In this document: one piece after another, positions 1-64,000 of the stretch
Layout of the letters: every line of letters starts with the position of its first letter
Numbering within the stretch: the stretch's first letter is position 1
DNA from: Planotetraspora mira
GTDB lineage: Bacteria > Actinomycetota > Actinomycetes > Streptosporangiales > Streptosporangiaceae
NCBI RefSeq assembly: GCF_016863275.1
Contig: NZ_BOOO01000001.1
Location: forward strand, 310,001 to 374,000
DNA length: 64,000 bases
Reading direction: 5' to 3'
The notes under the pieces: generated by a model
Databases searched by the model: none
What the model was told of the DNA's origin: nothing
Seen by the model: the letters and a program-made list of their open reading frames with translations, nothing else
Translations under genes and position numbers: made by a program

Positions 1-1
1 G

Positions 2-1652
<1,651 letters not shown>

Positions 1653-1670
1653 CCGGACACGACGGAGATC

Positions 1671-1698
1671 GCGTGCGGTGCCGGCCGGCACCGCACGC
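1671..1698 (+). terminator. argG terminator, perfect palindrome
   Basis: A 28-bp perfect palindrome (two 14-nt arms, GCGTGCGGTGCCGG and its complement) begins 18 bp after the argG stop. It would fold into a very stable hairpin and, being symmetric, could act on either strand. Confidence 0.75.
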
Positions 1699-1738
1699 GG
1701 ACCCGCGGGGTGCCGCTCTTCAGGTCAAGCAGGCTCAT

Positions 1739-1758
1739 ATTTCCCTATAGATGGAAAT
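1739..1758. promoter_or_regulatory. Inverted repeat, possible operator before the dehydrogenase gene
   Basis: ATTTCC and GGAAAT, separated by 8 bp (CTATAGAT), form a 6-bp inverted repeat in an unusually AT-rich patch about 95 bp before the start at 1854. It is a candidate regulator site or part of the promoter; the regulator is unknown. Confidence 0.35.
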
Positions 1759-1853
1759 TATCCGCTCAAGGGTAGAAATTCGCCCATGATGGATGAAATC
1801 CACCGGCCCGGCATGGCCCTTCTCGTCCGCACGCTCGCGGTACCGGTGATCCC

Positions 1854-3938
1854 ATGACGCTCACGGGCACGCAGGCGGTCGGGGCGGCCTTGACCCGGAT
1901 CGAGGGGAAGGAGAAGGTCACCGGGACGGCCCGCTACGCGTTCGAGAACGCGCAGGACCGCGACACCGCCTACACCGTGCCGGTGCAGGCGGCCATCGCC
2001 CGGGGTGAGGTCATCACCGTGGACACCGGGGCGGCGCTCACCCTGCCGGGCGTCATCGCGGTGATCTGGTACGGCAACGCGCCCCGTCTGGGCCCCTCCG
2101 ACGACCGCGAACTCGCCCTGTTCCAGTCGAACAGGGTGGCGTACCGAGGACAGATCGTGGCGGCGGTGATCGCGGAGACGATCGAGACGGCCCGCGAGGC
2201 GGCCGGCCAGGTGCGGATCGAGTACGCCCAGGAGCAGCACGACGTGGTCCTGCGGGTCGACGACCCCAAGATGTACAAACCGTCGAAGGTGGCGCCCGAC
2301 TACCCGACCGACACCGAACTGGGCGACCCGGACGCGGCGCTGCGGGAGGCGGCCGTCAGCGTCGACCTGACGTACACCACGCCTGCCCAGCACAACAACC
2401 CGATGGAGCCGCACTCGACGGTGGCCGTCTGGGAGAACGACGGCCTCACGCTGTACGACTCCAACCAGGGATCATCGACGGTCCGCGACGTGCTGGCCAG
2501 GCTGTTCGGACTCCCCCCTGACCGGGTGCGCGTGATCGCACCCCACGTCGGCGGCGGCTTCGGCTCCAAGTTGGCGCCCCATCCCCCGGTGGTCCTCGCC
2601 GCAATCGCCGCGAAGGTGAGCGGCCGGGCGGTGAAGGTCGCCACGACCCGGCAGCAGATGTTCTCCCTGGTGGGCTACCGCACGCCGATCATCCAGCGGG
2701 TCCGCCTGGGCGCCGCCGGCGACGGCGGGCTGACGGCCATCATCCACGACGCCTTCGAGCAGACCTCGACCGTCAAGGAGTTCGCCGAGCAGACGACGAC
2801 CCCGACCCGCGTCATGTACGCGGCGCCCAACCGCCGGACGACCCACCGGCTGACGGCCCTCGACGTGCCCACCCCGACCTTCATGCGGGCGCCCGGCGAG
2901 TGCCCGGGGATGTTCGCCCTGGAGTCGGCGATGGACGAACTGGCCATCGCCTGCGGGATGGACCCGATCGAGTTGCGCATCCGCAACGAACCCGCGACGG
3001 ACCCGGAGACCGGCCAGCCGTTCAGCTCGCGCAGTCTCGTCGCCTGCCTGCGCGAGGGGGCGAGGCGGTTCGGGTGGGCGGATCGCGACCCCGCCCCCGG
3101 CGTGCGCAGAGACGGCCGCCGACTGGTCGGGACCGGTGTGGCCGCCTCGACCTACCCGTCCTACCGCCGCCCGTCCGAGGCCACGGCGCGTGCGGAGACC
3201 GACGGCCGTTTCACGGTGGGCGTCGCCGCAGCCGACATCGGCACGGGCGCACGCACGGTGCTGACCCAGATCGCCGCCGACGCGCTGCGCGCCCCTCTGG
3301 AGAAGGTGCGCGTGGAGGTCGGCGACAGCCGCCTGCCCACCGCGCCGATCGCCGGCGGGTCGATGGGCACCGCGTCCTGGGGCACGGCCGTCGTGCGGGC
3401 CTGCGAGGCGCTGCTGGAGGAGATCGACCGCCGGAACGGCACGCGGCCGATCGAGGTCCGCGTCAACACGGCCGATGAGATCGCGTCGCAGCCGCGGCTC
3501 TCGCGGCACGCCTTCGGGGCGCAGTTCGCCGAGGTCAGGGTCGACATGGACACCGGTGAGGTACGGGTGTCCCGCCTGCTCGGCGTCTTCGGCGTCGGCC
3601 GGGTGATCAACCCGAAGACGGCGAGATCGCAGTTCATCGGCGGCATGACGATGGGAATCGGCATGGCGTTGATGGAGGAGAGCGTCATGGACGCGGAGTT
3701 CGGCGACTACCTCAACCACGACTTCGCCCAGTACCACATCGCGGCGTGCGCCGACGTGCCCGCCATCGAGGCGTACTGGATCGAGGAGGAGGACACGCGG
3801 ATCAACCCGATGGGCTCCAAGGGCATCGGCGAGATCGGCATCGTCGGCACGGCCGCGGCCATCGCCAACGCGGTCCACCACGCCACCGGCATCCGGGTGC
3901 GCGACCTGCCCATGCGCATCGACCGACTGCTGGGCTGA
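1854..3938 (+). CDS. Xanthine dehydrogenase family molybdopterin-binding subunit
   Basis: The 694-residue product is the large, molybdenum-cofactor subunit of the xanthine dehydrogenase/aldehyde oxidase/CO dehydrogenase family, which hydroxylates purines, aldehydes or related compounds using water. The N-terminal domain begins with the usual RIEGKEKVTGTARY. The molybdopterin loop GGGFGSK is near residue 233, and the C-terminal GIGEIG near residue 657 carries the conserved glutamate thought to be the catalytic base. The ATG at 1854 puts the family N terminus at residue 1. These enzymes normally need an FAD subunit and a 2Fe-2S subunit encoded alongside; neither is adjacent, so the partners must lie elsewhere or the gene is orphaned. 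The substrate cannot be told. Confidence 0.88.
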   Translation: MTLTGTQAVGAALTRIEGKEKVTGTARYAFENAQDRDTAYTVPVQAAIARGEVITVDTGAALTLPGVIAVIWYGNAPRLGPSDDRELALFQSNRVAYRGQIVAAVIAETIETAREAAGQVRIEYAQEQHDVVLRVDDPKMYKPSKVAPDYPTDTELGDPDAALREAAVSVDLTYTTPAQHNNPMEPHSTVAVWENDGLTLYDSNQGSSTVRDVLARLFGLPPDRVRVIAPHVGGGFGSKLAPHPPVVLAAIAAKVSGRAVKVATTRQQMFSLVGYRTPIIQRVRLGAAGDGGLTAIIHDAFEQTSTVKEFAEQTTTPTRVMYAAPNRRTTHRLTALDVPTPTFMRAPGECPGMFALESAMDELAIACGMDPIELRIRNEPATDPETGQPFSSRSLVACLREGARRFGWADRDPAPGVRRDGRRLVGTGVAASTYPSYRRPSEATARAETDGRFTVGVAAADIGTGARTVLTQIAADALRAPLEKVRVEVGDSRLPTAPIAGGSMGTASWGTAVVRACEALLEEIDRRNGTRPIEVRVNTADEIASQPRLSRHAFGAQFAEVRVDMDTGEVRVSRLLGVFGVGRVINPKTARSQFIGGMTMGIGMALMEESVMDAEFGDYLNHDFAQYHIAACADVPAIEAYWIEEEDTRINPMGSKGIGEIGIVGTAAAIANAVHHATGIRVRDLPMRIDRLLG

Positions 3939-4009
3939 AACGCCGTCGTCCTTCGGTCCGCGGATCGCCCTTCTCGGCCCGGCCGAGTCGGGCCTGCCGC
4001 GTTCGCCGC

Positions 4010-4669
4010 TTATCCGCCTGCCGTTCCGGGGAGTTCGGGCGCCTGCGCGCTTTCCTCGGAGTCGGGGAGTTCCGGGGCCGGGAAGAGGTCGCCGATCAAC
4101 AGCCTCGCCGCTTGCATGGCCGTGGTGAGGATGTCGGCGTCCGCGGCCTCGGTACCCTGGGCGGCCAGCACGGTGTTGTGCACGCTGAGCAGGGCCAGCC
4201 GGACGCGCAGGCGATCCTGCAGCGGTGTGCCGGGGCCGAGGATGAGCTGCGCCGCCCTGTCGATCCGTTCCAGCACTCCGCCCTGGCCTGAGGGCAGCGC
4301 CGTGCGTAGCGCGGTGTGGTTGGCGGCCGCGAACCGCATGGTCCGCAGTCCCCGCGTGGCGCTCAGGGCGAGCCAGCGCCCCAGCAACTCCGAGGAGAGC
4401 TCGGGAGTGTGCGGTCGATCCGCGGCCCAGTCGAGGATCGCGTCGAGCGCTCCCAGGTGCTCTTGGAACAGGCTGAGGATGATCGCTTCTTTGCTGTCGA
4501 AGTGGTAGTAGAGCGCGGCCTTGGTGATGCCGAGTTGCTCGGCGATCTCGCGCATCGAGGTGGCGTCGTAACCGCGCTCGGTGAACAGGGACAGCGCGGC
4601 CTCCTGGATCTCGGCCCGCGTCTGGCTGCCCTTGCGCCGAGCGGCCGTCACCTGCTCCGTCTTCGTCAT
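4010..4669 (-). CDS. TetR-family transcriptional repressor
   Basis: A 219-residue regulator with an N-terminal TetR helix-turn-helix at about residues 18-62 (TRAEIQEAALSLFTERGY then ITKAALYYHFDSKEAI) and a divergent ligand-binding C-terminal domain. It is transcribed away from an MFS exporter gene, with about 120 bp between the two starts. That gap holds two inverted repeats, the usual arrangement for a repressor controlling both itself and the pump. The last 20 or so residues are acidic and low in complexity. The inducing ligand is unknown. Confidence 0.9.
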   Translation of the reverse strand: MTKTEQVTAARRKGSQTRAEIQEAALSLFTERGYDATSMREIAEQLGITKAALYYHFDSKEAIILSLFQEHLGALDAILDWAADRPHTPELSSELLGRWLALSATRGLRTMRFAAANHTALRTALPSGQGGVLERIDRAAQLILGPGTPLQDRLRVRLALLSVHNTVLAAQGTEAADADILTTAMQAARLLIGDLFPAPELPDSEESAQAPELPGTAGG

Positions 4670-4716
4670 CGGTCTTCCCCTGCTTTGGAGGCGCTGCTCC
4701 CCCGAGTCTACACCGT

Positions 4717-4763
4717 TTGCTTACCGGCCGGTTAGCAAGTAAGCTTGCCGACCGACAGGTAAG
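4717..4763. promoter_or_regulatory. Two TetR-type operators in the divergent promoter
   Basis: Site 1 (4717-4738) is a 22-bp palindrome with a perfect ACCGGCCGGT centre and TTGCT/AGCAA ends, broken only at one symmetric base pair position. Site 2 (4744-4763, CTTGCCGACCGACAGGTAAG) is a weaker copy with the same CTTrCC/GGyAAG ends. They sit between the repressor and exporter starts and share half-site sequence, so binding by the neighbouring TetR protein is the natural inference. Confidence 0.65.
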
Positions 4764-4791
4764 TTTTGGCGTGTAAGAGAAGGAGATCGCC

Positions 4792-6420
4792 ATGGCGGCG
4801 AAGGACCGCGTGACAGACGCGGATGGTCCTCCGGCGGCAGGAGGGCAGGTCGGGCTGGGGTTCAGTCACCGCCAGATCCTGGTGACGATGAGCGGCCTGG
4901 TCATCGCCATGCTGCTGGCGATGCTGGACAACATGATCGTCGCCCCGGCGCTGCCCACGATCGTCGGCGAATTGGGCGGCCTGAACCACCTTGCCTGGGT
5001 GGCCACCGGCTACGTGCTGGCCTCCACCGTGGCCACGCCGATCTGGGGCAAGCTCGGTGACCTGTTCGGCCGGCGCATCACCTTCGTCGCCGCCGTGGCG
5101 CTCTTCCTGCTCGGGTCGGCGTTGTGCGGAGTCTCCCAGGACATGGCGCAGCTGATCGGCTTCCGCGCGCTGCAGGGCCTGGGTGCCGGCGGCCTGATGG
5201 TGGGCGTGTTGTCGATCATCGGTGAGATGATCCCGCCGCGCGACCGCAGCAAGTACCAGGGCGTGATGATGGCCGTCATGCCGGTGGCGATGATCGGTGG
5301 CCCGCTGATCGGCGGCTTCATCACCGACAACCTCAGCTGGCGCTGGGCCTTCTACGTCAACCTGCCGCTAGGCGCAGTCACCCTCGCCCTGTGCTGGATC
5401 ACTCTGGCCAAGCTGCCCCAGGGCACCGGCAAGGCCGTGATCGACTGGTGGGGCACCGCTCTGCTGACGGTGTGGATCACCGCGCTGGTGCTCATCACCA
5501 GCTGGGGCGGCACCCAGTACGACTGGGGTTCACCGCAGATCCTCGGCCTGGCCGTGGCGGCGGTGGCCGGGTTCGTCGCCTTCGTGATCGTCCAGCGACG
5601 CGCCGCCGAGCCGATCATGCCGCTGCGGGTCTTCAAGAGCCGCAACTTCTCGCTGTCCGGCGCGGTCGCCTTCATCTCCGGCTTCGCGATGTTCGGCGCC
5701 ATGGGCTTCCTTCCGCAGTTCCAGCAGTTCGTCCAGGGCGCGTCGGCCACCAACAGCGGCCTGCTGCTCATGCCGATGATGATCGCCGCGATGGTCGTCA
5801 GCCTGGGCGGCGGCGCCCTGATCAGCAAGACCGGGCACTACAAATCGCTGCCGATCATCGGCTCCATCCTGGTCACCGCCGGCCTGGCGCTGTTCGCCAC
5901 GATGGACGTCGGCACCTCCGCCACGGTGTCCAGCCTCTACATGGTGGTTCTGGGCGCCGGTATGGGCGCGATGATGCAGACCAGCACTCTCATCGCCCAA
6001 AACAGCCTCGACCTGCGCGACATGGGCGCGGGCACCGGAGTGTCGACCTTCCTGCGCAACATGGGCAGCTCGCTCGGCATCTCACTGCTCGGCGCCGTCT
6101 ACACCAGTCACCTGGCCGACTCCCTGGTCGCCGCCGGGCCCGGCGCACAGAGCGTGGCCGCGTCCGCCACCTCGATGACCCCGCAGGCGCTGCGAGCCCT
6201 GCCCCAAGCGGCCCAGCACCTGTTCCAGCAGGCCGTCACCGACGGCATCACCGCGCTGTTCACCTGGGGCGCGGCCGTGGCGGCCGTCGGCATCGTCCTG
6301 GCCCTGTTCATCCGCCAGGTCCCGCTGCGCAGCGCCGCCAAGCCCCAGACCGCCACGCCCGACTCCGACGCCGGGGCCGACTCCGACGCTGTCGCCGAGC
6401 CGGTCGCGGCGAGGAGTTGA
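4792..6420 (+). CDS. MFS drug exporter, DHA2 (14-helix) family
   Basis: A 542-residue membrane protein of the EmrB/QacA class, which expels toxic organic compounds in exchange for protons. The first helix region carries the family motif LDNMIVAPALPTIVGEL, followed by the loop GKLGDLFGRR typical of MFS proteins between helices 2 and 3. Hydrophobic segments continue to about residue 510, consistent with 14 helices, and the tail is acidic and cytoplasmic. A strong ribosome site (AGAAGGAGAT) precedes the ATG. The divergent TetR gene and shared operators suggest induction by an exported compound, whose identity is unknown. Confidence 0.92.
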   Translation: MAAKDRVTDADGPPAAGGQVGLGFSHRQILVTMSGLVIAMLLAMLDNMIVAPALPTIVGELGGLNHLAWVATGYVLASTVATPIWGKLGDLFGRRITFVAAVALFLLGSALCGVSQDMAQLIGFRALQGLGAGGLMVGVLSIIGEMIPPRDRSKYQGVMMAVMPVAMIGGPLIGGFITDNLSWRWAFYVNLPLGAVTLALCWITLAKLPQGTGKAVIDWWGTALLTVWITALVLITSWGGTQYDWGSPQILGLAVAAVAGFVAFVIVQRRAAEPIMPLRVFKSRNFSLSGAVAFISGFAMFGAMGFLPQFQQFVQGASATNSGLLLMPMMIAAMVVSLGGGALISKTGHYKSLPIIGSILVTAGLALFATMDVGTSATVSSLYMVVLGAGMGAMMQTSTLIAQNSLDLRDMGAGTGVSTFLRNMGSSLGISLLGAVYTSHLADSLVAAGPGAQSVAASATSMTPQALRALPQAAQHLFQQAVTDGITALFTWGAAVAAVGIVLALFIRQVPLRSAAKPQTATPDSDAGADSDAVAEPVAARS

Positions 6421-6500
6421 GTTCCTCCGAACCGGAGCAGATCGCCGGGTGAGACTCCGAGCCCAGACCACCGCACCGGTTCACCAAATCAGGAGAGACC

Positions 6501-6650
6501 GTGAAGTCGACCGTCCTCGGCGGCACCGGATCCGTCGGTGTGCCGATCAGCGCCGCCGATCCCCATGACAAGCCCCGCCGGATGGTCACCGCCGTCCGAC
6601 GGGTCACCCCTGGCGCCTGCCGCGACATCGCCGGCATTACCAGGCCCTGA
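6501..6650 (+). pseudogene. Truncated remnant of an NAD(P)-binding (NmrA/epimerase-like) gene
   Basis: After a good ribosome site (AGGAGAGACC) a GTG opens a 49-residue frame. It begins KSTVLGGTGSVGVP, the start of a Rossmann NAD(P)-binding fold (VLGGTGxVG), but then drifts into unrelated basic sequence and stops at 6648. A working protein of this family has about 200-300 residues. The simplest reading is that the rest was lost by deletion or frameshift, with the following DedA gene now close behind. It could still be translated and coupled to that gene. Confidence 0.5.
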
Positions 6651-6661
6651 ACGACGCCATC

Positions 6662-7279
6662 ATGCTCGACCTCGCGCTCCCCACGACCCCGCTGCTCGCC
6701 TACCTGACGGTCGGCGTGATCGCGGCGCTGGACCTGTTCCTGCCGATCTTGCCCACCGGATCCCTGCTGATCGCCGGTGGCGCGCTCGCCGCCCGGGGCG
6801 ACCTTTCCTCCATCGCCGTCATGGCCGCCGGCGGTGTCGGCGCCTGGGCCGGCGACCTGGGCGGCTACCGCATCGGCCGGAGAATCGCCCGCCGTCTCGC
6901 CGACCTGCGCACCGCTCCGCCTTCCGCCACCGGCCGCCGCGACTCGCCCCTCAGGAAATGGCAGGCCCGCGTCCTGCGGCCCAGCGTGCTCACCCTGATC
7001 GCCGCCCGCTACCTGCCTGCCGGCCGTACGATCGCGGCGGTCACCGCTGGGCGGCGCGCCTACCCCTGGCGCCGCTACGCCCTTTACGCCCTGGCCGCCG
7101 AGGCCCTGTGGGCGGTTCCCGCGGTCCTGCTCGGCCTTCTGGGCGGTCACCTCATCCCCACCCCGGTCCTGGCCGGTGCGGGCCTGATCTTCCTGGCCGC
7201 CACCGTCATCATCGCCGTCGCCCGCCGCGTGCCCGCGCTTCGCACCGCCCACCTGGCGGAGGACGACCCGTCGCCGTAA
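6662..7279 (+). CDS. DedA-family (SNARE-associated) membrane protein
   Basis: A 205-residue integral membrane protein with about five hydrophobic segments. It has the DedA layout: an N-terminal helix with an acidic residue (ALDLFLPILPTGSLLI), a glycine-rich helix followed by GAWAGDLGGYRIGRRI, and the conserved arginine stretch AARYLPAGRTIAAVTAG. Family members move phospholipid head groups or polyprenyl phosphate carriers across the membrane and affect envelope and drug tolerance. It starts 12 bp after the remnant gene at 6501-6650. The C-terminal tail is short and polar. Its specific lipid substrate is unknown. Confidence 0.82.
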   Translation: MLDLALPTTPLLAYLTVGVIAALDLFLPILPTGSLLIAGGALAARGDLSSIAVMAAGGVGAWAGDLGGYRIGRRIARRLADLRTAPPSATGRRDSPLRKWQARVLRPSVLTLIAARYLPAGRTIAAVTAGRRAYPWRRYALYALAAEALWAVPAVLLGLLGGHLIPTPVLAGAGLIFLAATVIIAVARRVPALRTAHLAEDDPSP

Positions 7280-7457
7280 CGAAGAACCGCGGCTCAACCG
7301 GCACGTCGGCGCGGGCACCTTCATACGGCGTCATACGGCCATGGCACCGCGTCTGGGCCTCACCAGTGGGTCCTCAAGCCGACGATCGGCTCTCACTCAG
7401 CCAGGCGGTTGCGGCGAGACGTGTCCGGGCTCGGAGACGTGCGCGACCCTCGTCTGT

Positions 7458-7829
7458 CTAAGGTTGCTCGAGGCGGAGTGCCTCTTTGCGGGCCTCGGCG
7501 TGGATGGACCGCTCGCGCTCCAGCCACGCAGGGTTCTCCGCTTTCAGCGCATCGATCTCCGCAGTGGTGAGCGGTCCCGTGATCCCACCTCTGATCAGGC
7601 CGGAAGTGGAGACCCTGAGCTTCGCGGCGATGACCTGCTTGGGGTGCGGGCCGTTGCGACGCAGGTCGGCGAGCCAGGCGGGCGGCTTCGACTGCAACTC
7701 GTTCAGCTCGTCCCGGGAGACGACGCCCTCCTGGAACTCGGCGGGAGTGGCCGAGAGGAGGACACCCAGCTTCTTGGCCGCGGTCGCGGGCTTCATCGTC
7801 TGGATGGTCTTTGGTTTGGGCGAGCTCAT
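7458..7829 (-). CDS. DUF5997 family protein
   Basis: A 123-residue protein I match to the actinobacterial family DUF5997. Features are a basic N terminus (MSSPKPKTIQTMKPATAAKKLGV), a predicted helical body including LPLTTAEIDAL-like segments, and an acidic/basic C-terminal helix. No enzymatic motif is visible. It diverges from the LysR-like effector-domain gene, with 55 bp between the starts, a pairing I recall from other actinomycetes. This suggests a shared role, possibly regulatory, but the function is unknown. Confidence 0.75.
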   Translation of the reverse strand: MSSPKPKTIQTMKPATAAKKLGVLLSATPAEFQEGVVSRDELNELQSKPPAWLADLRRNGPHPKQVIAAKLRVSTSGLIRGGITGPLTTAEIDALKAENPAWLERERSIHAEARKEALRLEQP

Positions 7830-7884
7830 GGTGCCAAGAGTAGTCAGTCGGAACGGGATCCCCTGACATCGCTACCCTGTGGAA

Positions 7885-8613
7885 GTGACTGATGGAGAGA
7901 CCGGCAGGGTGTTTCGGCTGGCGTACGTGCCCGGGGTGACACCCGCGAAATGGGTCGGCATCTGGACCGAGAGGATGCCCGACGTGCCGGTCGCCCTCGT
8001 CACGGTTCCCGCCGCCGAGGTGGTGGGGCTCCTGCGGAACGGCGGCGCCGACGCCGGATTCGTCAGGCTGCCGGTCGACCGGGACGGGCTCAGCGTGATT
8101 CCCCTCTACGTGGAGACCACGGTGGTCGTGGTGCCCAAGGACCATGCGGCGGCCGCCGCCGACGAGGTGGTCATCGCCGACCTCGTCGACGACGAGGTCT
8201 TCCACCCTCTGGACGACACCATCGAGTGGGCGGTCCGGCCCGGGCTGCCCGCGTTCACCCGCCCGGCGACGACGGCGGACGCGGTCGAACTGGTGGCGGC
8301 CGGCTCTGGGATTCTCCTGGTTCCGCAGTCGCTGGCACGCCTCCACCATCGCGGGGATCTCACTTACCGGCCGGTGCCGGACGCGCCGCAGTCTCAGGTC
8401 GCGCTGACCTGGCCCACGGACGCGACCACTGACCTGGTGGAGGATTTCATCGGCATCGTCCGCGGCCGGACAGCGAACAGCTCGCGGGGCCGTACCCCTG
8501 CCTCCCCTGCGGAGAAACCGGCACAGCGGCAGGCACAGAAACCCGCACAGAGCGGCTCCGGTCGCCGGGCCGTGCCGGCCGGCCGTAAGAGCAAGGGCCG
8601 CCGGCCTCGGTGA
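7885..8613 (+). CDS. LysR-type substrate-binding domain protein without a DNA-binding domain
   Basis: The 242-residue product resembles the effector-binding half of LysR regulators (RLAYVPGVTPAKWVGIWTER, then VVAAGSGILLVPQSLAR), but the N-terminal helix-turn-helix is absent. The final 50 residues are rich in Lys, Arg, Gln and Pro (ending RKSKGRRPR) and could bind nucleic acid nonspecifically. The GTG at 7885 is 7 nt after a TACCCT hexamer (7873-7878), which suggests a leaderless transcript; a GTG two codons upstream is also possible. It diverges from the DUF5997 gene. The ligand is unknown. Confidence 0.75.
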   Translation: MTDGETGRVFRLAYVPGVTPAKWVGIWTERMPDVPVALVTVPAAEVVGLLRNGGADAGFVRLPVDRDGLSVIPLYVETTVVVVPKDHAAAAADEVVIADLVDDEVFHPLDDTIEWAVRPGLPAFTRPATTADAVELVAAGSGILLVPQSLARLHHRGDLTYRPVPDAPQSQVALTWPTDATTDLVEDFIGIVRGRTANSSRGRTPASPAEKPAQRQAQKPAQSGSGRRAVPAGRKSKGRRPR

Positions 8614-8680
8614 CATGCGGCCCCGGACTCCGGTTCGGACCCGCTGACATCCGTCACGAGGTGCCTCAGAACCGATCCCC

Positions 8681-8727
8681 TTTCTCAGTGGAGACGTCCA
8701 TAAGGCGCCGACGTCTCCACTGAGAAA
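8681..8727. terminator. Bidirectional terminator between convergent genes
   Basis: A perfect 17-bp stem (8681-8697 with 8711-8727; arms start TTTCTCAGTGGAGACG) and 13-nt loop lies between the LysR-like gene and the convergent hydrolase gene. The arm ends supply a short A-run on one strand and T-run on the other, so it can work both ways. Confidence 0.85.
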
Positions 8728-8755
8728 AGGTCATCTTTTCTGAGAACCGGCAGGT

Positions 8756-9331
8756 CTACAGACCCGGCCGAACCGCTCCCACGAACGTCTGCTTGCGGTA
8801 GGAGTTCAGCTTGTCGATCCGGACCCGCGAACCGGAGTGCGGCGAGTGGATCATCTTGCCGTGCCCGACGTACATGCCCACGTGGCCGCCGCCGCTGGTG
8901 AAGATCAGGTCACCGATCTTGAAGTGTCCCCAGGAGACCTTCTTCTTGACGGCCTTGCGCATGGAGTAGGTCGTACGCGGCAGTTTCACGCCCGCCTTGC
9001 GCCAGGCGTACTTGACCAGACCCGAGCAGTCGAACGCGTGAGGTCCGGTGGCTCCCCAGCGGTACGGGTCGCCGATGTGCTTCTTCGCGGTTGAGATGGC
9101 CCGCCTGGCCTTGGACTGCTGCAGGGCGGCCTTGCTCAGCTTCTTCTTCTTGACGGTCTTCGTGGAGGCCGTGGCGGCGGTCGTCGTGACCGTCGCCGTG
9201 GCCGCCTTCGCGGCCGTCGCCGTCTGGGCCGACGCCGGTTGTACGGAGAAGGCTCCGACGGAGGCTGTCAGCGCCACGCCCCCGAGGGAGACGAGGGCAC
9301 GACGGGACAGACGTACGGGGGTGCTGGACAG
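8756..9331 (-). CDS. Secreted NlpC/P60 (C40) peptidoglycan endopeptidase
   Basis: Cuts cell-wall stem peptides outside the cell. The C-terminal ~110 residues form an NlpC/P60 domain with catalytic Cys in FDCSGL, His in GGHVGMY and a third polar residue in MIHSPHSG. Before it are an Ala/Thr-rich stretch and a lysine-rich linker. I extend the start to a CTG at 9331, because this adds RLSRRALVSLGG and so completes a signal peptide ending ASA, and an AGGAG site lies 5 nt upstream. The first conventional start is a GTG at 9277, which lacks the basic N region. The long leader holds a c-di-AMP riboswitch and possibly a Crp site. Confidence 0.85.
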   Translation of the reverse strand: MSSTPVRLSRRALVSLGGVALTASVGAFSVQPASAQTATAAKAATATVTTTAATASTKTVKKKKLSKAALQQSKARRAISTAKKHIGDPYRWGATGPHAFDCSGLVKYAWRKAGVKLPRTTYSMRKAVKKKVSWGHFKIGDLIFTSGGGHVGMYVGHGKMIHSPHSGSRVRIDKLNSYRKQTFVGAVRPGL

Positions 9332-9354
9332 GATCTCTCCTACGGTCTTCCACT

Positions 9355-9480
9355 TGCGCCTACCGGGTTAGCTGACGGATTCGGGCAGGGAAGTCGCCCT
9401 ACGGCGCAAATCGCGCCGATTCACCCCGGACCTTCATCGAAGGTCGAATGGTTCCCCGGCTCCGTGCCTCTTGACTGCAC
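9355..9480 (-). promoter_or_regulatory. c-di-AMP riboswitch (ydaO-yuaA class)
   Basis: Reading the minus strand, the leader contains ACGGAGCCGGGGAACC, GGGGTGAATCGGCG, GTAGGGCGACTTCCC, and finally GAATCCGTCAGCTAACC followed by CGGTAGGCG. These are the conserved blocks of the ydaO riboswitch in the usual order. It ends about 25 nt before the start of the NlpC/P60 gene. In actinomycetes this class controls rpfA and other wall hydrolases, with c-di-AMP generally lowering expression. Boundaries are approximate. Confidence 0.9.
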
Positions 9481-9711
9481 GGACTCGGCAGGTCACCGCC
9501 GCCGGCGGGCCTCGCAGGGCCCAGGTGTGATCGAGTCGACGGCGACGGCGACGCATGGATGGCTGTTCCGGAATCGGCTCACCGATCCCGGCGACGTGCA
9601 TGGCGTGCTCGTCGCGACGCCAGAAGCTATCCATTGATCGCGCGCTTCGGCAAAACGAACACAAGGAAATGGAGATCGACTTTTGCTGATCACGAAAGCA
9701 AAACTGCTGGA

Positions 9712-9751
9712 TATCTAATGGATATCTACGCTAAATGTGACTCTGCTCACA
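9712..9751 (-). promoter_or_regulatory. Crp-like site and putative promoter for the riboswitch leader
   Basis: Positions 9736-9751 read TGTGACTCTGCTCACA, an exact TGTGA-N6-TCACA Crp consensus, in a locally AT-rich stretch. On the minus strand two copies of TAGATATCC (9728-9720 and 9717-9709) follow. Using the second as -10 (TAGATA, 9717-9712) would place the start near 9705 and the Crp centre near -39, close to class II activation. The resulting leader would be about 370 nt and include the riboswitch. Confidence 0.6.
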
Positions 9752-10186
9752 CTTAATAAAACAAATGCTGAACGGCGTCACATCAGTAACATTGGTCACA
9801 CCAGTTAGAGATCTTCGACGACCCGCCGGGGTCCAGTTGAGCCGGCGAGGCGACCCCATCCGGTCGGGGCCCGGCGGCGAAGCGCCCACCCTCTACGGCG
9901 GACGACGGCGGCGAGACCGGCTCCGGTCAGGCCATACCGAAGCGGCATACATGCTCGTACGGCATGCCCGGTGACGAGGCCACAGGCCCTGCGGAAGGGG
10001 ACCGGACATGCGGCACGCGCGACCACGCGCCCGGCGGCATAGGGGGACGCCTGGCCGCTCAGGGACGGCCGGTGGACGCGCCACGCGTGTGGCCACCTGC
10101 CGAGCACAGTTGAATCGCGCCGAGGACGCCCTCGACGCGATTCCCTGGTCACCATCGGCGTACGGCCCGGCGCACGGCGCACGGCG
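9752..10186. other. Gene-free region
   Basis: No supportable gene is present. The first 80 bp are AT-rich and may carry further promoter elements; the rest is GC-rich with only short open frames of implausible composition. The region leads into the 53-bp repeat array. Confidence 0.6.
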
Positions 10187-10364
10187 CGAATCCGTGCATG
10201 ATCACAAAGCGCGAACGCCCTGGTCGCGAGCGCTACGCGCGAAAGTGCGCATGATCACGGTTGACGAAACCGCAGCTCACGGACCCCATCTCCGAACCTG
10301 CGCATGATCACGCCCGATGTGAGGCCAGCTCAGGGCTGCCTTGCACGAAGGTGTGCATGATCAC
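10187..10364 (-). repeat. 53-bp periodic repeat array 1 (4 cores)
   Basis: GCATGATCAC occurs at 10196, 10249, 10302 and 10355, exactly 53 bp apart each time. On the minus strand each is the start of a conserved stretch of about 19 bp, GTGATCATGCRCANNTTCG, followed by about 34 bp of largely different sequence. In that orientation the first core begins 18 bp beyond the stop of the NlpC/P60 gene ending at 10383, so the array lies in its 3' flank. The same family occurs at 30177-30400 and 54423-54547. Confidence 0.9.
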
Positions 10365-10382
10365 GCGGGAGGGGCGAGGGGG

Positions 10383-11348
10383 TCAGGGGCGGACCGCGCC
10401 GGCGAGACCGCCGTAGGCGGAGAGGCTGACGACCTTCACGACGTCGCCGGTCTGGGGCGCGTGCACGACCTTGCCGCCGCCCGCGTAGATGCCGACGTGG
10501 CCGAAGCCGGGGTGGAAGAGCAGGTCTCCGGGCTCGAGCTTGCTGGTCGACACCCGGCGGTTCGCTCCCCACGACCACATCTCGTACGTCGTCCGCGGCA
10601 GGCTCACCCCGGCGGCCCCCCAGGCCGCCTGTACGAGGCCCGAGCAGTCCCAGGAGCCCGGACCGGTGGCGCCGTACTGGTAGGGCTTGCCGACCTGCTT
10701 GTACGCGAACTGAAGGGCGGTCAGGGCGTTGCCCGACGCCGAGCCGGTGTAGGTGATGCCGGCGCTGTTGGTGTTGCCGACGTTGTAGGCGCCGAGCTTC
10801 TTCAGCAGCGCCTTCTGGTCCTTGACGAGCTTCTCCGCGTCCGCCTTCTTCTTCGAGAGGTCGGACTTGGTCTCGTTGGCGTCGTCGTAGGCCGCCTTCT
10901 GCTGGTCCCTCTTGTCCTTGAGCCCCTGGATCGCGGCCTCGTACTCCGCGAGTTGCTTCGCCCGGCCCTGCGACAACTGGTCGAGCGCGGCCATGCCGCT
11001 GAGCGCCGACTCGGGGTCGGACCCGTAGAAGACGCCTCCCAGCATCGAGACGTCGCCCGTCTGGTAGGTGTTCACGGCGATCGAGACGACCGTCTGCCGG
11101 AGCACGTCGACCTTGGAGTACTGCTTCTCGTAGTCGTCGTTGACGCTGTCGTACTTCTTCTTGGCCTTCTTCCACTTCTCGTTGGCGGCGTTGTAGTCGT
11201 CAACGATCTTGTCGGCCTTGGAGTTCAGCGTCTTCAGCTTGGCCTGGGCCTGGGCGATTGTGGGTTTTGGATCCGCCTGCGCGCTCGTCATCGGCAGCAG
11301 CAGAACCGCGGCGGCCAATCCAGTGGCCACCGGTACACGCCCTCGCAT
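10383..11348 (-). CDS. Secreted NlpC/P60 endopeptidase with N-terminal coiled coil (RipA-like)
   Basis: A 321-residue cell-wall hydrolase. Residues 1-25 are a signal peptide ending near SAQA. Residues 30-190 are a long helical coiled coil rich in Lys, Glu and Gln (as in RipA-type proteins, where such a region keeps the enzyme inactive or targets it). Residues 205-321 are the NlpC/P60 domain with catalytic Cys in WDCSGL, His in FGHVGIY and VVHAPQ. It likely cuts between D-Glu and diaminopimelate during growth or septation. Unlike the hydrolase at 8756-9331, no riboswitch is visible upstream, only a GAGGGAG ribosome site. A 53-bp repeat array follows the stop. Confidence 0.92.
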   Translation of the reverse strand: MRGRVPVATGLAAAVLLLPMTSAQADPKPTIAQAQAKLKTLNSKADKIVDDYNAANEKWKKAKKKYDSVNDDYEKQYSKVDVLRQTVVSIAVNTYQTGDVSMLGGVFYGSDPESALSGMAALDQLSQGRAKQLAEYEAAIQGLKDKRDQQKAAYDDANETKSDLSKKKADAEKLVKDQKALLKKLGAYNVGNTNSAGITYTGSASGNALTALQFAYKQVGKPYQYGATGPGSWDCSGLVQAAWGAAGVSLPRTTYEMWSWGANRRVSTSKLEPGDLLFHPGFGHVGIYAGGGKVVHAPQTGDVVKVVSLSAYGGLAGAVRP

Positions 11349-11555
11349 CGAGGCTCCCTCGGGATAGACCCTAACCGGCGGGCGCGACTCTACTGGGGCG
11401 ATCTTGGAGCTTCAACCTATTCGCAGCTATTCACGGCAATCGTCACCGATTGCGACATAAACCGTCCGAAGGGTGACCAACGGCACGGTCCAATCCCGTG
11501 CGCCCTCCCCGAGGGGCCCGATCGGGTCGATCGGGCCTCTCCCCCGGGCGGCCGA

Positions 11556-12872
11556 TCAGGTCCGGCCGAGACGGCGCAGCAGGAGGGTCGACGGGACGGG
11601 CCGGGCGCCCATCCGCCGCACGGACTCGGCCACCTCGCGGTCGGACGACACGACCGCGATCGCCCTCCCCGAGGGCTCCGCGCGGACCAGGCGCCGGATG
11701 AGATCGTCGGCGATCTCCCCCGGCGCGCTGAACATCACCCGGACGCCACGCGGCGCGGAGACATGGACGGGGCCGTTCAGCTCGGCGCCGTCGAAGACGC
11801 ACGTCACCTCGACCCGCGCCTGCACGGCGAGGCCGCCGAGCCCGGTGAGTATCCGGGACCGCTGGTCGGCCAAGGTGAGCGACGGATACCCCGTCTTGGT
11901 CACGTTGTAGCCGTCGATGATCAGATGCAGGTTGGGTATCGCCAGCAACTGGTCGAGCAGTTGGGGGTCGTCGTTGGCCAGCGCCCTGGCGGGGACCGCG
12001 CCCACCCCCGGCTCGCCGGGCTTCACGCCGGTGACGTAGTCGGCCGGCCGGGTGATCGAGGTGGGCAGGGCGAGCTCCTTGCGCAACCCGGCGGCCGCGT
12101 CCTGAAGGGCGTCCATGAGCACGCGGATGCGGGTGTCCTCGACACTTCGGCCCTCACGCGCCGCACGGCGGCCCTCCTCGAGGTGGCTCTCCGCCTCCGC
12201 GAGACGCTCCTTCAGCCTGCGCAGCTCGGTCTCCGCCGCGCCGCCCGCGGTGGCCGCCCTGCTCGTCGCCTCGGCGGTCTCGGCCTGCAGCTCGGCGGCC
12301 CTGGCCTCGGCGGACCTGACCCGCTCGCGGGCGTCGTGCAGCTTGCGCCGCAACTCCGCGTTCTCGGACCGGGCGGACCTGAGCTGCTCGCGGACCCGCT
12401 CGATCTCTTCCTTGGCCGTCGCCCGGTGGGCCGCGAGCTGCTCGCGCAGCCGCACCTCCGCCTGCTCACGCTGAGACCCGGCGGCCGCCGCCTGCTCGAG
12501 GTCGGCCCGCGCCAGCTCCACCAGGTCGGGCCACCCCGGCGGGCGGGTCAGATAGGCCGCGGCCGCCACCATCACCGGCTCCGCCGCCGGGGGCACCGTG
12601 CCCTCGGCGAGGGCGGCCACCAGCTCGGGCCAGGCCTCCTGGACGGTCTCCGCGACCAGCTCGCGGAACTCCTTGTCGTTCTCCAACTGCGCGGCGATCG
12701 GGGCGCTGCCGAGCCGGGCGCGCTTGCGCGGGTCGAACTTGGCGATCCCCCGCAACGGTCCCGGAACCGCTGTCGCGGACATGGAGCCGAGCACCTGGGC
12801 CGCGAGCTCCACCACCTGTAACCGGACCTGTTCAGGCAACGGACGAGACAGGCCCTCTCCGGCTGAACTCAT
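11556..12872 (-). CDS. NYN-domain (YacP/Rae1-like) putative RNase with coiled coil
   Basis: A 438-residue protein. The N-terminal 130 residues are an alpha-helical region of unknown role. Residues about 130-260 are a strongly charged coiled coil (Arg, Glu, Ala heptads). The C-terminal 170 residues are an NYN domain of the YacP type (HLIIDGYNVTKTGYP, then FDGAELNG, then EIADDLIRRLV and AVVSSDREV). The conserved acidic residues at these points form the metal site of the PIN-like nuclease fold. The Bacillus relative Rae1 cuts mRNA on ribosomes; a similar RNA role is inferred. A clear site (AAGGAG) precedes the ATG. Confidence 0.85.
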   Translation of the reverse strand: MSSAGEGLSRPLPEQVRLQVVELAAQVLGSMSATAVPGPLRGIAKFDPRKRARLGSAPIAAQLENDKEFRELVAETVQEAWPELVAALAEGTVPPAAEPVMVAAAAYLTRPPGWPDLVELARADLEQAAAAGSQREQAEVRLREQLAAHRATAKEEIERVREQLRSARSENAELRRKLHDARERVRSAEARAAELQAETAEATSRAATAGGAAETELRRLKERLAEAESHLEEGRRAAREGRSVEDTRIRVLMDALQDAAAGLRKELALPTSITRPADYVTGVKPGEPGVGAVPARALANDDPQLLDQLLAIPNLHLIIDGYNVTKTGYPSLTLADQRSRILTGLGGLAVQARVEVTCVFDGAELNGPVHVSAPRGVRVMFSAPGEIADDLIRRLVRAEPSGRAIAVVSSDREVAESVRRMGARPVPSTLLLRRLGRT

Positions 12873-12990
12873 CCTGCCGCTCCTTGTACTTGTCCTTTCG
12901 TCAAGGGTACGGCTGACGCGCCCCTGTCCGAGTCGCCTCGTCGAGTCGGCCCGCCCGGGACCATCCCGGACGAAAGCGCACTAATCCACG

Positions 12991-13020
12991 TTGTTCAAGT
13001 AGGAAATAAATGGATATGCT
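12991..13020 (+). promoter_or_regulatory. Putative sigma-70-type promoter of the BMP transporter operon
   Basis: TTGTTC (12991-12996) and TATGCT (13015-13020) are 18 bp apart in an AT-rich patch of otherwise GC-rich DNA. Transcription would begin near 13027 and give a leader of about 55 nt before the ATG at 13082. No riboswitch fits in that leader. Confidence 0.5.
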
Positions 13021-13081
13021 GCACCAGATGAGCCGGGCATATCGCCCGTACGATGGATCTCAAGGAACAAGACGACATAGC

Positions 13082-14122
13082 ATGCGACCTGCCTCGAAGA
13101 TCGCCCTCCTCACGTCCGCCGGCCTCGTGCTCTCCCTCGCGCTCGCCGCGTGCGGCGGCGACTCCACCGGCCCGGCCGCCGCTTCGGCGTCCACCAAGTC
13201 GATCATCCTGATCACCCCGAACCCCGTCGGCACCGACAGCTTCCTGCAACTCGGCGTGAAGGGCGCGCAGGAGACCGCGAAGGAGATCGGCGCCTCGTTC
13301 AAGCTGTACGAGAGCAAGGACCCGACCAGCATCGCGCAGAACGTCGACGCCGCGGTCCGCGCCAAGCCCACGGTCATCGTCGGCATCAGCTTCTCCTTCG
13401 ACGACGTCTTCACCACCGTCCCCAAGCAGCACCCCGGTCAGAGCTTCCTTGAGATCGACTCGTGCCCGAAGGCCCAGGCCCCCAACCTGACCTGCGTCTC
13501 CTTCAAGGAGCACGAAGCGGCCTACCTGGCGGGTGTGGAGGCCGGACTGCTGTCCAAGAGCGGCAAGCTCGGCGTCGTCGCCGCCCTCGACTCGCCTTTC
13601 ATCCACCGCTGGATCGACCCGTTCTTCGCGGGCGCCGCGTCGGTGAACCCGAAGGCCACCGGGACCCCGCTCTTCGTCGGAGGCAGCAACCCCTTCAGCG
13701 ACCCCGCTCGCGCCAAGTCTCAGGCCCAGACGCTCATCGGCCGGGGCGTCGACGTGATCGAGGCGGCGGCGTCCGGCGGGAACCAGGGCGTCTTCGAGGC
13801 CGCGGCGGCCGCCGGGGCGAAGGCCTTCGGCGTGGACGTCGACCAGTGCCCCCAGAGTCCGGGCAACGTCATCGACAACGTCATCAAGCACGTCGACGTC
13901 GCCGAGGCCGCGGCGATCAAGGACATCGCGGCGGGCAAGGCCGGCGGCGTGAAGGTCTACGGCCTTGCCGAGGACGGCGTGGGCGTGAACGCGCTCGACA
14001 CCGACCTCACCTCGTCGAAGTGCGCGGTCGCGGCGAGCCCCGATGTGATCGCCAAGGTCAAGCAGGTCCGTGACGACATCGTGGCGGGCAAGATCACGGT
14101 CGCGGACCCCCTGGCAGGTTAG
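13082..14122 (+). CDS. BMP-family nucleoside-binding lipoprotein
   Basis: The 346-residue product is the solute-binding component of a BMP (Med/PnrA) type ABC importer, a family that usually binds purine nucleosides. It has a lipoprotein signal with lipobox LAAC and acceptor Cys24, then the BMP fold (GTDSFLQLGVKGAQETAKE, and GKLGVVAALDSPFIHRW). The ATG at 13082 was chosen because it gives a proper signal peptide; the frame extends upstream to 13010. It is first in a chain with the ATPase and two permeases, followed directly by nucleoside-sugar salvage enzymes, so methylthioadenosine, deoxyadenosine or another nucleoside is the likely cargo. Confidence 0.88.
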   Translation: MRPASKIALLTSAGLVLSLALAACGGDSTGPAAASASTKSIILITPNPVGTDSFLQLGVKGAQETAKEIGASFKLYESKDPTSIAQNVDAAVRAKPTVIVGISFSFDDVFTTVPKQHPGQSFLEIDSCPKAQAPNLTCVSFKEHEAAYLAGVEAGLLSKSGKLGVVAALDSPFIHRWIDPFFAGAASVNPKATGTPLFVGGSNPFSDPARAKSQAQTLIGRGVDVIEAAASGGNQGVFEAAAAAGAKAFGVDVDQCPQSPGNVIDNVIKHVDVAEAAAIKDIAAGKAGGVKVYGLAEDGVGVNALDTDLTSSKCAVAASPDVIAKVKQVRDDIVAGKITVADPLAG

Positions 14123-14124
14123 GG

Positions 14125-15762
14125 ATGCCAACTGGCGGCGACTCGGAGGCGCCGGCCGCCGAACTCGTCGGCATCACCAAGCGGTTCGGTCCCGTCGTGG
14201 CGAACGACGGGATCGACCTGGCGATCAGACGAGGCGAGATCCACGGGGTGGTGGGTGAGAACGGGGCCGGCAAGTCCACGCTCATGTCCATCCTGTACGG
14301 CCTGCGGCGGCCGGACTCCGGGCATGTGCTGAGGAACGGGACGCGCGTGCGCCTGCGCTCCCCCGCCGAGGCCATCGGCCACGGCCTCGGCATGGTCCAC
14401 CAGCGTTTCCGGCTCTTCCCCGATCTGACCGTGGCCGAGAACATCGTGATCGGGGCCGAGCCGACACGCCGGGGCGTCGTCGACCTGGCCGCCGCCGGGC
14501 GGGAGATCGAACGGCTCGGCGAGGTCTTCGGCCTGTACGTGGACCCCGCGTCGAGGGCCGGCCGCCTGCCGGTCGGGGTGCGACAGCGGGTGGAGATCCT
14601 CAAGGCGCTGTATCGGGAGGCCGAGGTGCTGATCCTCGACGAGCCGACGGCGGTGCTCACCCCCGGCGAGGCGGCGCGGTTGTTCGACGTGCTCAAGACG
14701 GTCACGCGGACGGGCACGTCCGTCGTGCTGGTGACGCACAAGCTCAGCGAGGTCCTCACGGCCACCGACCGCGTGACGGTGCTCCGCCGGGGCCGGGTGA
14801 CCGGCCGGTTCGTCACCGCGGAGACGACGGCGGACGAGCTCGTCATCGCCATGATCGGCCGCTCGCTGGGCCCGCCGCGCCGACCCGCCGCACCCGATGG
14901 CGAGCCGGACGGAACTCCCGCCGGTCGGCCGTACGCCCTGGAGGTCGACGGGCTGACCGTCCTCGACCGGGACGGGGTTCCGAGATTGTCGGACGTGTCC
15001 TTCGGCGTACGCCCAGGAGAGATCGTCGGCATCGCGGGCGTCGCCGGAAGCGGGCAGCGCGAGCTCATCGACACCGTGACCGGCCTCCGCCCACCGGGAT
15101 CGGCGACCTCCGGCGGCGTGCTGCTGTCCGGCAGGCCGGTACGGCGAGGCAGGGAACCCGCGATCGCCTACGTGCCCGAGGACCGGCACGGCCGGGCCAC
15201 CGCCGCCACCATGAGCCTCGCGGAGAACCTGGTCATGGGCGACCACCGGACCCCCGCTCTGCGCGGCCGGGCGGGGCTGTCGGCCGCCGCGGTGCGCGAA
15301 CGGGCCAGGACGCTCGTCGAGAGATTCGCCATCCGCGCCGCGTCCGTCGGCGACCCGATCTCCGCCCTGTCCGGAGGGAACGCGCAGAAGGCGGTGCTCG
15401 CCCGCGAGCTCTCCCGTGGGACTCCCGTGATCGTGGTCGAGGAGCCGACCCAAGGAGTGGACGTCGGGGCGCAGGAGCAGATCCACGGCCTCCTGTCCGA
15501 GGCCCGCGCCGCGGGCCAGGCCGTGCTGCTCCAGTCGAGCGAGCTGTCCGAGCTGAGGGCGCTCGCCGACCGCATCCTGGTGATGTTCGAAGGCCGCGTG
15601 GTGGCCGAACTGGCGGGCGACGAGGCCACGGAGGAACGGCTCGGCGCGGCCATGACGGGGGCGACCGCGACACCTGGGCAGGCGGCACCGGCCGCGGAGA
15701 CGGAAAGCTCCGCGACGGCTCGGGAACAGGGACCGGCCGACGCGAAGGGAACGACGCGGTGA
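14125..15762 (+). CDS. Nucleoside ABC importer ATPase (two ATPase domains)
   Basis: A 545-residue double ATPase of the NupA/YufO group that powers BMP-dependent nucleoside uptake. Domain 1 has Walker A GENGAGKST near residue 49, signature LPVGVRQRVEILKAL and Walker B EVLILDEPT. Domain 2 has a degenerate Walker A (GVAGSGQRE) but an intact signature LSGGNAQK, the usual asymmetry of this group. The last 30 residues are a polar Ala/Glu-rich tail. It starts 2 bp after the binding-protein stop and overlaps the first permease by 4 bp. Confidence 0.92.
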   Translation: MPTGGDSEAPAAELVGITKRFGPVVANDGIDLAIRRGEIHGVVGENGAGKSTLMSILYGLRRPDSGHVLRNGTRVRLRSPAEAIGHGLGMVHQRFRLFPDLTVAENIVIGAEPTRRGVVDLAAAGREIERLGEVFGLYVDPASRAGRLPVGVRQRVEILKALYREAEVLILDEPTAVLTPGEAARLFDVLKTVTRTGTSVVLVTHKLSEVLTATDRVTVLRRGRVTGRFVTAETTADELVIAMIGRSLGPPRRPAAPDGEPDGTPAGRPYALEVDGLTVLDRDGVPRLSDVSFGVRPGEIVGIAGVAGSGQRELIDTVTGLRPPGSATSGGVLLSGRPVRRGREPAIAYVPEDRHGRATAATMSLAENLVMGDHRTPALRGRAGLSAAAVRERARTLVERFAIRAASVGDPISALSGGNAQKAVLARELSRGTPVIVVEEPTQGVDVGAQEQIHGLLSEARAAGQAVLLQSSELSELRALADRILVMFEGRVVAELAGDEATEERLGAAMTGATATPGQAAPAAETESSATAREQGPADAKGTTR

Positions 15763-16868
15763 GTGCCGTCAGGCTCGGCTCCCTGGCCCGAGGGCGTGCG
15801 GCCGCGCTCGGGCCGCTCGGCAGGAGCGCCCCCGCCGTCCTGGCGGTCGCCGGGGCGTTGGTGGTGACGACGCTGGTCATGCTCGTCGTGGGAGTGGATC
15901 CCTCAGACGCCTACCCCGCCCTGATCAGAGGCGCGGTCGCCGACGGCAACCTCGAGTACACGATCGGGGCCTTCGTGCCGACCCTCGGCATGGCCCTGGC
16001 CTTCGCGATCCCGCTGCGGACCGGCGAGTTCAACCTCGGAGGCGACGGCCAGATGGCGCTCGGCGGAGTGGCCGCGGCGGCGCTGGCGCTACGCGTGCCG
16101 CTTCCACCCGGGGTCGCCGTCGCTCTCCCGCTCGTCGTCGCGGCGCTCACCGGCGCGGTGGTGGCCGGGATCTCAGCGCCGCTGCACACCCGATTCGGCA
16201 TCCCGGCCATCGTGACGACGCTCCTGGTCAGCACGCCCGCGGTGGCCCTGTCGTCCTACCTGGTCCGATTCCCGCTCGCGGAGCCGCGCACGGGGATCGC
16301 CGAGACGCCCCTGCTTCCGGACGCCGCGCACCTGCCCGCCATCGGCGCCAGCGGCTATGTGACCATCGGCCTGCCACTGATCCTTCTGCTGACCGCCGGC
16401 TGGATATATGTCGACCGCCGCACGGTGGCGGGCTACGAGATCCGGGCCACGGGCGCCAATCGCGAGTTCGCGCGATACGGCGGCGTCCGGGTGGACCGGC
16501 TCGCGGTGGTGACGATGGCGGGTGGCGGCGCGTTCGCCGGCCTGGTGGGCGGGCTCATCGTGCTGGGTCCGCCGTTCCGTTTCGTCGACGGGGCGCTGAC
16601 CGCTCCCGGGTACACCTTCACCGCGATCGCGGCCGTGCTCCTGGCGACCGGGCGACCCATCGCCGTCCCCTTCACCGTCGCGCTGATGACGATCCTGCAG
16701 GTCGGCGGAGAGGGGATGGAGCGTGACGCGGGTGTTCCCAGCCAGCTCACCCAGGTGATCCAGGGGCTCGTCATCGTGATCGTGGCCGCGCTCGCGACCA
16801 CGCGCGTCCTGCGGGAAAGGCGCGCGCGGCGGGCTCAGGAGATCGACGTCGGAGAGGCGAACGCGTGA
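15759..16868 (+). CDS. Nucleoside ABC importer permease 1
   Basis: A 369-residue membrane protein of the BPD_transp_2 family, with about nine hydrophobic segments and a basic N-terminal extension of about 25 residues. It carries the family features PLRTGEFNLGGDGQMALGG and EIRATGANREFARYGGV. The latter is the cytoplasmic loop that couples to the ATPase. It overlaps the ATPase gene by 4 bp and the second permease by 4 bp, so the three are probably translated together. With the partner permease it forms the heterodimeric channel for nucleosides. Confidence 0.92.
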   Translation: MSAVRLGSLARGRAAALGPLGRSAPAVLAVAGALVVTTLVMLVVGVDPSDAYPALIRGAVADGNLEYTIGAFVPTLGMALAFAIPLRTGEFNLGGDGQMALGGVAAAALALRVPLPPGVAVALPLVVAALTGAVVAGISAPLHTRFGIPAIVTTLLVSTPAVALSSYLVRFPLAEPRTGIAETPLLPDAAHLPAIGASGYVTIGLPLILLLTAGWIYVDRRTVAGYEIRATGANREFARYGGVRVDRLAVVTMAGGGAFAGLVGGLIVLGPPFRFVDGALTAPGYTFTAIAAVLLATGRPIAVPFTVALMTILQVGGEGMERDAGVPSQLTQVIQGLVIVIVAALATTRVLRERRARRAQEIDVGEANA

Positions 16869-17776
16869 ACATCCTGGAGCTGACCTTCGTCGCCTCCGTC
16901 CTCACGGCCACCACCCCCGTGGTGCTGGCCGCGCTGGGCGGACTGCTGTGCTCGGTGTCCGGCGTGTTCAACATGGCTCTGGAAGGCCAGATGTTGTGGG
17001 GCGCCTTCACGGCCGTGTCGTTCAGCCATCTGACGGGCAGCGCGTGGTGGGGCGTGGCGGGCGGTGTCGCCGCCACGGCTCTGTACTCCGCGGTCCTGTC
17101 CGTGCTCGCCGTGACCTTCCGCGCCGACCCGGTCGTGATCGCGGTGGGCATGAACCTGCTCGCGCTCGGCCTGACCGCGTTCCTGATGCGCCAGATCCTC
17201 GGCGTCGGCGGCACCTACACCTCCCCCGACCTTCACGGCCTGCCGACCTTGGCCGGCATGGGCCTGGACCACGTGCCGGTGATCGGGCCCGTGCTCGGCT
17301 CGCAGTCGCCTCTTGTGCCGGCCGCCTTCGTCCTGGTGGCGGCCACGGCATGGTGGCTCAGGCGGACCAGGTCAGGACTGCGGCTGCGGGGCATCGGGCA
17401 ACACCCGGAGGCCGCCGAGTCGCTCGGCCTCAAGGTCGGCGCCTACCGCCACGGCGCCGTCCTGGCCGCAGGCGCCCTGTGCGGCCTCGCCGGGGCGCAG
17501 CTCGCACTGGGCAACGTCACGCTGTTCAGTGAGGGGATGAGCGCGGGCCGTGGCTGGGTCGCCGTCGTCGCGGTCATGTTGGGCGGCGTCCGGCCGCTCC
17601 GGGTCCTGTCCGCCTGCCTGCTCTTCGGCGTGGCCGAGGCCCTCGGCTTCCGGCTCCAGGGAGCCGGCCTGCCCCAGCAACTCGCGGACGCCGCGCCGTA
17701 CGTCATCACACTGCTCGCTCTGATCCTCGCCGGCGCGGCCGGCCGGAGGCGGCGCACACCACTGGAGACGGCATGA
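16865..17776 (+). CDS. Nucleoside ABC importer permease 2
   Basis: A 303-residue BPD_transp_2 family permease with about eight or nine membrane segments. The sequences LGGLLCSVSGVFNMALEGQMLWGA and LRGIGQHPEAAESLGLKV are the counterparts of those in the first permease, as in other BMP-type importers with unequal permeases. GTG start overlapping the previous gene by 4 bp; its own stop overlaps the next gene by 4 bp. This tight joining links transport to the salvage enzymes that follow. Confidence 0.92.
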   Translation: MNILELTFVASVLTATTPVVLAALGGLLCSVSGVFNMALEGQMLWGAFTAVSFSHLTGSAWWGVAGGVAATALYSAVLSVLAVTFRADPVVIAVGMNLLALGLTAFLMRQILGVGGTYTSPDLHGLPTLAGMGLDHVPVIGPVLGSQSPLVPAAFVLVAATAWWLRRTRSGLRLRGIGQHPEAAESLGLKVGAYRHGAVLAAGALCGLAGAQLALGNVTLFSEGMSAGRGWVAVVAVMLGGVRPLRVLSACLLFGVAEALGFRLQGAGLPQQLADAAPYVITLLALILAGAAGRRRRTPLETA

Positions 17777-18810
17777 GCACATCCCGCCCGCGTCCGGTCC
17801 TCGCCGACTCGGTACGCCTCACCGGCGACGGCGTGGAGATCCTCGACCGCCGGGTCTACCCGTTCGAGACCCGGTGGGTGCACTGTGCCACGAGCGAGGA
17901 GGTCGCGGCGGCCATCAAGCAGATGGTCACCCAGAGCTCCGGGCCGCTGTTCGCCACCACGGCGGGCATGACACTCGCCGCCAGGGAGGCACGCCACGAG
18001 CCCGCCGAGGCCGCCGCGGCGTACCTGCGGGCGGCCGGCGGGCGACTGGTCGCCACCCGGCCCACCAACAACCACATCCGCGACGCCGTACGCGCGATCC
18101 TGGCCGCCACCGTGGACGGGCCGCTGGCCGGGGCCTCCGGACAGGAGCTGGCCGACGCCGTCGAGGCGGCCGCCGCGGAGCACGACGCGCGGTACTGGTC
18201 GCGCAGCGTCGCCCTCGGCAGGAACGCCGCCTCACTGCTCGGCGACGGCGCCCGGGTGCTCACCCACTGCTGGGCCGACGCGTACCTGATCACCACCGTG
18301 GAGGCGGCGCAGGAGGCCGGCAAGCGGCTCGAGTTCGTCTGCACGGAGACCCGGCCCTACCTCCAGGGGGCGAGGCTCACGGCCGCGACACTGGTGGAGA
18401 TGGGCTACCGGCCCACAGTGATCACGGACGGGATGGTGGCGGCCGCCCTGTCCGACCGTCTCGCCGACGTGGCCTTGGTGGCCGCCGACCGCGTGACCAT
18501 GGACGGCCACGTCGTGAACAAAATCGGCACACTCGGCGTCGCGCTGGCCGCGCAGGCCTTCGACGTCCCCCTGTACGCGCTGGTCCAGGCGCCCGACCCG
18601 CTGGCCCCCACCATCGAGGACGTCGTGATCGAGCGCCGCGACGGCGACGAGGTCCTGCACGTCCTCGGGACGCGCAGCGCCGCCGAGGGCGCCGTCGGCT
18701 ACTACCCCGCTTTCGACGCCACGCCGCCCGCGCTGGTGACGGCGATCGTCACCGAGCGCGGCGTCTACCGGCCGGACCAGGTGTCCGGTCATTTCGAGGA
18801 GAATCCATGA
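17773..18810 (+). CDS. MtnA-like sugar-phosphate isomerase (methylthioribose-1-phosphate isomerase family)
   Basis: A 345-residue member of the eIF2B/MtnA fold. MtnA converts 5-methylthioribose-1-phosphate to the ribulose form; relatives act on ribose-1,5-bisphosphate or 5-deoxyribose-1-phosphate. Family signatures present are CTETRPYLQGARLTA, ITDGMVAAAL with the conserved Asp, AADRVTMDGHVVNKIGT and the substrate-contacting Lys/Asn in NKIGT. The N-terminal third is more divergent than in typical MtnA. Neighbours mtnC, mtnB, mtnK and mtnD argue for the methionine salvage role. It is coupled to the genes before and after by 4-bp ATGA overlaps. Confidence 0.8.
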   Translation: MSTSRPRPVLADSVRLTGDGVEILDRRVYPFETRWVHCATSEEVAAAIKQMVTQSSGPLFATTAGMTLAAREARHEPAEAAAAYLRAAGGRLVATRPTNNHIRDAVRAILAATVDGPLAGASGQELADAVEAAAAEHDARYWSRSVALGRNAASLLGDGARVLTHCWADAYLITTVEAAQEAGKRLEFVCTETRPYLQGARLTAATLVEMGYRPTVITDGMVAAALSDRLADVALVAADRVTMDGHVVNKIGTLGVALAAQAFDVPLYALVQAPDPLAPTIEDVVIERRDGDEVLHVLGTRSAAEGAVGYYPAFDATPPALVTAIVTERGVYRPDQVSGHFEENP

Positions 18811-19763
18811 GCCAGGTCCGGCGCGTCGTCGTCGACACCGACACCGGCATCGACGACGCCCACACCCTGCTGTATCTCGCCGGCCGCCCCGACGCGGAGA
18901 TCGTCGCCCTCACCTCGGTGTACGGCAACTGCGTCGAGGAGGACTCCACCCGGAACATCGGCTACGTGACCCGGCTGCTCGGCCTGGACGTCCCGATCGC
19001 CCGCGGAGCCGCTGCACCTCTCAAGGGCGACCCGCGCATCGCCGGTCACGTCCACGGCGGCGACGGCCTCGGCGACCGCGGCTACGACCGCCCGCTACCG
19101 GAGGTCACCGGCGAAACCGGGGCCGAACTGCTGGTACGGCTGGCGGCCGAGCGTCCCGGTGAACTCGACCTGCTCGCACTCGGCCCGCTGACCAACCTCG
19201 CCCTGGCGTTGCGGATCGACCCCGAGCTGTTCACCAGATACCGCTCCGTGGTGCTGATGGGCGGCTCCGGGCCGTACGCCGAGCCGGGAACCCTGCTGAT
19301 GATCGATGCCAACGTCAACAACGATCCCGAGGCGGCGCGGGCGGTGTTCTCCGCGCCCAGGAACGAGCTGGTGATGGTCGGGGTGAACGTCACGGGCGGG
19401 ACCATCCTCGGCGAGCACGCCATCGCGGCCCTCGGCGCGGCCGGCACTCCGCGATCCCGGTTCGCGAGCGAGATCCTCGAGGCCTACCTGGACTTCTATC
19501 AGAACGAGTGGGGCCGCCGGATCATCCCTCTGCATGATCCGCTGGCCGCCGGGATCCTCCTGGACCCGAGCTTCGCGACCGGGTGGGTAGACGGGCCCGT
19601 CAACGTGGTGACCGACGGGTTCCTGTCCCGGGCCCGCCTGATGCGGACCGTGAACGGCCTGCCGCCCGCCTTCCCCTACCATCCCGCTCCGGACACCCGG
19701 GTGATCACCCAGGTGGACGCCGCCCGTTTCGTCGCCGACTTCGTGGAGGTGCTGACCCAGTGA
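18807..19763 (+). CDS. Nucleoside hydrolase (IunH family)
   Basis: A 318-residue enzyme that splits nucleosides into base and sugar. The calcium-binding motif DTDTGIDDAHTLLYL is at residues 9-23. Further sites are VLMGGSGPY, NVNNDPEAARAVF (substrate-contact loop) and the catalytic His region IIPLHDPLAA. It sits between a nucleoside importer and mtnC/mtnB. Because no MTA nucleosidase (MtnN) or phosphorylase (MtnP) is present in the cluster, this enzyme may be the one that releases methylthioribose from methylthioadenosine, feeding MtnK. That substrate assignment is an inference; ordinary purine nucleosides are also possible. Confidence 0.9.
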   Translation: MSQVRRVVVDTDTGIDDAHTLLYLAGRPDAEIVALTSVYGNCVEEDSTRNIGYVTRLLGLDVPIARGAAAPLKGDPRIAGHVHGGDGLGDRGYDRPLPEVTGETGAELLVRLAAERPGELDLLALGPLTNLALALRIDPELFTRYRSVVLMGGSGPYAEPGTLLMIDANVNNDPEAARAVFSAPRNELVMVGVNVTGGTILGEHAIAALGAAGTPRSRFASEILEAYLDFYQNEWGRRIIPLHDPLAAGILLDPSFATGWVDGPVNVVTDGFLSRARLMRTVNGLPPAFPYHPAPDTRVITQVDAARFVADFVEVLTQ

Positions 19764-20458
19764 GCGAGATCCGATGGATCGTGCTCGACATCGAGGGCAC
19801 GACCAGCTCGACCGAGTCCGTCCATGTCGGGCTCTACGCCTACGCGCGGCCCCGGCTCGGGCCGTGGATCGACGGCCGTCCCGGCGACCCCGACGTCCGC
19901 TCCGCCGTCGCCCAGGTGAAGGCGGAAGCAGGCCTTCCGGAGGAGGCGGCGACCGCCGAGGTCGTCCGGGTGCTCCACGAGTGGATGGACGGAGACGTCA
20001 AGGCCACCCCGCTGAAGACGCTCCAGGGCCGGATCTGGGCGGAGGGCTTCGCGGCGGGAGAGCTCACCGCGCACTTCTTCCCCGACGTCGCGCCGGCCCT
20101 GCGGGCGTGGCACGAGGCCGGGCACAGGCTCGCCGTCTTCTCGTCCGGCTCGGTGGCGAGCCAGCGCCCCTGGTTCAGGCACACCGACGCCGGGGACCTC
20201 TCGACGCTGGTCGAGCGCCACTTCGACACCGTGAACGCCGGCCCCAAGCGCGAGCCCGCCTCTTACACCCGTATCGCCCAGGATCTCGGGGAGCCCGCCA
20301 CTCTGCTCTTCCTGTCCGACGTGCCCGCCGAGCTGGACGCGGCCGCCGCGGCAGGCTGGCGGACCACGGGCGTGCGCCGCCCGGGCGAGCCGAGCGCGGC
20401 GGCCGATTTCGGCCCTCACCCCGTCGTCACGTCGTTCGAGGAGGTGCGCGTCCGATGA
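19760..20458 (+). CDS. mtnC: Enolase-phosphatase E1
   Basis: Carries out the enolisation and dephosphorylation of 2,3-diketo-5-methylthiopentyl-1-phosphate to give acireductone, in the methionine salvage pathway. The 232-residue haloacid dehalogenase-fold protein has catalytic motif LDIEGTTSS at residues 8-16, the second motif FSSGSV, a lysine in AGPKRE and the acidic motif FLSDVPAELDAA. All are typical of E1. The GTG start overlaps the nucleoside hydrolase gene by 4 bp, and the stop overlaps mtnB by 4 bp. Confidence 0.93.
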   Translation: MSEIRWIVLDIEGTTSSTESVHVGLYAYARPRLGPWIDGRPGDPDVRSAVAQVKAEAGLPEEAATAEVVRVLHEWMDGDVKATPLKTLQGRIWAEGFAAGELTAHFFPDVAPALRAWHEAGHRLAVFSSGSVASQRPWFRHTDAGDLSTLVERHFDTVNAGPKREPASYTRIAQDLGEPATLLFLSDVPAELDAAAAAGWRTTGVRRPGEPSAAADFGPHPVVTSFEEVRVR

Positions 20459-21084
20459 CCGCTCCGCAACCGCTCACCGCCGGCCGCGTCTTCGAGGCGG
20501 GCGGACGGCTCGCCGCCGAGTCGGCCAGGTTCACCGGCTTCGGCTGGATGCGCGGCACGTCCGGCAACCTGTCCGAGGTCGTCACGAGGGAGCCGCTCCG
20601 GCTCGCCGTCACCGCCAGCGGCCTCGACAAGGGCGAGCTGACCGCCTCGGACGTCGCCGTCGTCGACCCGCAGGGCGACCCGGTCGCGGTCGAGGGCGTG
20701 CCGCCGCTGGTCCCCTCCGCCGAGGCGGGTCTGCACGCCCGCGTGGCCGCGCTCACGGGAGCCGGAGCGGTCGTGCACGTCCACGCGCTGAACGCCGTGG
20801 TCGCCGGGCACCGCTGGCCGGGCGGCGTCCTCCTGCGCGACGTGGAGACGCTGAAGGGCATCGGCAGGCTGGCGCACGACGACGAGGTCGTCATCCCGGT
20901 GATCCGCAACAGCCAGGACATGGCCGAACTGGGCGACTGGTTCGAGGCGGCGTACGACCCGCGGACCCCTGCCGTGATCGTCGCCTCCCACGGTCTGTAC
21001 GCCTGGGGATCCGACCTCAAGAAGGCCAGGCACGTGACGGAGTGCGTCGAGTGGCTGCTCTCCTACGCCCTGGCCGTCGGCTGA
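20455..21084 (+). CDS. mtnB: Methylthioribulose-1-phosphate dehydratase
   Basis: Removes water from 5-methylthioribulose-1-phosphate. The 209-residue class II aldolase-fold protein has the MtnB signature GWMRGTSGNLSEV, the zinc ligands in VHVHALNAVVAGH and a C-terminal His in ASHGLYAWG. The fold is shared with 5-deoxyribulose-1-phosphate aldolase (DrdA), but the adjacent mtnC and nearby mtnD favour MtnB. Its TGA directly abuts the complementary stop of mtnK on the other strand, with no intervening bases. Confidence 0.9.
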   Translation: MTAPQPLTAGRVFEAGGRLAAESARFTGFGWMRGTSGNLSEVVTREPLRLAVTASGLDKGELTASDVAVVDPQGDPVAVEGVPPLVPSAEAGLHARVAALTGAGAVVHVHALNAVVAGHRWPGGVLLRDVETLKGIGRLAHDDEVVIPVIRNSQDMAELGDWFEAAYDPRTPAVIVASHGLYAWGSDLKKARHVTECVEWLLSYALAVG

Positions 21085-22317
21085 TCAGGACTCGCCGGCG
21101 AGTGCGTCTCCCACCCGGTCGAAGAGCGCGCCGGGGCCTTCCGTGGCCGCGCCTTCGACCAGCAGGAGCCTGGCCGCCCTGAGCACGCCGCGGATGGCCG
21201 TCACCCGGAGGTCCTCCGGGAGGGTCTCGATGTCGGCGACCCGGGAGAAGCCGATGACCCTGCGCGCGGCCTTCGCCGCGCCCGCCGCCACGGCGTCGCC
21301 GTACACGCCGGACAGGAAGCCCTCGAGGACGCCGTCGCCGTACACCCGGGGATCGGCGCGGCCCGGCCACAACGCCGCGAACTCCGCGCGGAACGCCGCC
21401 CAGGCCTCCTCCGCCAGGCCGAGGACCCACGTGGCGTGCTCGTCGTCGCCGAGCGCGCGCGCCCGGGCGGCGGCCAGCACGAAGTTGCCCCACAGCGCCC
21501 CGATGTCGAAGCCGACGGGACCGTAGAAGGCGAACTCGACGTCGAACGCCCGCGTCGAGCGGGCCCTGCCCGGCTCCTCGGCGCGGACGAGCACGGAACC
21601 GGTGTGGAGGTCGCCGTGGATGAGCGCCTCGGCGTGCGTCATGAACGCCAGCTTGGCCATGCCGATGGCGGTCCTGACGCGGGGATCGCCCGCGTAGTCG
21701 GCGACGTCCTGCGCGTTCGCGGGAAGGATCTTGTTGTGCTCGTGCCGGATGTACGGCTCGGTGAAGACGAGGTCCTCGGTGATCTCGCAGAGCTCGGGGT
21801 TGACGGACGCGGCCACGGCCGCCTTGTGCGCCTCGGCGCCCAGCCCGAAGACCGACGTGCCGAACGCCACCCGCGCCACGTAGTGACCGAGGTCGGTGGC
21901 CGCCCCCTCGTGCCGCAGCCCCTCGTTGAGCGCGCCGCGCCACACCCGGTGATCGGACAGGTCCTCGATCGCCACCACGTGCCGGGCGTCGTCGGCGTCG
22001 TAGATCGCCGGGACGAGCCCGGGCGCGGCGGAACCGTGCGCCCGCAGCGCCTGGGCCTCGAACCGGTTGCGCTCGGGAGTGATCGGCCAGGTCGGGTCGA
22101 TCCGCACCCACGGCAGGGCCTGCTTGAGCACGAGGTTCCCGCCGGACGACTCCACGACGAACACCAGGTTCATGTTGCCGTCGCCGACGTCGCGGACCCG
22201 GGTGATCTGCGCGGGATCGATCAGGCCGCGCAGCGCGGGACGCTCCGCGATGTAGCGGGGGACGGTCTCGACCGTGAGGATCTCGTAGGCCTGCTCGGCC
22301 TCGACGGCGGCGGTCAC
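21085..22317 (-). CDS. mtnK: S-methyl-5-thioribose kinase
   Basis: Phosphorylates methylthioribose at O1 using ATP, the entry step for free methylthioribose. The 410-residue protein has the choline/aminoglycoside-kinase-like fold with VRDVGDGNMNLVFVV (nucleotide loop), HGDLHTGSVLV (catalytic loop) and FDVEFAFYGPVGFDIG (metal-binding Asp and the MtnK-specific glycine stretch). I chose the GTG at 22317, which overlaps the permease stop by 4 bp and gives a standard N terminus (TAAVEAEQAYEILT). It is the last gene of an operon whose first three genes are a sugar ABC importer, suggesting direct import of methylthioribose. Confidence 0.93.
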   Translation of the reverse strand: MTAAVEAEQAYEILTVETVPRYIAERPALRGLIDPAQITRVRDVGDGNMNLVFVVESSGGNLVLKQALPWVRIDPTWPITPERNRFEAQALRAHGSAAPGLVPAIYDADDARHVVAIEDLSDHRVWRGALNEGLRHEGAATDLGHYVARVAFGTSVFGLGAEAHKAAVAASVNPELCEITEDLVFTEPYIRHEHNKILPANAQDVADYAGDPRVRTAIGMAKLAFMTHAEALIHGDLHTGSVLVRAEEPGRARSTRAFDVEFAFYGPVGFDIGALWGNFVLAAARARALGDDEHATWVLGLAEEAWAAFRAEFAALWPGRADPRVYGDGVLEGFLSGVYGDAVAAGAAKAARRVIGFSRVADIETLPEDLRVTAIRGVLRAARLLLVEGAATEGPGALFDRVGDALAGES

Positions 22318-23369
22318 CTGTCGCTCCTTTCCCGACGTCCGGTGTAGCTCAGCACGAGCGCGCCGACGAGCAGCGCCCCCTGGACGAAGGTCTGCGTGTA
22401 GTAGGGCGCGTTGAGCATGGTCAGGCCGTTGATCAGGACACCGATGAACAGGGCGCCGACGACGGTCCCGAGTGCGTTGGGCCGGTTGGCCCCGAGGACG
22501 GCGAAGCCGATGAGGGCCGCCGCCACGCTCTGCAGCAGGTACGGGTCGCCCGCGCCGACGTCCCCCCTGCCGAGTCTGGCCGACAGCAGGATGCCGCCGA
22601 GGGCGGCGCACAGCCCGGAGATCGCGTAGGCCAGGGCGCGGTAGCGGGCGACCCGCACGCCGGCGAGCCGCGCCGCCTCGGCGTTGCCGCCGATGGCGTA
22701 CAGCGCCCGACCCCATCGGGTGTGGTTGAGGAACACGTACACCGCCGCGGCGAGCACGGCGAAGACGATGACGGGTACGGGCACGGACGCGACCGTGCCG
22801 CCGCCGAGCCAGACGAAGCCCTCCGTGTAGCGGCCGGGGGCGGGCGCCCCGGCGACCGTCATGCCCGCGGAGACCGACTGGCCCGAGGTGACGATGAGGG
22901 CCAGGCCCTGGAACAGGAACATGGTCCCGAGGGTGGCGACCAGGTCGGGCACCTTCGCCACCACGGTGAGCAGCACGTTGACCGCCGCGACGACCAGGCC
23001 GGCGGCCAGGCCCACGGCGATCGCCGTCCCGCCGGTGAGGTTGAAGCGCACCATCGTCAGGGCGGTCACCATGACGACGAAGCCGACGCACGCCCCCGCG
23101 GACAGGTCGAACCCGCCCGTGGTCATCGAGACGGTCACCCCGAGCGCGACCACGCCGACGACCGCCACCGACTGCAACACGATCATGCTGTTGCCGTACG
23201 TGGCGAAGGCCGGGTTGAGGGCGGCGAAGACGGGCAGCAGCACGATGAGCAGGACGACCAGCCCGAACCGGCGGGCCGCGGCTGCGACCCGCTCCGGCAC
23301 GCGCGCGGCGACGGGCGCCTCCTGGGGCCCGGCGGACGGGGAGGGCACGGAGGTCTCCTGGGCCGTCAT
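22314..23369 (-). CDS. Ribose-type ABC importer permease (putative methylthioribose transporter)
   Basis: A 351-residue permease of the RbsC family (BPD_transp_2) with about nine membrane segments. Typical features are VSMTTGGFDLSAGACVGF and LYAIGGNAEAARLAGVRV (the ATPase-coupling loop). A cytoplasmic N-terminal tail of about 35 residues is rich in Ala and Pro. Strong ribosome site (GGGAGGA). Only one permease gene is present, so it would act as a homodimer as in ribose importers. Position between the ATPase and mtnK suggests methylthioribose as cargo. Confidence 0.9.
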   Translation of the reverse strand: MTAQETSVPSPSAGPQEAPVAARVPERVAAAARRFGLVVLLIVLLPVFAALNPAFATYGNSMIVLQSVAVVGVVALGVTVSMTTGGFDLSAGACVGFVVMVTALTMVRFNLTGGTAIAVGLAAGLVVAAVNVLLTVVAKVPDLVATLGTMFLFQGLALIVTSGQSVSAGMTVAGAPAPGRYTEGFVWLGGGTVASVPVPVIVFAVLAAAVYVFLNHTRWGRALYAIGGNAEAARLAGVRVARYRALAYAISGLCAALGGILLSARLGRGDVGAGDPYLLQSVAAALIGFAVLGANRPNALGTVVGALFIGVLINGLTMLNAPYYTQTFVQGALLVGALVLSYTGRRERSDR

Positions 23370-23403
23370 GCCGTCCTCCCGCGCGTCCGGGCACCACGCG
23401 CGG

Positions 23404-24927
23404 TCATGCCGCCGCTCCCGACATCAGCGTGGCGAGCCGTCCGGCGGTGGCGTCCCCTGCGCGGATCTCTCCGGCCAGGTTCCCCTCGTGCAGCACCAGG
23501 ATCCGCCCGGCGAGTTCGACGACCTCCTGCGGGTCGGACGACGCGACGATCACGCCCATTCCGGCCGAGTGCTCCGCGAGGGTGCGGCCGATGTCGGCGC
23601 GTGCCCCCACGTCCACGCCCCGGAACGGCTCATCAAGGATCAGCAGCCGGGGCGACGCCTCCAGCCAGCGCCCGACGACGACCTTCTGCTGGTTGCCACC
23701 GGACAGGGTCTCGATGGGCGCGTCGACACCGGGCCCCCGGACCCCGAACCGCTCGATCACCGCCGCGGCCGAGCCGTACTCCGAACGCCGGGAAAGCAGG
23801 CCCGAGCGGCTGTGCTGCCGGAGCCGGGGAAGCGTGACATGGGCCCTGACCGACCAGCCCGGCACGATCGCCTGGGCGGACCGCTCCTCGGCCGCGAACG
23901 CGACCCCCGCCTTCACCGCCGCGTGCGGATCACGCGGCCGGTACGGCAGGCCGTCGAGCAGCAGGCCGCCCGACTGGAGCGGGCGGGCTCCGTAGAACTG
24001 CTCGAGCAACTCGGTCTTGCCCGAGCCGACGAGCCCGACCACGCCCAGGATCTCCCCGGGGCGGACCTCGACGTCGAAGGGCTCGCCACCTGGCCTGGTC
24101 CGGACTCCGGCCGCCACGAGCACCGGGGTCGCGGCCTGATCCGCGACGGCACGGGAGCCGGCGCCGTCCACCGGGCCGGCGTGCGCGAGGTCGCCCAGCA
24201 TCGCCTCGACGACGGCCGTCCGGTCGACGGGAGCGGCGAACGTCCTTCGCACCCGCCCGTCGCGGAGCACGACGACCCGATGGCACAGGTCCTCGATCTC
24301 GGCCAGCCGGTGGGAGACGTACAGCACGGCGACTCCGGCCGCGGCCATCTCCTTGACGATGTCCAGCAGCAGGCCGGCCTCCACCGTCGAGAGCGTCGAG
24401 GTCGGCTCGTCGAGGATGAGCAGCCGGGGCCGTCTCGACACCGCGCGGGCGATGACGATCCGCTGGCGGTCGCTCGCGGACAACGTCTCCACCGGGGCGT
24501 CGAGCGGCGCGTCCAGCCGTACGGCGGCGGCCACCTCGCGGGCCTCGGCGTTGGTCCTGGCCCGGGTGGTGAACCAGCCCGCGCCCTTGCGGCTCAGCGA
24601 GTCGAGGGTGAGGTTCTCCGCCACGGTCGTGCCGAAGACCACCCCGTCGTCGATGTTCTGGTGCACCGTCTGCACACCGGCGGCGAGCGCGTCGAGCGGG
24701 CCCGCGTGCCGGACGGCCCGGCCGTCGAGCCGCATCGTGCCCGAGGTGGGCTGGGCGGCTCCCGACAGCACCTTGATCAGCGTTGACTTGCCCGCGCCGT
24801 TCGTGCCGATCAGCCCGACGATCTCGCCCGGGCCGATCTCGAGGGTCACCTCCCGCAGTGCCCATGTCGCGCCGTACCTCTTGGACACCCCCGACACCGA
24901 CACGACCGGCTCGGCGGCCTCGGTCAC
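23404..24927 (-). CDS. Ribose-type ABC importer ATPase (two domains)
   Basis: A 507-residue RbsA-like double ATPase. Domain 1 has Walker [10 protein letters not shown] near residue 43, a variant signature [15 protein letters not shown] and Walker [11 protein letters not shown]. Domain 2 has GLVGSGKTE and the full signature LSGGNQQKV. The GTG at 24927 overlaps the binding-protein stop by 4 bp and places the family start ([17 protein letters not shown]) at residue 9. The frame is open for another 500 bp upstream, but that stretch lies over the binding-protein gene. Energises uptake of a pentose-like sugar, probably methylthioribose. Confidence 0.92.
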
Positions 24928-26009
24928 GACGCGGCCCAGGGCACCCGCGCCACGTCGGGGGTCAGCAGGTCGGGGACGGCCGTGACGAGCTGCTGGATGT
25001 TGCCGATCCCGCCGTCGCGCAGCTGCTTTTGAGTGATGAGCGCGGGAGGCACCTCGAGCGTGTGGTCCACCTGCTGACCGGCGACCAGGAGGGCCGCGGC
25101 GCGCACGGCGATGCGTCCCACGTTCGAGGCGTCGGCCGCGGAGGTGGCGACCCACGGGCTGCCCGGCTCCGTCATGACGCCGATGTCGGCCGTGGAGACG
25201 TCGGCGCCGTAGACCTTGACCTTGTCCTGCAGGCCCAGCTCCTTGACGGCCAAAGTGGCGCCCTTGGCGAACTCGTCGTACGGCGCGAAGATCGCCTTCA
25301 CTCCCGGGTTGGCGGTCAGCGCGGCCTTGGCCTGGTCGGCCACGGCCGCGGCCGTGGAGTTGTTCACCACGCCGATCTGGGCGACCTGCTTGATCCCGGG
25401 GTTGTCCTTCTTGAACTGGGTCCACGTCTCGTTGCGGTGGTCGAGCGCGGCGTAGCCCGCGACGTACACGTAGATGACGTCGCCGGAACCTCCCGTGTCC
25501 GCCTTGAGCACGCCGAGCCCCTGCTCGGCGATCGCGTGGTCGTCCTGCGAGATCGCGACGGCGTCCGGCGATCCGGGGTCGACGTCGTAGGCCACGAGCG
25601 GGATGCCCGCGGACACGGCCTTCTTGATCGTCGGCTGGACCGTCTCGGCGAACCCGTGGTCGACGATGATCGCGTCAGGCTTGCGGCCGATCGCCTGCTC
25701 CAGGTTGAGCGCCTGCTTGTCGTTGTTGCCGTCGCCGCTGGAGACGTCCAGCTTCACGTTCAGGGCCTCGGCCTCGGCCTGGGCTCCGGCGAGCCACTGC
25801 TCGAAGTAGTCCCCGGAGGAGAGCTGCCGTACAAGGGATATCTCGACCCCGCCGGAGGCGAACTTCGCGGGGACCGGCGCCGCCGGGCTCGCCGCGGCGG
25901 AGGAGGTCGCGCTGGGGACGGCCGTCGTGGCCGTGGAGGAGGTTCCCTGGGAGCAACCGGCGAGCACGAGGACGCCGGCGACCGCTCCGAGGACTCTTAC
26001 GGGGATCAC
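24924..26009 (-). CDS. Sugar-binding lipoprotein of ribose-type ABC importer
   Basis: A 361-residue periplasmic-binding-protein-like lipoprotein (Peripla_BP_4 type). The signal ends in the lipobox LAGC with acceptor Cys19, then a Ser/Thr/Ala linker of about 30 residues. The binding domain includes [24 protein letters not shown] and [16 protein letters not shown], as in ribose/autoinducer-2 binding proteins. First gene of the four-gene minus-strand operon ending in mtnK; it diverges from mtnD across a 96-bp gap that holds a palindrome. Cargo is inferred from context. Confidence 0.9.
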
Positions 26010-26051
26010 ATCGGGGAGGATATGCAGCTAGAAGCCGATTGTCCACTATTC

Positions 26052-26061
26052 ATACATGTAT
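26052..26061. promoter_or_regulatory. Palindrome in the mtnD/transporter divergent promoter
   Basis: ATACATGTAT is a perfect 10-bp palindrome in the AT-rich 96-bp gap between the divergent transporter-mtnK operon and mtnD. It is well placed to control both sets of genes. The regulator is unknown and none is encoded nearby. Confidence 0.4.
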
Positions 26062-26105
26062 ACCCGGATTTGTGGAGAACGACACTGTCGGCGCAGAATC
26101 GGGGC

Positions 26106-26696
26106 ATGACATTTCTGACGGTGTACACCGAGGACGACGTCCCCCAGACGGTGCTCGAGACCGAGGACGCGAGCGAGATCGCCGCGGCGCTGAAGGAGAT
26201 CGACGTACGGCTGCGCCATTGGGGGGTCGTCGAGGACCTGGTGGCGGGAGCCGACCAGGAGCGGATCCTCGACGCCTACCGCGCCGAGGTGGAGCGGGTG
26301 GTGGCCGAGGAGGGCTACACCTTCGTCGACGTCTCGCAGTTGCACCCCGAGGACGACCCGCAATGGCCGGAGAAGGCCGCCGCGGCCCGGGGGAAGTTCC
26401 TCTCCGAGCACACCCACGACGACGACGAGGTCCGTTTCTTCGTCGGCGGCTCCGGCATCTTCTACCTACGCGCGGCGGGCAGGGTGCACGCGGTGTTGTG
26501 CGAGGCCGGCGACCTGCTCAACGTGCCGAAGAACACCACCCACTGGTTCGACATGGGAACCGCGCCGGACTTCACCGCCATCCGGTTCTTCCACGACGAC
26601 GACGGCTGGGTCGGCAACTTCACCGGCGACCCCATCGCCGCCAGGATCCCCGACTACGACGCCATCGCCGCCCGCCGCGCCGCCGTCCGGGGCTGA
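26106..26696 (+). CDS. mtnD: Acireductone dioxygenase
   Basis: Oxidises acireductone with O2 to 4-methylthio-2-oxobutanoate and formate, the step before transamination to methionine (nickel forms give an off-pathway product). The 196-residue cupin has metal ligands in [16 protein letters not shown] and the second His in [12 protein letters not shown]. The ATG at 26106 matches the family start ([11 protein letters not shown]). It stands opposite the transporter-mtnK operon, sharing the divergent promoter gap. No MtnE transaminase follows. Confidence 0.94.
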
Positions 26697-26713
26697 CGCG
26701 GCGCCCGCCCCGG

Positions 26714-27949
26714 TCAGCTGTACGGCCCGGGCTTCGGCAGCGTGCCGTTGAGCGCGTGGTCACCCACTTCGCGCAACTTGTAGGCGATCGGGTCGTGCAG
26801 GGTGTGCGTACGGGCGTCCCGCCAGTAGCGGTCGAATCCCGCACCCGAGCCTGTGGCCCGCGCCCCCATCAGATCGTAGATCCGGGTGGTCACGTCGAGG
26901 ACGGCACGCTGGGCGACGACCTTGGCCGTCGAGATCGCGAGCGCCGTCTCCCCCCGCTCATCAGGCGTCAGTTCCGCGCCCCTGCCCACGGCCCGGTCGA
27001 AGGCCGTGCGCGCCCGCTCCGCGAGGGCGTCGGCCGCCGCGGTCTGGGCGGCGAGGTCTCCGTAGGCCTCCAGGATGTAGGGGTCCTGGGCCGCGGACTC
27101 GACGCCGCTTCCCGTCCACGGCCGTGACTTCGTCCGGGTGTAACCGGCCGCGGCGGCGAGCGCGCCCTGGGCGATGCCGACGTAGAGGTGCACGAAGACG
27201 ATCTGGAAGCCCGGCACGACCAGGCTCTGGTACGGCGCCGCCGACTCCTCGCTCGACGGCACCCGCCCGACCACCCAGTCCGCGGGGACCCGGGCCCCGT
27301 CGAACTCGACGCTGCCGCTGGCGGACCTGCGGACCCCGAGCGCGTTCCAGTCGTCGGCGTGCCGCACCCCGTCCGCCCGGCCGTCGACGACCACCATGAC
27401 CTTGCCGCCGGTCTCCGCCGCACCCTGCGCCGCCGACCCGGTGCCACCCTCCACAGTGCCGCTGACCACGATCCGGTCGGCGACCTGCGCGCCCGTGGCG
27501 AACCCCTTCCGCCCTCGCACCAGGAAACCGTCTTCATGCGGAGACAGGACGAGCCCGGGATCGCGCGGATTGCTCGCTCCGCCCCAGAACCATCCCTCGC
27601 CGGTGGTGCCGCGCTGCGCCCGCTCGGCGAGCGCCGGGTTGTCGTAGTGGGACAACCGCCACAGATGGAGGTGGTGGTAGCCGAGGAGCATCGCGGCCGA
27701 CGCGTCGGCCCTCGCGAGGATCCGCACGGCCTCGAGCACGGTGCTCCACGGCTCGCCCGCGCCGCCGCGCTCCTCGGGGACCAGCAGGCCCAGCAGGCCG
27801 GACTCCTTGAGCAGCGCGATCTCGGAAGCGGGAGCGGAGCCGGCCGCGTCACGGCCGGCGACGTCGTCCGCCAGCGCCGCCGCGAGGTCGTCCGCCACGG
27901 CGAGCCGGCGGGCCGTGCCCGCGGACCGCTCGGTGAAAGTGGGCGTCAT
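26714..27949 (-). CDS. DszC/SfnB-like acyl-CoA dehydrogenase-fold flavin monooxygenase
   Basis: A 411-residue acyl-CoA dehydrogenase-fold protein. Features: GLLGLLVPEERGGAG in the N-terminal helical domain, GWFWGGASNPRDPG and RKGFATGAQVADRIVVSG in the central beta domain, and a long C-terminal helical bundle with MGARATGSGAGFDRYWRDARTHTLHDP. The lack of a clear catalytic Glu and the C-terminal ARxxGxxxGxDRYWRDxRTHxLHDP are typical of the DszC/SfnB group. These use reduced flavin and O2 on organosulfur compounds such as sulfones or dibenzothiophene. Position next to mtnD supports a sulfur-scavenging role; the substrate is unknown. Confidence 0.85.
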   Translation of the reverse strand: MTPTFTERSAGTARRLAVADDLAAALADDVAGRDAAGSAPASEIALLKESGLLGLLVPEERGGAGEPWSTVLEAVRILARADASAAMLLGYHHLHLWRLSHYDNPALAERAQRGTTGEGWFWGGASNPRDPGLVLSPHEDGFLVRGRKGFATGAQVADRIVVSGTVEGGTGSAAQGAAETGGKVMVVVDGRADGVRHADDWNALGVRRSASGSVEFDGARVPADWVVGRVPSSEESAAPYQSLVVPGFQIVFVHLYVGIAQGALAAAAGYTRTKSRPWTGSGVESAAQDPYILEAYGDLAAQTAAADALAERARTAFDRAVGRGAELTPDERGETALAISTAKVVAQRAVLDVTTRIYDLMGARATGSGAGFDRYWRDARTHTLHDPIAYKLREVGDHALNGTLPKPGPYS

Positions 27950-27970
27950 CGTCAGAGATCTTCCGTAAAG

Positions 27971-27984
27971 TTCCTAATTCCTAC
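27971..27984 (-). promoter_or_regulatory. Direct repeat upstream of the sulfur monooxygenase gene
   Basis: On the minus strand TAGGAATTAGGAAC contains two TAGGAA units 7 bp apart, about 25 bp before the ATG of the monooxygenase gene. It lies in an AT-rich promoter patch and could be an operator. The binding protein is unknown. Confidence 0.35.
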
Positions 27985-28082
27985 CTGAATGCCGTAAATA
28001 TACCGGTGTCGCATTCCCGGGGCCTGCCGCGCCTCCCCAGGCGGTGCGGGCGCGCCAATTGTCGGTCGGACTCCCTAAGGTC

Positions 28083-29813
28083 ATGGCCGTGGACGCGGTA
28101 CAGGGCACCCTGGACGAGCTCGGCACTCCCCTGCGAGAGGTCACGTTCGTGGTCTTCGACCTGGAGACCACAGGCGGATCGGCCGCCGAGCACGCGATCA
28201 CCGAGATCGGCGCGGTCAAGGTGCGCGGCGGCGAGGTGGTGGGCGAGTTCGCGACCCTCGTCGACCCGGGCGGCCCGATCCCCCCGTTCATCTCCGTGCT
28301 CACGGGCATCACCGACGCGATGGTGCTGGCCGCCCCGCCGTTCTCCCAGGTCCTGCCGAGCTTTCTGGAGTTCGTCAAAGGGGCGGCGCTGGTCGCCCAC
28401 AACGCGCCCTTCGACATGTCGTTCATCCGGGCCGCCTGCGCGGCCAACGGATACCCGCCGCCGGCCAACCCGATCGTCGACACCGCCGACCTCGCGCGGC
28501 GCGTGCTGACCCGCGACGAGACGCCCAACTGCAAGCTGGGCACGCTGGCCCGGCTGTTCCGCAGCACCACCGAGCCGTGTCACCGGGCGCTCGCCGACGC
28601 CAAGGCCACCGTCGACGTCCTGCACGGGCTCATCGCCCGGGTCGGCTCGCTCGGCGTCCACACGCTGGAGGAGCTGCGGAGCTTCGCCAGGACCCCCACG
28701 CCCGAGCAACAACGCAAGCGCCACCTCGCCGAGGGGGTTCCCAGCGCCCCGGGCGTGTACGTCTTCGAGGACACGAGGGGCGAGGCCCTCTACATCGGCA
28801 AGAGCTCCAACCTGCGCAACCGCGTCCGCAGCTACTTCACGGCGAGCGAGACGCGTTCCCGGATCCGCGAGATGGTCGGCATCGCCGAGCGGGTCAGGAC
28901 GATCGTGTGCGCCACGGGGCTGGAGGCCGAGATCCGCGAGCTCAGGATGATCGGCTCCACCAAGCCCCGCTACAACAAGAGATCCCGCTTCCCCGAGCGC
29001 GCGGTGTGGCTCAAGCTCACCAACGAGCCGTTCCCCCGGCTCAGCATCGTGCGGGAGGTGAAGGACGACGGCGCCACCTATCTCGGGCCGTTCGGGAGCA
29101 GCCGCGCCGCCGACGACGCCAGAACGGCCATGCACGAGGCCCTGCCGCTGCGCCAGTGCACCGAGCGGCTCTCCTCCCGGACCCGGCGGAGCGCCTGCAC
29201 GCTCGCCGAGCTCGGCCGGTGCGGAGCCCCGTGCGAGGGCCGCGAGAGCGAGGACGCCTACGCGCGGCACGTCCGCGGCGCCAAGAGGGCCATGGAGCAC
29301 GACTCGGAGGCGGTCTTCTCCGCGCTGGAGGCCCGCATGCGGCGGCTGTCCACCGAGCAGCGATACGAGGAGGCCGCCGTCGACCGGGACCGGCTCGCGG
29401 TCTACATCAGGACGGCGGCCCGCATGCAGCGGCTGAGGTCGCTCACGGCCATCTCCCAGATGGTGGCGGCGAGCCCGGCCTTCGACGGCGGCTGGGACAT
29501 CCACGTGGTCCGGTACGGCAGGCTCGCCGCCGCCGGGGTGATGCCACGGGGCGCGCATCCCACGCCCTATGTGGACGCGCTGGTGGCCACCGCGGAGACG
29601 GTCACGCCCGGGCCGGGGCCCACCCCCGCCGCCAGCGCGGAGGAGACCGAGTGCGTCCTGCGCTGGCTGGACTCCCCCGGAGTCCGGCTGGTCCAGGTCG
29701 ACGGCACCTGGAGCGTCCCCGCGTACGGCGCGGGCCGGCTCAGGGACCGGATCGAGCGCGCCTACCAGGGACTGCATCCACACCAGCCACGTGAGGGCAG
29801 GCCGCTGCGATGA
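28083..29813 (+). CDS. DEDD-family exonuclease fused to a GIY-YIG/UvrC-like nuclease
   Basis: A 576-residue DNA repair protein. Residues about 15-185 form a DnaQ-type 3'-5' exonuclease: VVFDLETTGG, then HNAPFDMSFI and HRALADAKATVDV carry the DEDD acidic residues and the final His. Residues about 215-300 form a GIY-YIG domain (PGVYVFEDTRGEALYIGKSSNLRNRVRSYF) as in UvrC, followed by a UvrC-like region with a cysteine cluster (CTLAELGRCGAPC) and a UVR-like helix. Related single-domain Cho proteins cut 3' of DNA lesions. The ATG at 28083 gives the usual start; a GTG at 28044 is in frame. Confidence 0.88.
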   Translation: MAVDAVQGTLDELGTPLREVTFVVFDLETTGGSAAEHAITEIGAVKVRGGEVVGEFATLVDPGGPIPPFISVLTGITDAMVLAAPPFSQVLPSFLEFVKGAALVAHNAPFDMSFIRAACAANGYPPPANPIVDTADLARRVLTRDETPNCKLGTLARLFRSTTEPCHRALADAKATVDVLHGLIARVGSLGVHTLEELRSFARTPTPEQQRKRHLAEGVPSAPGVYVFEDTRGEALYIGKSSNLRNRVRSYFTASETRSRIREMVGIAERVRTIVCATGLEAEIRELRMIGSTKPRYNKRSRFPERAVWLKLTNEPFPRLSIVREVKDDGATYLGPFGSSRAADDARTAMHEALPLRQCTERLSSRTRRSACTLAELGRCGAPCEGRESEDAYARHVRGAKRAMEHDSEAVFSALEARMRRLSTEQRYEEAAVDRDRLAVYIRTAARMQRLRSLTAISQMVAASPAFDGGWDIHVVRYGRLAAAGVMPRGAHPTPYVDALVATAETVTPGPGPTPAASAEETECVLRWLDSPGVRLVQVDGTWSVPAYGAGRLRDRIERAYQGLHPHQPREGRPLR

Positions 29814-29864
29814 CGCTAGGGTCGGGGGCATAGCCGTACTCGCCACAAAGCAGGAGAGACCCGA

Positions 29865-30152
29865 ATGGTCACCGCGATCGTGCACATCAAGGCCGATGTC
29901 CACCGGATCCCCGAGGTCGCCCAGACCATCGCCGAGATCGAGGGTGTCAGCGAGGTCTACTCGATCACCGGCGAGTTCGACCTGCTGGCCATGGTCCGGG
30001 TCGAGCGGTACGAGGAGATCGCCGAAGTGATCCCCGGCCGGGTCAACAAGGTGCCCGGCGTGACGCACACCGAGACGCACATCGCCTTCCGGACGTACTC
30101 CCGTCACGACCTGGAGGCCGCCTTCGCCATCGGCCTAGGCGAATCCGACTGA
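29865..30152 (+). CDS. Stand-alone Lrp/AsnC ligand-binding (RAM) domain protein
   Basis: The 95-residue product is just the RAM domain of Lrp/AsnC regulators (VTAIVHIKADVHRIPEVAQTIAEI, GVSEVYSITGEFDLLAMVR), lacking the helix-turn-helix. Such proteins form rings, bind amino acids and may modify full-length partners. An AGGAGAG ribosome site precedes the ATG, and a TAGGGT at 29817-29822 may be its -10. It is followed by the second 53-bp repeat array. Confidence 0.9.
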   Translation: MVTAIVHIKADVHRIPEVAQTIAEIEGVSEVYSITGEFDLLAMVRVERYEEIAEVIPGRVNKVPGVTHTETHIAFRTYSRHDLEAAFAIGLGESD

Positions 30153-30176
30153 TCTCCCCCCAAAAAACCCTCCAGC

Positions 30177-30400
30177 GTGATCATGCACAGATTCGGCGGC
30201 AGCCCCGCCGACCTGCGCCTCCCCATGTCGTGATCATGCACAGGTTCGGCGGCAGCCCCGCCGACCTGCGCCTTCTCACGGCGTGATCATGCACAGATTC
30301 GGCCGTAAGCCCTCCGGCCTGCGCGGACATCGTTCGTGATCATGCACAGGTTCAGCCAAAGGCCTCCCGGCCTGCGTGAACGCCTTTCGTGATCATGCAC
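30177..30400 (+). repeat. 53-bp periodic repeat array 2 (5 cores)
   Basis: GTGATCATGCAC starts at 30177, 30230, 30283, 30336 and 30389, spaced 53 bp each time. In the first four units the core is followed by AGATTCG- or AGGTTCA-like sequence and a short inverted repeat (for example TCGGCGG/CCGCCGA in units 1 and 2, GGCCG/CGGCC in unit 3), then CTGCG. The fifth is cut off after the core. The array begins 24 bp after the RAM gene stop and lies between it and the convergent trpD. From 30401 to the trpD stop no feature is seen. Confidence 0.93.
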
Positions 30401-30511
30401 GTCCAGATCACACGAAGGCGGCGAGCCGGACGGCGCAGCCCCGGCCGCAGCCCGGACGACCCGGAATACGGCCCACGGGGAGGGATCAGGGACCCTGGAA
30501 CCTCAGACGAT

Positions 30512-31555
30512 CTAGCGGGCCAGGGACCGGCTGACCTCGACCCACCGGTCGAGCGTCGTCGCGGCCCGGCCGGAGTCGACCGCGTCGGCGGCGCGCGCGA
30601 AGGCGGCGCTGAGAGCGGGCGCCAGGTCGCCGTCCGGTTGGTCCAGCGCGACCAGCGCGGCCGCGGCGTTCAGGAGCACCGCGTCACGCACGGGCCCGGT
30701 CTTCCCATTTACCAGGTCACGTACGGCCGCCGCGTTGAACTCCACGTCACCGCCCCGGAGATCTCCCGGCTGCGAGCGCGGGACGCCGATCTCGGCGGGG
30801 TCGAACAGGGTCTGGGTGGCGGTGCCGTCCCTGACCACGAAGACGGTGGACGGCGCCGCGGTCGACAACTCGTCGAGGCCGTCCTCCCCGCGGAACACCA
30901 GAGCGGAGACCCCGCGCTCGGCGAACACACCGGCGATCACCGGCAGCATCCGCGCGTCGTAGACGCCGATCGCCTGGGCCGACGGCCTGGCCGGGTTGGT
31001 CAGCGGCCCGAGGAAGTTGAAGATCGTCGGGACGCCGAGCTCCTTGCGGGCCGGGCCGGCGAACCGCAGGGCGGGGTGGTAGACCGGCGCGAAGCAGAAC
31101 GCGATGCCTGCCTCCACGGCGACCCGTGCCGTCACCTCCGGGGGCAGATCGAGGATGATCCCCAGATGCTCCAGCACGTCGGCCGCGCCGCACAGGGACG
31201 AGGCGGCCCGGTTTCCGTGCTTGACCACACGAGCCCCGGCGGCCGCCGCGACGATCGCCGCCATGGTGGACACGTTGACGGTGTGCGCCCGGTCACCGCC
31301 CGTGCCGACGACGTCGACGACCGGCCCCTCCACCGTGAGCGGGGTGGCCCGGTCGAGCATCGTCCGCGCCAGGCCGGTCACCTCGGCCACCGTCTCGCCC
31401 TTGGCACGCAGCGCGACCACGAAGGCGGCGATCTGCACCGAGGTCGCCTTCCCCGAAAAGATCTCCCCCATGGCCCACGACGTCTCGTCCGACGTCAGGT
31501 TCTCGCCGGAGAGCAGGGCGGTCAACAACGAGGGCCAAGTGGTGCGCGTGTCCAT
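30512..31555 (-). CDS. trpD: Anthranilate phosphoribosyltransferase
   Basis: Transfers phosphoribosyl from PRPP to anthranilate in tryptophan synthesis. The 347-residue protein has the PRPP motif [19 protein letters not shown], the anthranilate-site [21 protein letters not shown] and the loop [21 protein letters not shown]. Length and motifs are standard. It is isolated from other trp genes, in the position seen in actinobacteria beside the ctaE-qcrCAB locus. A small receiver-like gene lies just upstream on the same strand. Confidence 0.95.
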
Positions 31556-31578
31556 GGCGGGCTCCGCGGGCTCAGGTG

Positions 31579-31986
31579 TCAGACGGAATGATTGGAATTG
31601 CCGGAGAGGCTGAGGCGGCTGCGCATGAGGCCGGCGACCGTCTCCGCGAGGATCACGGGATCGATCGGCTGGGCGACCACGGCGTCGGCCCGGGACCAGT
31701 TCGCGAGCCAGCGGTCGTCGCGGCGCGCGATGAGCAGCAGGATCGGCGGGCAGTTGTGGACCTCGTCCTTCGCCTGCCTGCTGACGCCCATCCCTCCGGC
31801 GGGTACGGCCTCGCCGTCGAGGATCGCCACGCCGATGTCCCCGGCGTCAAGCAACTTGATCACGGCCGGCTGCGTCGCGCACTCGACGATCTCGACCAGC
31901 GGAACGTCCGCGGCAGGACGCCGCCCGATGGCCAGTCGCACCTTCTCACGGGTGCCGGCGTCGTCGCTGTAGACGAGAACCCTCAT
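31579..31986 (-). CDS. Receiver-like domain protein without output domain
   Basis: A 135-residue protein with a CheY-like alternation of strands and helices: [33 protein letters not shown] at the expected phospho-acceptor position, then [14 protein letters not shown] and [14 protein letters not shown] in place of the conserved Lys region. The Asp in AILDGEA could be the acceptor, but the conserved Lys is replaced (QPIDP). It may be a pseudo-receiver. It diverges from ctaE, a position conserved in actinobacteria as far as I recall. Function unknown. Confidence 0.7.
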
Positions 31987-32148
31987 GTCACGCTCACTGT
32001 CGAATCGCGGGGTATGGTCATCGTGATGCTACCGGCGTGGCCGCCAGGCGCGTAGCCCCGGGGTTATTGCTGTGCAATGCCCGTTTTAGACGCCGGATGA
32101 GCCCCTAACGGGGGGTCGTGCGGCGACCCGGCCCGAAGAACCGCAATA

Positions 32149-32766
32149 ATGGCGCCCGTGGCGACAGCATCCGCAACTACTACGACGACGAGACCACACT
32201 CGTACAACCGGCCGAACCTGGTTCAGGTCGGAACGATCGTGTGGCTGTCCTCTGAGCTCATGTTCTTCGCGGCGCTGTTCGCGATGTACTTCACCATCCG
32301 GTCGGTCAGCCTCGGGGAGCACAGTCCCTGGCCTGAGGCGCACCTCAACATCCCGTTCGCGACGTTCAACACGACCGTCCTGGTCCTGTCGAGCGTGACC
32401 TGCCAGCTTGGCGTGTGGGCAGTGGAGCGGGGTGACGTCAAGAAGCTGCGTTTCTGGTACCTCATCAGCTTCCTGATGGGCGCCTTCTTCGTGGGCGGTC
32501 AGCTGTACGAGTACGCGAACCTCGCGCGGGAGCACCACACGCTTTCGCACTCGCCGTACGACTCGGTGTTCTACCTGACCACGGGTTTCCACGGCCTGCA
32601 CGTGACGGGTGGCCTGATCGCGTTCCTGTTCCTGCTGGGACGCACGTACGCCGCGAAGCGCCTGACCACTGAGCAGAAGACCGCCGCGATCGTCGTGTCC
32701 TACTACTGGCACTTCGTGGACGTGGTCTGGATCGGCCTTTTCGCGACCATCTACATCATCAAATGA
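32149..32766 (+). CDS. ctaE: Cytochrome c oxidase subunit III
   Basis: A 205-residue membrane subunit of the aa3-type oxidase, with five predicted helices. Characteristic stretches are [40 protein letters not shown] and [15 protein letters not shown], each matching conserved subunit III helices. It lacks the two extra N-terminal helices of mitochondrial forms, as usual in actinobacteria. First gene of the ctaE-qcrC-qcrA-qcrB operon, overlapping qcrC by 4 bp. A GTG at 32158 is an alternative start. Confidence 0.95.
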
Positions 32767-33596
32767 TCGGAACGGGAAATTCGGTGAACTCCATCACCGC
32801 CCGACGGCGCCATCCTCTCGCACGATATGCCGTCGTGGCGCTCGCACTCGGCCTGCTCGGCGGCGGTTACGCCGTGGCCGCGCCGGGAGGCAGCAGCGCG
32901 GACGCGGCGATCGCGTCGGGCAAGGCCGACGACGTGGCGCAGGGCAAGAGCCTGTTCGTGGCCCATTGCGCCAGCTGCCACGGCATGAACGCCGAGGGCA
33001 CCGCCAAGGCTCCCACCTTGGTGGGCGTGGGCGCGGCCGCCGTGGACTTCCAGGTCAGCACCGGCCGGATGCCGGCCGCGGACGCGGGCCCCCAGGCCCC
33101 CCGCAAGCCTCTCGGCGAGTGGGTCACCCCGCAGGCCATCGACGACCTCGCGGCGTACGTCCAGTCGCTGGGCGGCGGTCCGGCCAGGCCCGCGGCGGAG
33201 CAGGTCGACCCCGCCAAGGGCGACCCCGCGAAGGGCGGTGAGCTGTTCCGGGCGAACTGCATCCAGTGTCACAACTTCGTCGGCGCGGGCGGCGCGCTGA
33301 CCTACGGCAAGTACGCTCCGCCGCTGAACCCGGCCACGCCGACGCAGATCTACGAGGCGATGGCCACGGGCCCGCAGGCGATGCCGGTCTTCAACGACTC
33401 GACGATCACTCCCGACCAGAAGCGGGACATGATCGCCTACATCACCCACGTGCGCCAGCAGGTCGACCCGGGAGGCTCCGGTCTCGGCCGGATCGGCCCC
33501 GTGACCGAAGGCCTTGTAGCGTGGATCGTTGGTCTCAGCCTTCTCATCCTGGCCGCCATCTGGATCACGGCGAAGAAGCGACGGACGCACGCATGA
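32763..33596 (+). CDS. qcrC: Di-haem cytochrome c subunit of the bcc complex
   Basis: Carries electrons from the bc1-type complex directly to the oxidase, replacing a soluble cytochrome c. The 277-residue protein has an N-terminal membrane anchor after a basic RRRHP stretch, two c-type haem motifs (CASCH and CIQCH), and a C-terminal membrane helix ending in KKRRTHA. The ATG overlaps the ctaE stop in ATGA; a GTG at 32784, closer to the family's usual start, is possible. It overlaps qcrA by 4 bp. Confidence 0.95.
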
Positions 33597-34672
33597 CAGA
33601 CAACATCAACGAGCAGCCTGAGGGTCGCGCGCCGGCGCGCGTCATCGGCACCCCGCCCTCCAACGGCCCCATCCTCGGGGACGAGATCGTCCACGAGGCG
33701 AAGGGCGTGCCCGGCGTCATTCCCGCCGATCCGGCCGTCGCCAAGCGGGCGGAGCGGATCGTCGCACTGCTGTTCACGATCACCTTCCTGGCGGGCGTGG
33801 CGTTCATCGCGTCCTACGTGATCTTCCAGGTCGGCACGATCGACAGGACGGCCGCCTCCAACTACGCGCTGGGCAGCTCGCTCAGCATCGCGCTGCTCTC
33901 GCTGGCGGCCGGCATCGTGGTGTGGGTCCGCCAGATCATGCCGAAGTACAACCTCGTGCAGGAGCGCCACCCGATGGCCTCCGACGCCGACACCAAGGAG
34001 TACGTCGAGGAGACGTTCCTCCAGGGTGCGAACGAGAGCGGCTTCGTCAAGCACAAGATGCTGCGCAGGACGCTGCTGCTGGCCGCGGCGCCGCTGGGCC
34101 TGGCCCCGCTGGTGCTGCTCAAGGACATGGGCCCGCTGCCCGGCACCGCGCTGCGGCACACGGTGTGGGGCACCCCGACCAAGGACGGCAAGCCCCGCCG
34201 CCTCGTGGTCGAGGGCACGGGCCAGCCGATCCGCGCGGCCGACTTCAACTCTCCCGGCGGCATCCTCTCGGTGATCCCCGAGGGCTACGAGGAGGATCTG
34301 AACGCGCTGGCCAAGGCCACGCTGATCCTGCTCAAGTTCCGCCCGGACGAGATCAAGTCCGGCACCAACCTGAACTGGACGCACGACGGCATCGTCGCGT
34401 ACTCCAAGATCTGCACCCACGTGGGCTGCCCCGCCGCCCTCTACGAGCAGACGACGCACCACATCCTCTGCCCGTGCCACCAGTCGACTTTCGACGCGGC
34501 CGACGGCGCGAAGGTCATCTTCGGTCCCGCGGCCAGGCCGCTGCCTCAGCTGCCCATCGCGATCGACAGCGAGGGCTACCTCGTCGCCAAGTCCGACTTC
34601 AACGTCCCCGTCGGCCCCAGCTTCTGGGAGCGCGGCGACGCCGAGGCGGAAGCAAGGGAGCAGAAGGCGTGA
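33593..34672 (+). CDS. qcrA: Rieske iron-sulfur subunit of the bcc complex
   Basis: A 359-residue Rieske protein with three predicted N-terminal membrane helices, the actinobacterial form, rather than the single helix of mitochondria. The 2Fe-2S ligands are in CTHVGCP and CPCHQS, with the stabilising cysteines present. It accepts electrons from menaquinol at the Qp site and passes them to QcrC. ATG overlaps qcrC by 4 bp; the stop and qcrB start share an A (TGATG). Confidence 0.96.
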   Translation: MTDNINEQPEGRAPARVIGTPPSNGPILGDEIVHEAKGVPGVIPADPAVAKRAERIVALLFTITFLAGVAFIASYVIFQVGTIDRTAASNYALGSSLSIALLSLAAGIVVWVRQIMPKYNLVQERHPMASDADTKEYVEETFLQGANESGFVKHKMLRRTLLLAAAPLGLAPLVLLKDMGPLPGTALRHTVWGTPTKDGKPRRLVVEGTGQPIRAADFNSPGGILSVIPEGYEEDLNALAKATLILLKFRPDEIKSGTNLNWTHDGIVAYSKICTHVGCPAALYEQTTHHILCPCHQSTFDAADGAKVIFGPAARPLPQLPIAIDSEGYLVAKSDFNVPVGPSFWERGDAEAEAREQKA

Positions 34673-36303
34673 TGGACACTACTCCCAAGGCCATCGCAGG
34701 AGTCTCCACCTTCCTCGACGACCGCATCGGTGCCGGCAGCTTCCTCAAGCGCAACATGAGGAAGATCTTCCCCGACCACTGGTCGTTCCTGCTGGGCGAG
34801 ATCGCGCTGTACTCGTTCATCATCCTGCTGCTGACCGGCACGTTCCTGACGTTCTGGTTCAAGCCGAGCATGGGCGAAGTCGTGTACTCCGGCTCCTACC
34901 AGCCTCTGGTGGGCGTGAAGATGTCCGAGGCCTACGCCTCGGCGCTGAACATCAGCTTCGACGTCCGCGGCGGTCTGCTGATCCGGCAGATCCACCACTG
35001 GGCGGCGCTGCTGTTCATCGCGGGCATGATGGTCCACATGCTGCGGGTGTTCTTCACCGGCGCGTACCGCAAGCCGCGTGAGCTGAACTGGCTCATCGGC
35101 GTCGGACTGCTCTCGCTCGCTCTGCTGGAGGGCCTGACCGGCTACTCCCTCCCCGACGACCTGCTCTCCGGCGCCGGTCTGCGGATCACCGAGGGTGTCA
35201 TGCTGGGCATCCCCGTGGTGGGCACCTATCTCACGTTCCTGCTGTTCGGGGGCGAGTACCCCGGGCACGATGTGATCTCGCGGTTCTTCACGATTCACAT
35301 CCTGCTGATCCCGGGCATCCTGCTGGCGCTGATCTCGGCTCACATGGTCCTCATGTGGGTCCAGAAGCACACGCAGATGCCGGGCACCGGCCGGACCAAC
35401 AAGAACGTGGTGGGCGCACCGTTCTACCCGACCTTCATGGCCAAGGCGGGCGCGTTCACCCTGTTCACCTTCGGCGTCATCGCCCTGCTGGGGACCTTCG
35501 CCCAGATCAACCCGATCTGGCTGTTCGGCCCCTACACGCCGGCGGACATCTCGGCAGGCAGCCAGCCCGACTTCTACATGGGATTCCTGGAGGGCTCACT
35601 GCGCCTGATGCCCTCCTGGGAGATCAACTTCCTGGATCACACGGTGTCGCTGAGCGTGCTGATCCCTGCACTGGTGCCGCTGGGCGTCGTCATGACCGGT
35701 CTGGCGTTGTATCCGTTCATCGAGCAGTGGGTCACGGGCGACCGGCGGGAGCACCACACCGCCGACCGTCCCCGCAACAACCCTCACCGCACCGCGATCG
35801 GCTTCACCGGGATCGCGTTCTACGGCGTGTTGTGGCTGCTCGGAGCGAACGACGAGATCTCTGCCAACTTCCACATCAGCCTGTACGAGACGACGATCTT
35901 CGGGCGCTTCGCGATCTTCCTGGTCCCGGCGCTCGCCTACTTCGTCGCGTACCGGATCTGCATCGGCCTCCAGCGCAAGGACGCCGAGGTGCTGTCCCAC
36001 GGCGTGGAGTCGGGCGTCATCAAGCGCCTGCCGAACGGTGAGTACATCGAGGTCCACACCCCGGCGGCGCAGGACATCGCCGACCACATCCGGGGCAAGG
36101 AAGAGATCCCGATCATCGAGAGCGGCGTGGACGGCGACGGCATCCCGCCGAAGGGAGCCCGCACCGCCCTCGGGCGTCTGCGCGCGAAGGCCAGCGAGGC
36201 CTACGGCACGGACCACATCCCGCTCGACGAGGGACACGGCCACGACGAGCACGCGGCCATCGGCGCCGGGGACCACTCCGACGGTCACCGCGACGGGCAC
36301 TGA
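34672..36303 (+). CDS. qcrB: Cytochrome b subunit of the bcc complex
   Basis: A 543-residue cytochrome b with paired haem ligands in RQIHHWAALLFIAGMMVHM and RFFTIHILLIPGILLALISAHMVLMW. The Qp-site sequence is PDFYMGFLEG in place of the classical PEWY, as in actinobacteria. The C-terminal 130 residues are a hydrophilic extension ending in a His/Asp/Gly-rich tail. This is the menaquinol-oxidising subunit and the target of drugs such as telacebec in mycobacteria. Last gene of its operon, followed by a strong terminator. Confidence 0.96.
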   Translation: MDTTPKAIAGVSTFLDDRIGAGSFLKRNMRKIFPDHWSFLLGEIALYSFIILLLTGTFLTFWFKPSMGEVVYSGSYQPLVGVKMSEAYASALNISFDVRGGLLIRQIHHWAALLFIAGMMVHMLRVFFTGAYRKPRELNWLIGVGLLSLALLEGLTGYSLPDDLLSGAGLRITEGVMLGIPVVGTYLTFLLFGGEYPGHDVISRFFTIHILLIPGILLALISAHMVLMWVQKHTQMPGTGRTNKNVVGAPFYPTFMAKAGAFTLFTFGVIALLGTFAQINPIWLFGPYTPADISAGSQPDFYMGFLEGSLRLMPSWEINFLDHTVSLSVLIPALVPLGVVMTGLALYPFIEQWVTGDRREHHTADRPRNNPHRTAIGFTGIAFYGVLWLLGANDEISANFHISLYETTIFGRFAIFLVPALAYFVAYRICIGLQRKDAEVLSHGVESGVIKRLPNGEYIEVHTPAAQDIADHIRGKEEIPIIESGVDGDGIPPKGARTALGRLRAKASEAYGTDHIPLDEGHGHDEHAAIGAGDHSDGHRDGH

Positions 36304-36332
36304 GAACAGAGGCGGTCGGCACGATCGCCGGC

Positions 36333-36379
36333 ACGTGAAACGGCCCGGGTGGGGATTCCCCACCCGGGCCGTTTCACGT
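36333..36379. terminator. Very long bidirectional terminator between qcrB and the transpeptidase gene
   Basis: A perfect 22-bp stem (36333-36354 with 36358-36379) has a 3-nt loop. It sits between the qcrB stop and the convergent L,D-transpeptidase stop. The arms start ACGTGAAACGGCCCGGGT, so A-rich and T-rich ends flank the GC centre and it should stop transcription from both sides. Confidence 0.9.
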
Positions 36380-36393
36380 TTCCGGAGGCCGCC

Positions 36394-37569
36394 CTACGAA
36401 CTCAGCGGGCTCGTCATGTCGGCCCGCAGGCGGCTCCACTTGAGCCAGTCGCCCCAGGACTCCTGCCAGTGGCCCCAGCCGTTGGTCGCCTCGAGCTTCC
36501 GCGGCGTGCCCTCGACCACGACGGGATCCCCGATCAGGGTGTTCTTGATGAACCACTTCGCGTTCTCCGGGCTGACGTTGATGCAGCCGTGGCTGACGTT
36601 GGAGTTGCCCTGGTCCCCCACCGACCACGGAGCCGAGTGGACGTACTCGCCGCTGTTGGAGATCCGGACGGTGTCGTAGACGGTCGTCTGGTAGTAGCCG
36701 GCCTGGCCGGGACCGGCGTCCGGCGAGGTCATCACGGTGACGTCCTCGCGGGACATCGCCAGGTGGATGCCGCTGGTCGTGTAGTGCCTCATGGCGCCGC
36801 CCATGCCCGCGCTGATGGGGAAGTTCTTGATCTGCTTCCCGTCGCGGTCGATCTTCATGTGGTGCGTCTGGGTGTTGGCGACGCTGATCTGGGACCTGCC
36901 GATGGTGAAGTCCCTGGAGTAGTCCTGCTTGCCGTACATCCCGTCGGCCCCGCGCACGCCCTGGAGGCGGGCGACGAACCGCACCTTGGTGTGGGCCGGC
37001 CAGTATTGCTTGGGCCGGAAGACGACGTTCTTGTTGTCGAACCAGTGCCAGGCCCCCTCGACGGGGTTGGACGCCTGCACGAAGAGGTTGCGCTCGATCG
37101 ACACCCGGTCGGTGATCGGCTTGTCGAAGGTGAGCATGATCGGCATGCCGACGCCGACGGTGAGTCCCGTGTCGCTCTTGCTCGGGAGCAGCGTCTGGAT
37201 CCCGAAGGTCGTGGCCGCCTTGGCCGTGGAGAACGAGCTGGTCCGCTCGACGGTCCCGCCGCCGGGATCCGCGGCCACCGCGGTGACGCTGTAGGAGAGC
37301 CCAGGAGACATCGGGCGCTCGCTGCGCCACTGAGTCCTGTCGGCGCTGTACACGCCCGCCACAGGCTGCCCTCCGGCCCGTACGGTGACGTTCTTCAACG
37401 ATCCGGCGGTGGTGCCCACCATGATGGGCAGTTCCGGAGCCAGTCCCTGCATCCCGTTGAGCGGGGTGATGCTGATCGCCGTCTTCGGTGCGGACGACGC
37501 ACCATCCTGAACCGCGGCGGAACAGCCGGTCGCCATCAGTAGGGCCAGCGCCCCTGCACCAGCGCGCAC
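36394..37569 (-). CDS. L,D-transpeptidase lipoprotein with Ig-like domains
   Basis: Makes 3-3 cross-links in peptidoglycan. The 391-residue protein has a lipoprotein signal (lipobox ATGC, Cys16), two Ig-like beta domains (about residues 30-220), the YkuD catalytic domain with SHGCINVSP near residue 330, and a C-terminal Trp-rich tail (WGHWQESWGDWLKW). This layout matches LdtMt2-type enzymes, the main targets of carbapenems in mycobacteria. It sits between qcrB and ctaF as an apparently unrelated gene within the respiratory locus. Confidence 0.94.
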   Translation of the reverse strand: MRAGAGALALLMATGCSAAVQDGASSAPKTAISITPLNGMQGLAPELPIMVGTTAGSLKNVTVRAGGQPVAGVYSADRTQWRSERPMSPGLSYSVTAVAADPGGGTVERTSSFSTAKAATTFGIQTLLPSKSDTGLTVGVGMPIMLTFDKPITDRVSIERNLFVQASNPVEGAWHWFDNKNVVFRPKQYWPAHTKVRFVARLQGVRGADGMYGKQDYSRDFTIGRSQISVANTQTHHMKIDRDGKQIKNFPISAGMGGAMRHYTTSGIHLAMSREDVTVMTSPDAGPGQAGYYQTTVYDTVRISNSGEYVHSAPWSVGDQGNSNVSHGCINVSPENAKWFIKNTLIGDPVVVEGTPRKLEATNGWGHWQESWGDWLKWSRLRADMTSPLSS

Positions 37570-37654
37570 GTCGATCTCCCCCCGGCCGTGATCAGTTTCC
37601 CGGGGGTTATTCCCTGAGCAGGTTCAGGACGTGCACCGGGCAGTCCTGATTCCC

Positions 37655-37706
37655 GGCAAAAAAGACGTCGCGGCCGGTCGACGCGATGGTCGACCGGCCG
37701 CGACGT
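37655..37706 (-). terminator. Rho-independent terminator of the ctaC-ctaD-ctaF operon
   Basis: An 18-bp perfect stem (37665-37682 with 37689-37706) begins 15 bp after the ctaF stop. On the minus strand it is followed by a run of six T (CTTTTTTGCC), giving a classical intrinsic terminator, uncommon in such GC-rich DNA. Confidence 0.93.
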
Positions 37707-37721
37707 GTGGCCTCACCCGGG

Positions 37722-38117
37722 TCAGTGGGAGAAGTTGCCCCGGTAGTACTGGAACACGAAACCGATGGTGCTCATGATCGTCGCGAACACGCCGATGAAG
37801 AACAGCCACCAGCCGATCGCGAAGCCGAAGAACGTCAGCGCGGCCGAGAGGCACACGAACAGCGGCCACCAGCTGTGCGGGCTGAAGAAGCCCAACTCGC
37901 CAGCGCCGTCGCTGATCTCGGCCTCCTTGTTGTCCTCCGGCTGGTCGCCGATGCGGCGAGCCGTGAACAGCAGGTAGTACCCGATCATGAAGGCGAGCCC
38001 GACGGAGATCGCCATGGCCGTGGTGCCTGTCGGCTCCTTGGACCAGAACCAGTACACGACGTCGGCCGCGGCGAAGAAGACGCCGCAGAGCAGGAACATC
38101 CAGCCCTGGATCTTCAT
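37722..38117 (-). CDS. ctaF: Cytochrome c oxidase subunit IV (actinobacterial type)
   Basis: A 131-residue membrane protein with four predicted helices ([18 protein letters not shown] at the start, then [15 protein letters not shown], and two near the C terminus). It corresponds to the small CtaF subunit specific to actinobacterial aa3 oxidases, thought to help assembly and supercomplex stability. The ATG overlaps the ctaD stop by 4 bp. Confidence 0.92.
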
Positions 38118-39778
38118 CGGACATCCTCCAGCTCAGACTTGTTCGCCGCGAGGTGCGGGTACTTGAGGTCGAACGCGGGACGCTCGGACCTGATCCGCGG
38201 CAGCGAGGTGAAGTTGTGCCGCGGCGGCGGGCATGAGGTGGCCCACTCCAGCGAGCCGCCGAAGCCCCACGGGTCGTCGACCATGACCTTGGGCGCGGTC
38301 TTCCAGGTACGCCACACGTTGTAGAGGAACGGCAGCGTCGAGGCGCCCAGCAGGAACGCGCCCACCGAGGAGATCATGTTCAGGTCGGTGAAGCCGTCGG
38401 CCGCCGAGTAGTCGGCGTACCGCCGCGGGAAGCCGATGACGCCCAGCCAGTGCTGCACCAGGAACGTCAGGTGGAAGCCGAAGAACAGCGTCCAGAAGTG
38501 GAACTTGCCCAGCTTGTCGTTGAGCATCTTGCCGGTGAACTTGGGCCACCAGAAGTAGAAGCCCGAGAACATCGCGAACACGACGGTGCCGAAGACCACG
38601 TAGTGGAAGTGGGCGACGACGAAGTAGCTGTCGCTGATCTGGAAGTCCAGCGGCGGCGAGGCGAGGATGACGCCGGTCAGCCCGCCGAACAGGAAGGTGA
38701 CCAGGAAGCCGACGGCGAACAACATCGGTGTGTGGAAGACCAGATGGCCTCGCCACATCGTGCCGATCCAGTTGAAGAACTTCACCCCGGTGGGCACCGC
38801 GATGAGGAACGTCATGAAGGAGAAGAACGGCAGCAGCACCTGTCCGGTGACGAACATGTGGTGCGCCCAGACCGTGACGGACAGGCCGGCGATCGCGATC
38901 GTCGCACCGACAAGGCCGACGTAGCCGAAGACGGGCTTGCGGCTGAAGACCGGCAAAACCTCGGTGATGATGCCGAAGAACGGCAACGCGATGATGTACA
39001 CCTCGGGATGGCCGAAGAACCAGAACAGGTGCTGCCACAACATCGGACCGCCGGTCGGCGAGTCGAAGATGTGCGCGCCGAGCTTCCTGTCGGCCTCCAG
39101 CGCGAGCAGCGCGGCGGCCAGGACCGGGAAGGCCAGCAGCACCAGGATGCTGGTGAGCAGGATGTTCCAGGTGAAGATCGGCATCCGGAACATCGTCATG
39201 CCGGGAGCCCGCATGGTGATGATCGTCGTGATGAAGTTGACGGCGCCGAGGATCGTGCCGAGACCCGACAGGGCCAGGCCGAGGACCCAGAGGTCACCGC
39301 CGAGGCCGGGCGAGGTCACCGCGTTCGACAGCGGCGCGTACGCCGTCCAGCCGAAGGCCGCCGCGCCACCCGGGGTGAAGAAACCGCTCACCGCGATCGT
39401 GCTGCCGAACAGGTAGAGCCAGTAGCTCACCATGTTCAGGCGCGGGAACGCCACGTCGGGCGCGCCGATCTGCAGCGGCATGAGCTCGTTGGCGAAGCCC
39501 GCGAACAGCGGCGTCGCGAACATCAGCAGCATGATCGTGCCGTGCATCGTGAACAGCTGGTTGAACTGCTCGTTCGACACGAACTGCAGGCCCGGCTGGG
39601 CGAGCTCGGCTCGCATGACCAGCGCCATGACGCCGCCGATCAGGAAGAACACGAACGATGTGATCAGGTAGAGGTGCCCGATCACCTTGTGGTCCGTCGA
39701 GGACAGCCACTTGGCGACGACCGTGCCCTTGGTGTACGGCCTCGCGGCGACGCGAACCGGTTCCTGAATGGCGGTCAC
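38114..39778 (-). CDS. ctaD: Cytochrome c oxidase subunit I
   Basis: The 554-residue catalytic subunit. It has 12 predicted helices, the haem a ligand in [12 protein letters not shown], the CuB/haem a3 site [17 protein letters not shown] with the His-Tyr pair, HHMFVTG, and the haem ligands in [11 protein letters not shown]. Glu in GHPEVY marks the D-channel A1 type. It reduces O2 to water while pumping protons. The GTG at 39778 was chosen for its 4-bp overlap with the ctaC stop and a normal N terminus ([17 protein letters not shown]). Confidence 0.96.
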
Positions 39779-40605
39779 TGCGCACTCCCCGCCTGGGTCT
39801 TGATGTACTGGGCGAATTCGGCCTGCGGCACGAGCTTCACGGAGAACAGCATCCTGCTGTGATCGACACCGCAGAGCTCGGCGCATCGGCCGAAGAAGAC
39901 GCCCGTTCGGTTGAGCGTCGTGATTTCGAACTTGTTGTGCACGTTCCCCGGGAACACGTCCTGCTTGAAGAGGAAGGCCGGCACCCAGAAGGAGTGGATG
40001 ACGTCCGGCGAGTGCAGGTCGAACTGGATCTTGGTGTCGACCGGCAGCACGAGCTGCGGCCCCTGCGGGGTCTGCAGGCTCTGCTTGCTCAGGTCCACGG
40101 GGACACCGGCGGTGACCGCCTTCTGGCCCTGGAAGTCCGTGGTGAAGCGCCAGCTCCACTGGTAGCCCTCGACGGCCACCTTGACCGGGGCGTCACCGTC
40201 GACCTTGGTGATCGCCGTCTCGTCGCGCGCCGTGAAGAAGAAGAACACCGCGACCATGATCACCGGCACGACGGTGTAAAGGATCTCGATCGGCAGGTTG
40301 TACCGCACCTGCGGGGGCAGCTGATCGATCGAGTTCTTCTTCTTACGGTGGAACGCCGCCGCCCACAGGATCAGGCCCCAGACGACGATGCCGGTGGCGA
40401 GTGCCGCGATCCAGGCGCCGTTCCACAACGTCTGGACGATGGTCGCCTGCTTGGTGATGCCCTCCGGCATCCCTCCGCGGCTCCACTGGTCAACGGCATC
40501 ACTGCTGCACGCCGTAGCGGTCGCCAGAAGCAGCGCCACGGCGACGCCGCCGGTCAACCGGCGGCGGGCCAACGGTCGCCGTGTCGTACGGCGGGTCGGA
40601 CTCAC
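39775..40605 (-). CDS. ctaC: Cytochrome c oxidase subunit II
   Basis: A 276-residue subunit with a probable lipoprotein signal (ATAC lipobox after a basic [13 protein letters not shown] region), two membrane helices, and a cupredoxin domain with the CuA ligands: His in [11 protein letters not shown], and [12 protein letters not shown]. It receives electrons from QcrC. The GTG at 40605 gives a normal signal sequence; a TTG at 40623 is also in frame. It heads the ctaC-ctaD-ctaF operon, divergent from the cysteine desulfurase gene. Confidence 0.95.
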
Positions 40606-40778
40606 GGATCGCCTACCCCACAAATGAAGCCCAAGAGTCCTTCTCCTGGGCGATTTTTCACATTTTGCGCTTCAAGGACGACCGGCACTGTCCTGTCGCC
40701 GGTCCCCCCTTTACTTGGTCACTTCACGCTGGGGACACATTAGCGCGGACCGGCCATGCCCCTCCGAGCAGCCCCCGT

Positions 40779-40791
40779 TAGTGTCCTAACC
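40779..40791 (+). promoter_or_regulatory. -10 element for an apparently leaderless cysteine desulfurase message
   Basis: TAGTGT at 40779-40784 fits the actinobacterial TAnnnT -10 consensus and ends 7 nt before the GTG at 40792. Transcription would start at or next to the start codon. It lies within a small inverted repeat (GTTAG and CTAAC, 4 bp apart). Confidence 0.45.
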
Positions 40792-41925
40792 GTGGCCTAT
40801 CTGGACGCGGCTTCCACCGAACCCCTGCACCCGGCGGCCCGTGAGGCGCTGATGACCGCCCTGGACGCCGGCTGGGCGGACCCCGCCCGTCTGTACGGCA
40901 CGGCCCGCCGGGCCCAGATGTTACTGGATCAGGCGAGGGCCGAGGTGGCCGAGATCATCGGCGCCCGAGCCGACGAGGTCTCGTTCACGTCCTCGGGAAC
41001 CCAGGCCGTTCATTCGGGCGTCCTCGGGACCCTGCGTGGCCGCCGCCGGTCGGGCCATCGGCTGGTGGTGAACGCCGTCGAGCATTCCAGCGTCCTGAAC
41101 GCCGCCTCGGTGCACGAGCGCGACGGCGGCGAGGTCGAGACCGTCGGCGTGGACCTCACCGGCCGGGCCGACACCGCCGCCTTCGCCGAGGCGGTCTCCC
41201 GCCCCGGCACGGCACTGGCCTGTCTCCAGACCGCCAACCACGAGGTCGGCACCCTCCAGCCGGTCGAGGAGGTGGCCGACGCGTGTGCGGCGGCGGGCGT
41301 GCCGCTCCTTGTGGACGCCGCACAGTCGGCGGGCCGGCTCCCGATCCCCCCGGGCTGGTCCGTGCTGGCGGCCAGCGCGCACAAGTGGGGAGGCCCGGCC
41401 GGCGTCGGCGTGCTGGCGGTCCGCAAGGGCACCCGCTGGCGCTCGCCGTACCCGGAGGACGAGCGGGAGCGCCGCAGGTTCCCCGGGTTCGAGAACGTCC
41501 CCGCGATCGTCGCCGCGGCCGCCGCGCTGCGCGCCAGGGCCGCCGAGGAGGCCGCGGAGGGGCCCCGCCTGTCCGCGCTGGTGGACAGGATCCGCCGCGA
41601 GGTCCCCCGCCTCGTGCCCGATGTGGAGGTCATCGGCGACCCGGTCGCGCGCCTGCCCCACATCGTGACGTTCTCCTGCCTCTATGTGGAGGGTGAGGCG
41701 CTCCTGACAGAGCTGGACAAGTCAGGGTTCGCGATCTCGTCCGGAAGTTCTTGTACGGCGAGTACGCTTCGCCCATCGCATGTTCTGGAGGCAATGGGAG
41801 TGCTTACACACGGGAACGTCCGGGTATCGCTGCCCCGTGGCGTGTCCGAAGGCGACGTCGATCGCTTTCTCGCCGTGCTTCCGGACATCGTGCGGCGGAT
41901 CCGGGCGAGCTTGGGGGTTCACTGA
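40792..41925 (+). CDS. Cysteine desulfurase-like aminotransferase class V
   Basis: A 377-residue PLP enzyme resembling NifS/IscS. The PLP-binding Lys is in AASAHKWGGPAGVGVL, and a catalytic Cys is present in SGSSCTAST, so it should release sulfur from cysteine as persulfide. The GTG at 40792 gives the family N terminus (AYLDAASTEPLHPAA). It is coupled to a TusA-like gene by TGATG, suggesting that the persulfide is handed to that carrier. It contains one TTA codon (40921), rare in this DNA. Confidence 0.9.
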   Translation: MAYLDAASTEPLHPAAREALMTALDAGWADPARLYGTARRAQMLLDQARAEVAEIIGARADEVSFTSSGTQAVHSGVLGTLRGRRRSGHRLVVNAVEHSSVLNAASVHERDGGEVETVGVDLTGRADTAAFAEAVSRPGTALACLQTANHEVGTLQPVEEVADACAAAGVPLLVDAAQSAGRLPIPPGWSVLAASAHKWGGPAGVGVLAVRKGTRWRSPYPEDERERRRFPGFENVPAIVAAAAALRARAAEEAAEGPRLSALVDRIRREVPRLVPDVEVIGDPVARLPHIVTFSCLYVEGEALLTELDKSGFAISSGSSCTASTLRPSHVLEAMGVLTHGNVRVSLPRGVSEGDVDRFLAVLPDIVRRIRASLGVH

Positions 41926-42245
41926 TGTGGCGCAGGCGGTCGAGTGGCGGCGCGAGCGCCGAGACCCGTGAGGCCCCCGAGGCCCGGGAGACGCAGCAGA
42001 CGCCGGCGGAGCCCCAGTCGGACCTGACGATCGACGCGCTGGGCCGCAAGTGCCCCATCCCGATCATCATGCTGGCCGAGCAGATCAACGTCGTGCCACT
42101 GGGCGGCGTGGTCGCCGTGCACGCCGACGACCCCGCCGCGTTCACCGACATCCCGGCCTGGTGCCGGCTCAAGTCACACGGCCACGTGGCCACCTACGAC
42201 CTGCCGCGCGGCGGATGGTCGATCCACGTGCGGCGCAACTACTGA
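41925..42245 (+). CDS. TusA-like sulfur carrier protein
   Basis: A 106-residue protein. After about 30 residues of polar, low-complexity sequence comes the TusA (SirA/YeeD) domain with the sulfur-accepting motif DALGRKCPIPIIML, Cys43. The Pro two positions after the Cys is typical. It probably takes sulfur from the upstream desulfurase for tRNA thiolation, molybdenum cofactor or Fe-S use. Its start overlaps the desulfurase stop by one base (TGATG). A GC-rich hairpin follows. Confidence 0.88.
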   Translation: MWRRRSSGGASAETREAPEARETQQTPAEPQSDLTIDALGRKCPIPIIMLAEQINVVPLGGVVAVHADDPAAFTDIPAWCRLKSHGHVATYDLPRGGWSIHVRRNY

Positions 42246-42259
42246 TCGAGCCGCCCGAC

Positions 42260-42290
42260 CGGGCGCTGCCCCTGAACGGGGGCGCGCCCG
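42260..42290. terminator. Hairpin between convergent tusA-like gene and adoK
   Basis: A 12-bp stem with one bulged T (CGGGCGC-T-GCCCC pairing with GGGGC-GCGCCCG) and a 6-nt loop lies in the 60-bp gap between the convergent stops. It could terminate from both sides. Confidence 0.7.
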
Positions 42291-42305
42291 ACCTGCGGAC
42301 TCCTG

Positions 42306-43292
42306 TCAGGCGTAGTGGTAGCGGGCGTGAGCGGCGACCTCGTCGGCCGCGGCCTGGCCGTACGCCGCCGAGAGGCGCTCGATGAAGACCTTCTGCCCGA
42401 GCTCGTACTCCTGGCCGCCGACCTGCTCCAGGACGTGTGTGGCCGTCAGGTTGCCGACCTGGCCGCAGCGCTCCAGCGACAGACCCCAGGCGAGGGCCGA
42501 CAGGAACCCCGCGCGGAAGGCGTCGCCGACGCCCGTCGGGTCGGCCTTGCCCAGCTCGGGGGCCGGCGAGATGTGCAGGGACGGCTCGCCCTTGCGGTCG
42601 ATCCTGACGCCCTTGGGGCCGAGGGTGGTGACGCGGACGCCGACCCGCTCGAGGATCTCCTCGTCCGACCAGCCGGTCTTCTGCGCGATCAGCCCGAGCT
42701 CGTAGTCGTTGCTGAACAGGTAGGCCGCGCCGTCGACCAGCCGGCGGATCTCCTCACCAGGCATCCGCGCGAGCTGCTGCGACGGGTCGGCCGCGAAGGG
42801 GATCCCCCGCGTGCGGGCCTCGTCGGTGTGCCGGAGCATCGCGGCCGGGTCGTTGGGGCTCACCAGGACCAGGTCGAGCTCACCGACACGATCGGCGATC
42901 GGGCGGAGCTCGATCTCGCGGGCCTCCGCCATCGCTCCCGTGTAGAACGACGCGATCTGGTTGTGGTCCTCATCGGTCGTGCAGAGGAAGCGGGCCGTGT
43001 GGTGCACCTCGGAGATGTGCACGGATTCACAGTCGACGCCGTGCCGCTCCAGCCAGGACCGGTAGTCGGCGAAGTCGGTGCCCACGGCACCCACGAGGAT
43101 CGGGGTCAGGCCGAGACAGCCCATTCCGAAGGCGATGTTCGCGGCGCACCCGCCACGTCGGATCTGCAACTCGTCCACGAGGAACGACAGCGAAACCCGG
43201 TCGAGCTGCTCGGCGATGAGCTGGTCGCCGAAACGCCCGGGAAAGGTCATCAGATGGTCGGTAGCGATGGAGCCGGTGATGGCGATGCGCAC
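42306..43292 (-). CDS. adoK: Adenosine kinase-like PfkB carbohydrate kinase
   Basis: A 328-residue PfkB-family kinase. Family features are RRGGCAANIAFGMGCLG near the N terminus and the anion-hole motif DPTGVGDAFRAGF near residue 250. In mycobacteria the gene at this place beside ctaC is adoK, which phosphorylates adenosine; the same assignment is inferred here from synteny. The GTG at 43292 gives the expected start (RIAITGSIATDHLM); the frame extends further upstream. It would complement the adenine- and nucleoside-salvage genes seen at 13-27 kb. Confidence 0.85.
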   Translation of the reverse strand: MRIAITGSIATDHLMTFPGRFGDQLIAEQLDRVSLSFLVDELQIRRGGCAANIAFGMGCLGLTPILVGAVGTDFADYRSWLERHGVDCESVHISEVHHTARFLCTTDEDHNQIASFYTGAMAEAREIELRPIADRVGELDLVLVSPNDPAAMLRHTDEARTRGIPFAADPSQQLARMPGEEIRRLVDGAAYLFSNDYELGLIAQKTGWSDEEILERVGVRVTTLGPKGVRIDRKGEPSLHISPAPELGKADPTGVGDAFRAGFLSALAWGLSLERCGQVGNLTATHVLEQVGGQEYELGQKVFIERLSAAYGQAAADEVAAHARYHYA

Positions 43293-43482
43293 GGGGTCGT
43301 TCTCCTCGTTGTCAGCATCTTGGGGATAGGTGGGCAATCTTGCCGAACCTGTCGAGCGTACCCTGTCGCAATGATGACGGCCCCGTACGGGAAGCCGTAC
43401 GAGGCCGGTCATGCGAGCTCAGGTGCGCTCTGCCGAGCTCCCTCGCTCCAGTAAGTCTCTCTTGTCGTCCAGGCGATGCGCT

Positions 43483-43836
43483 CTAGCTGAACGAGTCGCC
43501 GCAGGCGCAGGAGCCCGTCGCGTTGGGGTTGTCGATCGTGAAGCCCTGCTTCTCGATCGTGTCGACGAAGTCGACCTTCGCGCCGATGAGGTACGGCGCG
43601 CTCATGCGGTCGGTCACGACGCCCACGCCGCCGAAGTCCGAGACGACGTCTCCGTCCATGGACCGGTCGTCGAAGAAGAGCTGGTAGCGGAGGCCGGAAC
43701 AGCCGCCCGGCTGGACCGCGACGCGCAGCTGCAGCCCTTCCTCGCCCTGCTGCTCCAGCAGGCTCTTGACCTTGGCGGCGGCCGCGTCAGTCAGGAGGAT
43801 GCCCTGCTGCGTGGTCTCGCTGCTCTCAATCGTCAT
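43483..43836 (-). CDS. A-type Fe-S cluster carrier (HesB/IscA/ErpA)
   Basis: A 117-residue Fe-S carrier with the three conserved cysteines, one in QPGGCSGLRY and two in GSCACGDSFS at the C terminus. It delivers clusters to apo-proteins such as the Rieske protein or the LipA and NadA enzymes in this window. The ATG at 43836 fits the family start; the frame continues 11 codons upstream. It diverges from nadA across about 220 bp and matches the mycobacterial gene next to adoK. Confidence 0.92.
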   Translation of the reverse strand: MTIESSETTQQGILLTDAAAAKVKSLLEQQGEEGLQLRVAVQPGGCSGLRYQLFFDDRSMDGDVVSDFGGVGVVTDRMSAPYLIGAKVDFVDTIEKQGFTIDNPNATGSCACGDSFS

Positions 43837-44055
43837 GTGCTGACTCCCGCGTCTGCGCCAACCGCCCACCCGGAGCGGTCGATTGATTCCGACGTCCTAC
43901 TTAGACGCTACCAACACCCGCCGATCGATACACATTCCTGCCTGGGCCCCCGGACTTCTCCAGCCCCCTTCCTCCACCCCGGATCGAGGCTGCCTGAGGC
44001 ATGTGAAATGCTTAGTCGTCAGTTCGACGATAAGTCCCCGAAGGGGGTGTTGTCC

Positions 44056-45210
44056 GTGACGATCGCTGAGACCGGACTTCCGCTGTTCGTCCTGGGCCAG
44101 GGCACCGACCCGCACAGCGAGCGTGGCGTGGACTGCCCGGGAGATCTCCCGTCCGCCTCCGATCCGGCTCTGGTGGAACGCGCTCGCGTGGCCAGGGAAC
44201 GGCTCGGCGACCGCGTGTTCGTGCTCGGGCACCATTACCAGCGCGACGAGGTCATCCAGTTCGCGGATGTGACCGGAGACTCGTTCAAGCTTGCCCGCGA
44301 CGCGGCCGCACGCCCCGGCGCGGAGTACATCGTGTTCTGCGGCGTGCATTTCATGGCCGAGTCGGCGGACATCCTGACCGGTGACGCCCAGAAGGTCGTC
44401 CTCCCGGATCTGGCCGCCGGCTGCTCGATGGCCGACATGGCGACCTTCACCCAGGTCGAGGACTGCTGGGACGCGCTGGAGGACGCCGGGATCGCCGAGC
44501 GGGTGGTCCCGATCACCTACATGAACTCCAGCGCGGACATCAAGGCCTTCTGCGGACGGCACGAGGGCGCCGTGTGCACCTCCTCCAACGCCAGGCGGGC
44601 GCTGGAATGGGCCTTCGAACAGGGCGAGAAGGTCCTCTTCCTGCCCGACCAGCATCTCGGGCGCAACACCGCCGTGCTGGAGATGGGGCTCTCCCTGGAC
44701 GACTGCGTCGTCTACAACCCCCACCGCCCCAACGGCGGGCTCACCCAGGAGCAACTCGAGAACGCCAAGATGATCCTGTGGAAGGGCCACTGCTCGGTCC
44801 ACGGCAGGTTCACGGCCGACTGCGTCGACGAGGTGCGTGCCCGCATCCCGGGCGTCAACGTGCTCGTGCACCCCGAGTGCCGTCACGAGGTCGTGACGAA
44901 GGCCGACTACGTGGGATCGACGGAGTACATCATCAAGACCCTGCAGGAGGCCCCGGCCGGATCCTCATGGGCCGTCGGCACCGAACTGAACCTGGTCAAG
45001 CGCCTCGGCCAGATGTTCCCGGACAAGACGGTCACCTTCCTCGACCGGACCGTGTGCTACTGCTCGACCATGAACCGGATCGACCTGCCTCACCTGGTCT
45101 GGGCGCTGGAGTCGCTCGCCGCCGGGGAGGTCGTCAACCAGATCACCGTCGACCCCGACACCACGCACTGGGCGAAGGTCGCGCTCGACCGGATGCTGGC
45201 ACTGCCGTAA
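44056..45210 (+). CDS. nadA: Quinolinate synthase A
   Basis: Condenses iminoaspartate with dihydroxyacetone phosphate to quinolinate in NAD synthesis, using a 4Fe-4S cluster. The 384-residue protein has the three cluster cysteines in FCGVHFMAES, HPECRHEV and CYCSTMNRI, plus GHHYQRDEVIQFAD. The GTG at 44056 follows an AAGGGGG ribosome site by 8 nt; GTG at 44047 is possible. It is not next to nadB or nadC, but neighbours a likely Fe-S carrier gene. A hairpin follows the stop. Confidence 0.95.
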   Translation: MTIAETGLPLFVLGQGTDPHSERGVDCPGDLPSASDPALVERARVARERLGDRVFVLGHHYQRDEVIQFADVTGDSFKLARDAAARPGAEYIVFCGVHFMAESADILTGDAQKVVLPDLAAGCSMADMATFTQVEDCWDALEDAGIAERVVPITYMNSSADIKAFCGRHEGAVCTSSNARRALEWAFEQGEKVLFLPDQHLGRNTAVLEMGLSLDDCVVYNPHRPNGGLTQEQLENAKMILWKGHCSVHGRFTADCVDEVRARIPGVNVLVHPECRHEVVTKADYVGSTEYIIKTLQEAPAGSSWAVGTELNLVKRLGQMFPDKTVTFLDRTVCYCSTMNRIDLPHLVWALESLAAGEVVNQITVDPDTTHWAKVALDRMLALP

Positions 45211-45224
45211 GGATCGGCCGGCCT

Positions 45225-45252
45225 CGCCGTACGGGGTCGTCCCCGTACGGCG
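45225..45252. terminator. Bidirectional terminator between nadA and pspAB
   Basis: A perfect 12-bp stem (CGCCGTACGGGG and its complement, 45225-45236 with 45241-45252) and a TCGT tetraloop lies between the convergent nadA and pspAB stops. Confidence 0.85.
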
Positions 45253-45259
45253 GGGCGGG

Positions 45260-45808
45260 TCACAGGCCGGGGGCGCCCCAGACGGGGAACCAGCGGGACA
45301 GGTCGGACTCGATCTTGAGCTCGCCGGCCAGGACGCCGCGCACCTGCAACTCCAGGGCGTTGTCGCGCTGCGTGCCACGCGCCGGGGCGAAGGGGTAGAA
45401 GGTGCCCTGCTTGTAGAGGTACACGATCGCGAGCGTGCGGTCCGACGGGTCGGAGAACGTCACGATCGAGCACAACAACGACGGCCCGAAGCCCGCGGAC
45501 TCCAGCGACGAGTTGACGCCGTGAAGGTCGGTGACCAGGGCGGAGACGTCGAGGTTGCGCACCAGGAGCCAGGTGTATCCGTAGGTGTCCTGGGACACCT
45601 CGACCTTTCCCAGCAGGGTCTCGACGTCCTTTTCCAGCTGCGCGAACGCGCCGCCCTCCGCGGCGCGGAACGCCACGGAACCGGCCCCCGTGGGTCTGAA
45701 GCCCGTGGCGGCCTCCAGTGTCACGGCGGCCGACGGAAGCGCGAACAGGGCGTCGAGATCCGGCTTGGCGGGCTTGGAGCGTCCGAGCAGCGTGTCGAGC
45801 CAGCCCAT
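45260..45808 (-). CDS. pspAB: PspA-associated protein PspAB
   Basis: A 182-residue protein beginning MGWLDTLLGRSKPAKPDLD, which I recognise as the PspAB family of the actinobacterial phage-shock system. Its fold and biochemical role are uncertain; a beta-rich core with VAFRAAEGGAFAQLEKDVETLL and YLYKQGTFYPFAP is visible. It is the last gene of pspA-pspAA-htpX-pspAB, adjoining htpX with 1-bp overlap. Confidence 0.85.
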   Translation of the reverse strand: MGWLDTLLGRSKPAKPDLDALFALPSAAVTLEAATGFRPTGAGSVAFRAAEGGAFAQLEKDVETLLGKVEVSQDTYGYTWLLVRNLDVSALVTDLHGVNSSLESAGFGPSLLCSIVTFSDPSDRTLAIVYLYKQGTFYPFAPARGTQRDNALELQVRGVLAGELKIESDLSRWFPVWGAPGL

Positions 45809-46701
45809 CAGCGACCCAGAGCGGCGGAGATCTTCGCCAGCTGGTCCAGCCGGCGCTCCAGCGACGGGTGGGTGGAGAACAGCGACGCGACGCTCTGACC
45901 GGACAGCGCGGGGGTGAAGTAGAACGCGTTGAACGGCTGGGCCTCACGCAGGTCCCGCGTGGGGATGCGGGCGATGTCCCCGCTGACCTTCACCAGGGCG
46001 CTCGCGAGGGCCGACGGACGCTGGGTGAGGAACGCCCCGGCGCGGTCGGCGGCGAGCTCGCGGTAACGGGACAGGGCTCGCGTCAGCAGGAAGCTGACGG
46101 CGTAGACCAGCGCGGACACCAGGAAGATGATCAGCCCGATGGGCGGCCCGTTGTTGCTGTCCCGGCGACCCCCGAGGCCGGCGTACAGCGCGAATCGCGT
46201 CATGAGCCCGGCCACGATGCCGAGGAACGAGGCGATGGTCATCACCGCGACGTCACGGTGGGCGACGTGCGACATCTCGTGGGCGAGAACGCCTTCGAGC
46301 TCCTGCGCGTCCAGCCTGCGCATGATCCCCGTGGTCACGCAGACGACCGCGTTCTTCTGGTTGCGCCCGGTGGCGAAGGCGTTCGGCATGTCGGAGTCCG
46401 CGATCGCCACCCGGGGCTTGGGCATGTCGGCCATCGCCGTGAGCCGGTCGATGATGCCGTGGAGCTCGGGCGCCTCCTGCGGGGAGACCTCCCGCCCGTG
46501 CATCGCGAACAAGGCGATCTTGTCCGAGAAGAAGTACTGCACGAGCAGGAAGCCCGCGGCGATCACCAGGACCACCACAGCCTGAACGCCGACGGCGATC
46601 AGGATGGCCATGAACGCCACGTAGAGCAGGCCGAGCAGGAACATCGTCACGGTCATCCGCACGGACAGACCGCGGTCAGGCGCGAATCTGGTGCCGGCCA
46701 T
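45808..46701 (-). CDS. htpX: Membrane zinc metalloprotease HtpX
   Basis: A 297-residue M48 peptidase with two N-terminal membrane helices, the zinc site HEMSH and a downstream Glu in ELAADRAGA. It degrades damaged membrane proteins. A C-terminal segment includes FSTHPSLERRLDQL, typical of HtpX. Its ATG shares a base with the pspAA stop (TGATG), and it is followed by pspAB, so it works with the Psp envelope-stress response here. Confidence 0.93.
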   Translation of the reverse strand: MAGTRFAPDRGLSVRMTVTMFLLGLLYVAFMAILIAVGVQAVVVLVIAAGFLLVQYFFSDKIALFAMHGREVSPQEAPELHGIIDRLTAMADMPKPRVAIADSDMPNAFATGRNQKNAVVCVTTGIMRRLDAQELEGVLAHEMSHVAHRDVAVMTIASFLGIVAGLMTRFALYAGLGGRRDSNNGPPIGLIIFLVSALVYAVSFLLTRALSRYRELAADRAGAFLTQRPSALASALVKVSGDIARIPTRDLREAQPFNAFYFTPALSGQSVASLFSTHPSLERRLDQLAKISAALGR

Positions 46702-46979
46702 CAGCCAGGGATGAGCCCGGTGTCACCGAGCATCTCCCGCACCTCCTCGATCGAAGCGTCGGCGGGAGGCAGGATCAGCTCGGACGGCTCGAGCGACTCG
46801 TCGGGGAGGGCCTTGCCCACCTGACGGACCTTCTCCAGCAGCGCGTGCAGCTTGGTGCGGAAGACTTCCTCGTCATCGGACTCGATGGCCGCCTCGAGCT
46901 CCACGTCAAGGGTGTTCAGGACGTCGATGTCGGCCGCGCCGATCTCGACCTGTCCCTCCCCCATGATGCGAACGATCAC
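46701..46979 (-). CDS. pspAA: PspA-associated protein PspAA
   Basis: A 92-residue acidic protein beginning MIVRIMGEGQVEI, matching the PspAA family that accompanies PspA in actinobacteria and is thought to modulate it. Helical C-terminal half; no catalytic motif. The GTG start overlaps the pspA stop by 4 bp. Confidence 0.87.
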   Translation of the reverse strand: MIVRIMGEGQVEIGAADIDVLNTLDVELEAAIESDDEEVFRTKLHALLEKVRQVGKALPDESLEPSELILPPADASIEEVREMLGDTGLIPG

Positions 46980-47773
46980 AGCCCCTCCCCCTGCTTGTAC
47001 TGCTGGGTCGGCTGCTGCGCCGGCTGCCCGGCCTGACCCGGCTGGCCGGCCTCGATGGCGCTCTTCGGCGCCGGGCCCTGGCCGAGCTCGGCCTTCATCT
47101 TGGCGATCTCGAGCTCGACGTCGGAGCCGCCGCCCATGCGGTCGAGCTCGGCCTGGATGTCGTCGCGCTGGCCGGTGAAGTCCTCGAGGGCTCCGCTGGC
47201 GAGCAGTTCGTCGATCGCGCCCGCGCGCGCCTGCATCTGAGCGGTCTTGTCCTCGGCACGCTGGATCGCGAGACCGACGTCGCCCATCTCCTCGGAGATG
47301 CCGGAGAACGCCTCGTTGATCCGCGTCTGCGCCTCGGCCGCCGTGTAGGTGGCCTTGATGGTCTCCTTCTTCGTGCGGAAGGAGTCCACCTTGGTCTGCA
47401 GACGCTGGCTGGCGAGGGTGAGCTTCTCCTCCTCGCCCTGGAGGTTGCCGTACTGGATGCGGAGATCGGCGATCTGCGTGTTCACGCCGTTGCGGCGGTT
47501 GAGCGCCTCGCGCGCCAGGTCCTCGCGGCCGGCCGACAGCGCCTGCCTGCCCTGGTTCTCCAGCTTGGTGGCCTGACCTTCCAGCTGGTTGATCTGCAAT
47601 TCCACCCGCTTGCGGCTGGTGGCGACGTCCGCTACGCCCCGACGCACCTTCTGGAGCAACTCCAGCTGCCGCTGGTAGGAATAGTCAAGGGTTTCCCGCG
47701 GATCTTCCATCTTGTCCAAAGCCTTATTGGCCTTGGACTTGAAGATCATGGAAAGTCTCTTCATCACGCTCAT
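46976..47773 (-). CDS. pspA: PspA/IM30 (Vipp1-like) membrane-stress protein
   Basis: A 265-residue ESCRT-III-related protein that coats and protects damaged membranes. Residues 1-25 form the amphipathic membrane-binding helix (KRLSMIFKSKANKALDKMED), and residues 30-220 are long helices with heptad repeats (YQRQLELLQKVRRGVADVATSRKRVELQ). The last 30 residues are a Pro/Gln-rich tail. The ATG at 47773 gives the usual start; the frame continues upstream. First gene of the psp operon, divergent from the DUF3043 gene. Confidence 0.95.
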   Translation of the reverse strand: MSVMKRLSMIFKSKANKALDKMEDPRETLDYSYQRQLELLQKVRRGVADVATSRKRVELQINQLEGQATKLENQGRQALSAGREDLAREALNRRNGVNTQIADLRIQYGNLQGEEEKLTLASQRLQTKVDSFRTKKETIKATYTAAEAQTRINEAFSGISEEMGDVGLAIQRAEDKTAQMQARAGAIDELLASGALEDFTGQRDDIQAELDRMGGGSDVELEIAKMKAELGQGPAPKSAIEAGQPGQAGQPAQQPTQQYKQGEGL

Positions 47774-47918
47774 GCGCGTCGGCCGTCCCCTTCTCAAGGT
47801 TGTGCGTGGGTGACCCCAGCCGTTCCAGCCATCCGATAAGCGGTCCAACCGCCTGGGTTCACCCTACGCATAACGCGCGAGGGCGTCACTAAGTTGCACT
47901 CCCGGTAGGCTGGGCGGC

Positions 47919-48533
47919 GTGTTCCGACGCCGTATCCAGATGCCTACGGACGACTCCCCCGTCCCTGTAGCTGATCCTAAACCCCACACGACTCCGAGCA
48001 AGGGGCGTCCCACCCCCAAGCGGAGCGAGTCACAGGGCCGACGCCGCATGCCCATGACGGCCCCGACCAACCGCAAGGAGGCCTACCGCCTCCAGCGTGA
48101 TCGGGACAAGACGGCACGCGTCCGCGAGCGGGAGGGCCGGCTGCGTGGGGACGAGCGGTACCTTCAGCCCCGCGACCGCGGTCCGGTGCGGAAGTTCGCC
48201 CGCGACTGGGTGGATTCGCGCCGGGTCCCCTGGGCGTACGCCCTGCCGGCGATCCTCGCCCTGCTGATCCTGACGGTGATCCCGTTCCCCACGCCGATCA
48301 GGGCCTTCTTCTTCTACATCTACAACTACTCGGTTCCCGTGATGATCCTCCTGCTGCCGCTGTCGTACTTCATGGCGCTGCGGGTCAAGAAGGCGGCCGC
48401 CGAGAAGTTCCCCGACGAGAACCTCAAGGGCATCGGCTTCTACGCCGCCATGCGGGCGCTCCAGATGCGCCCCCTGCGGTACCCGAAGCCCACCGTCCGT
48501 CCCGGCGGCGCCCCCGTCCCACCCAAGGCCTGA
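47919..48533 (+). CDS. DUF3043 family membrane protein
   Basis: A 204-residue actinobacterial protein of the DUF3043 family. The first 100 residues are very basic and polar (GRRRMPMTAPTNRKEAYRLQRDRDK). Two hydrophobic helices follow (PWAYALPAILALLILTVIPF and YSVPVMILLLPLSYFMAL), then a cytoplasmic tail. TAGGCT at 47906-47911 lies 7 nt before the GTG, suggesting a leaderless message. Function unknown. Confidence 0.85.
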   Translation: MFRRRIQMPTDDSPVPVADPKPHTTPSKGRPTPKRSESQGRRRMPMTAPTNRKEAYRLQRDRDKTARVREREGRLRGDERYLQPRDRGPVRKFARDWVDSRRVPWAYALPAILALLILTVIPFPTPIRAFFFYIYNYSVPVMILLLPLSYFMALRVKKAAAEKFPDENLKGIGFYAAMRALQMRPLRYPKPTVRPGGAPVPPKA

Positions 48534-48583
48534 TTCCGTACGGCGGAGCACGCACTTTCTGCCACGGCTTTTCTGATCACGGC

Positions 48584-48621
48584 ACGGCGCCGGCGGCCTC
48601 CACGGCCACCGGCGCCGTTGT
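48584..48621 (+). terminator. Terminator of the DUF3043 gene
   Basis: A 10-bp stem (ACGGCGCCGG with CCGGCGCCGT) and a loop of about 15 nt, followed by TTGT, lies 50 bp after the DUF3043 stop. Confidence 0.65.
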
Positions 48622-48690
48622 CGTATGCGGGGCGAACCGGACCAGGCGTGCCCGGGCGCCTCCGTTCACCGCAAGGTGGACGTCCACTCC

Positions 48691-48770
48691 CGAACCCCAT
48701 CGGACCGGCCGGGCCCTCTCGAACCCCATCGGACCGACCGGGTTCCCTCGGCCCGAACCCCCGGTCGGGC
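48691..48770. repeat. Short direct repeats upstream of the multicopper oxidase
   Basis: CGAACCCCATCGGACCG occurs at 48691 and 48720 (29 bp apart), with a partial third copy (CGAACCCCC) at 48754. They lie in the 366-bp gap 48534-48899, which otherwise shows only the DUF3043 terminator and the leader of the oxidase gene. An operator array or a replication-slippage product are both possible. Confidence 0.55.
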
Positions 48771-48899
48771 CAAGGTGCGATCAAGTTCAGCCCTCACCCG
48801 TGGCGTTTCACGATGATCTTCGAAGCCCCCGCCACTACGCTCCAGGATTTGCCGTCGGATCGCTGGGGGGCGAAACGATCTCGACAAGGGGCTGAACCA

Positions 48900-50909
48900 T
48901 TGGACACCAGCAGGCGGAAGTTCTTCGGGCTCGCGACGGCCGTCGCCGTGGCGGGCGCCACGGCGCCGACGACGGCCGCGAACGCGGAGCGGGCCACAGG
49001 AGTCCCCGGGACACCGGTCCCGTCCGGGACACCGGAGCCGCCCGTCGCATCCGGGACGCCAGGAGAGCCGGGAGCCGGTGAGGGGCGGGCCGGACCGGGC
49101 GGAGGGGGCCGGGACCTCGCGGGCGCGGACGGGCCGGTGACGGCCACGCTGACGCCGTTCGCCGACGCCCTGTACATCCCTCCCATGATCAGACCGGCCG
49201 GCGGGGAACTGTCGATCGAGATGCGGGCCGTGACCAAGCGCCTGCACTCGCAGCTTCCGCCGACCCGGCTGTGGACGTACGAGGGCTGCTTCCCCGGCCC
49301 GACGATCGAGGTGCGCCGCGAGCAGCGTCTGCGGGTCGCCTGGACGAACCGGATCGAGAACGAGACCGTCCCGGTGACGGCGGTGCAGGCGTTCGCCGAG
49401 GTCGGCAAGCCCACGCTGCCGAACACGCTGCCCGGGAGCGGCGGCGCCGTGCCGCGGGACGACGTCGCGGGGATCCCGCCCTGGCTGGTGGTCCACCTGC
49501 ACGGCGCGATCACCGGGGGCGGCCAGGACGGCTGGTCGGAGAACGGGCACCTGGCGGGCGAGGTGCAGTACTCGGAGTACCTGAACAAGCAGCCCTCCGC
49601 GGCCCTGTGGTACCACGACCACGCGATGCACACCTCGACCTGGACCCTGTTCGCCGGCCTGTTCGGCATGTACTGGATCAGGGACGAGGAGGAGGACGCG
49701 CTCGGGCTGCCGAGGGACGGGTACGAGATGCCTCTCGTCCTGTGTGACCGGAACCTGGAGACCGACTCCTCGGGCCTGCTCACCGGCCGGCTCCTGCACA
49801 AGGTGACGTTCAGGAACGAGATCCAGCGGGTCACCCGGCCGTTCGAGGGGCCGTACACGCTGGTGAACGGGATCATCTGGCCCCATCTGGACGTCGAGCC
49901 CCGCTGGTACCGGTTCCGCGTGCTGAACGCGGCCAACTCCAGAACCTTCCGGCTGGCGCTGATCGACGAGACGACCGGCAAGCCCGTCACCGGCGCGATC
50001 AAGCAGATCGGCACCGACGGCGGCCTGCTTCACTCGCCCGTGCCGATCGAGCCCTTCCTGTCACTCGCCTCGGGCGAGCGCGCCGACGTGCTGATCGACT
50101 TCAGCGCGTACCAGGGGAAGCGCCTGCGCCTGGTCAACACCCTCGCCGGCACCACACCGGGCGAACCGGCGGCGGGCATCCCGTACCCGGAGGTCATGCA
50201 GTTCCGGGTCGGCCGGCCGGCCGCGGGGCGCAACCGTGAACAGGAGGGCGGACACCGCGGCGGCGACACCTTCGAACTGCCGCGGGTCGTCTCCCCCGGC
50301 TTCGTCCGGACCACCCACGACAGCCTCCCGGTGGACCGTACGCACCGGATCGTGCTCACCAAGGTGGGCGGGGGCAAGCACTCGGAGATGTGGGAGATGG
50401 AGAAGGTGAACGCCGACTCCGTCAAGCTCGGGACCGACGGGATCGTCCAGCTCAAGACCGCGGACGGCAACGTCCTCACCTACCGGCGCATCGCCAACGG
50501 GCCGGACGACGTCGTCAACTACTTCGCGATGGAGGGCGCCTGGGAGCTCTGGACGTTCATCAACGCCACCGATTTCCCGCACCCGATGCACATCCACCTG
50601 ATGCGCTTCCAAGCCCTTTCTCGGGATATTTACGACATCAGTGGATTCGACGCGACGATGGGCGCCACGACCAAGCCCATCGCGTACAAGCAGGCCGGGG
50701 TGCTGGAGGAGGGCGAGAAGGGCCTCAAGGACGTCATCCAGGTCGGCGTGAACGAGGTCGTCACCATCGCCGGCCGGTTCGAGGGGGCGACCGGGCGCTT
50801 CGCCTACCACTGCCACCTGCTGGAACACCAGGATGAGGGCATGATGCGCCCGCTCGTGGTCTTCCCGCACGCGGTCATGGCGATGCGTGCGGGACACGGT
50901 CACATGTGA
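48900..50909 (+). CDS. Tat-exported multicopper oxidase (CotA/phenoxazinone synthase-like)
   Basis: The product (669 residues from the TTG at 48900) oxidises phenols, aminophenols, bilirubin-like compounds or metals with O2. All four copper motifs are present: HLHGAI, WYHDHAMH, HPMHIHLM and HCHLLEHQDEGMM, the last with axial Met. The N terminus DTSRRKFFGLATAVAVAG is a twin-arginine signal, followed by a Pro/Gly-rich linker of about 50 residues. I chose the TTG because AAGGGG lies 8 nt upstream and the Tat motif then falls at residues 4-10; an ATG at 48813 extends the frame. Confidence 0.9.
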   Translation: MDTSRRKFFGLATAVAVAGATAPTTAANAERATGVPGTPVPSGTPEPPVASGTPGEPGAGEGRAGPGGGGRDLAGADGPVTATLTPFADALYIPPMIRPAGGELSIEMRAVTKRLHSQLPPTRLWTYEGCFPGPTIEVRREQRLRVAWTNRIENETVPVTAVQAFAEVGKPTLPNTLPGSGGAVPRDDVAGIPPWLVVHLHGAITGGGQDGWSENGHLAGEVQYSEYLNKQPSAALWYHDHAMHTSTWTLFAGLFGMYWIRDEEEDALGLPRDGYEMPLVLCDRNLETDSSGLLTGRLLHKVTFRNEIQRVTRPFEGPYTLVNGIIWPHLDVEPRWYRFRVLNAANSRTFRLALIDETTGKPVTGAIKQIGTDGGLLHSPVPIEPFLSLASGERADVLIDFSAYQGKRLRLVNTLAGTTPGEPAAGIPYPEVMQFRVGRPAAGRNREQEGGHRGGDTFELPRVVSPGFVRTTHDSLPVDRTHRIVLTKVGGGKHSEMWEMEKVNADSVKLGTDGIVQLKTADGNVLTYRRIANGPDDVVNYFAMEGAWELWTFINATDFPHPMHIHLMRFQALSRDIYDISGFDATMGATTKPIAYKQAGVLEEGEKGLKDVIQVGVNEVVTIAGRFEGATGRFAYHCHLLEHQDEGMMRPLVVFPHAVMAMRAGHGHM

Positions 50910-50935
50910 CGGCATTTGATCTAATGTGTCGGATC

Positions 50936-51937
50936 ATGGAACACCGCCATCTCGGCCGCAGCGGTCTCATGGTCAGCGAGATCAGCTACGGCAACTGGAT
51001 CACCCACGGCTCTCAGGTCGAGGAGGACGCGGCGCGCGCGTGCGTGCAGGCGGCGCTCGACGAGGGCATCACCACGTTCGACACCGCCGACGTCTACGCG
51101 GGGACGAAGGCCGAGGAGGTTCTCGGGCGGGCGCTGAAGGGCGTGCGCCGCGAGTCGCTGGAGATCTTCACCAAGGTCTACTGGCCGACCGGTCCCGGCC
51201 GCAACGACCGGGGTCTGTCCCGCAAGCACATCACCGAGTCGATCCACGGATCGCTCCGGCGGCTGCAGACCGACTACGTGGACCTCTACCAGGCCCACCG
51301 CTACGACGTCGAGACGCCTCTCGAGGAGACCCTCAAGACCTTCGACGATCTCGTACGGCAGGGCAAGGTCCTGTACGTCGGGGTCAGCGAGTGGTCGGCC
51401 GAGCAGATCGCCCGGGCCGTCAAGATCGCCGATGACATGGGCTTCGACCGGCTCGTCTCCAACCAGCCGCAGTACTCCATGTTGTGGCGGGTCATCGAGG
51501 CCGAGGTCGTCCCCCTGTCGGAGAAGGAGGGCATCGGCCAGGTCGTCTTCTCTCCGATCGCGCAGGGCGTGCTCACGGGCAAGTACCTGCCCGGTCAGCC
51601 GCCGCCCTCGGGATCGCGCGCGACGGACGAGTCCGGCGGGGCCAACTTCATCAGCCGCCTCCTCCACGACGACGTGCTCCAGCGCGTGCAGGACCTCAAG
51701 CCCATCGCTGCGGACCACGGCCTCACGATGGCCCAGCTCGCCGTCGCCTGGGTGCTGCAGAACCCCAACGTCTCGTCGGCCATCGTGGGCGCGAGCCGTC
51801 CCGAGCAGGTCCGGGACAACGTCAAGGCGTCCGGCGTCACGCTCGACGCGGACGCCATGAAGAAGATCGACGAGGTGCTCGGCTCCGTGGTGGAACGCGA
51901 TCCCGCCAAAACCGTGAGCCCCGCCCGGCGTCCGTAA
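50936..51937 (+). CDS. Aldo/keto reductase (voltage-gated potassium channel beta-like)
   Basis: A 333-residue NADPH-dependent reductase of the AKR6-like group. The catalytic tetrad is present: Asp and Tyr in FDTADVYAGTKAEE, Lys in IFTKVYWP and His in YQAHRYD. The NADP-binding region is SSAIVGASRPEQVRDNVKA. The ATG at 50936 matches the family start (MEHRHLGRSGLMVSEI); the frame opens a little upstream. Physiological substrate unknown. Its stop touches a 21-bp tandem repeat. Confidence 0.92.
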   Translation: MEHRHLGRSGLMVSEISYGNWITHGSQVEEDAARACVQAALDEGITTFDTADVYAGTKAEEVLGRALKGVRRESLEIFTKVYWPTGPGRNDRGLSRKHITESIHGSLRRLQTDYVDLYQAHRYDVETPLEETLKTFDDLVRQGKVLYVGVSEWSAEQIARAVKIADDMGFDRLVSNQPQYSMLWRVIEAEVVPLSEKEGIGQVVFSPIAQGVLTGKYLPGQPPPSGSRATDESGGANFISRLLHDDVLQRVQDLKPIAADHGLTMAQLAVAWVLQNPNVSSAIVGASRPEQVRDNVKASGVTLDADAMKKIDEVLGSVVERDPAKTVSPARRP

Positions 51938-51998
51938 CCCCGTCAGGCCTGGCGCAAACCCCGTCAGGCCTGGCGCAAACCCCGTCAGGCCTGGCGCA
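51936..51998. repeat. Three perfect 21-bp tandem repeats at a gene end
   Basis: The unit AACCCCGTCAGGCCTGGCGCA repeats at 51936, 51957 and 51978 with no differences (first 20 bases AACCCCGTCAGGCCTGGCGC). The third copy encodes the last residues and stop of the small minus-strand gene 51985-52191. Because 21 is a multiple of three, each copy repeats the RQA-stop codons in that frame. The first copy touches the reductase stop. Confidence 0.93.
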
Positions 51999-52191
51999 GG
52001 GACATCCCCGCGTATTCGACGCGCTCGTCCTCCATGAGCGTGACCTGCTCGACACCGGTCTCGAGCAGGTCGCGCCAGGTCTCTCCCAGCCACGACTCGG
52101 CGTCGGCCTGGCTGGAGAAGATCTCACGCGGCAGCGGGCGGTCCGTCAGCTCGCCGCCCTTAGCGTCCTCGTAACGCCAGCGCCATGTCAT
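51985..52191 (-). CDS. Small conserved actinobacterial protein
   Basis: A 68-residue protein with MTWRWRYEDAKG at the start, a central helix (SSQADAESWLGETWRDLLE) and VTLMEDERVEYAGMSLRQA at the end. I recall similar proteins being widespread in actinobacteria, but know no function. The ATG at 52191 was chosen because upstream codons are low-complexity Arg/Pro. The C-terminal codons lie in the tandem 21-bp repeat. Confidence 0.7.
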   Translation of the reverse strand: MTWRWRYEDAKGGELTDRPLPREIFSSQADAESWLGETWRDLLETGVEQVTLMEDERVEYAGMSLRQA

Positions 52192-52351
52192 GCCCGCACG
52201 CCCTTTCCGAACCGTCCTCACCACGTGGGTCTCCCCCCGTGGGATGCAGCCGACCCTATATCGGCGTGGGCTCGGCGGGGGGCGAGGCGCGTGCCGGGAA
52301 CGTCGGTGCGCGGCGCTAGGGTCGGGCACCTCGTGAAGAACCGGAGGTCGC

Positions 52352-53413
52352 GTGGAGGTCTACCTGGAGGGCACGGCCGGGCCAGAGGGCTGGCCCGCCC
52401 CCGGCTGCGGATGCGCGTCCTGCGGACGCCTGGCCCCCGGGCACCGCAGACCGGCGTCGATCCTCCTCGACGGTCATCCGTGGCTTCCCGGTCAGGCACT
52501 GCCCGAGGGATACGAGGTGAGGCGGGGGCCCGACGGCGACGAGGTCATCGCGCCTGACGGAGGGCGCCTCCTCCACTCCGCCGCCTCCCGGCGGCCCGGC
52601 TCGCGGCCGCACGCGCCGGAACCCTTCGATCTGGTGCTCATCGACCTCCTCGACCGGCCGGAACGCCTCGGCGACCTGCGCCGTCGCGGGCTGGTGTCCC
52701 CTCAGACACAGGTGGTCGCCGTGGGCGTCGACCATCGCGTCACCTCGGAGGCCGAGCTGGCCAGGAGGCTCGCGTTCTGGGACGCGAGAGCCGTACCCGA
52801 CGGGACCTCGTTCGGCGTCGTCGTCCATGGCCCGCCGGACGAGGCTCCTCCCCGGCCCCGGGGCCGCACGCTGCTGCTCGGCGGCTCCCGTTCGGGCAAG
52901 TCGGCGGAGGCCGAGTTACGCGTGGCCGCCGACCCCGACGTGACCTATGTGGCGACGGGGCCGTCGGGCGGCGACGACCCGTCCTGGCTGGCCCGGGTGA
53001 AGGCCCATCGGGACCGCCGCCCTGCGCACTGGCGGACGGTGGAGACCACCGACCTCGCTCCCCTGCTCGCGGACCCACCGGGCACGCTCCTGATCGACGG
53101 GCTCGGGACCTGGCTGGCGGCGGTCTTCGACGAGTGCGGCGCGTGGCCCGGACAGCCCGGCTCCGCGGACGAGTCCGAGGTTCCCGCGGCCGACCAGGTC
53201 GCCCGGCGTTGCGACGATCTCGTGGCGGCCTGGCGGCGGGCGCCCGGCCGGGTCGTGGCGGTGAGCGACGAGGTCGGGCTCGGGGTGATCCCCGCCACCG
53301 CGAGCGGACGGCTGTTCCGCGACGCGCTCGGCAGGCTCAACCAGCGGCTCGCGCAGGAATCGGAGGACGCGGCTCTGGTCGTCGCGGGACGGGTGCTGCC
53401 GCTGCCGCTCTGA
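52352..53413 (+). CDS. cobU: Bifunctional adenosylcobinamide kinase/guanylyltransferase with N-terminal MBL-like domain
   Basis: Phosphorylates adenosylcobinamide and transfers GMP to it in cobalamin assembly. The C-terminal 180 residues are CobU, with P-loop GGSRSGKSAEAE and VSDEVGLGVIPATASGRLFRDALGRLNQRLA. The N-terminal 165 residues resemble the start of PhnP-like metallo-beta-lactamase proteins (EGTAGPEGWPAPGCGCASCGRLAPGHRRPASILLDG) but lack the metal-binding HxHxDH, so this part is probably inactive. The GTG follows GGAGG. One TTA codon (in GAGTTACGC, near 52915) is present. Confidence 0.9.
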   Translation: MEVYLEGTAGPEGWPAPGCGCASCGRLAPGHRRPASILLDGHPWLPGQALPEGYEVRRGPDGDEVIAPDGGRLLHSAASRRPGSRPHAPEPFDLVLIDLLDRPERLGDLRRRGLVSPQTQVVAVGVDHRVTSEAELARRLAFWDARAVPDGTSFGVVVHGPPDEAPPRPRGRTLLLGGSRSGKSAEAELRVAADPDVTYVATGPSGGDDPSWLARVKAHRDRRPAHWRTVETTDLAPLLADPPGTLLIDGLGTWLAAVFDECGAWPGQPGSADESEVPAADQVARRCDDLVAAWRRAPGRVVAVSDEVGLGVIPATASGRLFRDALGRLNQRLAQESEDAALVVAGRVLPLPL

Positions 53414-53447
53414 GCCGGGCCGTCCCCGGTCAGTACGATCGTCGGTT

Positions 53448-54380
53448 GTGTCCGGAACGCCGCAACAGCCTGGCCTTCTTTCCGCATGGCGGTTCACGGT
53501 CGGCATGCTGACCGTGTTCCCGGTGCGCATCGGGACCGTCGACCGCGCGGTCGCCGGCCGTGGCATGGCACTGGCGCCCTTCGCCGGCATGTCGCTGGGG
53601 CTCGTGGCAGCGGGGGTCCTCCTCATCGTGCAGTACCTGTCGGGGTCCGCGCCTCTGGCCGCGACGCTCGCCGTCGGCACGCTGGCCTGGCTGACCCGCG
53701 GGCTCCATCTGGACGGGCTGGCCGACCTCGCCGACGGGCTGGGCAGCCGCGCGCCGTCGCAGCGGGCGCTCGACATCATGAAGCAGTCGGACATCGGGCC
53801 GTTCGGCGTCGTCACACTGATCTTCACGCTCCTCGTCCAGATCGTCTCGATCGCACGGGTCCAGACCGCCGCGCCGCATCCGGCGCCCCTGTACGGAGCA
53901 CTCGCCCTCGTGGCCGCCTGCACCACGGGCAGACTCGCCGCGACCTGGGCCTGCCGTGAAGGCGTGCCCCCCGCGCGCCCCGACGGCCTCGGGGCCCTCG
54001 TCGCCGGCGCCGTACGGCGGAGCCAGGCGATCACGACGACGGCGGTGTCGGCGGCCGTCCTCGCCCTGGCGGCACTCTCGATCCACCTCTGGACGGGACC
54101 CGCTCACTTCTGGACGGGATCCGCCTGCCCGGCCGTCCCCGACCTCTGGTCGGCAGGCAAGGCTTCCGTGGCCGTGGGCCCGGCCCGCCTCTGCGAGGCG
54201 ATCGGCGTCCCCGCAAGCATGTTGCTCGTCCTCGTGCTCTCGCTGACGGCGGGGCTCGCCGCCGCCGCCCTGCTGCGCCGGCGGGCCGTACGACGGCTAG
54301 GCGGCATCACGGGCGACGTGCTCGGCGCGCTGGTCGAGACCGCCACGACCGTGAGCCTGCTCGTCTGGGTCCTGCTTTGA
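53448..54380 (+). CDS. cobS: Cobalamin synthase
   Basis: Joins adenosylcobinamide-GDP and alpha-ribazole phosphate to make cobalamin phosphate at the membrane. The 310-residue protein has about seven membrane segments and the conserved acidic motif RGLHLDGLADLADGLGS, followed by MKQSDIGPFGVV. TACGAT (53434-53439) lies 8 nt before the GTG, so the message may be leaderless. About 40 residues with the repeated WTGPAHFWTGSA near residue 210 look like an insertion relative to shorter CobS. It follows cobU; a 53-bp repeat array lies downstream. Confidence 0.92.
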   Translation: MSGTPQQPGLLSAWRFTVGMLTVFPVRIGTVDRAVAGRGMALAPFAGMSLGLVAAGVLLIVQYLSGSAPLAATLAVGTLAWLTRGLHLDGLADLADGLGSRAPSQRALDIMKQSDIGPFGVVTLIFTLLVQIVSIARVQTAAPHPAPLYGALALVAACTTGRLAATWACREGVPPARPDGLGALVAGAVRRSQAITTTAVSAAVLALAALSIHLWTGPAHFWTGSACPAVPDLWSAGKASVAVGPARLCEAIGVPASMLLVLVLSLTAGLAAAALLRRRAVRRLGGITGDVLGALVETATTVSLLVWVLL

Positions 54381-54422
54381 CGGCCGGTTTCCCGGCGATT
54401 TCCCGGCGAAACGGCCTTCCCG

Positions 54423-54547
54423 CGAACTCGCGCATGATCACAAATCGTGACGTCGCCGGTCAGGCACGTGATCATCGAATCCGCGCATGATCACGCCTGA
54501 AATCAGGGCTGGTCGGGCGGCATATCACCGAGCCTGTGCATGATCAC
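54423..54547 (-). repeat. 53-bp periodic repeat array 3 (3 cores)
   Basis: GCATGATCAC occurs at 54432, 54485 and 54538, 53 bp apart. On the minus strand each begins the family stretch GTGATCATGCRCRNRTTCG or close to it. The middle unit also has an inverted copy (GTGATCAT at 54468) that could pair with the core. The array lies in the 262-bp gap between cobS and pepA. Unlike the other two arrays, its orientation is opposite to the gene that ends before it. Confidence 0.9.
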
Positions 54548-54642
54548 CCCACTGCCTGTTGGGGGCCCGGCCCGACGCGGTCATTCGTAGGACGAACCCT
54601 CGTTTATGCGTGGGGGAGTAAGCAGGGCTAGCATCGGCTCAC

Positions 54643-56130
54643 GTGACCACAGTGCGCCTCAACGCCTCTCAATCGGTCTCCATCGAGACCGATGCATTGA
54701 TCGTCGGCATCCATGCCTCTCCGGAAGGACCCCGGACGGCCCCAGGTGCGGACGGACTCGACCAGGCCTTCGACGGCCGGTTCGCCGAAATCCTCACCAC
54801 AGTGGGATTCGCGGGCAAGGCCGAGGAAATCGCCAAGATCCCGACGCTCGGGGCGTTGCCCGCACCGGTCGTCATCGCCGTCGGACTGGGCGCCGCCCCC
54901 GAGGGTGACTACGAGCTGGAGACCCTGCGCCGCGCCGCGGGCGCCGCAGCGAGGACCCTCGCCGGCACGGCCTCCGCCGTCCTGGCCCTGCCCGCCGCCA
55001 CGGCCGAGCAGGCCGAGGCCATCGCGACCGGCGGCCTGCTGGGCGCATACGGCTTCTCGAAATATCGCACCAACGGGGACAAGAAGGCCCCGGTCGGCGA
55101 GCTGGTCGTGTCGTCCGCCGCCGCGGGCGCCGAGGAGGCGCTCCAGCGCGCCACCACGGTGGCCGGCGTCGTCGACCTGGTCCGCGACCTCGTCAACACG
55201 CCCCCGTCCGACCTGTGGCCGGGCAAGTTCGCGGAGATCGCGCAGGAGGTCGGCGGCGAGGCCGGACTGTCCGTCGACGTGCTCGACGACTCCGAGCTGC
55301 GCAAGCAGGGCTTCGGCGGCATCGTCGGCGTCGGCCAGGGCTCGGTCAACCCGCCCCGCCTCGTCCGGCTCGGCTACCGGCACCCTGACGCCACGCGGAC
55401 GGTCGCCTTCGTCGGCAAGGGCATCACGTTCGACTCCGGCGGCCTCTCGCTCAAGCCCGCCGCCTCGATGGACTGGATGAAGTCCGACATGGGCGGCGCG
55501 GCCGCCGTGCTCGGCGCGCTCCTGGCGGTCTCCCGGCTCGGCCTCGCCGTCAACGCCGTCGGTTATCTCTGCATCGCGGAGAACATGCCGTCCGGTTCCG
55601 CCCAGCGCCCCTCCGACGTGCTCCACACCTACAGCGGCAAGACGGTCGAGGTGCTCGACACCGACGCCGAGGGCCGCCTGGTTCTGGTCGACGGCATCGC
55701 CCGCGCCGCGGAGGACTCCCCCGACCTGATCGTGGACGTCGCCACCCTGACCGGCGCGCAGATCGTCTCCCTCGGATGGCGCACGGCCGCCGTCATGTCC
55801 AACGACGACGCCCTGCGCGAGGAGGTCGTGGAGATCGCCGGCGGCGTGGGCGAGAGCGCCTGGGGCATGCCCCTCCCCGAGGAGCTGCGCAAGGGCCTCG
55901 ACTCCCCGGTGGCCGACATCGCCAACCTCCAGCCCGAGCGCTGGGGCAGCATGCTCGCCGCGGGCATCTTCCTGCGGGAATTCGTGCCGGACGGCATTCG
56001 TTGGGCTCATGTCGACATGGCGGGCCCCGCGTTCAACAAGGGTGAGCCGCACGGCTACACGCCCAAGGGCGGCACCGGCGCGATCACTCGCACGCTGATC
56101 GGCATCGCCGAGCGCTACGCCGGCAACTGA
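54643..56130 (+). CDS. pepA: Leucyl aminopeptidase (M17)
   Basis: A 495-residue cytoplasmic two-metal aminopeptidase. Metal and catalytic residues are in KGITFDSGGLSLKP, KSDMGGAAAVLG and LDTDAEGRLVLVDGIARA. The N-terminal 160 residues form the regulatory domain that contacts neighbours in the hexamer. TAGCAT at 54629-54634 lies 8 nt before the GTG, suggesting a leaderless transcript. The order cobU-cobS-pepA-lpd-sucB is that of streptomycetes. Confidence 0.95.
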   Translation: MTTVRLNASQSVSIETDALIVGIHASPEGPRTAPGADGLDQAFDGRFAEILTTVGFAGKAEEIAKIPTLGALPAPVVIAVGLGAAPEGDYELETLRRAAGAAARTLAGTASAVLALPAATAEQAEAIATGGLLGAYGFSKYRTNGDKKAPVGELVVSSAAAGAEEALQRATTVAGVVDLVRDLVNTPPSDLWPGKFAEIAQEVGGEAGLSVDVLDDSELRKQGFGGIVGVGQGSVNPPRLVRLGYRHPDATRTVAFVGKGITFDSGGLSLKPAASMDWMKSDMGGAAAVLGALLAVSRLGLAVNAVGYLCIAENMPSGSAQRPSDVLHTYSGKTVEVLDTDAEGRLVLVDGIARAAEDSPDLIVDVATLTGAQIVSLGWRTAAVMSNDDALREEVVEIAGGVGESAWGMPLPEELRKGLDSPVADIANLQPERWGSMLAAGIFLREFVPDGIRWAHVDMAGPAFNKGEPHGYTPKGGTGAITRTLIGIAERYAGN

Positions 56131-56208
56131 ACCCCGATCTTCACAGACAAATGAAAAGATGCTGTCGGATCGATCCGGCGGTGCGTGAATCCAGCGAGGA
56201 GCATTCCA

Positions 56209-57588
56209 GTGGCTGATGGCAGCGGCCCCTTCGACATAGTGATCCTGGGTGGCGGCAGCGGTGGTTACGCCTGCGCCCTGCGAGCGGCGGAGCTCGGCCT
56301 GAACGTCGTCCTCATCGAGAAGGACAAGGTCGGCGGCACCTGTCTGCACCGGGGCTGTATCCCCACCAAGGCCCTGCTGCACGCGGCGGAACTGGCCGAC
56401 CAGGCCCGCGAAGGCGAGGCCTTCGGCGTCCGCACCAAGCTCGAGGGCATCGACGTCCCCGGGGTCCACTCCTACAAGGACAAGGTGGTCAGCGGGCTCT
56501 ACAAGGGCCTCGCCGGCCTCATCAAGAGCAAGAAGATCACCGTGGTCGAGGGCGAGGGCCGTCTGGCCGGCCCGAACCGCGTCGTGGTCGGTGACCAGAT
56601 CTTCGAAGGCCGCCATGTGGTGCTGGCGACCGGATCGGTGCCGAAGTCGCTGCCCGGCCTCGACATCGACGGTGACAAGGTCATCTCCAGCGAGCACGCG
56701 CTGGTCCTCGACCGCGTGCCGTCCTCGGTCGTCGTCCTCGGCGGCGGTGTGATCGGCGTCGAGTTCGCCAGCGTGTGGCGCTCCTTCGGCGCAGAGGTCA
56801 CGATCGTCGAGGCGCTCCCCCACCTGCTCCCGCTCGAGGACGAGTCCAACTCCAAGCTGCTCGAGCGGGCCTTCCGCCGCCGCGGCATCAAGTCGGAGCT
56901 GGGCGCCCGGTTCGAGAGCGTCAAGACCACCGACACCGGCGTGGTCGTCACCCTGCAGAACGGCAAGACCCTCGACGCGGAGCTCATGCTCGTCGCCGTC
57001 GGGCGCGGACCGGTCTCCGCCGGCCTCGGTTACGAGGAGGCGGGCGTCGCGGTCGACCGCGGTTACGTCCTGGTCAACGAGTACTGCCAGACCAACGTGC
57101 CGGGCGTGTACGCGGTGGGCGACCTCATCCCCACCCTGCAGCTTGCCCACGTCGGATTCGCCGAGGGCATCCTGGTCGCCGAGCACATCGCCGGCCTGAA
57201 CCCGGTGCCGATCGACTACGACGGCGTGCCGCGCATCACCTACTCCGAGCCCGAGGTGGCGTCGGTGGGCATCAGCACGGCCGTCGCCCGGGAACGGGGT
57301 CACGACGTCGTCGAGCTCGCCTACAACCTCGCGGGGAACGGACGGAGCAAGATCCTCCAGACTCAGGGCGAGGTCAAGGTCGTCTCCGAGCGCGACGGCC
57401 GGGTCCTGGGCGTGCACATGGTGGGCAGCCGTGTCGGCGAGCTCATCGCGGAGGCTCAGCTGATCTTCAACTGGGAGGCCACGACCACCGACGTCGCCCA
57501 GCTGATCCACCCGCACCCCACCCAGTCCGAGGCTCTCGGCGAGGCGATGCTGGCCCTGGCCGGCAAGCCGCTGCACGTACACAACTAA
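56209..57588 (+). CDS. lpdA: Dihydrolipoyl dehydrogenase (E3)
   Basis: Reoxidises dihydrolipoyl groups of 2-oxo acid dehydrogenase complexes with NAD+. The 459-residue flavoprotein has the FAD motif ILGGGSGGYACALRAA, redox-active disulfide GGTCLHRGCIPTKAL, NAD motif VVLGGGVIGVEFASVW and the C-terminal His-Glu pair in HPHPTQSEALGEA. GTG at 56209 follows GAGGAGC; the frame continues 8 codons upstream. It is followed by the E2 gene. Confidence 0.95.
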   Translation: MADGSGPFDIVILGGGSGGYACALRAAELGLNVVLIEKDKVGGTCLHRGCIPTKALLHAAELADQAREGEAFGVRTKLEGIDVPGVHSYKDKVVSGLYKGLAGLIKSKKITVVEGEGRLAGPNRVVVGDQIFEGRHVVLATGSVPKSLPGLDIDGDKVISSEHALVLDRVPSSVVVLGGGVIGVEFASVWRSFGAEVTIVEALPHLLPLEDESNSKLLERAFRRRGIKSELGARFESVKTTDTGVVVTLQNGKTLDAELMLVAVGRGPVSAGLGYEEAGVAVDRGYVLVNEYCQTNVPGVYAVGDLIPTLQLAHVGFAEGILVAEHIAGLNPVPIDYDGVPRITYSEPEVASVGISTAVARERGHDVVELAYNLAGNGRSKILQTQGEVKVVSERDGRVLGVHMVGSRVGELIAEAQLIFNWEATTTDVAQLIHPHPTQSEALGEAMLALAGKPLHVHN

Positions 57589-57618
57589 GCCCTCTAGGAA
57601 ACGCGAGAGAGAAGGACC

Positions 57619-59106
57619 ATGCCGGTCTCCGTAACAATGCCCCAGCTCGGTGAGAGCGTTACCGAGGGCACCGTCACCCGCTGGCTGAAGAGCGAAGGCG
57701 ACCACGTCGAGGCGGACGAGCCGCTTCTTGAGGTGTCGACCGACAAGGTCGACACCGAGATCCCCTCGCCCTCGGCGGGTTATCTCACCAAGATCATTGT
57801 TGCTGAGGACGAGACCGTCGAGGTCGGCGCCGAACTCGCTCTGATCGACTCCAACGGCGCGGCCGCCGCTCCGGCTCCCGCCGCGGCGCCGGCTCCGGTC
57901 GCCGAGCCCGAGCCCGCCCCCGAGCCCGAGCCGGCTCCCGCCCCGGTCCAGGCCGCGCCGCCCGCGCCGGCCCAGCCCCCGGTGCAGCCGATCTCCTCGA
58001 TCCCGCAGCCCGCGCCCGCCGTCGTGACGCCGCCCGCACCGGCTCCCGCGCCGAGCCCGGCTCCGGCCCCCGTCACGCCGATCGCGACCACGCCCGCCGT
58101 CGAGCCGGCCCCGCTCCCCTCGTCGAGCGAGAGCCCGTACGTCACGCCGCTGGTCCGCAAGCTCGCGGCCGAGCACGGCGTCGACCTGGACGCCCTGACC
58201 GGCACCGGCGTGGGCGGCCGCATCCGCAAGCAGGACGTCATCGAGGCGGCCCGCGTGCAGCGCGAGCAGGCCGCCGCCGCGGCTCCCGCGCCCGCACCGC
58301 AGGCCGCCGCCGCTCCGGCTCCCGTTCAGGCCGTGGCGGCCACCCCGGCCGCCGCTCCCGAGCCGGTCAAGGTGGACACCACGCTGCGGGGCACCACGCA
58401 GAAGATGACGCGCCTGCGCAAGGTCATCGCCGACCGGATGCTGGAGTCGCTCCAGACCTCCGCGCAGCTCACCACGGTCGTCGAGGTCGACGTGACGCGC
58501 GTGGCCACGCTGCGCTCGCGCGCCAAGGCGGCCTTCGAGGCCCGCGAGGGCGTGAAGCTGTCGTTCATGCCGTTCTTCGCCCTGGCCGCGGTCGAGGCGC
58601 TGAAGGTTCACCCCAAGCTCAACGCCGTGATCAACGACGAGACGAGCGAGGTGACCTACCACGACGTCGAGAACCTCGGCATCGCGGTCGACACCGAGCG
58701 CGGCCTCATCGTCCCGGTCGCCAAGAACGCCGGTGACCTGAACATCGCCGGGCTGGCTCGCAAGATCGCCGACCTGGCCGAGCGCACCCGCACCAACAAG
58801 ATCGGCCCGGACGAGCTGGGCGGCGGGACGTTCACGCTGACCAACACCGGCAGCCGCGGCGCGCTGTTCGACACGCCGATCCTGAACAAGCCGCAGGTCG
58901 GCATGCTCGGCACCGGCTCGGTCGTCAAGCGCCCCGTCGTCGTGGACACCCCCGACGGCGAGGTCATCGCGGTCCGCTCGATGGTGTACCTGGCGCTGAC
59001 CTACGACCACCGCCTGGTCGACGGCGCCGACGCCGCGCGCTTCCTCACCACGATCAAGCGCCGCCTCGAGGAGGGCCGTTTCGAGGGCCAGCTCGGGCTC
59101 GCCTGA
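57619..59106 (+). CDS. sucB: 2-oxoglutarate dehydrogenase E2 (dihydrolipoamide succinyltransferase)
   Basis: A 495-residue acyltransferase. One lipoyl domain occupies residues 1-78 with the modified Lys in [14 protein letters not shown]. An Ala/Pro-rich flexible linker runs to about residue 170, the E1/E3-binding domain has [20 protein letters not shown], a second Ala-rich linker follows, and the catalytic domain ends [14 protein letters not shown] with the active His. Succinyl rather than acetyl specificity is not certain. It needs lipoylation, which depends on the LipB/LipA pathway encoded 2-3 kb downstream. Confidence 0.92.
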
Positions 59107-59144
59107 CACGGTCGCGCCCGCCCGGCACCCGGGCGGTCGCCGTC

Positions 59145-59180
59145 CGGAAGCCGCCTCGCCGTCGCGCGGGGCGGCTTCCG
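59145..59180 (+). terminator. Terminator after sucB
   Basis: A perfect 11-bp stem (CGGAAGCCGCC with GGCGGCTTCCG) with a 14-nt loop, 40 bp after the sucB stop. A second, weaker GC hairpin lies at about 59117-59136. Confidence 0.75.
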
Positions 59181-59279
59181 CCGTTTCACGGGCTCCTCAC
59201 CGTCCCGGGAGGCCCACCGAGCGGCGTCCTTTCGCGGGAGCGCCCGCATCGGCGGGCGGGGTGGGGTAGAAGCCCTAAC

Positions 59280-60182
59280 GTGGATGAAATGACGATCGCG
59301 GTGACCGGCTCGTCCGGCCTGCTCGGCTCGGCCCTGATCGAGTCTCTGCGGGGAGCCGGAGCCCAGATCCTCAGACTCGTACGGCACTGCCCGCAAAACC
59401 CGGATGAGGCCTTCTGGGACCCGGCAGGAGGGGTCCTGGCCCCCGCAGTCCTGGAGGGCGTGGACGCGGTCGTCCATCTCGCCGGCGCGAGCGTCGGCGA
59501 CCACAGATGGACGCCCGAGTACAAGCGCAAGCTCCTCGCCAGCCGGGTGCCGGGCACCCGGACCCTCGCGAAGGCCATGGCCGCACTGGACCGCAAGCCG
59601 CGCGTCCTGCTGTCCGGCTCCGCGGTGGGGTTCTACGGCGACACCGGGGACCGCGTCGTGGACGAGTCCGCGCCGGCGGGCAAGGGGTTCCTCGCCGGCC
59701 TCGCGCGTGAGTGGGAACATGCGGCCGCGCCCGCGGAGAACGCCGGAATCAGGGTCGTGCGCCTGCGGACGGGCTTCGTGGTCAGCGGGCACGGCGGAGC
59801 GCTCGGCCGGATGCTGCCGATCTTCAAGATCGGAGCGGGCGCGGCGCTGGGAAGCGGCAGGCAGTACATGTCGTGGATCTCCCTGCCCGACTGGGTGGCG
59901 GCCACCTGCTTCCTGCTGGCGAACGAGGGGATGTCGGGGCCGGTCAACCTGACGGCGCCGGAGCCGGTCACGAACGCCGAGTTCACCAGGGAACTCGCCA
60001 AGGCGCTCCACAGGCCGACCATGCCCGTCCCCGCCCCGGCCTTCGCACTGCGGCTCGCACTCGGGGAGTTCGCACAGGAGGGACTCCTCATCGGCCAGCG
60101 CGCCGTCCCCCGGCGCCTGCTCGACGCGGGCTACCGGTTCACCCATCCCACCCTCGGAGAGGCACTGGCGGCCGTACTCTAG
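59280..60182 (+). CDS. TIGR01777-family epimerase-like protein
   Basis: A 300-residue NAD(P)-binding protein of the extended SDR family (YfcH/SDR39U1 type). It has the Rossmann motif VTGSSGLLGSAL, the family sequences VVHLAGASVGDHRWTPEYK and LLSGSAVGFYGDTGD, and the DUF1731-type C-terminal domain (GEFAQEGLLIGQRAVPRRLLDAGYRF). Function unknown. An ATG at 59289 is an alternative start. It heads a possible run of genes to the lip pair. Confidence 0.9.
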   Translation: MDEMTIAVTGSSGLLGSALIESLRGAGAQILRLVRHCPQNPDEAFWDPAGGVLAPAVLEGVDAVVHLAGASVGDHRWTPEYKRKLLASRVPGTRTLAKAMAALDRKPRVLLSGSAVGFYGDTGDRVVDESAPAGKGFLAGLAREWEHAAAPAENAGIRVVRLRTGFVVSGHGGALGRMLPIFKIGAGAALGSGRQYMSWISLPDWVAATCFLLANEGMSGPVNLTAPEPVTNAEFTRELAKALHRPTMPVPAPAFALRLALGEFAQEGLLIGQRAVPRRLLDAGYRFTHPTLGEALAAVL

Positions 60183-60212
60183 TGAGTCCTTCTTCTGACA
60201 CTGGAGTGAACA

Positions 60213-60953
60213 ATGAGCCGGATCGGGCAGTCGCACATCGTCGCGATCGGCGGGGGGTCGTTCCGGCAGACGGAACGGTACGGATTCATCGAGCCGACGG
60301 GTCTGATGCGCTACGTGCTGGACCTCACCGGCGAGGACCGTCCGAAGCTGGGCATCCTCGCGACCGCCACCGGTGACGACGCCGACTGGCTGCTCAAGAT
60401 GTACGGCGCGTTCAGCCACTGGGACGTCGAGGTCAGCCACCTCACCGTCTTCCCGATGCCCAACGTCGCCGACGCGCGTGAGTGGATCCTCGAGCAGGAC
60501 GCCATCTACGTCAGCGGCGGAAGCGTCGCCAACCTCGCCGCCCTGTGGCGGCTCCACGGCCTCGACGAGGCATTCGCCGAGGCCTGGCGGTCCGGCATCG
60601 TGCTGTCCGGCCAGAGCGCGGGCGCCCTGTGCTGGCACGTCGGCGGCAACACCGACTCCTTCGGTCCCGAACTGCGGCCCTGGTCCGAGGGTCTCGGCCT
60701 CCTGCCGTACTCCTGCGGCGTGCACTACAACTCCGACGCGCAGCGCCGCAAACTGCTGCACGAGTCCGTGGCGTCCGGCGAGTTGCCCGAGGGATACGCC
60801 GCCGACGAGGGCGTCGCACTCCACTACGTCGGCACCGAATTCATCCAGGCGGTCACCGTCGATCCCAGCGGTTACGCCTACCGCATCGAGCGTGACGGCG
60901 CGGGAGTCAAGGAGTTCCGTATCGAACCTCGTCAGCTGGCCTCTACCCTTTAG
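60213..60953 (+). CDS. Peptidase E-like protein (S51 family)
   Basis: A 246-residue cytoplasmic serine peptidase-like protein. The nucleophile Ser is in LSGQSAGALCWH, with upstream glycine-rich AIGGGSFRQ and YVSGGSVANL. These proteins usually cleave Asp-X dipeptides, though the cyanophycinase branch is related. A GGAG site precedes the ATG. It ends 3 bp before lipB. Confidence 0.9.
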   Translation: MSRIGQSHIVAIGGGSFRQTERYGFIEPTGLMRYVLDLTGEDRPKLGILATATGDDADWLLKMYGAFSHWDVEVSHLTVFPMPNVADAREWILEQDAIYVSGGSVANLAALWRLHGLDEAFAEAWRSGIVLSGQSAGALCWHVGGNTDSFGPELRPWSEGLGLLPYSCGVHYNSDAQRRKLLHESVASGELPEGYAADEGVALHYVGTEFIQAVTVDPSGYAYRIERDGAGVKEFRIEPRQLASTL

Positions 60954-60956
60954 GAC

Positions 60957-61631
60957 GTGAAGGGCTTGGCCATCGTTCGGATGGGTGTCGACGTTCCGTA
61001 CGAGCAGGCGTGGAGCACGCAGCGGCGTGCACACGACCGGCGGGTGGCCGGCGAGGTCTCCGATCTGTGCCTCATGCTGGAGCACGCACCCGTCTACACG
61101 GCGGGCAAGCGGACGCGTCCGGACGAAAGGCCCACCGACGGCACGCCGGTCATCGACGTCGACCGCGGCGGGAACATGACCTGGCACGGCCCCGGCCAAC
61201 TCGTCGGCTATCCCATCATCCGGATCGACGACGTCTCCGCCTACGTCCACCTCCTCGAGGAGGTGCTGATCCAGGTCTGCGACGACTTCGGGGTCGCGGC
61301 GAGCCGGGTGAAGGGCCGGGGCGGGGTGTGGGTGCCCGGCGATCCCCTGCGGGGTCTGGACGACCGCCGCCTGGGCAGCATCGGCATCCGGGTGTCCCGC
61401 GGCGTGACCATGCACGGCTTCGCGCTCAACTGCGTCAACGACCTGAGCTGGTACGACCGCATCCGGCCCGCGGCGGCGGGCGACGGCGGCGTCACCTCCC
61501 TGTCGGCGGAGACCGGACGTCGCATCACCGTCGAGCAGGTCATCCCCTCCGCGGGAAAACGCCTGGCGGAGGCCCTCGGCGCCGAGGCGTACGACCTGTA
61601 CGAGGAAGATTTGGCCGAGGTAATAAGCTGA
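60957..61631 (+). CDS. lipB: Octanoyltransferase homologue lacking the catalytic Lys and Cys
   Basis: LipB moves octanoyl groups from acyl carrier protein to lipoyl domains using a Lys/Cys pair. The 224-residue product keeps the fold signature [17 protein letters not shown], and [16 protein letters not shown]. However, the Lys of the usual RKIxxIG is Arg138 (RRLGSIG), and the Cys of IxPCG is Ala172 (IRPAAAGD). The codons are at 61368-61370 and 61470-61472. TACCCT (60944-60949) 7 nt before the GTG suggests a leaderless message. It is joined to lipA with a 4-bp gap. Either it is inactive, acts differently, or another enzyme supplies octanoyl groups. Confidence 0.88.
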
Positions 61632-61635
61632 ACGC

Positions 61636-62565
61636 GTGACGGTTGCACCAGAAGGCCGCAAGCTCCTCCGCCTGGAGGTGCGCAACAGCCAGACCCCCAT
61701 AGAGAAGAAGCCGCCGTGGATCAAGACGCGGCTGCACAACGGCCCCAATTTCAACGAGATCAAATCCTTGGTGCAGGGCGCGGGACTGCACACGGTCTGC
61801 CAGGAAGCCGGATGTCCCAACATCTCGGAGTGCTGGGAGGACCGGGAGGCCACCTTCCTCATCGGCGGTGACCAGTGCACCCGGCGCTGCGACTTCTGCC
61901 AGATCGACACCGGCAAGCCGGCCGAGTACGACAGGGACGAGCCGCGCCGCGTGGCCGAGTCGGTGACCCAGATGGGCCTCCGCTACGCCACGGTGACCGG
62001 TGTCGCCCGTGACGACCTGCCCGACGGCGGCTCCTGGCTGTACGCGGAGACCGCGCGGCAGATCCACGCGATGGTCCCCGGCTGCGGCGTCGAATTGCTC
62101 GTGCCGGACTTCAACGGCGACCGCGGGCAGCTCGAGGAGGTCTTCTCCTCCCGGCCCGAGGTCTTCGCCCACAACATCGAGACCGTGCCGCGGATCTTCA
62201 AGCGGATCAGGCCCGCCTTCCGCTACGACCGGTCCATGCAGGTCATCACCATGGCCCGCGAGGCCGGTCTGGTCACCAAGTCGAACCTCATCCTCGGCAT
62301 GGGCGAGGAGCGCGAGGAGATCACCCAGGCCCTCCGCGACCTGCACGACGCCGGATGCGACCTGGTAACGATCACGCAGTACCTCCGGCCCACTCCGCGC
62401 CACCACCCGGTGGACCGATGGGTGAAGCCGGAAGAGTTCGTCGAGCTGCAGCGGGAGGCCGAGGAGATCGGCTTCGCCGGCGTCATGTCCGGGCCGCTCG
62501 TCCGCTCGTCCTACCGCGCCGGGCGTCTGTACCAGCAGGCGATCGCCGCGCGGCAGACCCTCTGA
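61636..62565 (+). CDS. lipA: Lipoyl synthase
   Basis: Inserts two sulfurs into octanoyl groups on lipoyl domains by radical SAM chemistry. The 309-residue protein has the auxiliary cluster Cys motif [12 protein letters not shown], the radical SAM motif CTRRCDFCQ and the C-terminal RSSY that completes the auxiliary cluster. GTG start just after lipB. Being apparently intact, it shows that lipoylation occurs in this organism, unlike its lipB neighbour, which lacks active-site residues. Confidence 0.95.
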
Positions 62566-62613
62566 TCGGTCTCGTTTTCATTAATCCACCCTGAGATTTG
62601 TATCCTTCAGACC

Positions 62614-63270
62614 ATGGCGAAAGACCCTGCGGCTCCCGGACGGCTCAAGCAGATCCGGATGCTGGTCCAGATCACCAAGCAAGGCGATCCCAAGGCCATG
62701 CCGATCGTGTACGCGTCGGCCCTCGGGACGCTCGTCGTGTTCGTGGTGCTGGGCCTGTTCTTCGGCTGGACCTGGTACGTCACCGGCGTGTTCGCCGCCG
62801 TCCTGGTCGGCATGTTCCTGTTCGGCCGGAGGTCTCAGCGCGCGCAGTACTCGATGATGGACGGTCAGCCCGGCGCGAGCCTCGCCGTCATGAAGAACAT
62901 GCGCGGCAACTGGTACGTCGATGAGAAGCCGGCGGCGTTCAACCGCGACCAGGACGTGGTGTTCCGCGTCGTCGGCTATCCCGGCATCGTCCTGGTCTCC
63001 GAGGGGCCGGGGACCCGGGTGCAGAAGATGCTCGTCGCGGAGAAGAAGCGCGTCCAGCGGGTCGCCATCGACGTCCCGGTGTACGACATCCAGTGCGGCA
63101 ACGGTGAGGGCCAGGTGCCGCTGGCCAAGCTTCAGCGGCACCTGATGAAGCTCCCCCGCAACCTGAAGAAGCCGGTCGTCTCCGAGGTCAACAACCGCAT
63201 GCGCGCGCTGACCCCGGCGATGCCGATTCCAAAGGGCCCGATGCCGCGCTCGCAGCAGCGGCCCCGTTGA
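62614..63270 (+). CDS. DUF4191 family membrane protein
   Basis: A 218-residue actinobacterial protein of the DUF4191 family. Two membrane helices (residues about 30-70, ASALGTLVVFVVLGLFFGWTW onward) follow a basic N terminus. The rest is a cytoplasmic alpha/beta region with LVSEGPGTRVQKMLVAEKKRV. It regularly follows lipA in actinobacteria. Function unknown. Confidence 0.87.
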   Translation: MAKDPAAPGRLKQIRMLVQITKQGDPKAMPIVYASALGTLVVFVVLGLFFGWTWYVTGVFAAVLVGMFLFGRRSQRAQYSMMDGQPGASLAVMKNMRGNWYVDEKPAAFNRDQDVVFRVVGYPGIVLVSEGPGTRVQKMLVAEKKRVQRVAIDVPVYDIQCGNGEGQVPLAKLQRHLMKLPRNLKKPVVSEVNNRMRALTPAMPIPKGPMPRSQQRPR

Positions 63271-63333
63271 TCCGCACGGATCTCGTGGATCCCGCTCAGG
63301 CGGGCCGGCAGAAGGTTCTCGGGGGGTTCCAGG

Positions 63334-64000
63334 ATGGACGTCGGCAGGAGGGCGGTCTCGCGCGCGGAGGCCTCCACGGCCAACCGCGGCTGGTGGGACG
63401 GCGAGGCCGACGACTACCAGGCGGAGCACGGCGAGTTCCTGCGTGACGACGGTTTCATCTGGTGCCCTGAGGGACTGGACGAGGCCGACGCGCACCTCCT
63501 GGGCGAGGTGGCGGGCAGGAACGTCCTGGAGGTGGGCTGCGGGGCCGGGCAGTGCGGCCGGTGGCTGGCCGCCCGGGGCGCCTCGGTCGCCGGGTTCGAT
63601 CTCTCCCACCGGCAGTTGCAACACTCCCGCCGCATCGACCTGTCGACCGGCGGGGCGCTGCCCGTCGTCCAGGCCGACGCCGAGGTCCTGCCGTTCGCGG
63701 ACGGCTCGTTCGATCTCGCCTGCTCGGCCTTCGGGGCGCTGCCGTTCGTGGCGGACGCCGGGGCGGTGCTGTCCGAGATCCGCCGGGTGTTGCGCCCGGG
63801 CGGAAGGTTCGTGTTCTCGGTCAGCCATCCGATCCGGTGGGCGTTCCCCGACGACCCCGGGCCGGGGGGTCTCACGGCCGACCGCTCGTATTTCGACCGG
63901 ACGCCGTACGTCGAGTTCTCCGACGACGGTGTGCCGTCCTACGTGGAGCACCACCGGACGATGAGCGACTGGGTGGCCCTGATCGTGTCCTCGGGCCTCA
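63334..64000 (+). CDS. Class I SAM-dependent methyltransferase (3' truncated)
   Basis: The frame opens at an ATG after GGGGGG and runs off the right edge with 222 codons. SAM-binding motif I is LEVGCGAGQCGRWLAARGASVAGFDLS near residue 65, with motif post-I VQADAEVLPFADGSFD and RRVLRPGGRFVFSVSHPIRW. The start VGRRAVSRAEASTANRGWWDGEADDYQ matches actinobacterial methyltransferases of this kind. The substrate is unknown. Confidence 0.9.
   Translation, partial: MDVGRRAVSRAEASTANRGWWDGEADDYQAEHGEFLRDDGFIWCPEGLDEADAHLLGEVAGRNVLEVGCGAGQCGRWLAARGASVAGFDLSHRQLQHSRRIDLSTGGALPVVQADAEVLPFADGSFDLACSAFGALPFVADAGAVLSEIRRVLRPGGRFVFSVSHPIRWAFPDDPGPGGLTADRSYFDRTPYVEFSDDGVPSYVEHHRTMSDWVALIVSSGL

Follow-up and report, generated by a model that had tools for sequence, protein, structure and literature searches.

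Arrays of a ten-base core phased at 53 bp in Planotetraspora: candidate protein-binding sites that may act at gene ends

The Planotetraspora genome analysed here contains 972 exact copies of the ten-base core GTGATCATGC in 9.03 Mb (the reversed-pattern control yielded none), with 622 pairs of cores exactly 53 bp apart, which is the outcome of the whole-genome search for 53-bp-spaced cores that the first-pass annotation had proposed. Judging from the comparison of orthologous arrays, this 53-bp spacing is selected at the DNA level. We tentatively interpret the arrays as phased binding sites of a putative DNA-binding protein, for which a transcription barrier at gene ends would be the likeliest role, a reading to which we give somewhat less than even confidence. 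Dispersed repeats of bacteria are usually attributed to mobility or to RNA hairpins; in these arrays, the constraint falls on the DNA spacing itself at many sites, the dialects differ between lineages, and decay is seen in one natural case.

Arrays in the window and across genomes

Within the window, that is, the whole stretch of 64,000 nt that was analysed, there are exactly 12 exact copies of the core in three gaps, as originally claimed (four on the minus strand, five on the plus strand and three on the minus strand), and all nine core-to-core intervals are 53 bp, in agreement with the uniform step reported at first pass (Table 1). The end of array 2, previously placed at 30400, has to be corrected because the last core stops at 30398. 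When one mismatch is allowed, the window contains 18 matches to the core, compared to a mean of 3.64 and a largest value of 9 in 100 shuffles.

Table 1. Positions of the arrays and of the adjoining tracts and genes in the window
Feature	Coordinates	Strand	Remarks
Array 1, four cores, one arm	10196..10364	-	cores at 10355-10364, 10302-10311, 10249-10258, 10196-10205; 53-bp steps
C-rich, G-poor tract, NlpC/P60 stop codon (10383-10385) to first core of array 1	10365..10382	-	sequence; group statistics
NlpC/P60 family gene	10383..11348	-	ends 18 bp before first core of array 1
Gene with Lrp/AsnC ligand-binding domain, upstream of array 2	29865..30152	+	
C-rich, G-poor tract, asnC-like stop codon (30150-30152) to first core of array 2	30153..30176	+	sequence; group statistics
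Array 2, five cores, one arm	30177..30398	+	core starts 30177, 30230, 30283, 30336, 30389; 53-bp steps
Gene taken to be trpD (anthranilate phosphoribosyltransferase-like), next to array 2 in convergent orientation	30512..31555	-	Pfam: glycosyl transferase family 3 domains
cobS (cobalamin-5-phosphate synthase)	53505..54380	+	stop 51 bp left of array 3
Array 3, three cores, one arm	54432..54547	-	cores at 54538-54547, 54485-54494, 54432-54441; 53-bp steps
pepA (M17 leucyl aminopeptidase)	54643..56130	+	start 95 bp right of array 3

The arm of array 1 points away from the NlpC/P60 gene and ends in a weaker unit that extends to 10153; its counterpart in G003 is orthologous and likewise consists of a single arm. 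Array 2 occupies the gap of a convergent pair, the asnC-like gene and the presumed trpD; G003 and G004 also have an array between these genes, and G002 has none. Array 3, in which the final, weaker unit extends to 54389 and which has no clear C tract, is flanked by cobS and pepA, with the arm on the strand opposite to both; at this junction, an array is found in five of five Planotetraspora genomes (this one and the other four), with one core mutated in G002. None of the three arrays matches any Rfam model at gathering scores, the sole match in the whole window being a c-di-AMP riboswitch at 9342-9500.

Genome-wide, the cores show no strand bias (475 on the plus and 497 on the minus strand). 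On the contig that includes the window (382,220 bp), 53 bp accounts for 52 of the 59 nearest same-strand spacings below 400 bp; the remaining spacings are 106 bp in three cases and 18, 21, 35 and 52 bp once each. Cores without the 53-bp spacing, which had been named as evidence against a phased element, amount to one lone core on this contig and do not refute it. The units are asymmetric, 53 bp long and run in one direction throughout each arm. The conserved portion, put at about 19 bp in the first-pass annotation, was underestimated, given that YGACCWGC (positions 33-40), ACnC (positions 45-48) and the C at position 53 are conserved as well. On C1, 66 units score above 10 bits, compared to none in simulated sequence. 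Among the 97 loci of Planotetraspora, 53 have two facing arms and 44 have a single arm. The arms of two-arm loci face inward (→→→ ←←←) in 76 of 81 cases. The window holds single arms only, and facing pairs are common elsewhere in Planotetraspora.

The pattern is absent from 234 of 250 genomes of the family, and the array-bearing genomes carry 402 to 1158 copies each. Other genera retain the 53-bp step with a different second box, and arrays with such different boxes are found at junctions common to genera, for example, relA-DUF349 and leuA. In Microbispora, an outer box is present in five of 15 genomes, in one of which it is decaying. The cores of G222 are decaying at a junction that has kept its array in four sister Microbispora, and this genome has 11 near-copies of the outer box versus 44-148 in the four sisters. 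G341 and G400 provide leads for C-tract-flanked GTGATCATGCA boxes, at whatever spacing, in other actinobacterial families, and Micromonospora may harbor similar words.

Constraint on the core and on the spacing

Orthologous arrays retain their position and orientation between species, with substitutions in 1.1% of the core positions and in about 40% of the spacer positions. Despite this divergence, 86 of 92 orthologous units are free of indels, as opposed to 12 of 43 ordinary intergenic windows of comparable divergence (more than 20% substitution) that served as the control (Fisher 5e-15), so the early suggestion that the spacing itself is under selection holds. Single-arm loci taken alone behave alike (core 3.1%, spacer 42.5%, 24 of 26 units free of indels), which argues that arm-to-arm RNA pairing is not required for the maintenance of the core and spacing. 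The unit offers one candidate hairpin, with six pairs, at which mutual information was below the 99.9% quantile of the null distribution; this hairpin shows no covariation, and an RNA hairpin within the unit was rejected. It is the combination of few indels in spite of diverged spacers, the same behavior of single arms and the lack of hairpin covariation that points to selection of the spacing at the DNA level.

The first-pass annotation had also proposed that a step close to five helical turns places all cores on the same side of the helix, as a protein with cooperative binding would require. The constraint on the spacing fits this proposal, and the protein itself remains putative. The gap between facing arms in Microbispora shows a period of about 10.75 bp (R 0.74 vs 0.45 for the 99% quantile of the null, n=38), with the caveat that loci related to one another are not independent. 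A helical period of this gap is not significant in Planotetraspora (R 0.35 vs 0.40, n=51), and none was detected in G085 (n=11).

Placement at gene ends and possible functions

The 97 Planotetraspora loci comprise 39 convergent, 49 tandem and 9 divergent junctions, so that convergent junctions are enriched (243 of 1281 junctions overall) and divergent ones are scarce (245 of 1281). The claim that all arrays are located past a stop codon holds, with matching orientation, for arrays 1 and 2; array 3 does follow the cobS stop codon, on the opposite strand. As a rule, the claim is not supported: among 239 arms, 166 begin nearest to a stop codon on the same strand, 69 nearest to a gene start, and four inside a called gene. 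Among the 166 stop-facing arms, 118 begin no more than 30 bp from the stop codon, and 41 have the TGA of their core as the stop codon. Single arms in tandem gene pairs run with the gene in 26 cases and against it in 12 (binomial p 0.034). In all three groups, the arm is usually preceded by a C-rich, G-poor tract on its own strand (C 0.51-0.67 and G 0.07-0.20 at -6 to -20, versus C 0.35 and G 0.35 after array-less stop codons).

From the anatomy of the arrays, it appears likely that a protein binds them, and somewhat more probable than otherwise that the arrays co-evolve with it. An arm would then be a polar row of two to six sites for one sequence-specific DNA-binding protein, with the unit read in the order CGTGATCATGC, TTCG and GACCWG. 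The next core would follow after five helical turns, which would align the bound proteins on one DNA face and allow them to touch one another. The C-rich, G-poor tract lies on the outer side of the arm, mostly soon after a stop codon, and is about 20-30 nt long. Rho prefers C-rich RNA, and a transcript that extends past the stop codon would expose a C-rich stretch suited to Rho, whereupon the polymerase would encounter the row of bound proteins and stall; facing arms would shut the intergenic gap from both sides. Such a barrier function is suggested, tentatively and on mixed tests, as the likeliest role, with somewhat less than even confidence. Points against it are the 69 arms nearest to a gene start, the 12 single arms that run against the gene of a tandem pair, the nine divergent loci, the position of array 3 opposite to both of its neighbors with no clear C tract, and the absence of the pattern from most genomes of the family and of the outer box from 10 of 15 Microbispora. 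A stronger version, namely, a dedicated genome-wide system of roughly 100-200 arrays per genome (estimated from core counts), in which one co-evolving DNA-binding protein replaces hairpin terminators in ending or insulating transcription, the dialects differ by genus and a C-rich tract for Rho loading is built in, seems rather doubtful.

The hairpin tests illustrate the mixed character of this evidence. At convergent junctions of Planotetraspora, hairpins are weaker with arrays (median z -0.74, n=40) than without them (-1.91, n=148; p 0.014), and at relA-DUF349, a hairpin with z < -2 is found in nine of 11 core-less junctions versus four of 12 with cores (Fisher 0.036). Array-less Planotetraspora junctions with arrayed counterparts in G209 or G085 have such a hairpin in three of five cases. 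With C1 and C2 only, p is 0.066 for convergent junctions and 0.51 for convergent plus tandem junctions; G085 shows no difference (p 0.63), and the trend is reversed in Microbispora (p 0.11). Replacement of hairpins, which appears to hold in Planotetraspora, fails as a general rule when the groups are pooled (p 0.14).

Conceivably, but in our estimate unlikely, a protein on phased arrays bridges or anchors the chromosome, in the manner of gyrase, SMC or a nucleoid protein, with gene ends as the least damaging sites. The copy number, the lack of strand bias, the intergenic location with few divergent junctions, the conserved positions and the loose orientation of arrays relative to genes would all fit such an architectural role, which, however, predicts neither the C-rich tract on the arm's own strand nor the arm starts close behind stop codons; the lack of the outer box in 10 of the 15 Microbispora also would be odd for a general system. 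It is improbable that the arrays act in RNA, as a terminator or 3'-end stabiliser in which the two arms would pair once transcribed, giving a long stem with interruptions whose cores are held in register by the 53-bp step. The inward orientation of two-arm loci is compatible with such a stem, as are the strong hairpin at the array centre of relA-DUF349 in G109, its likeness by sequence at the centre of Microbispora L086, and the resemblance of the outermost opposite units in their variable parts (identity 0.520, n=50, vs 0.374 for random units), to which the third units add slightly (0.438, n=26). However, identity between the second opposite units stays at the background level (0.381, n=47), so the facing arms do not form a full palindrome, and neither the 44 one-armed loci, with their conserved core and spacing, nor the lack of covariation within the unit is expected of a stem. 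Replication polarity of the KOPS or Ter kind was also not supported, given the near-equal numbers of cores on the two strands and the mixed orientations along C1.

Still less probable is an origin from transposon ends or MITEs, whereby the facing arms would be ends with several transposase-binding sites and the conservation would reflect mobility. Eight Microbispora elements have the 21-bp outer box inverted at their ends, and seven of the eight span 234-237 bp end to end; the outer box with inner repeats resembles multi-site transposon ends, and orthologous junctions differ in the presence or absence of arrays. Against this, inspection by eye revealed no constant-length target-site duplication in the eight elements and no transposase-like gene enclosed by seven pairs of separated arms, which speaks against MITE mobility; fixed sites retain cores while spacers diverge, and on C1 and C2 intermediate copies are few. 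Plasmids and phages gave no match, and neither did viral contigs, checked by the exact pair pattern, so an origin from any of these was dismissed. A role as a DNA uptake or transfer signal, with the core as a word that is specific to the lineage and recognised in the process, as happens in Neisseria, is very improbable. A ten-base word with hundreds of copies per genome, dialects and intergenic inverted pairs is similar to the pattern that passages of PMC3630211 describe in Neisseriaceae, but uptake words are, according to the same passages, common within genes, the cores outside arrays amount to one on the 382-kb contig, and five-turn phasing would be unnecessary for such a word.

If a protein does bind the arrays, they would allow a direct test of whether phased protein rows end or insulate bacterial transcription or organise chromosomes, and the contrast among Microbispora genomes offers a way to search for the partner protein by genome comparison.

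Comparison with known systems

No paper describing these arrays was found among the matches listed, in which few subscription journals were covered, and the listed papers that contain GTGATCATGC deal, by title, with other subjects. Passages of PMC3733652 and PMC2817692 describe REP/BIME elements that are present in hundreds of copies in intergenic regions, mainly at tandem or convergent junctions and downstream of coding regions, often provide the stop codon with their ends, and reportedly bind proteins and aid Rho-dependent termination. The arrays, too, are numerous, intergenic and mostly located at tandem or convergent junctions, but REPs are palindromes of 20-40 bp that alternate in BIMEs, in contrast to the asymmetric, unidirectional 53-bp units. 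Upon inspection, neither a GTAG nor a CGTC tag was seen in the Planotetraspora unit consensus; the Microbispora outer box contains GTAG internally. The Y1 transposase (RAYT, PF01797) is present in five of 12 array-bearing genomes and in five of six genomes whose arrays are absent or decaying; mobility of the REP/RAYT type was rejected because seven of the 12 array-bearing genomes (G000, G002, G003, G004, G085, G209, G238) have no match to PF01797. The DUS of Neisseria, likewise a ten-base word with many copies and lineage dialects, forms inverted pairs at terminators, and the passages of PMC3630211 describe no fixed step for it, whereas the array word is phased and hardly ever single.

The arrays differ from CRISPR in that their spacers carry the conserved YGACCWGC and ACnC boxes rather than unrelated sequence. 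MIRUs are intergenic tandem repeats of actinobacteria, with some types near 53 bp, whose copies are mutually alike and variable in number; adjacent array units, by contrast, are barely above random (identity 0.434 vs 0.374 over variable positions), with the core and the step constrained, so the possible kinship to MIRU raised at first pass is not supported. The inverted outer boxes of Microbispora resemble MITEs and transposons, yet nearly half of the Planotetraspora loci have one arm. The ends of Tn7, Mu and IS21 likewise contain several facing binding boxes, the outermost being the longest; the arrays are set apart by their stable orthologous positions, and inspection revealed neither a target duplication nor a transposase between the arms. 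It is in the proposed mechanism only that the arrays would resemble TTF-I and Reb1, the eukaryotic, rDNA-associated roadblocks in which oriented protein sites downstream of genes stop the polymerase.

Conservation of the core and of the 53-bp step

The first-pass annotation had described three arrays in the window, which together hold 12 exact GTGATCATGC cores at nine steps of 53 bp each, and these counts were confirmed; the step also recurs genome-wide, with 622 core pairs at exactly 53 bp among the 972 exact cores (475 plus, 497 minus) of the P. mira genome (9,025,981 bp, 100 contigs), where a reversed-core control had 0 matches. On C1, the contig that holds the window (382,220 bp; 13 arrays and one lone core), 52 of the 59 nearest same-strand spacings below 400 bp equal 53 bp. 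A weight matrix built from 344 distinct units detected 66 units above 10 bits on this contig, one of them isolated (16 bits); first-order simulated sequence yielded none and peaked at -0.8. Among the 120 positions above 5 bits on C1 and C2, 7 stay under 10 bits and 4 fall in the range 10-30, so intermediate forms of the unit are few. Unlike C1 and C2, three stretches of C3 and C50 carry no array, with a single position above 5 bits that has three core mismatches; parts of the chromosome may be avoided by the arrays.

The unit consensus reads GTGATCATGC ACAgGTTCG, variable, YGACCWGC, variable, ACnC, variable, C. Statistical dependencies within it involve near positions (12-14, 44-45, 14-15), and the six pairs of its one candidate hairpin show none.

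Thirty linked locus pairs were found, of which 25, some having a locus in common and hence not fully independent, were aligned after exclusion of five with duplicate loci of P. kaengkrachanensis (G003). In the 92 units compared, which were picked via exact cores in only one of the species (18 without a counterpart were set aside), substitution amounts to 1.1% in cores and to 39.6% and 40.2% in spacers, and 86 are indel-free. The control, 72 array-less gaps from P. mira versus P. kaengkrachanensis only, gave 175 windows of 53 nt; with 16 large-gap windows excluded, 94 of the 159 left, whose substitution averages 0.150, are indel-free, and those above 20% substitution are indel-free in 12 of 43 cases, against 86 of 92 units (Fisher 5e-15). 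Single-arm loci, with one same-strand row of units (11 loci, 26 units, 3 set aside), show 3.1% core and 42.5% spacer difference with 24 of 26 units indel-free; the 14 two-arm loci (66 units, 15 set aside) show 0.3% and 38.9%, with 62 of 66 indel-free. The last cores of arms differ by 5.4%. Tandem duplication of units also occurs: in one P. thailandica array (L140), otherwise diverged, adjacent units with the box variant GTGATCATGCAGAAGTTCG are nearly identical, a recent event.

Coordinates of features in the window and in other sequences read
Feature	Sequence	Position (strand)
c-di-AMP riboswitch (ydaO/yuaA), 82.1 bits, upstream of the next entry	window	9342-9500 (-)
Second NlpC/P60 gene	window	8756-9277 (-)
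Array-free stretches L216, L217	P. mira (G000), C3	1-40000
Array-free stretch L220	P. mira (G000), C50	1-20000
Near-identical units	P. thailandica, L140	6120-6870
Separated arms	Microbispora sp. H11081 (G209), L248	7397-10158
Separated arms	genome G143, L253	9059-11835
Facing boxes	genome G400, L417	1490-1660
Single arm	genome G341, L418	1495-1570

Arrangement at gene ends and junction hairpins

Arms contain 2 to 6 cores. Across Planotetraspora, Planotetraspora sp. A-T 1434 (G085, classed in a separate genus, g80) and Microbispora (G209 and, named after it, the other g86 genomes), 76 of 81 two-arm loci run plus then minus (4 mixed, 1 reversed), and 44 of the 97 Planotetraspora loci have one arm. 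Convergent junctions hold 39 of these 97, tandem ones 49 and divergent ones 9; the 1281 junctions called in all, with a simple purpose-made gene caller and in stretches many of which were chosen for containing arrays, comprise 243, 793 and 245 of the respective types. The nearest feature to the arm start is a same-strand stop in 166 of 239 arms (118 of them begin within 30 bp of it, and in 41 the core's TGA is the stop codon itself) and a gene start in 69; 4 begin within a called gene. In tandem gene pairs, 26 single arms run along the gene and 12 against it (p 0.034). In every group, arms are preceded on their own strand by some 20-30 nt rich in C and poor in G, a feature at least as strong in single as in paired arms. 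In Microbispora, gaps between facing arms follow a period of about 10.75 bp (R 0.74 with n=38, against a null 99% quantile of 0.45); the period is not significant in Planotetraspora (R 0.35 vs 0.40, n=51), and G085 (n=11) shows none.

The best 45-nt hairpin at convergent junctions was scored against shuffles (z). Median z is -0.74 with an array (n=40) versus -1.91 without (n=148) in Planotetraspora (p 0.014) and -2.94 versus -1.25 in Microbispora (27 vs 37, p 0.11); G085 (14 vs 12, p 0.63) shows no difference, and the pooled sample (81 vs 197) gives p 0.14. On C1 and C2 alone, p is 0.066 for convergent and 0.51 for convergent plus tandem junctions. At the relA-DUF349 junction, measurable in 23 of 30 genomes (relA was not found in the stretch in G000, G003, G028, G020 and G113 and lies over 1.2 kb off in G031 and G093), z falls below -2 in 9 of 11 genomes without cores versus 4 of 12 with cores, a set that includes G222 and G077 (Fisher 0.036). 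Three of five array-less Planotetraspora junctions with array-bearing counterparts also reach z < -2. Short of proof, this suggests that arrays replace hairpins at junctions.

Distribution, dialects and loss

All five Planotetraspora genomes contain cores (402 to 1158 each), and of the 60 genomes searched, 5 contain the strict pair, P. mira among them, all in this genus. Of 250 family genomes, 16 have pairs with GTGATCWTG cores; these belong to 7 of the 68 genera, three of which (G077, G113, G219) have one or two pairs only. Those of G113 look unrelated to the arrays; both (L259, L260) have a word of their own in common, GTGATCTTG...CAAGATCATTTCAGGAC, and resemble a separate type of repeat. 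Among 296 genomes sampled from the class, 5 match, and two of these come from other actinobacterial families, G341 (five pairs) and G400 (one), each with GTGATCATGCAC boxes at the 53-bp step; the single locus read in each has, respectively, one arm of two cores and facing GTGATCATGCACGTTCG boxes adjoining C-rich tracts. The GTGATCATGCAC word may have a wider distribution, possibly including shorter versions.

Arms start with GTGATCTTGTAGTTTGTCGCA in Microbispora, GTGATCATGCACANNTTCCCG or close in G085 and GTGATCTTGCAGWWWCTCGCA or close in G109 and G060; in all these dialects the step is 53 bp or close to it. For 14 of 52 array loci outside Planotetraspora, both flanks were found in the Planotetraspora sequence compared, and 5 of these 14 junctions have an array there, two of them representing a single junction seen in a pair of species. 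The relA-DUF349 junction, searched via DUF349 in 30 genomes, has arrays in 12, a minimal one in G077, a decaying one in G222 and none in 16, some of which have a neighbour other than relA. In G222 (L393) several cores have drifted (GTGATCGTG and similar) and the arrays of four sister species are intact, a pattern suggestive of a lost trans-acting factor. Of the 15 Microbispora genomes, ten have no copy of the outer box at up to 3 mismatches; the remaining five contain 148, 51, 50, 44 and 11 copies. P. phitsanulokensis has fewer arrays, and none at asnC-trpD. The cobS-pepA array is absent from 23 other genomes among the 28 read, P. mira being one further, and many of the 23 have a different gene adjoining pepA. 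In two Microbispora species, G209 and G143, two arms about 2.6 kb apart flank the same two genes, and box positions suggest likewise for G216.

Putative mechanism and relation to known repeats

The constrained five-turn step, the lack of covariation and the similar constraint found where there is only one arm indicate putative protein-binding sites set in a row. Such rows could serve as a transcription barrier where genes end, possibly with Rho as partner; the C tract on the outer side, the short distance to stop codons and the way paired arms face each other would suit this role. The main rival to this barrier is a role in chromosome architecture.

The arrays are most like REP/BIME elements in placement, including the provision of stop codons, which such elements are reported to supply (PMC3733652); REPs are also described as aiding Rho-dependent termination (PMC2817692). 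Three features that define REP/BIME (a palindromic unit, a tag and a RAYT) were tested and do not fit the arrays, 7 of 12 array-bearing genomes searched having no RAYT hit, and at least one defining feature each of MITEs, MIRUs, CRISPR and uptake sequences likewise does not fit. Since, in addition, no description of such arrays was found in the literature searched, which took in few subscription journals, they would constitute, as far as that literature goes, a new category of repeat.
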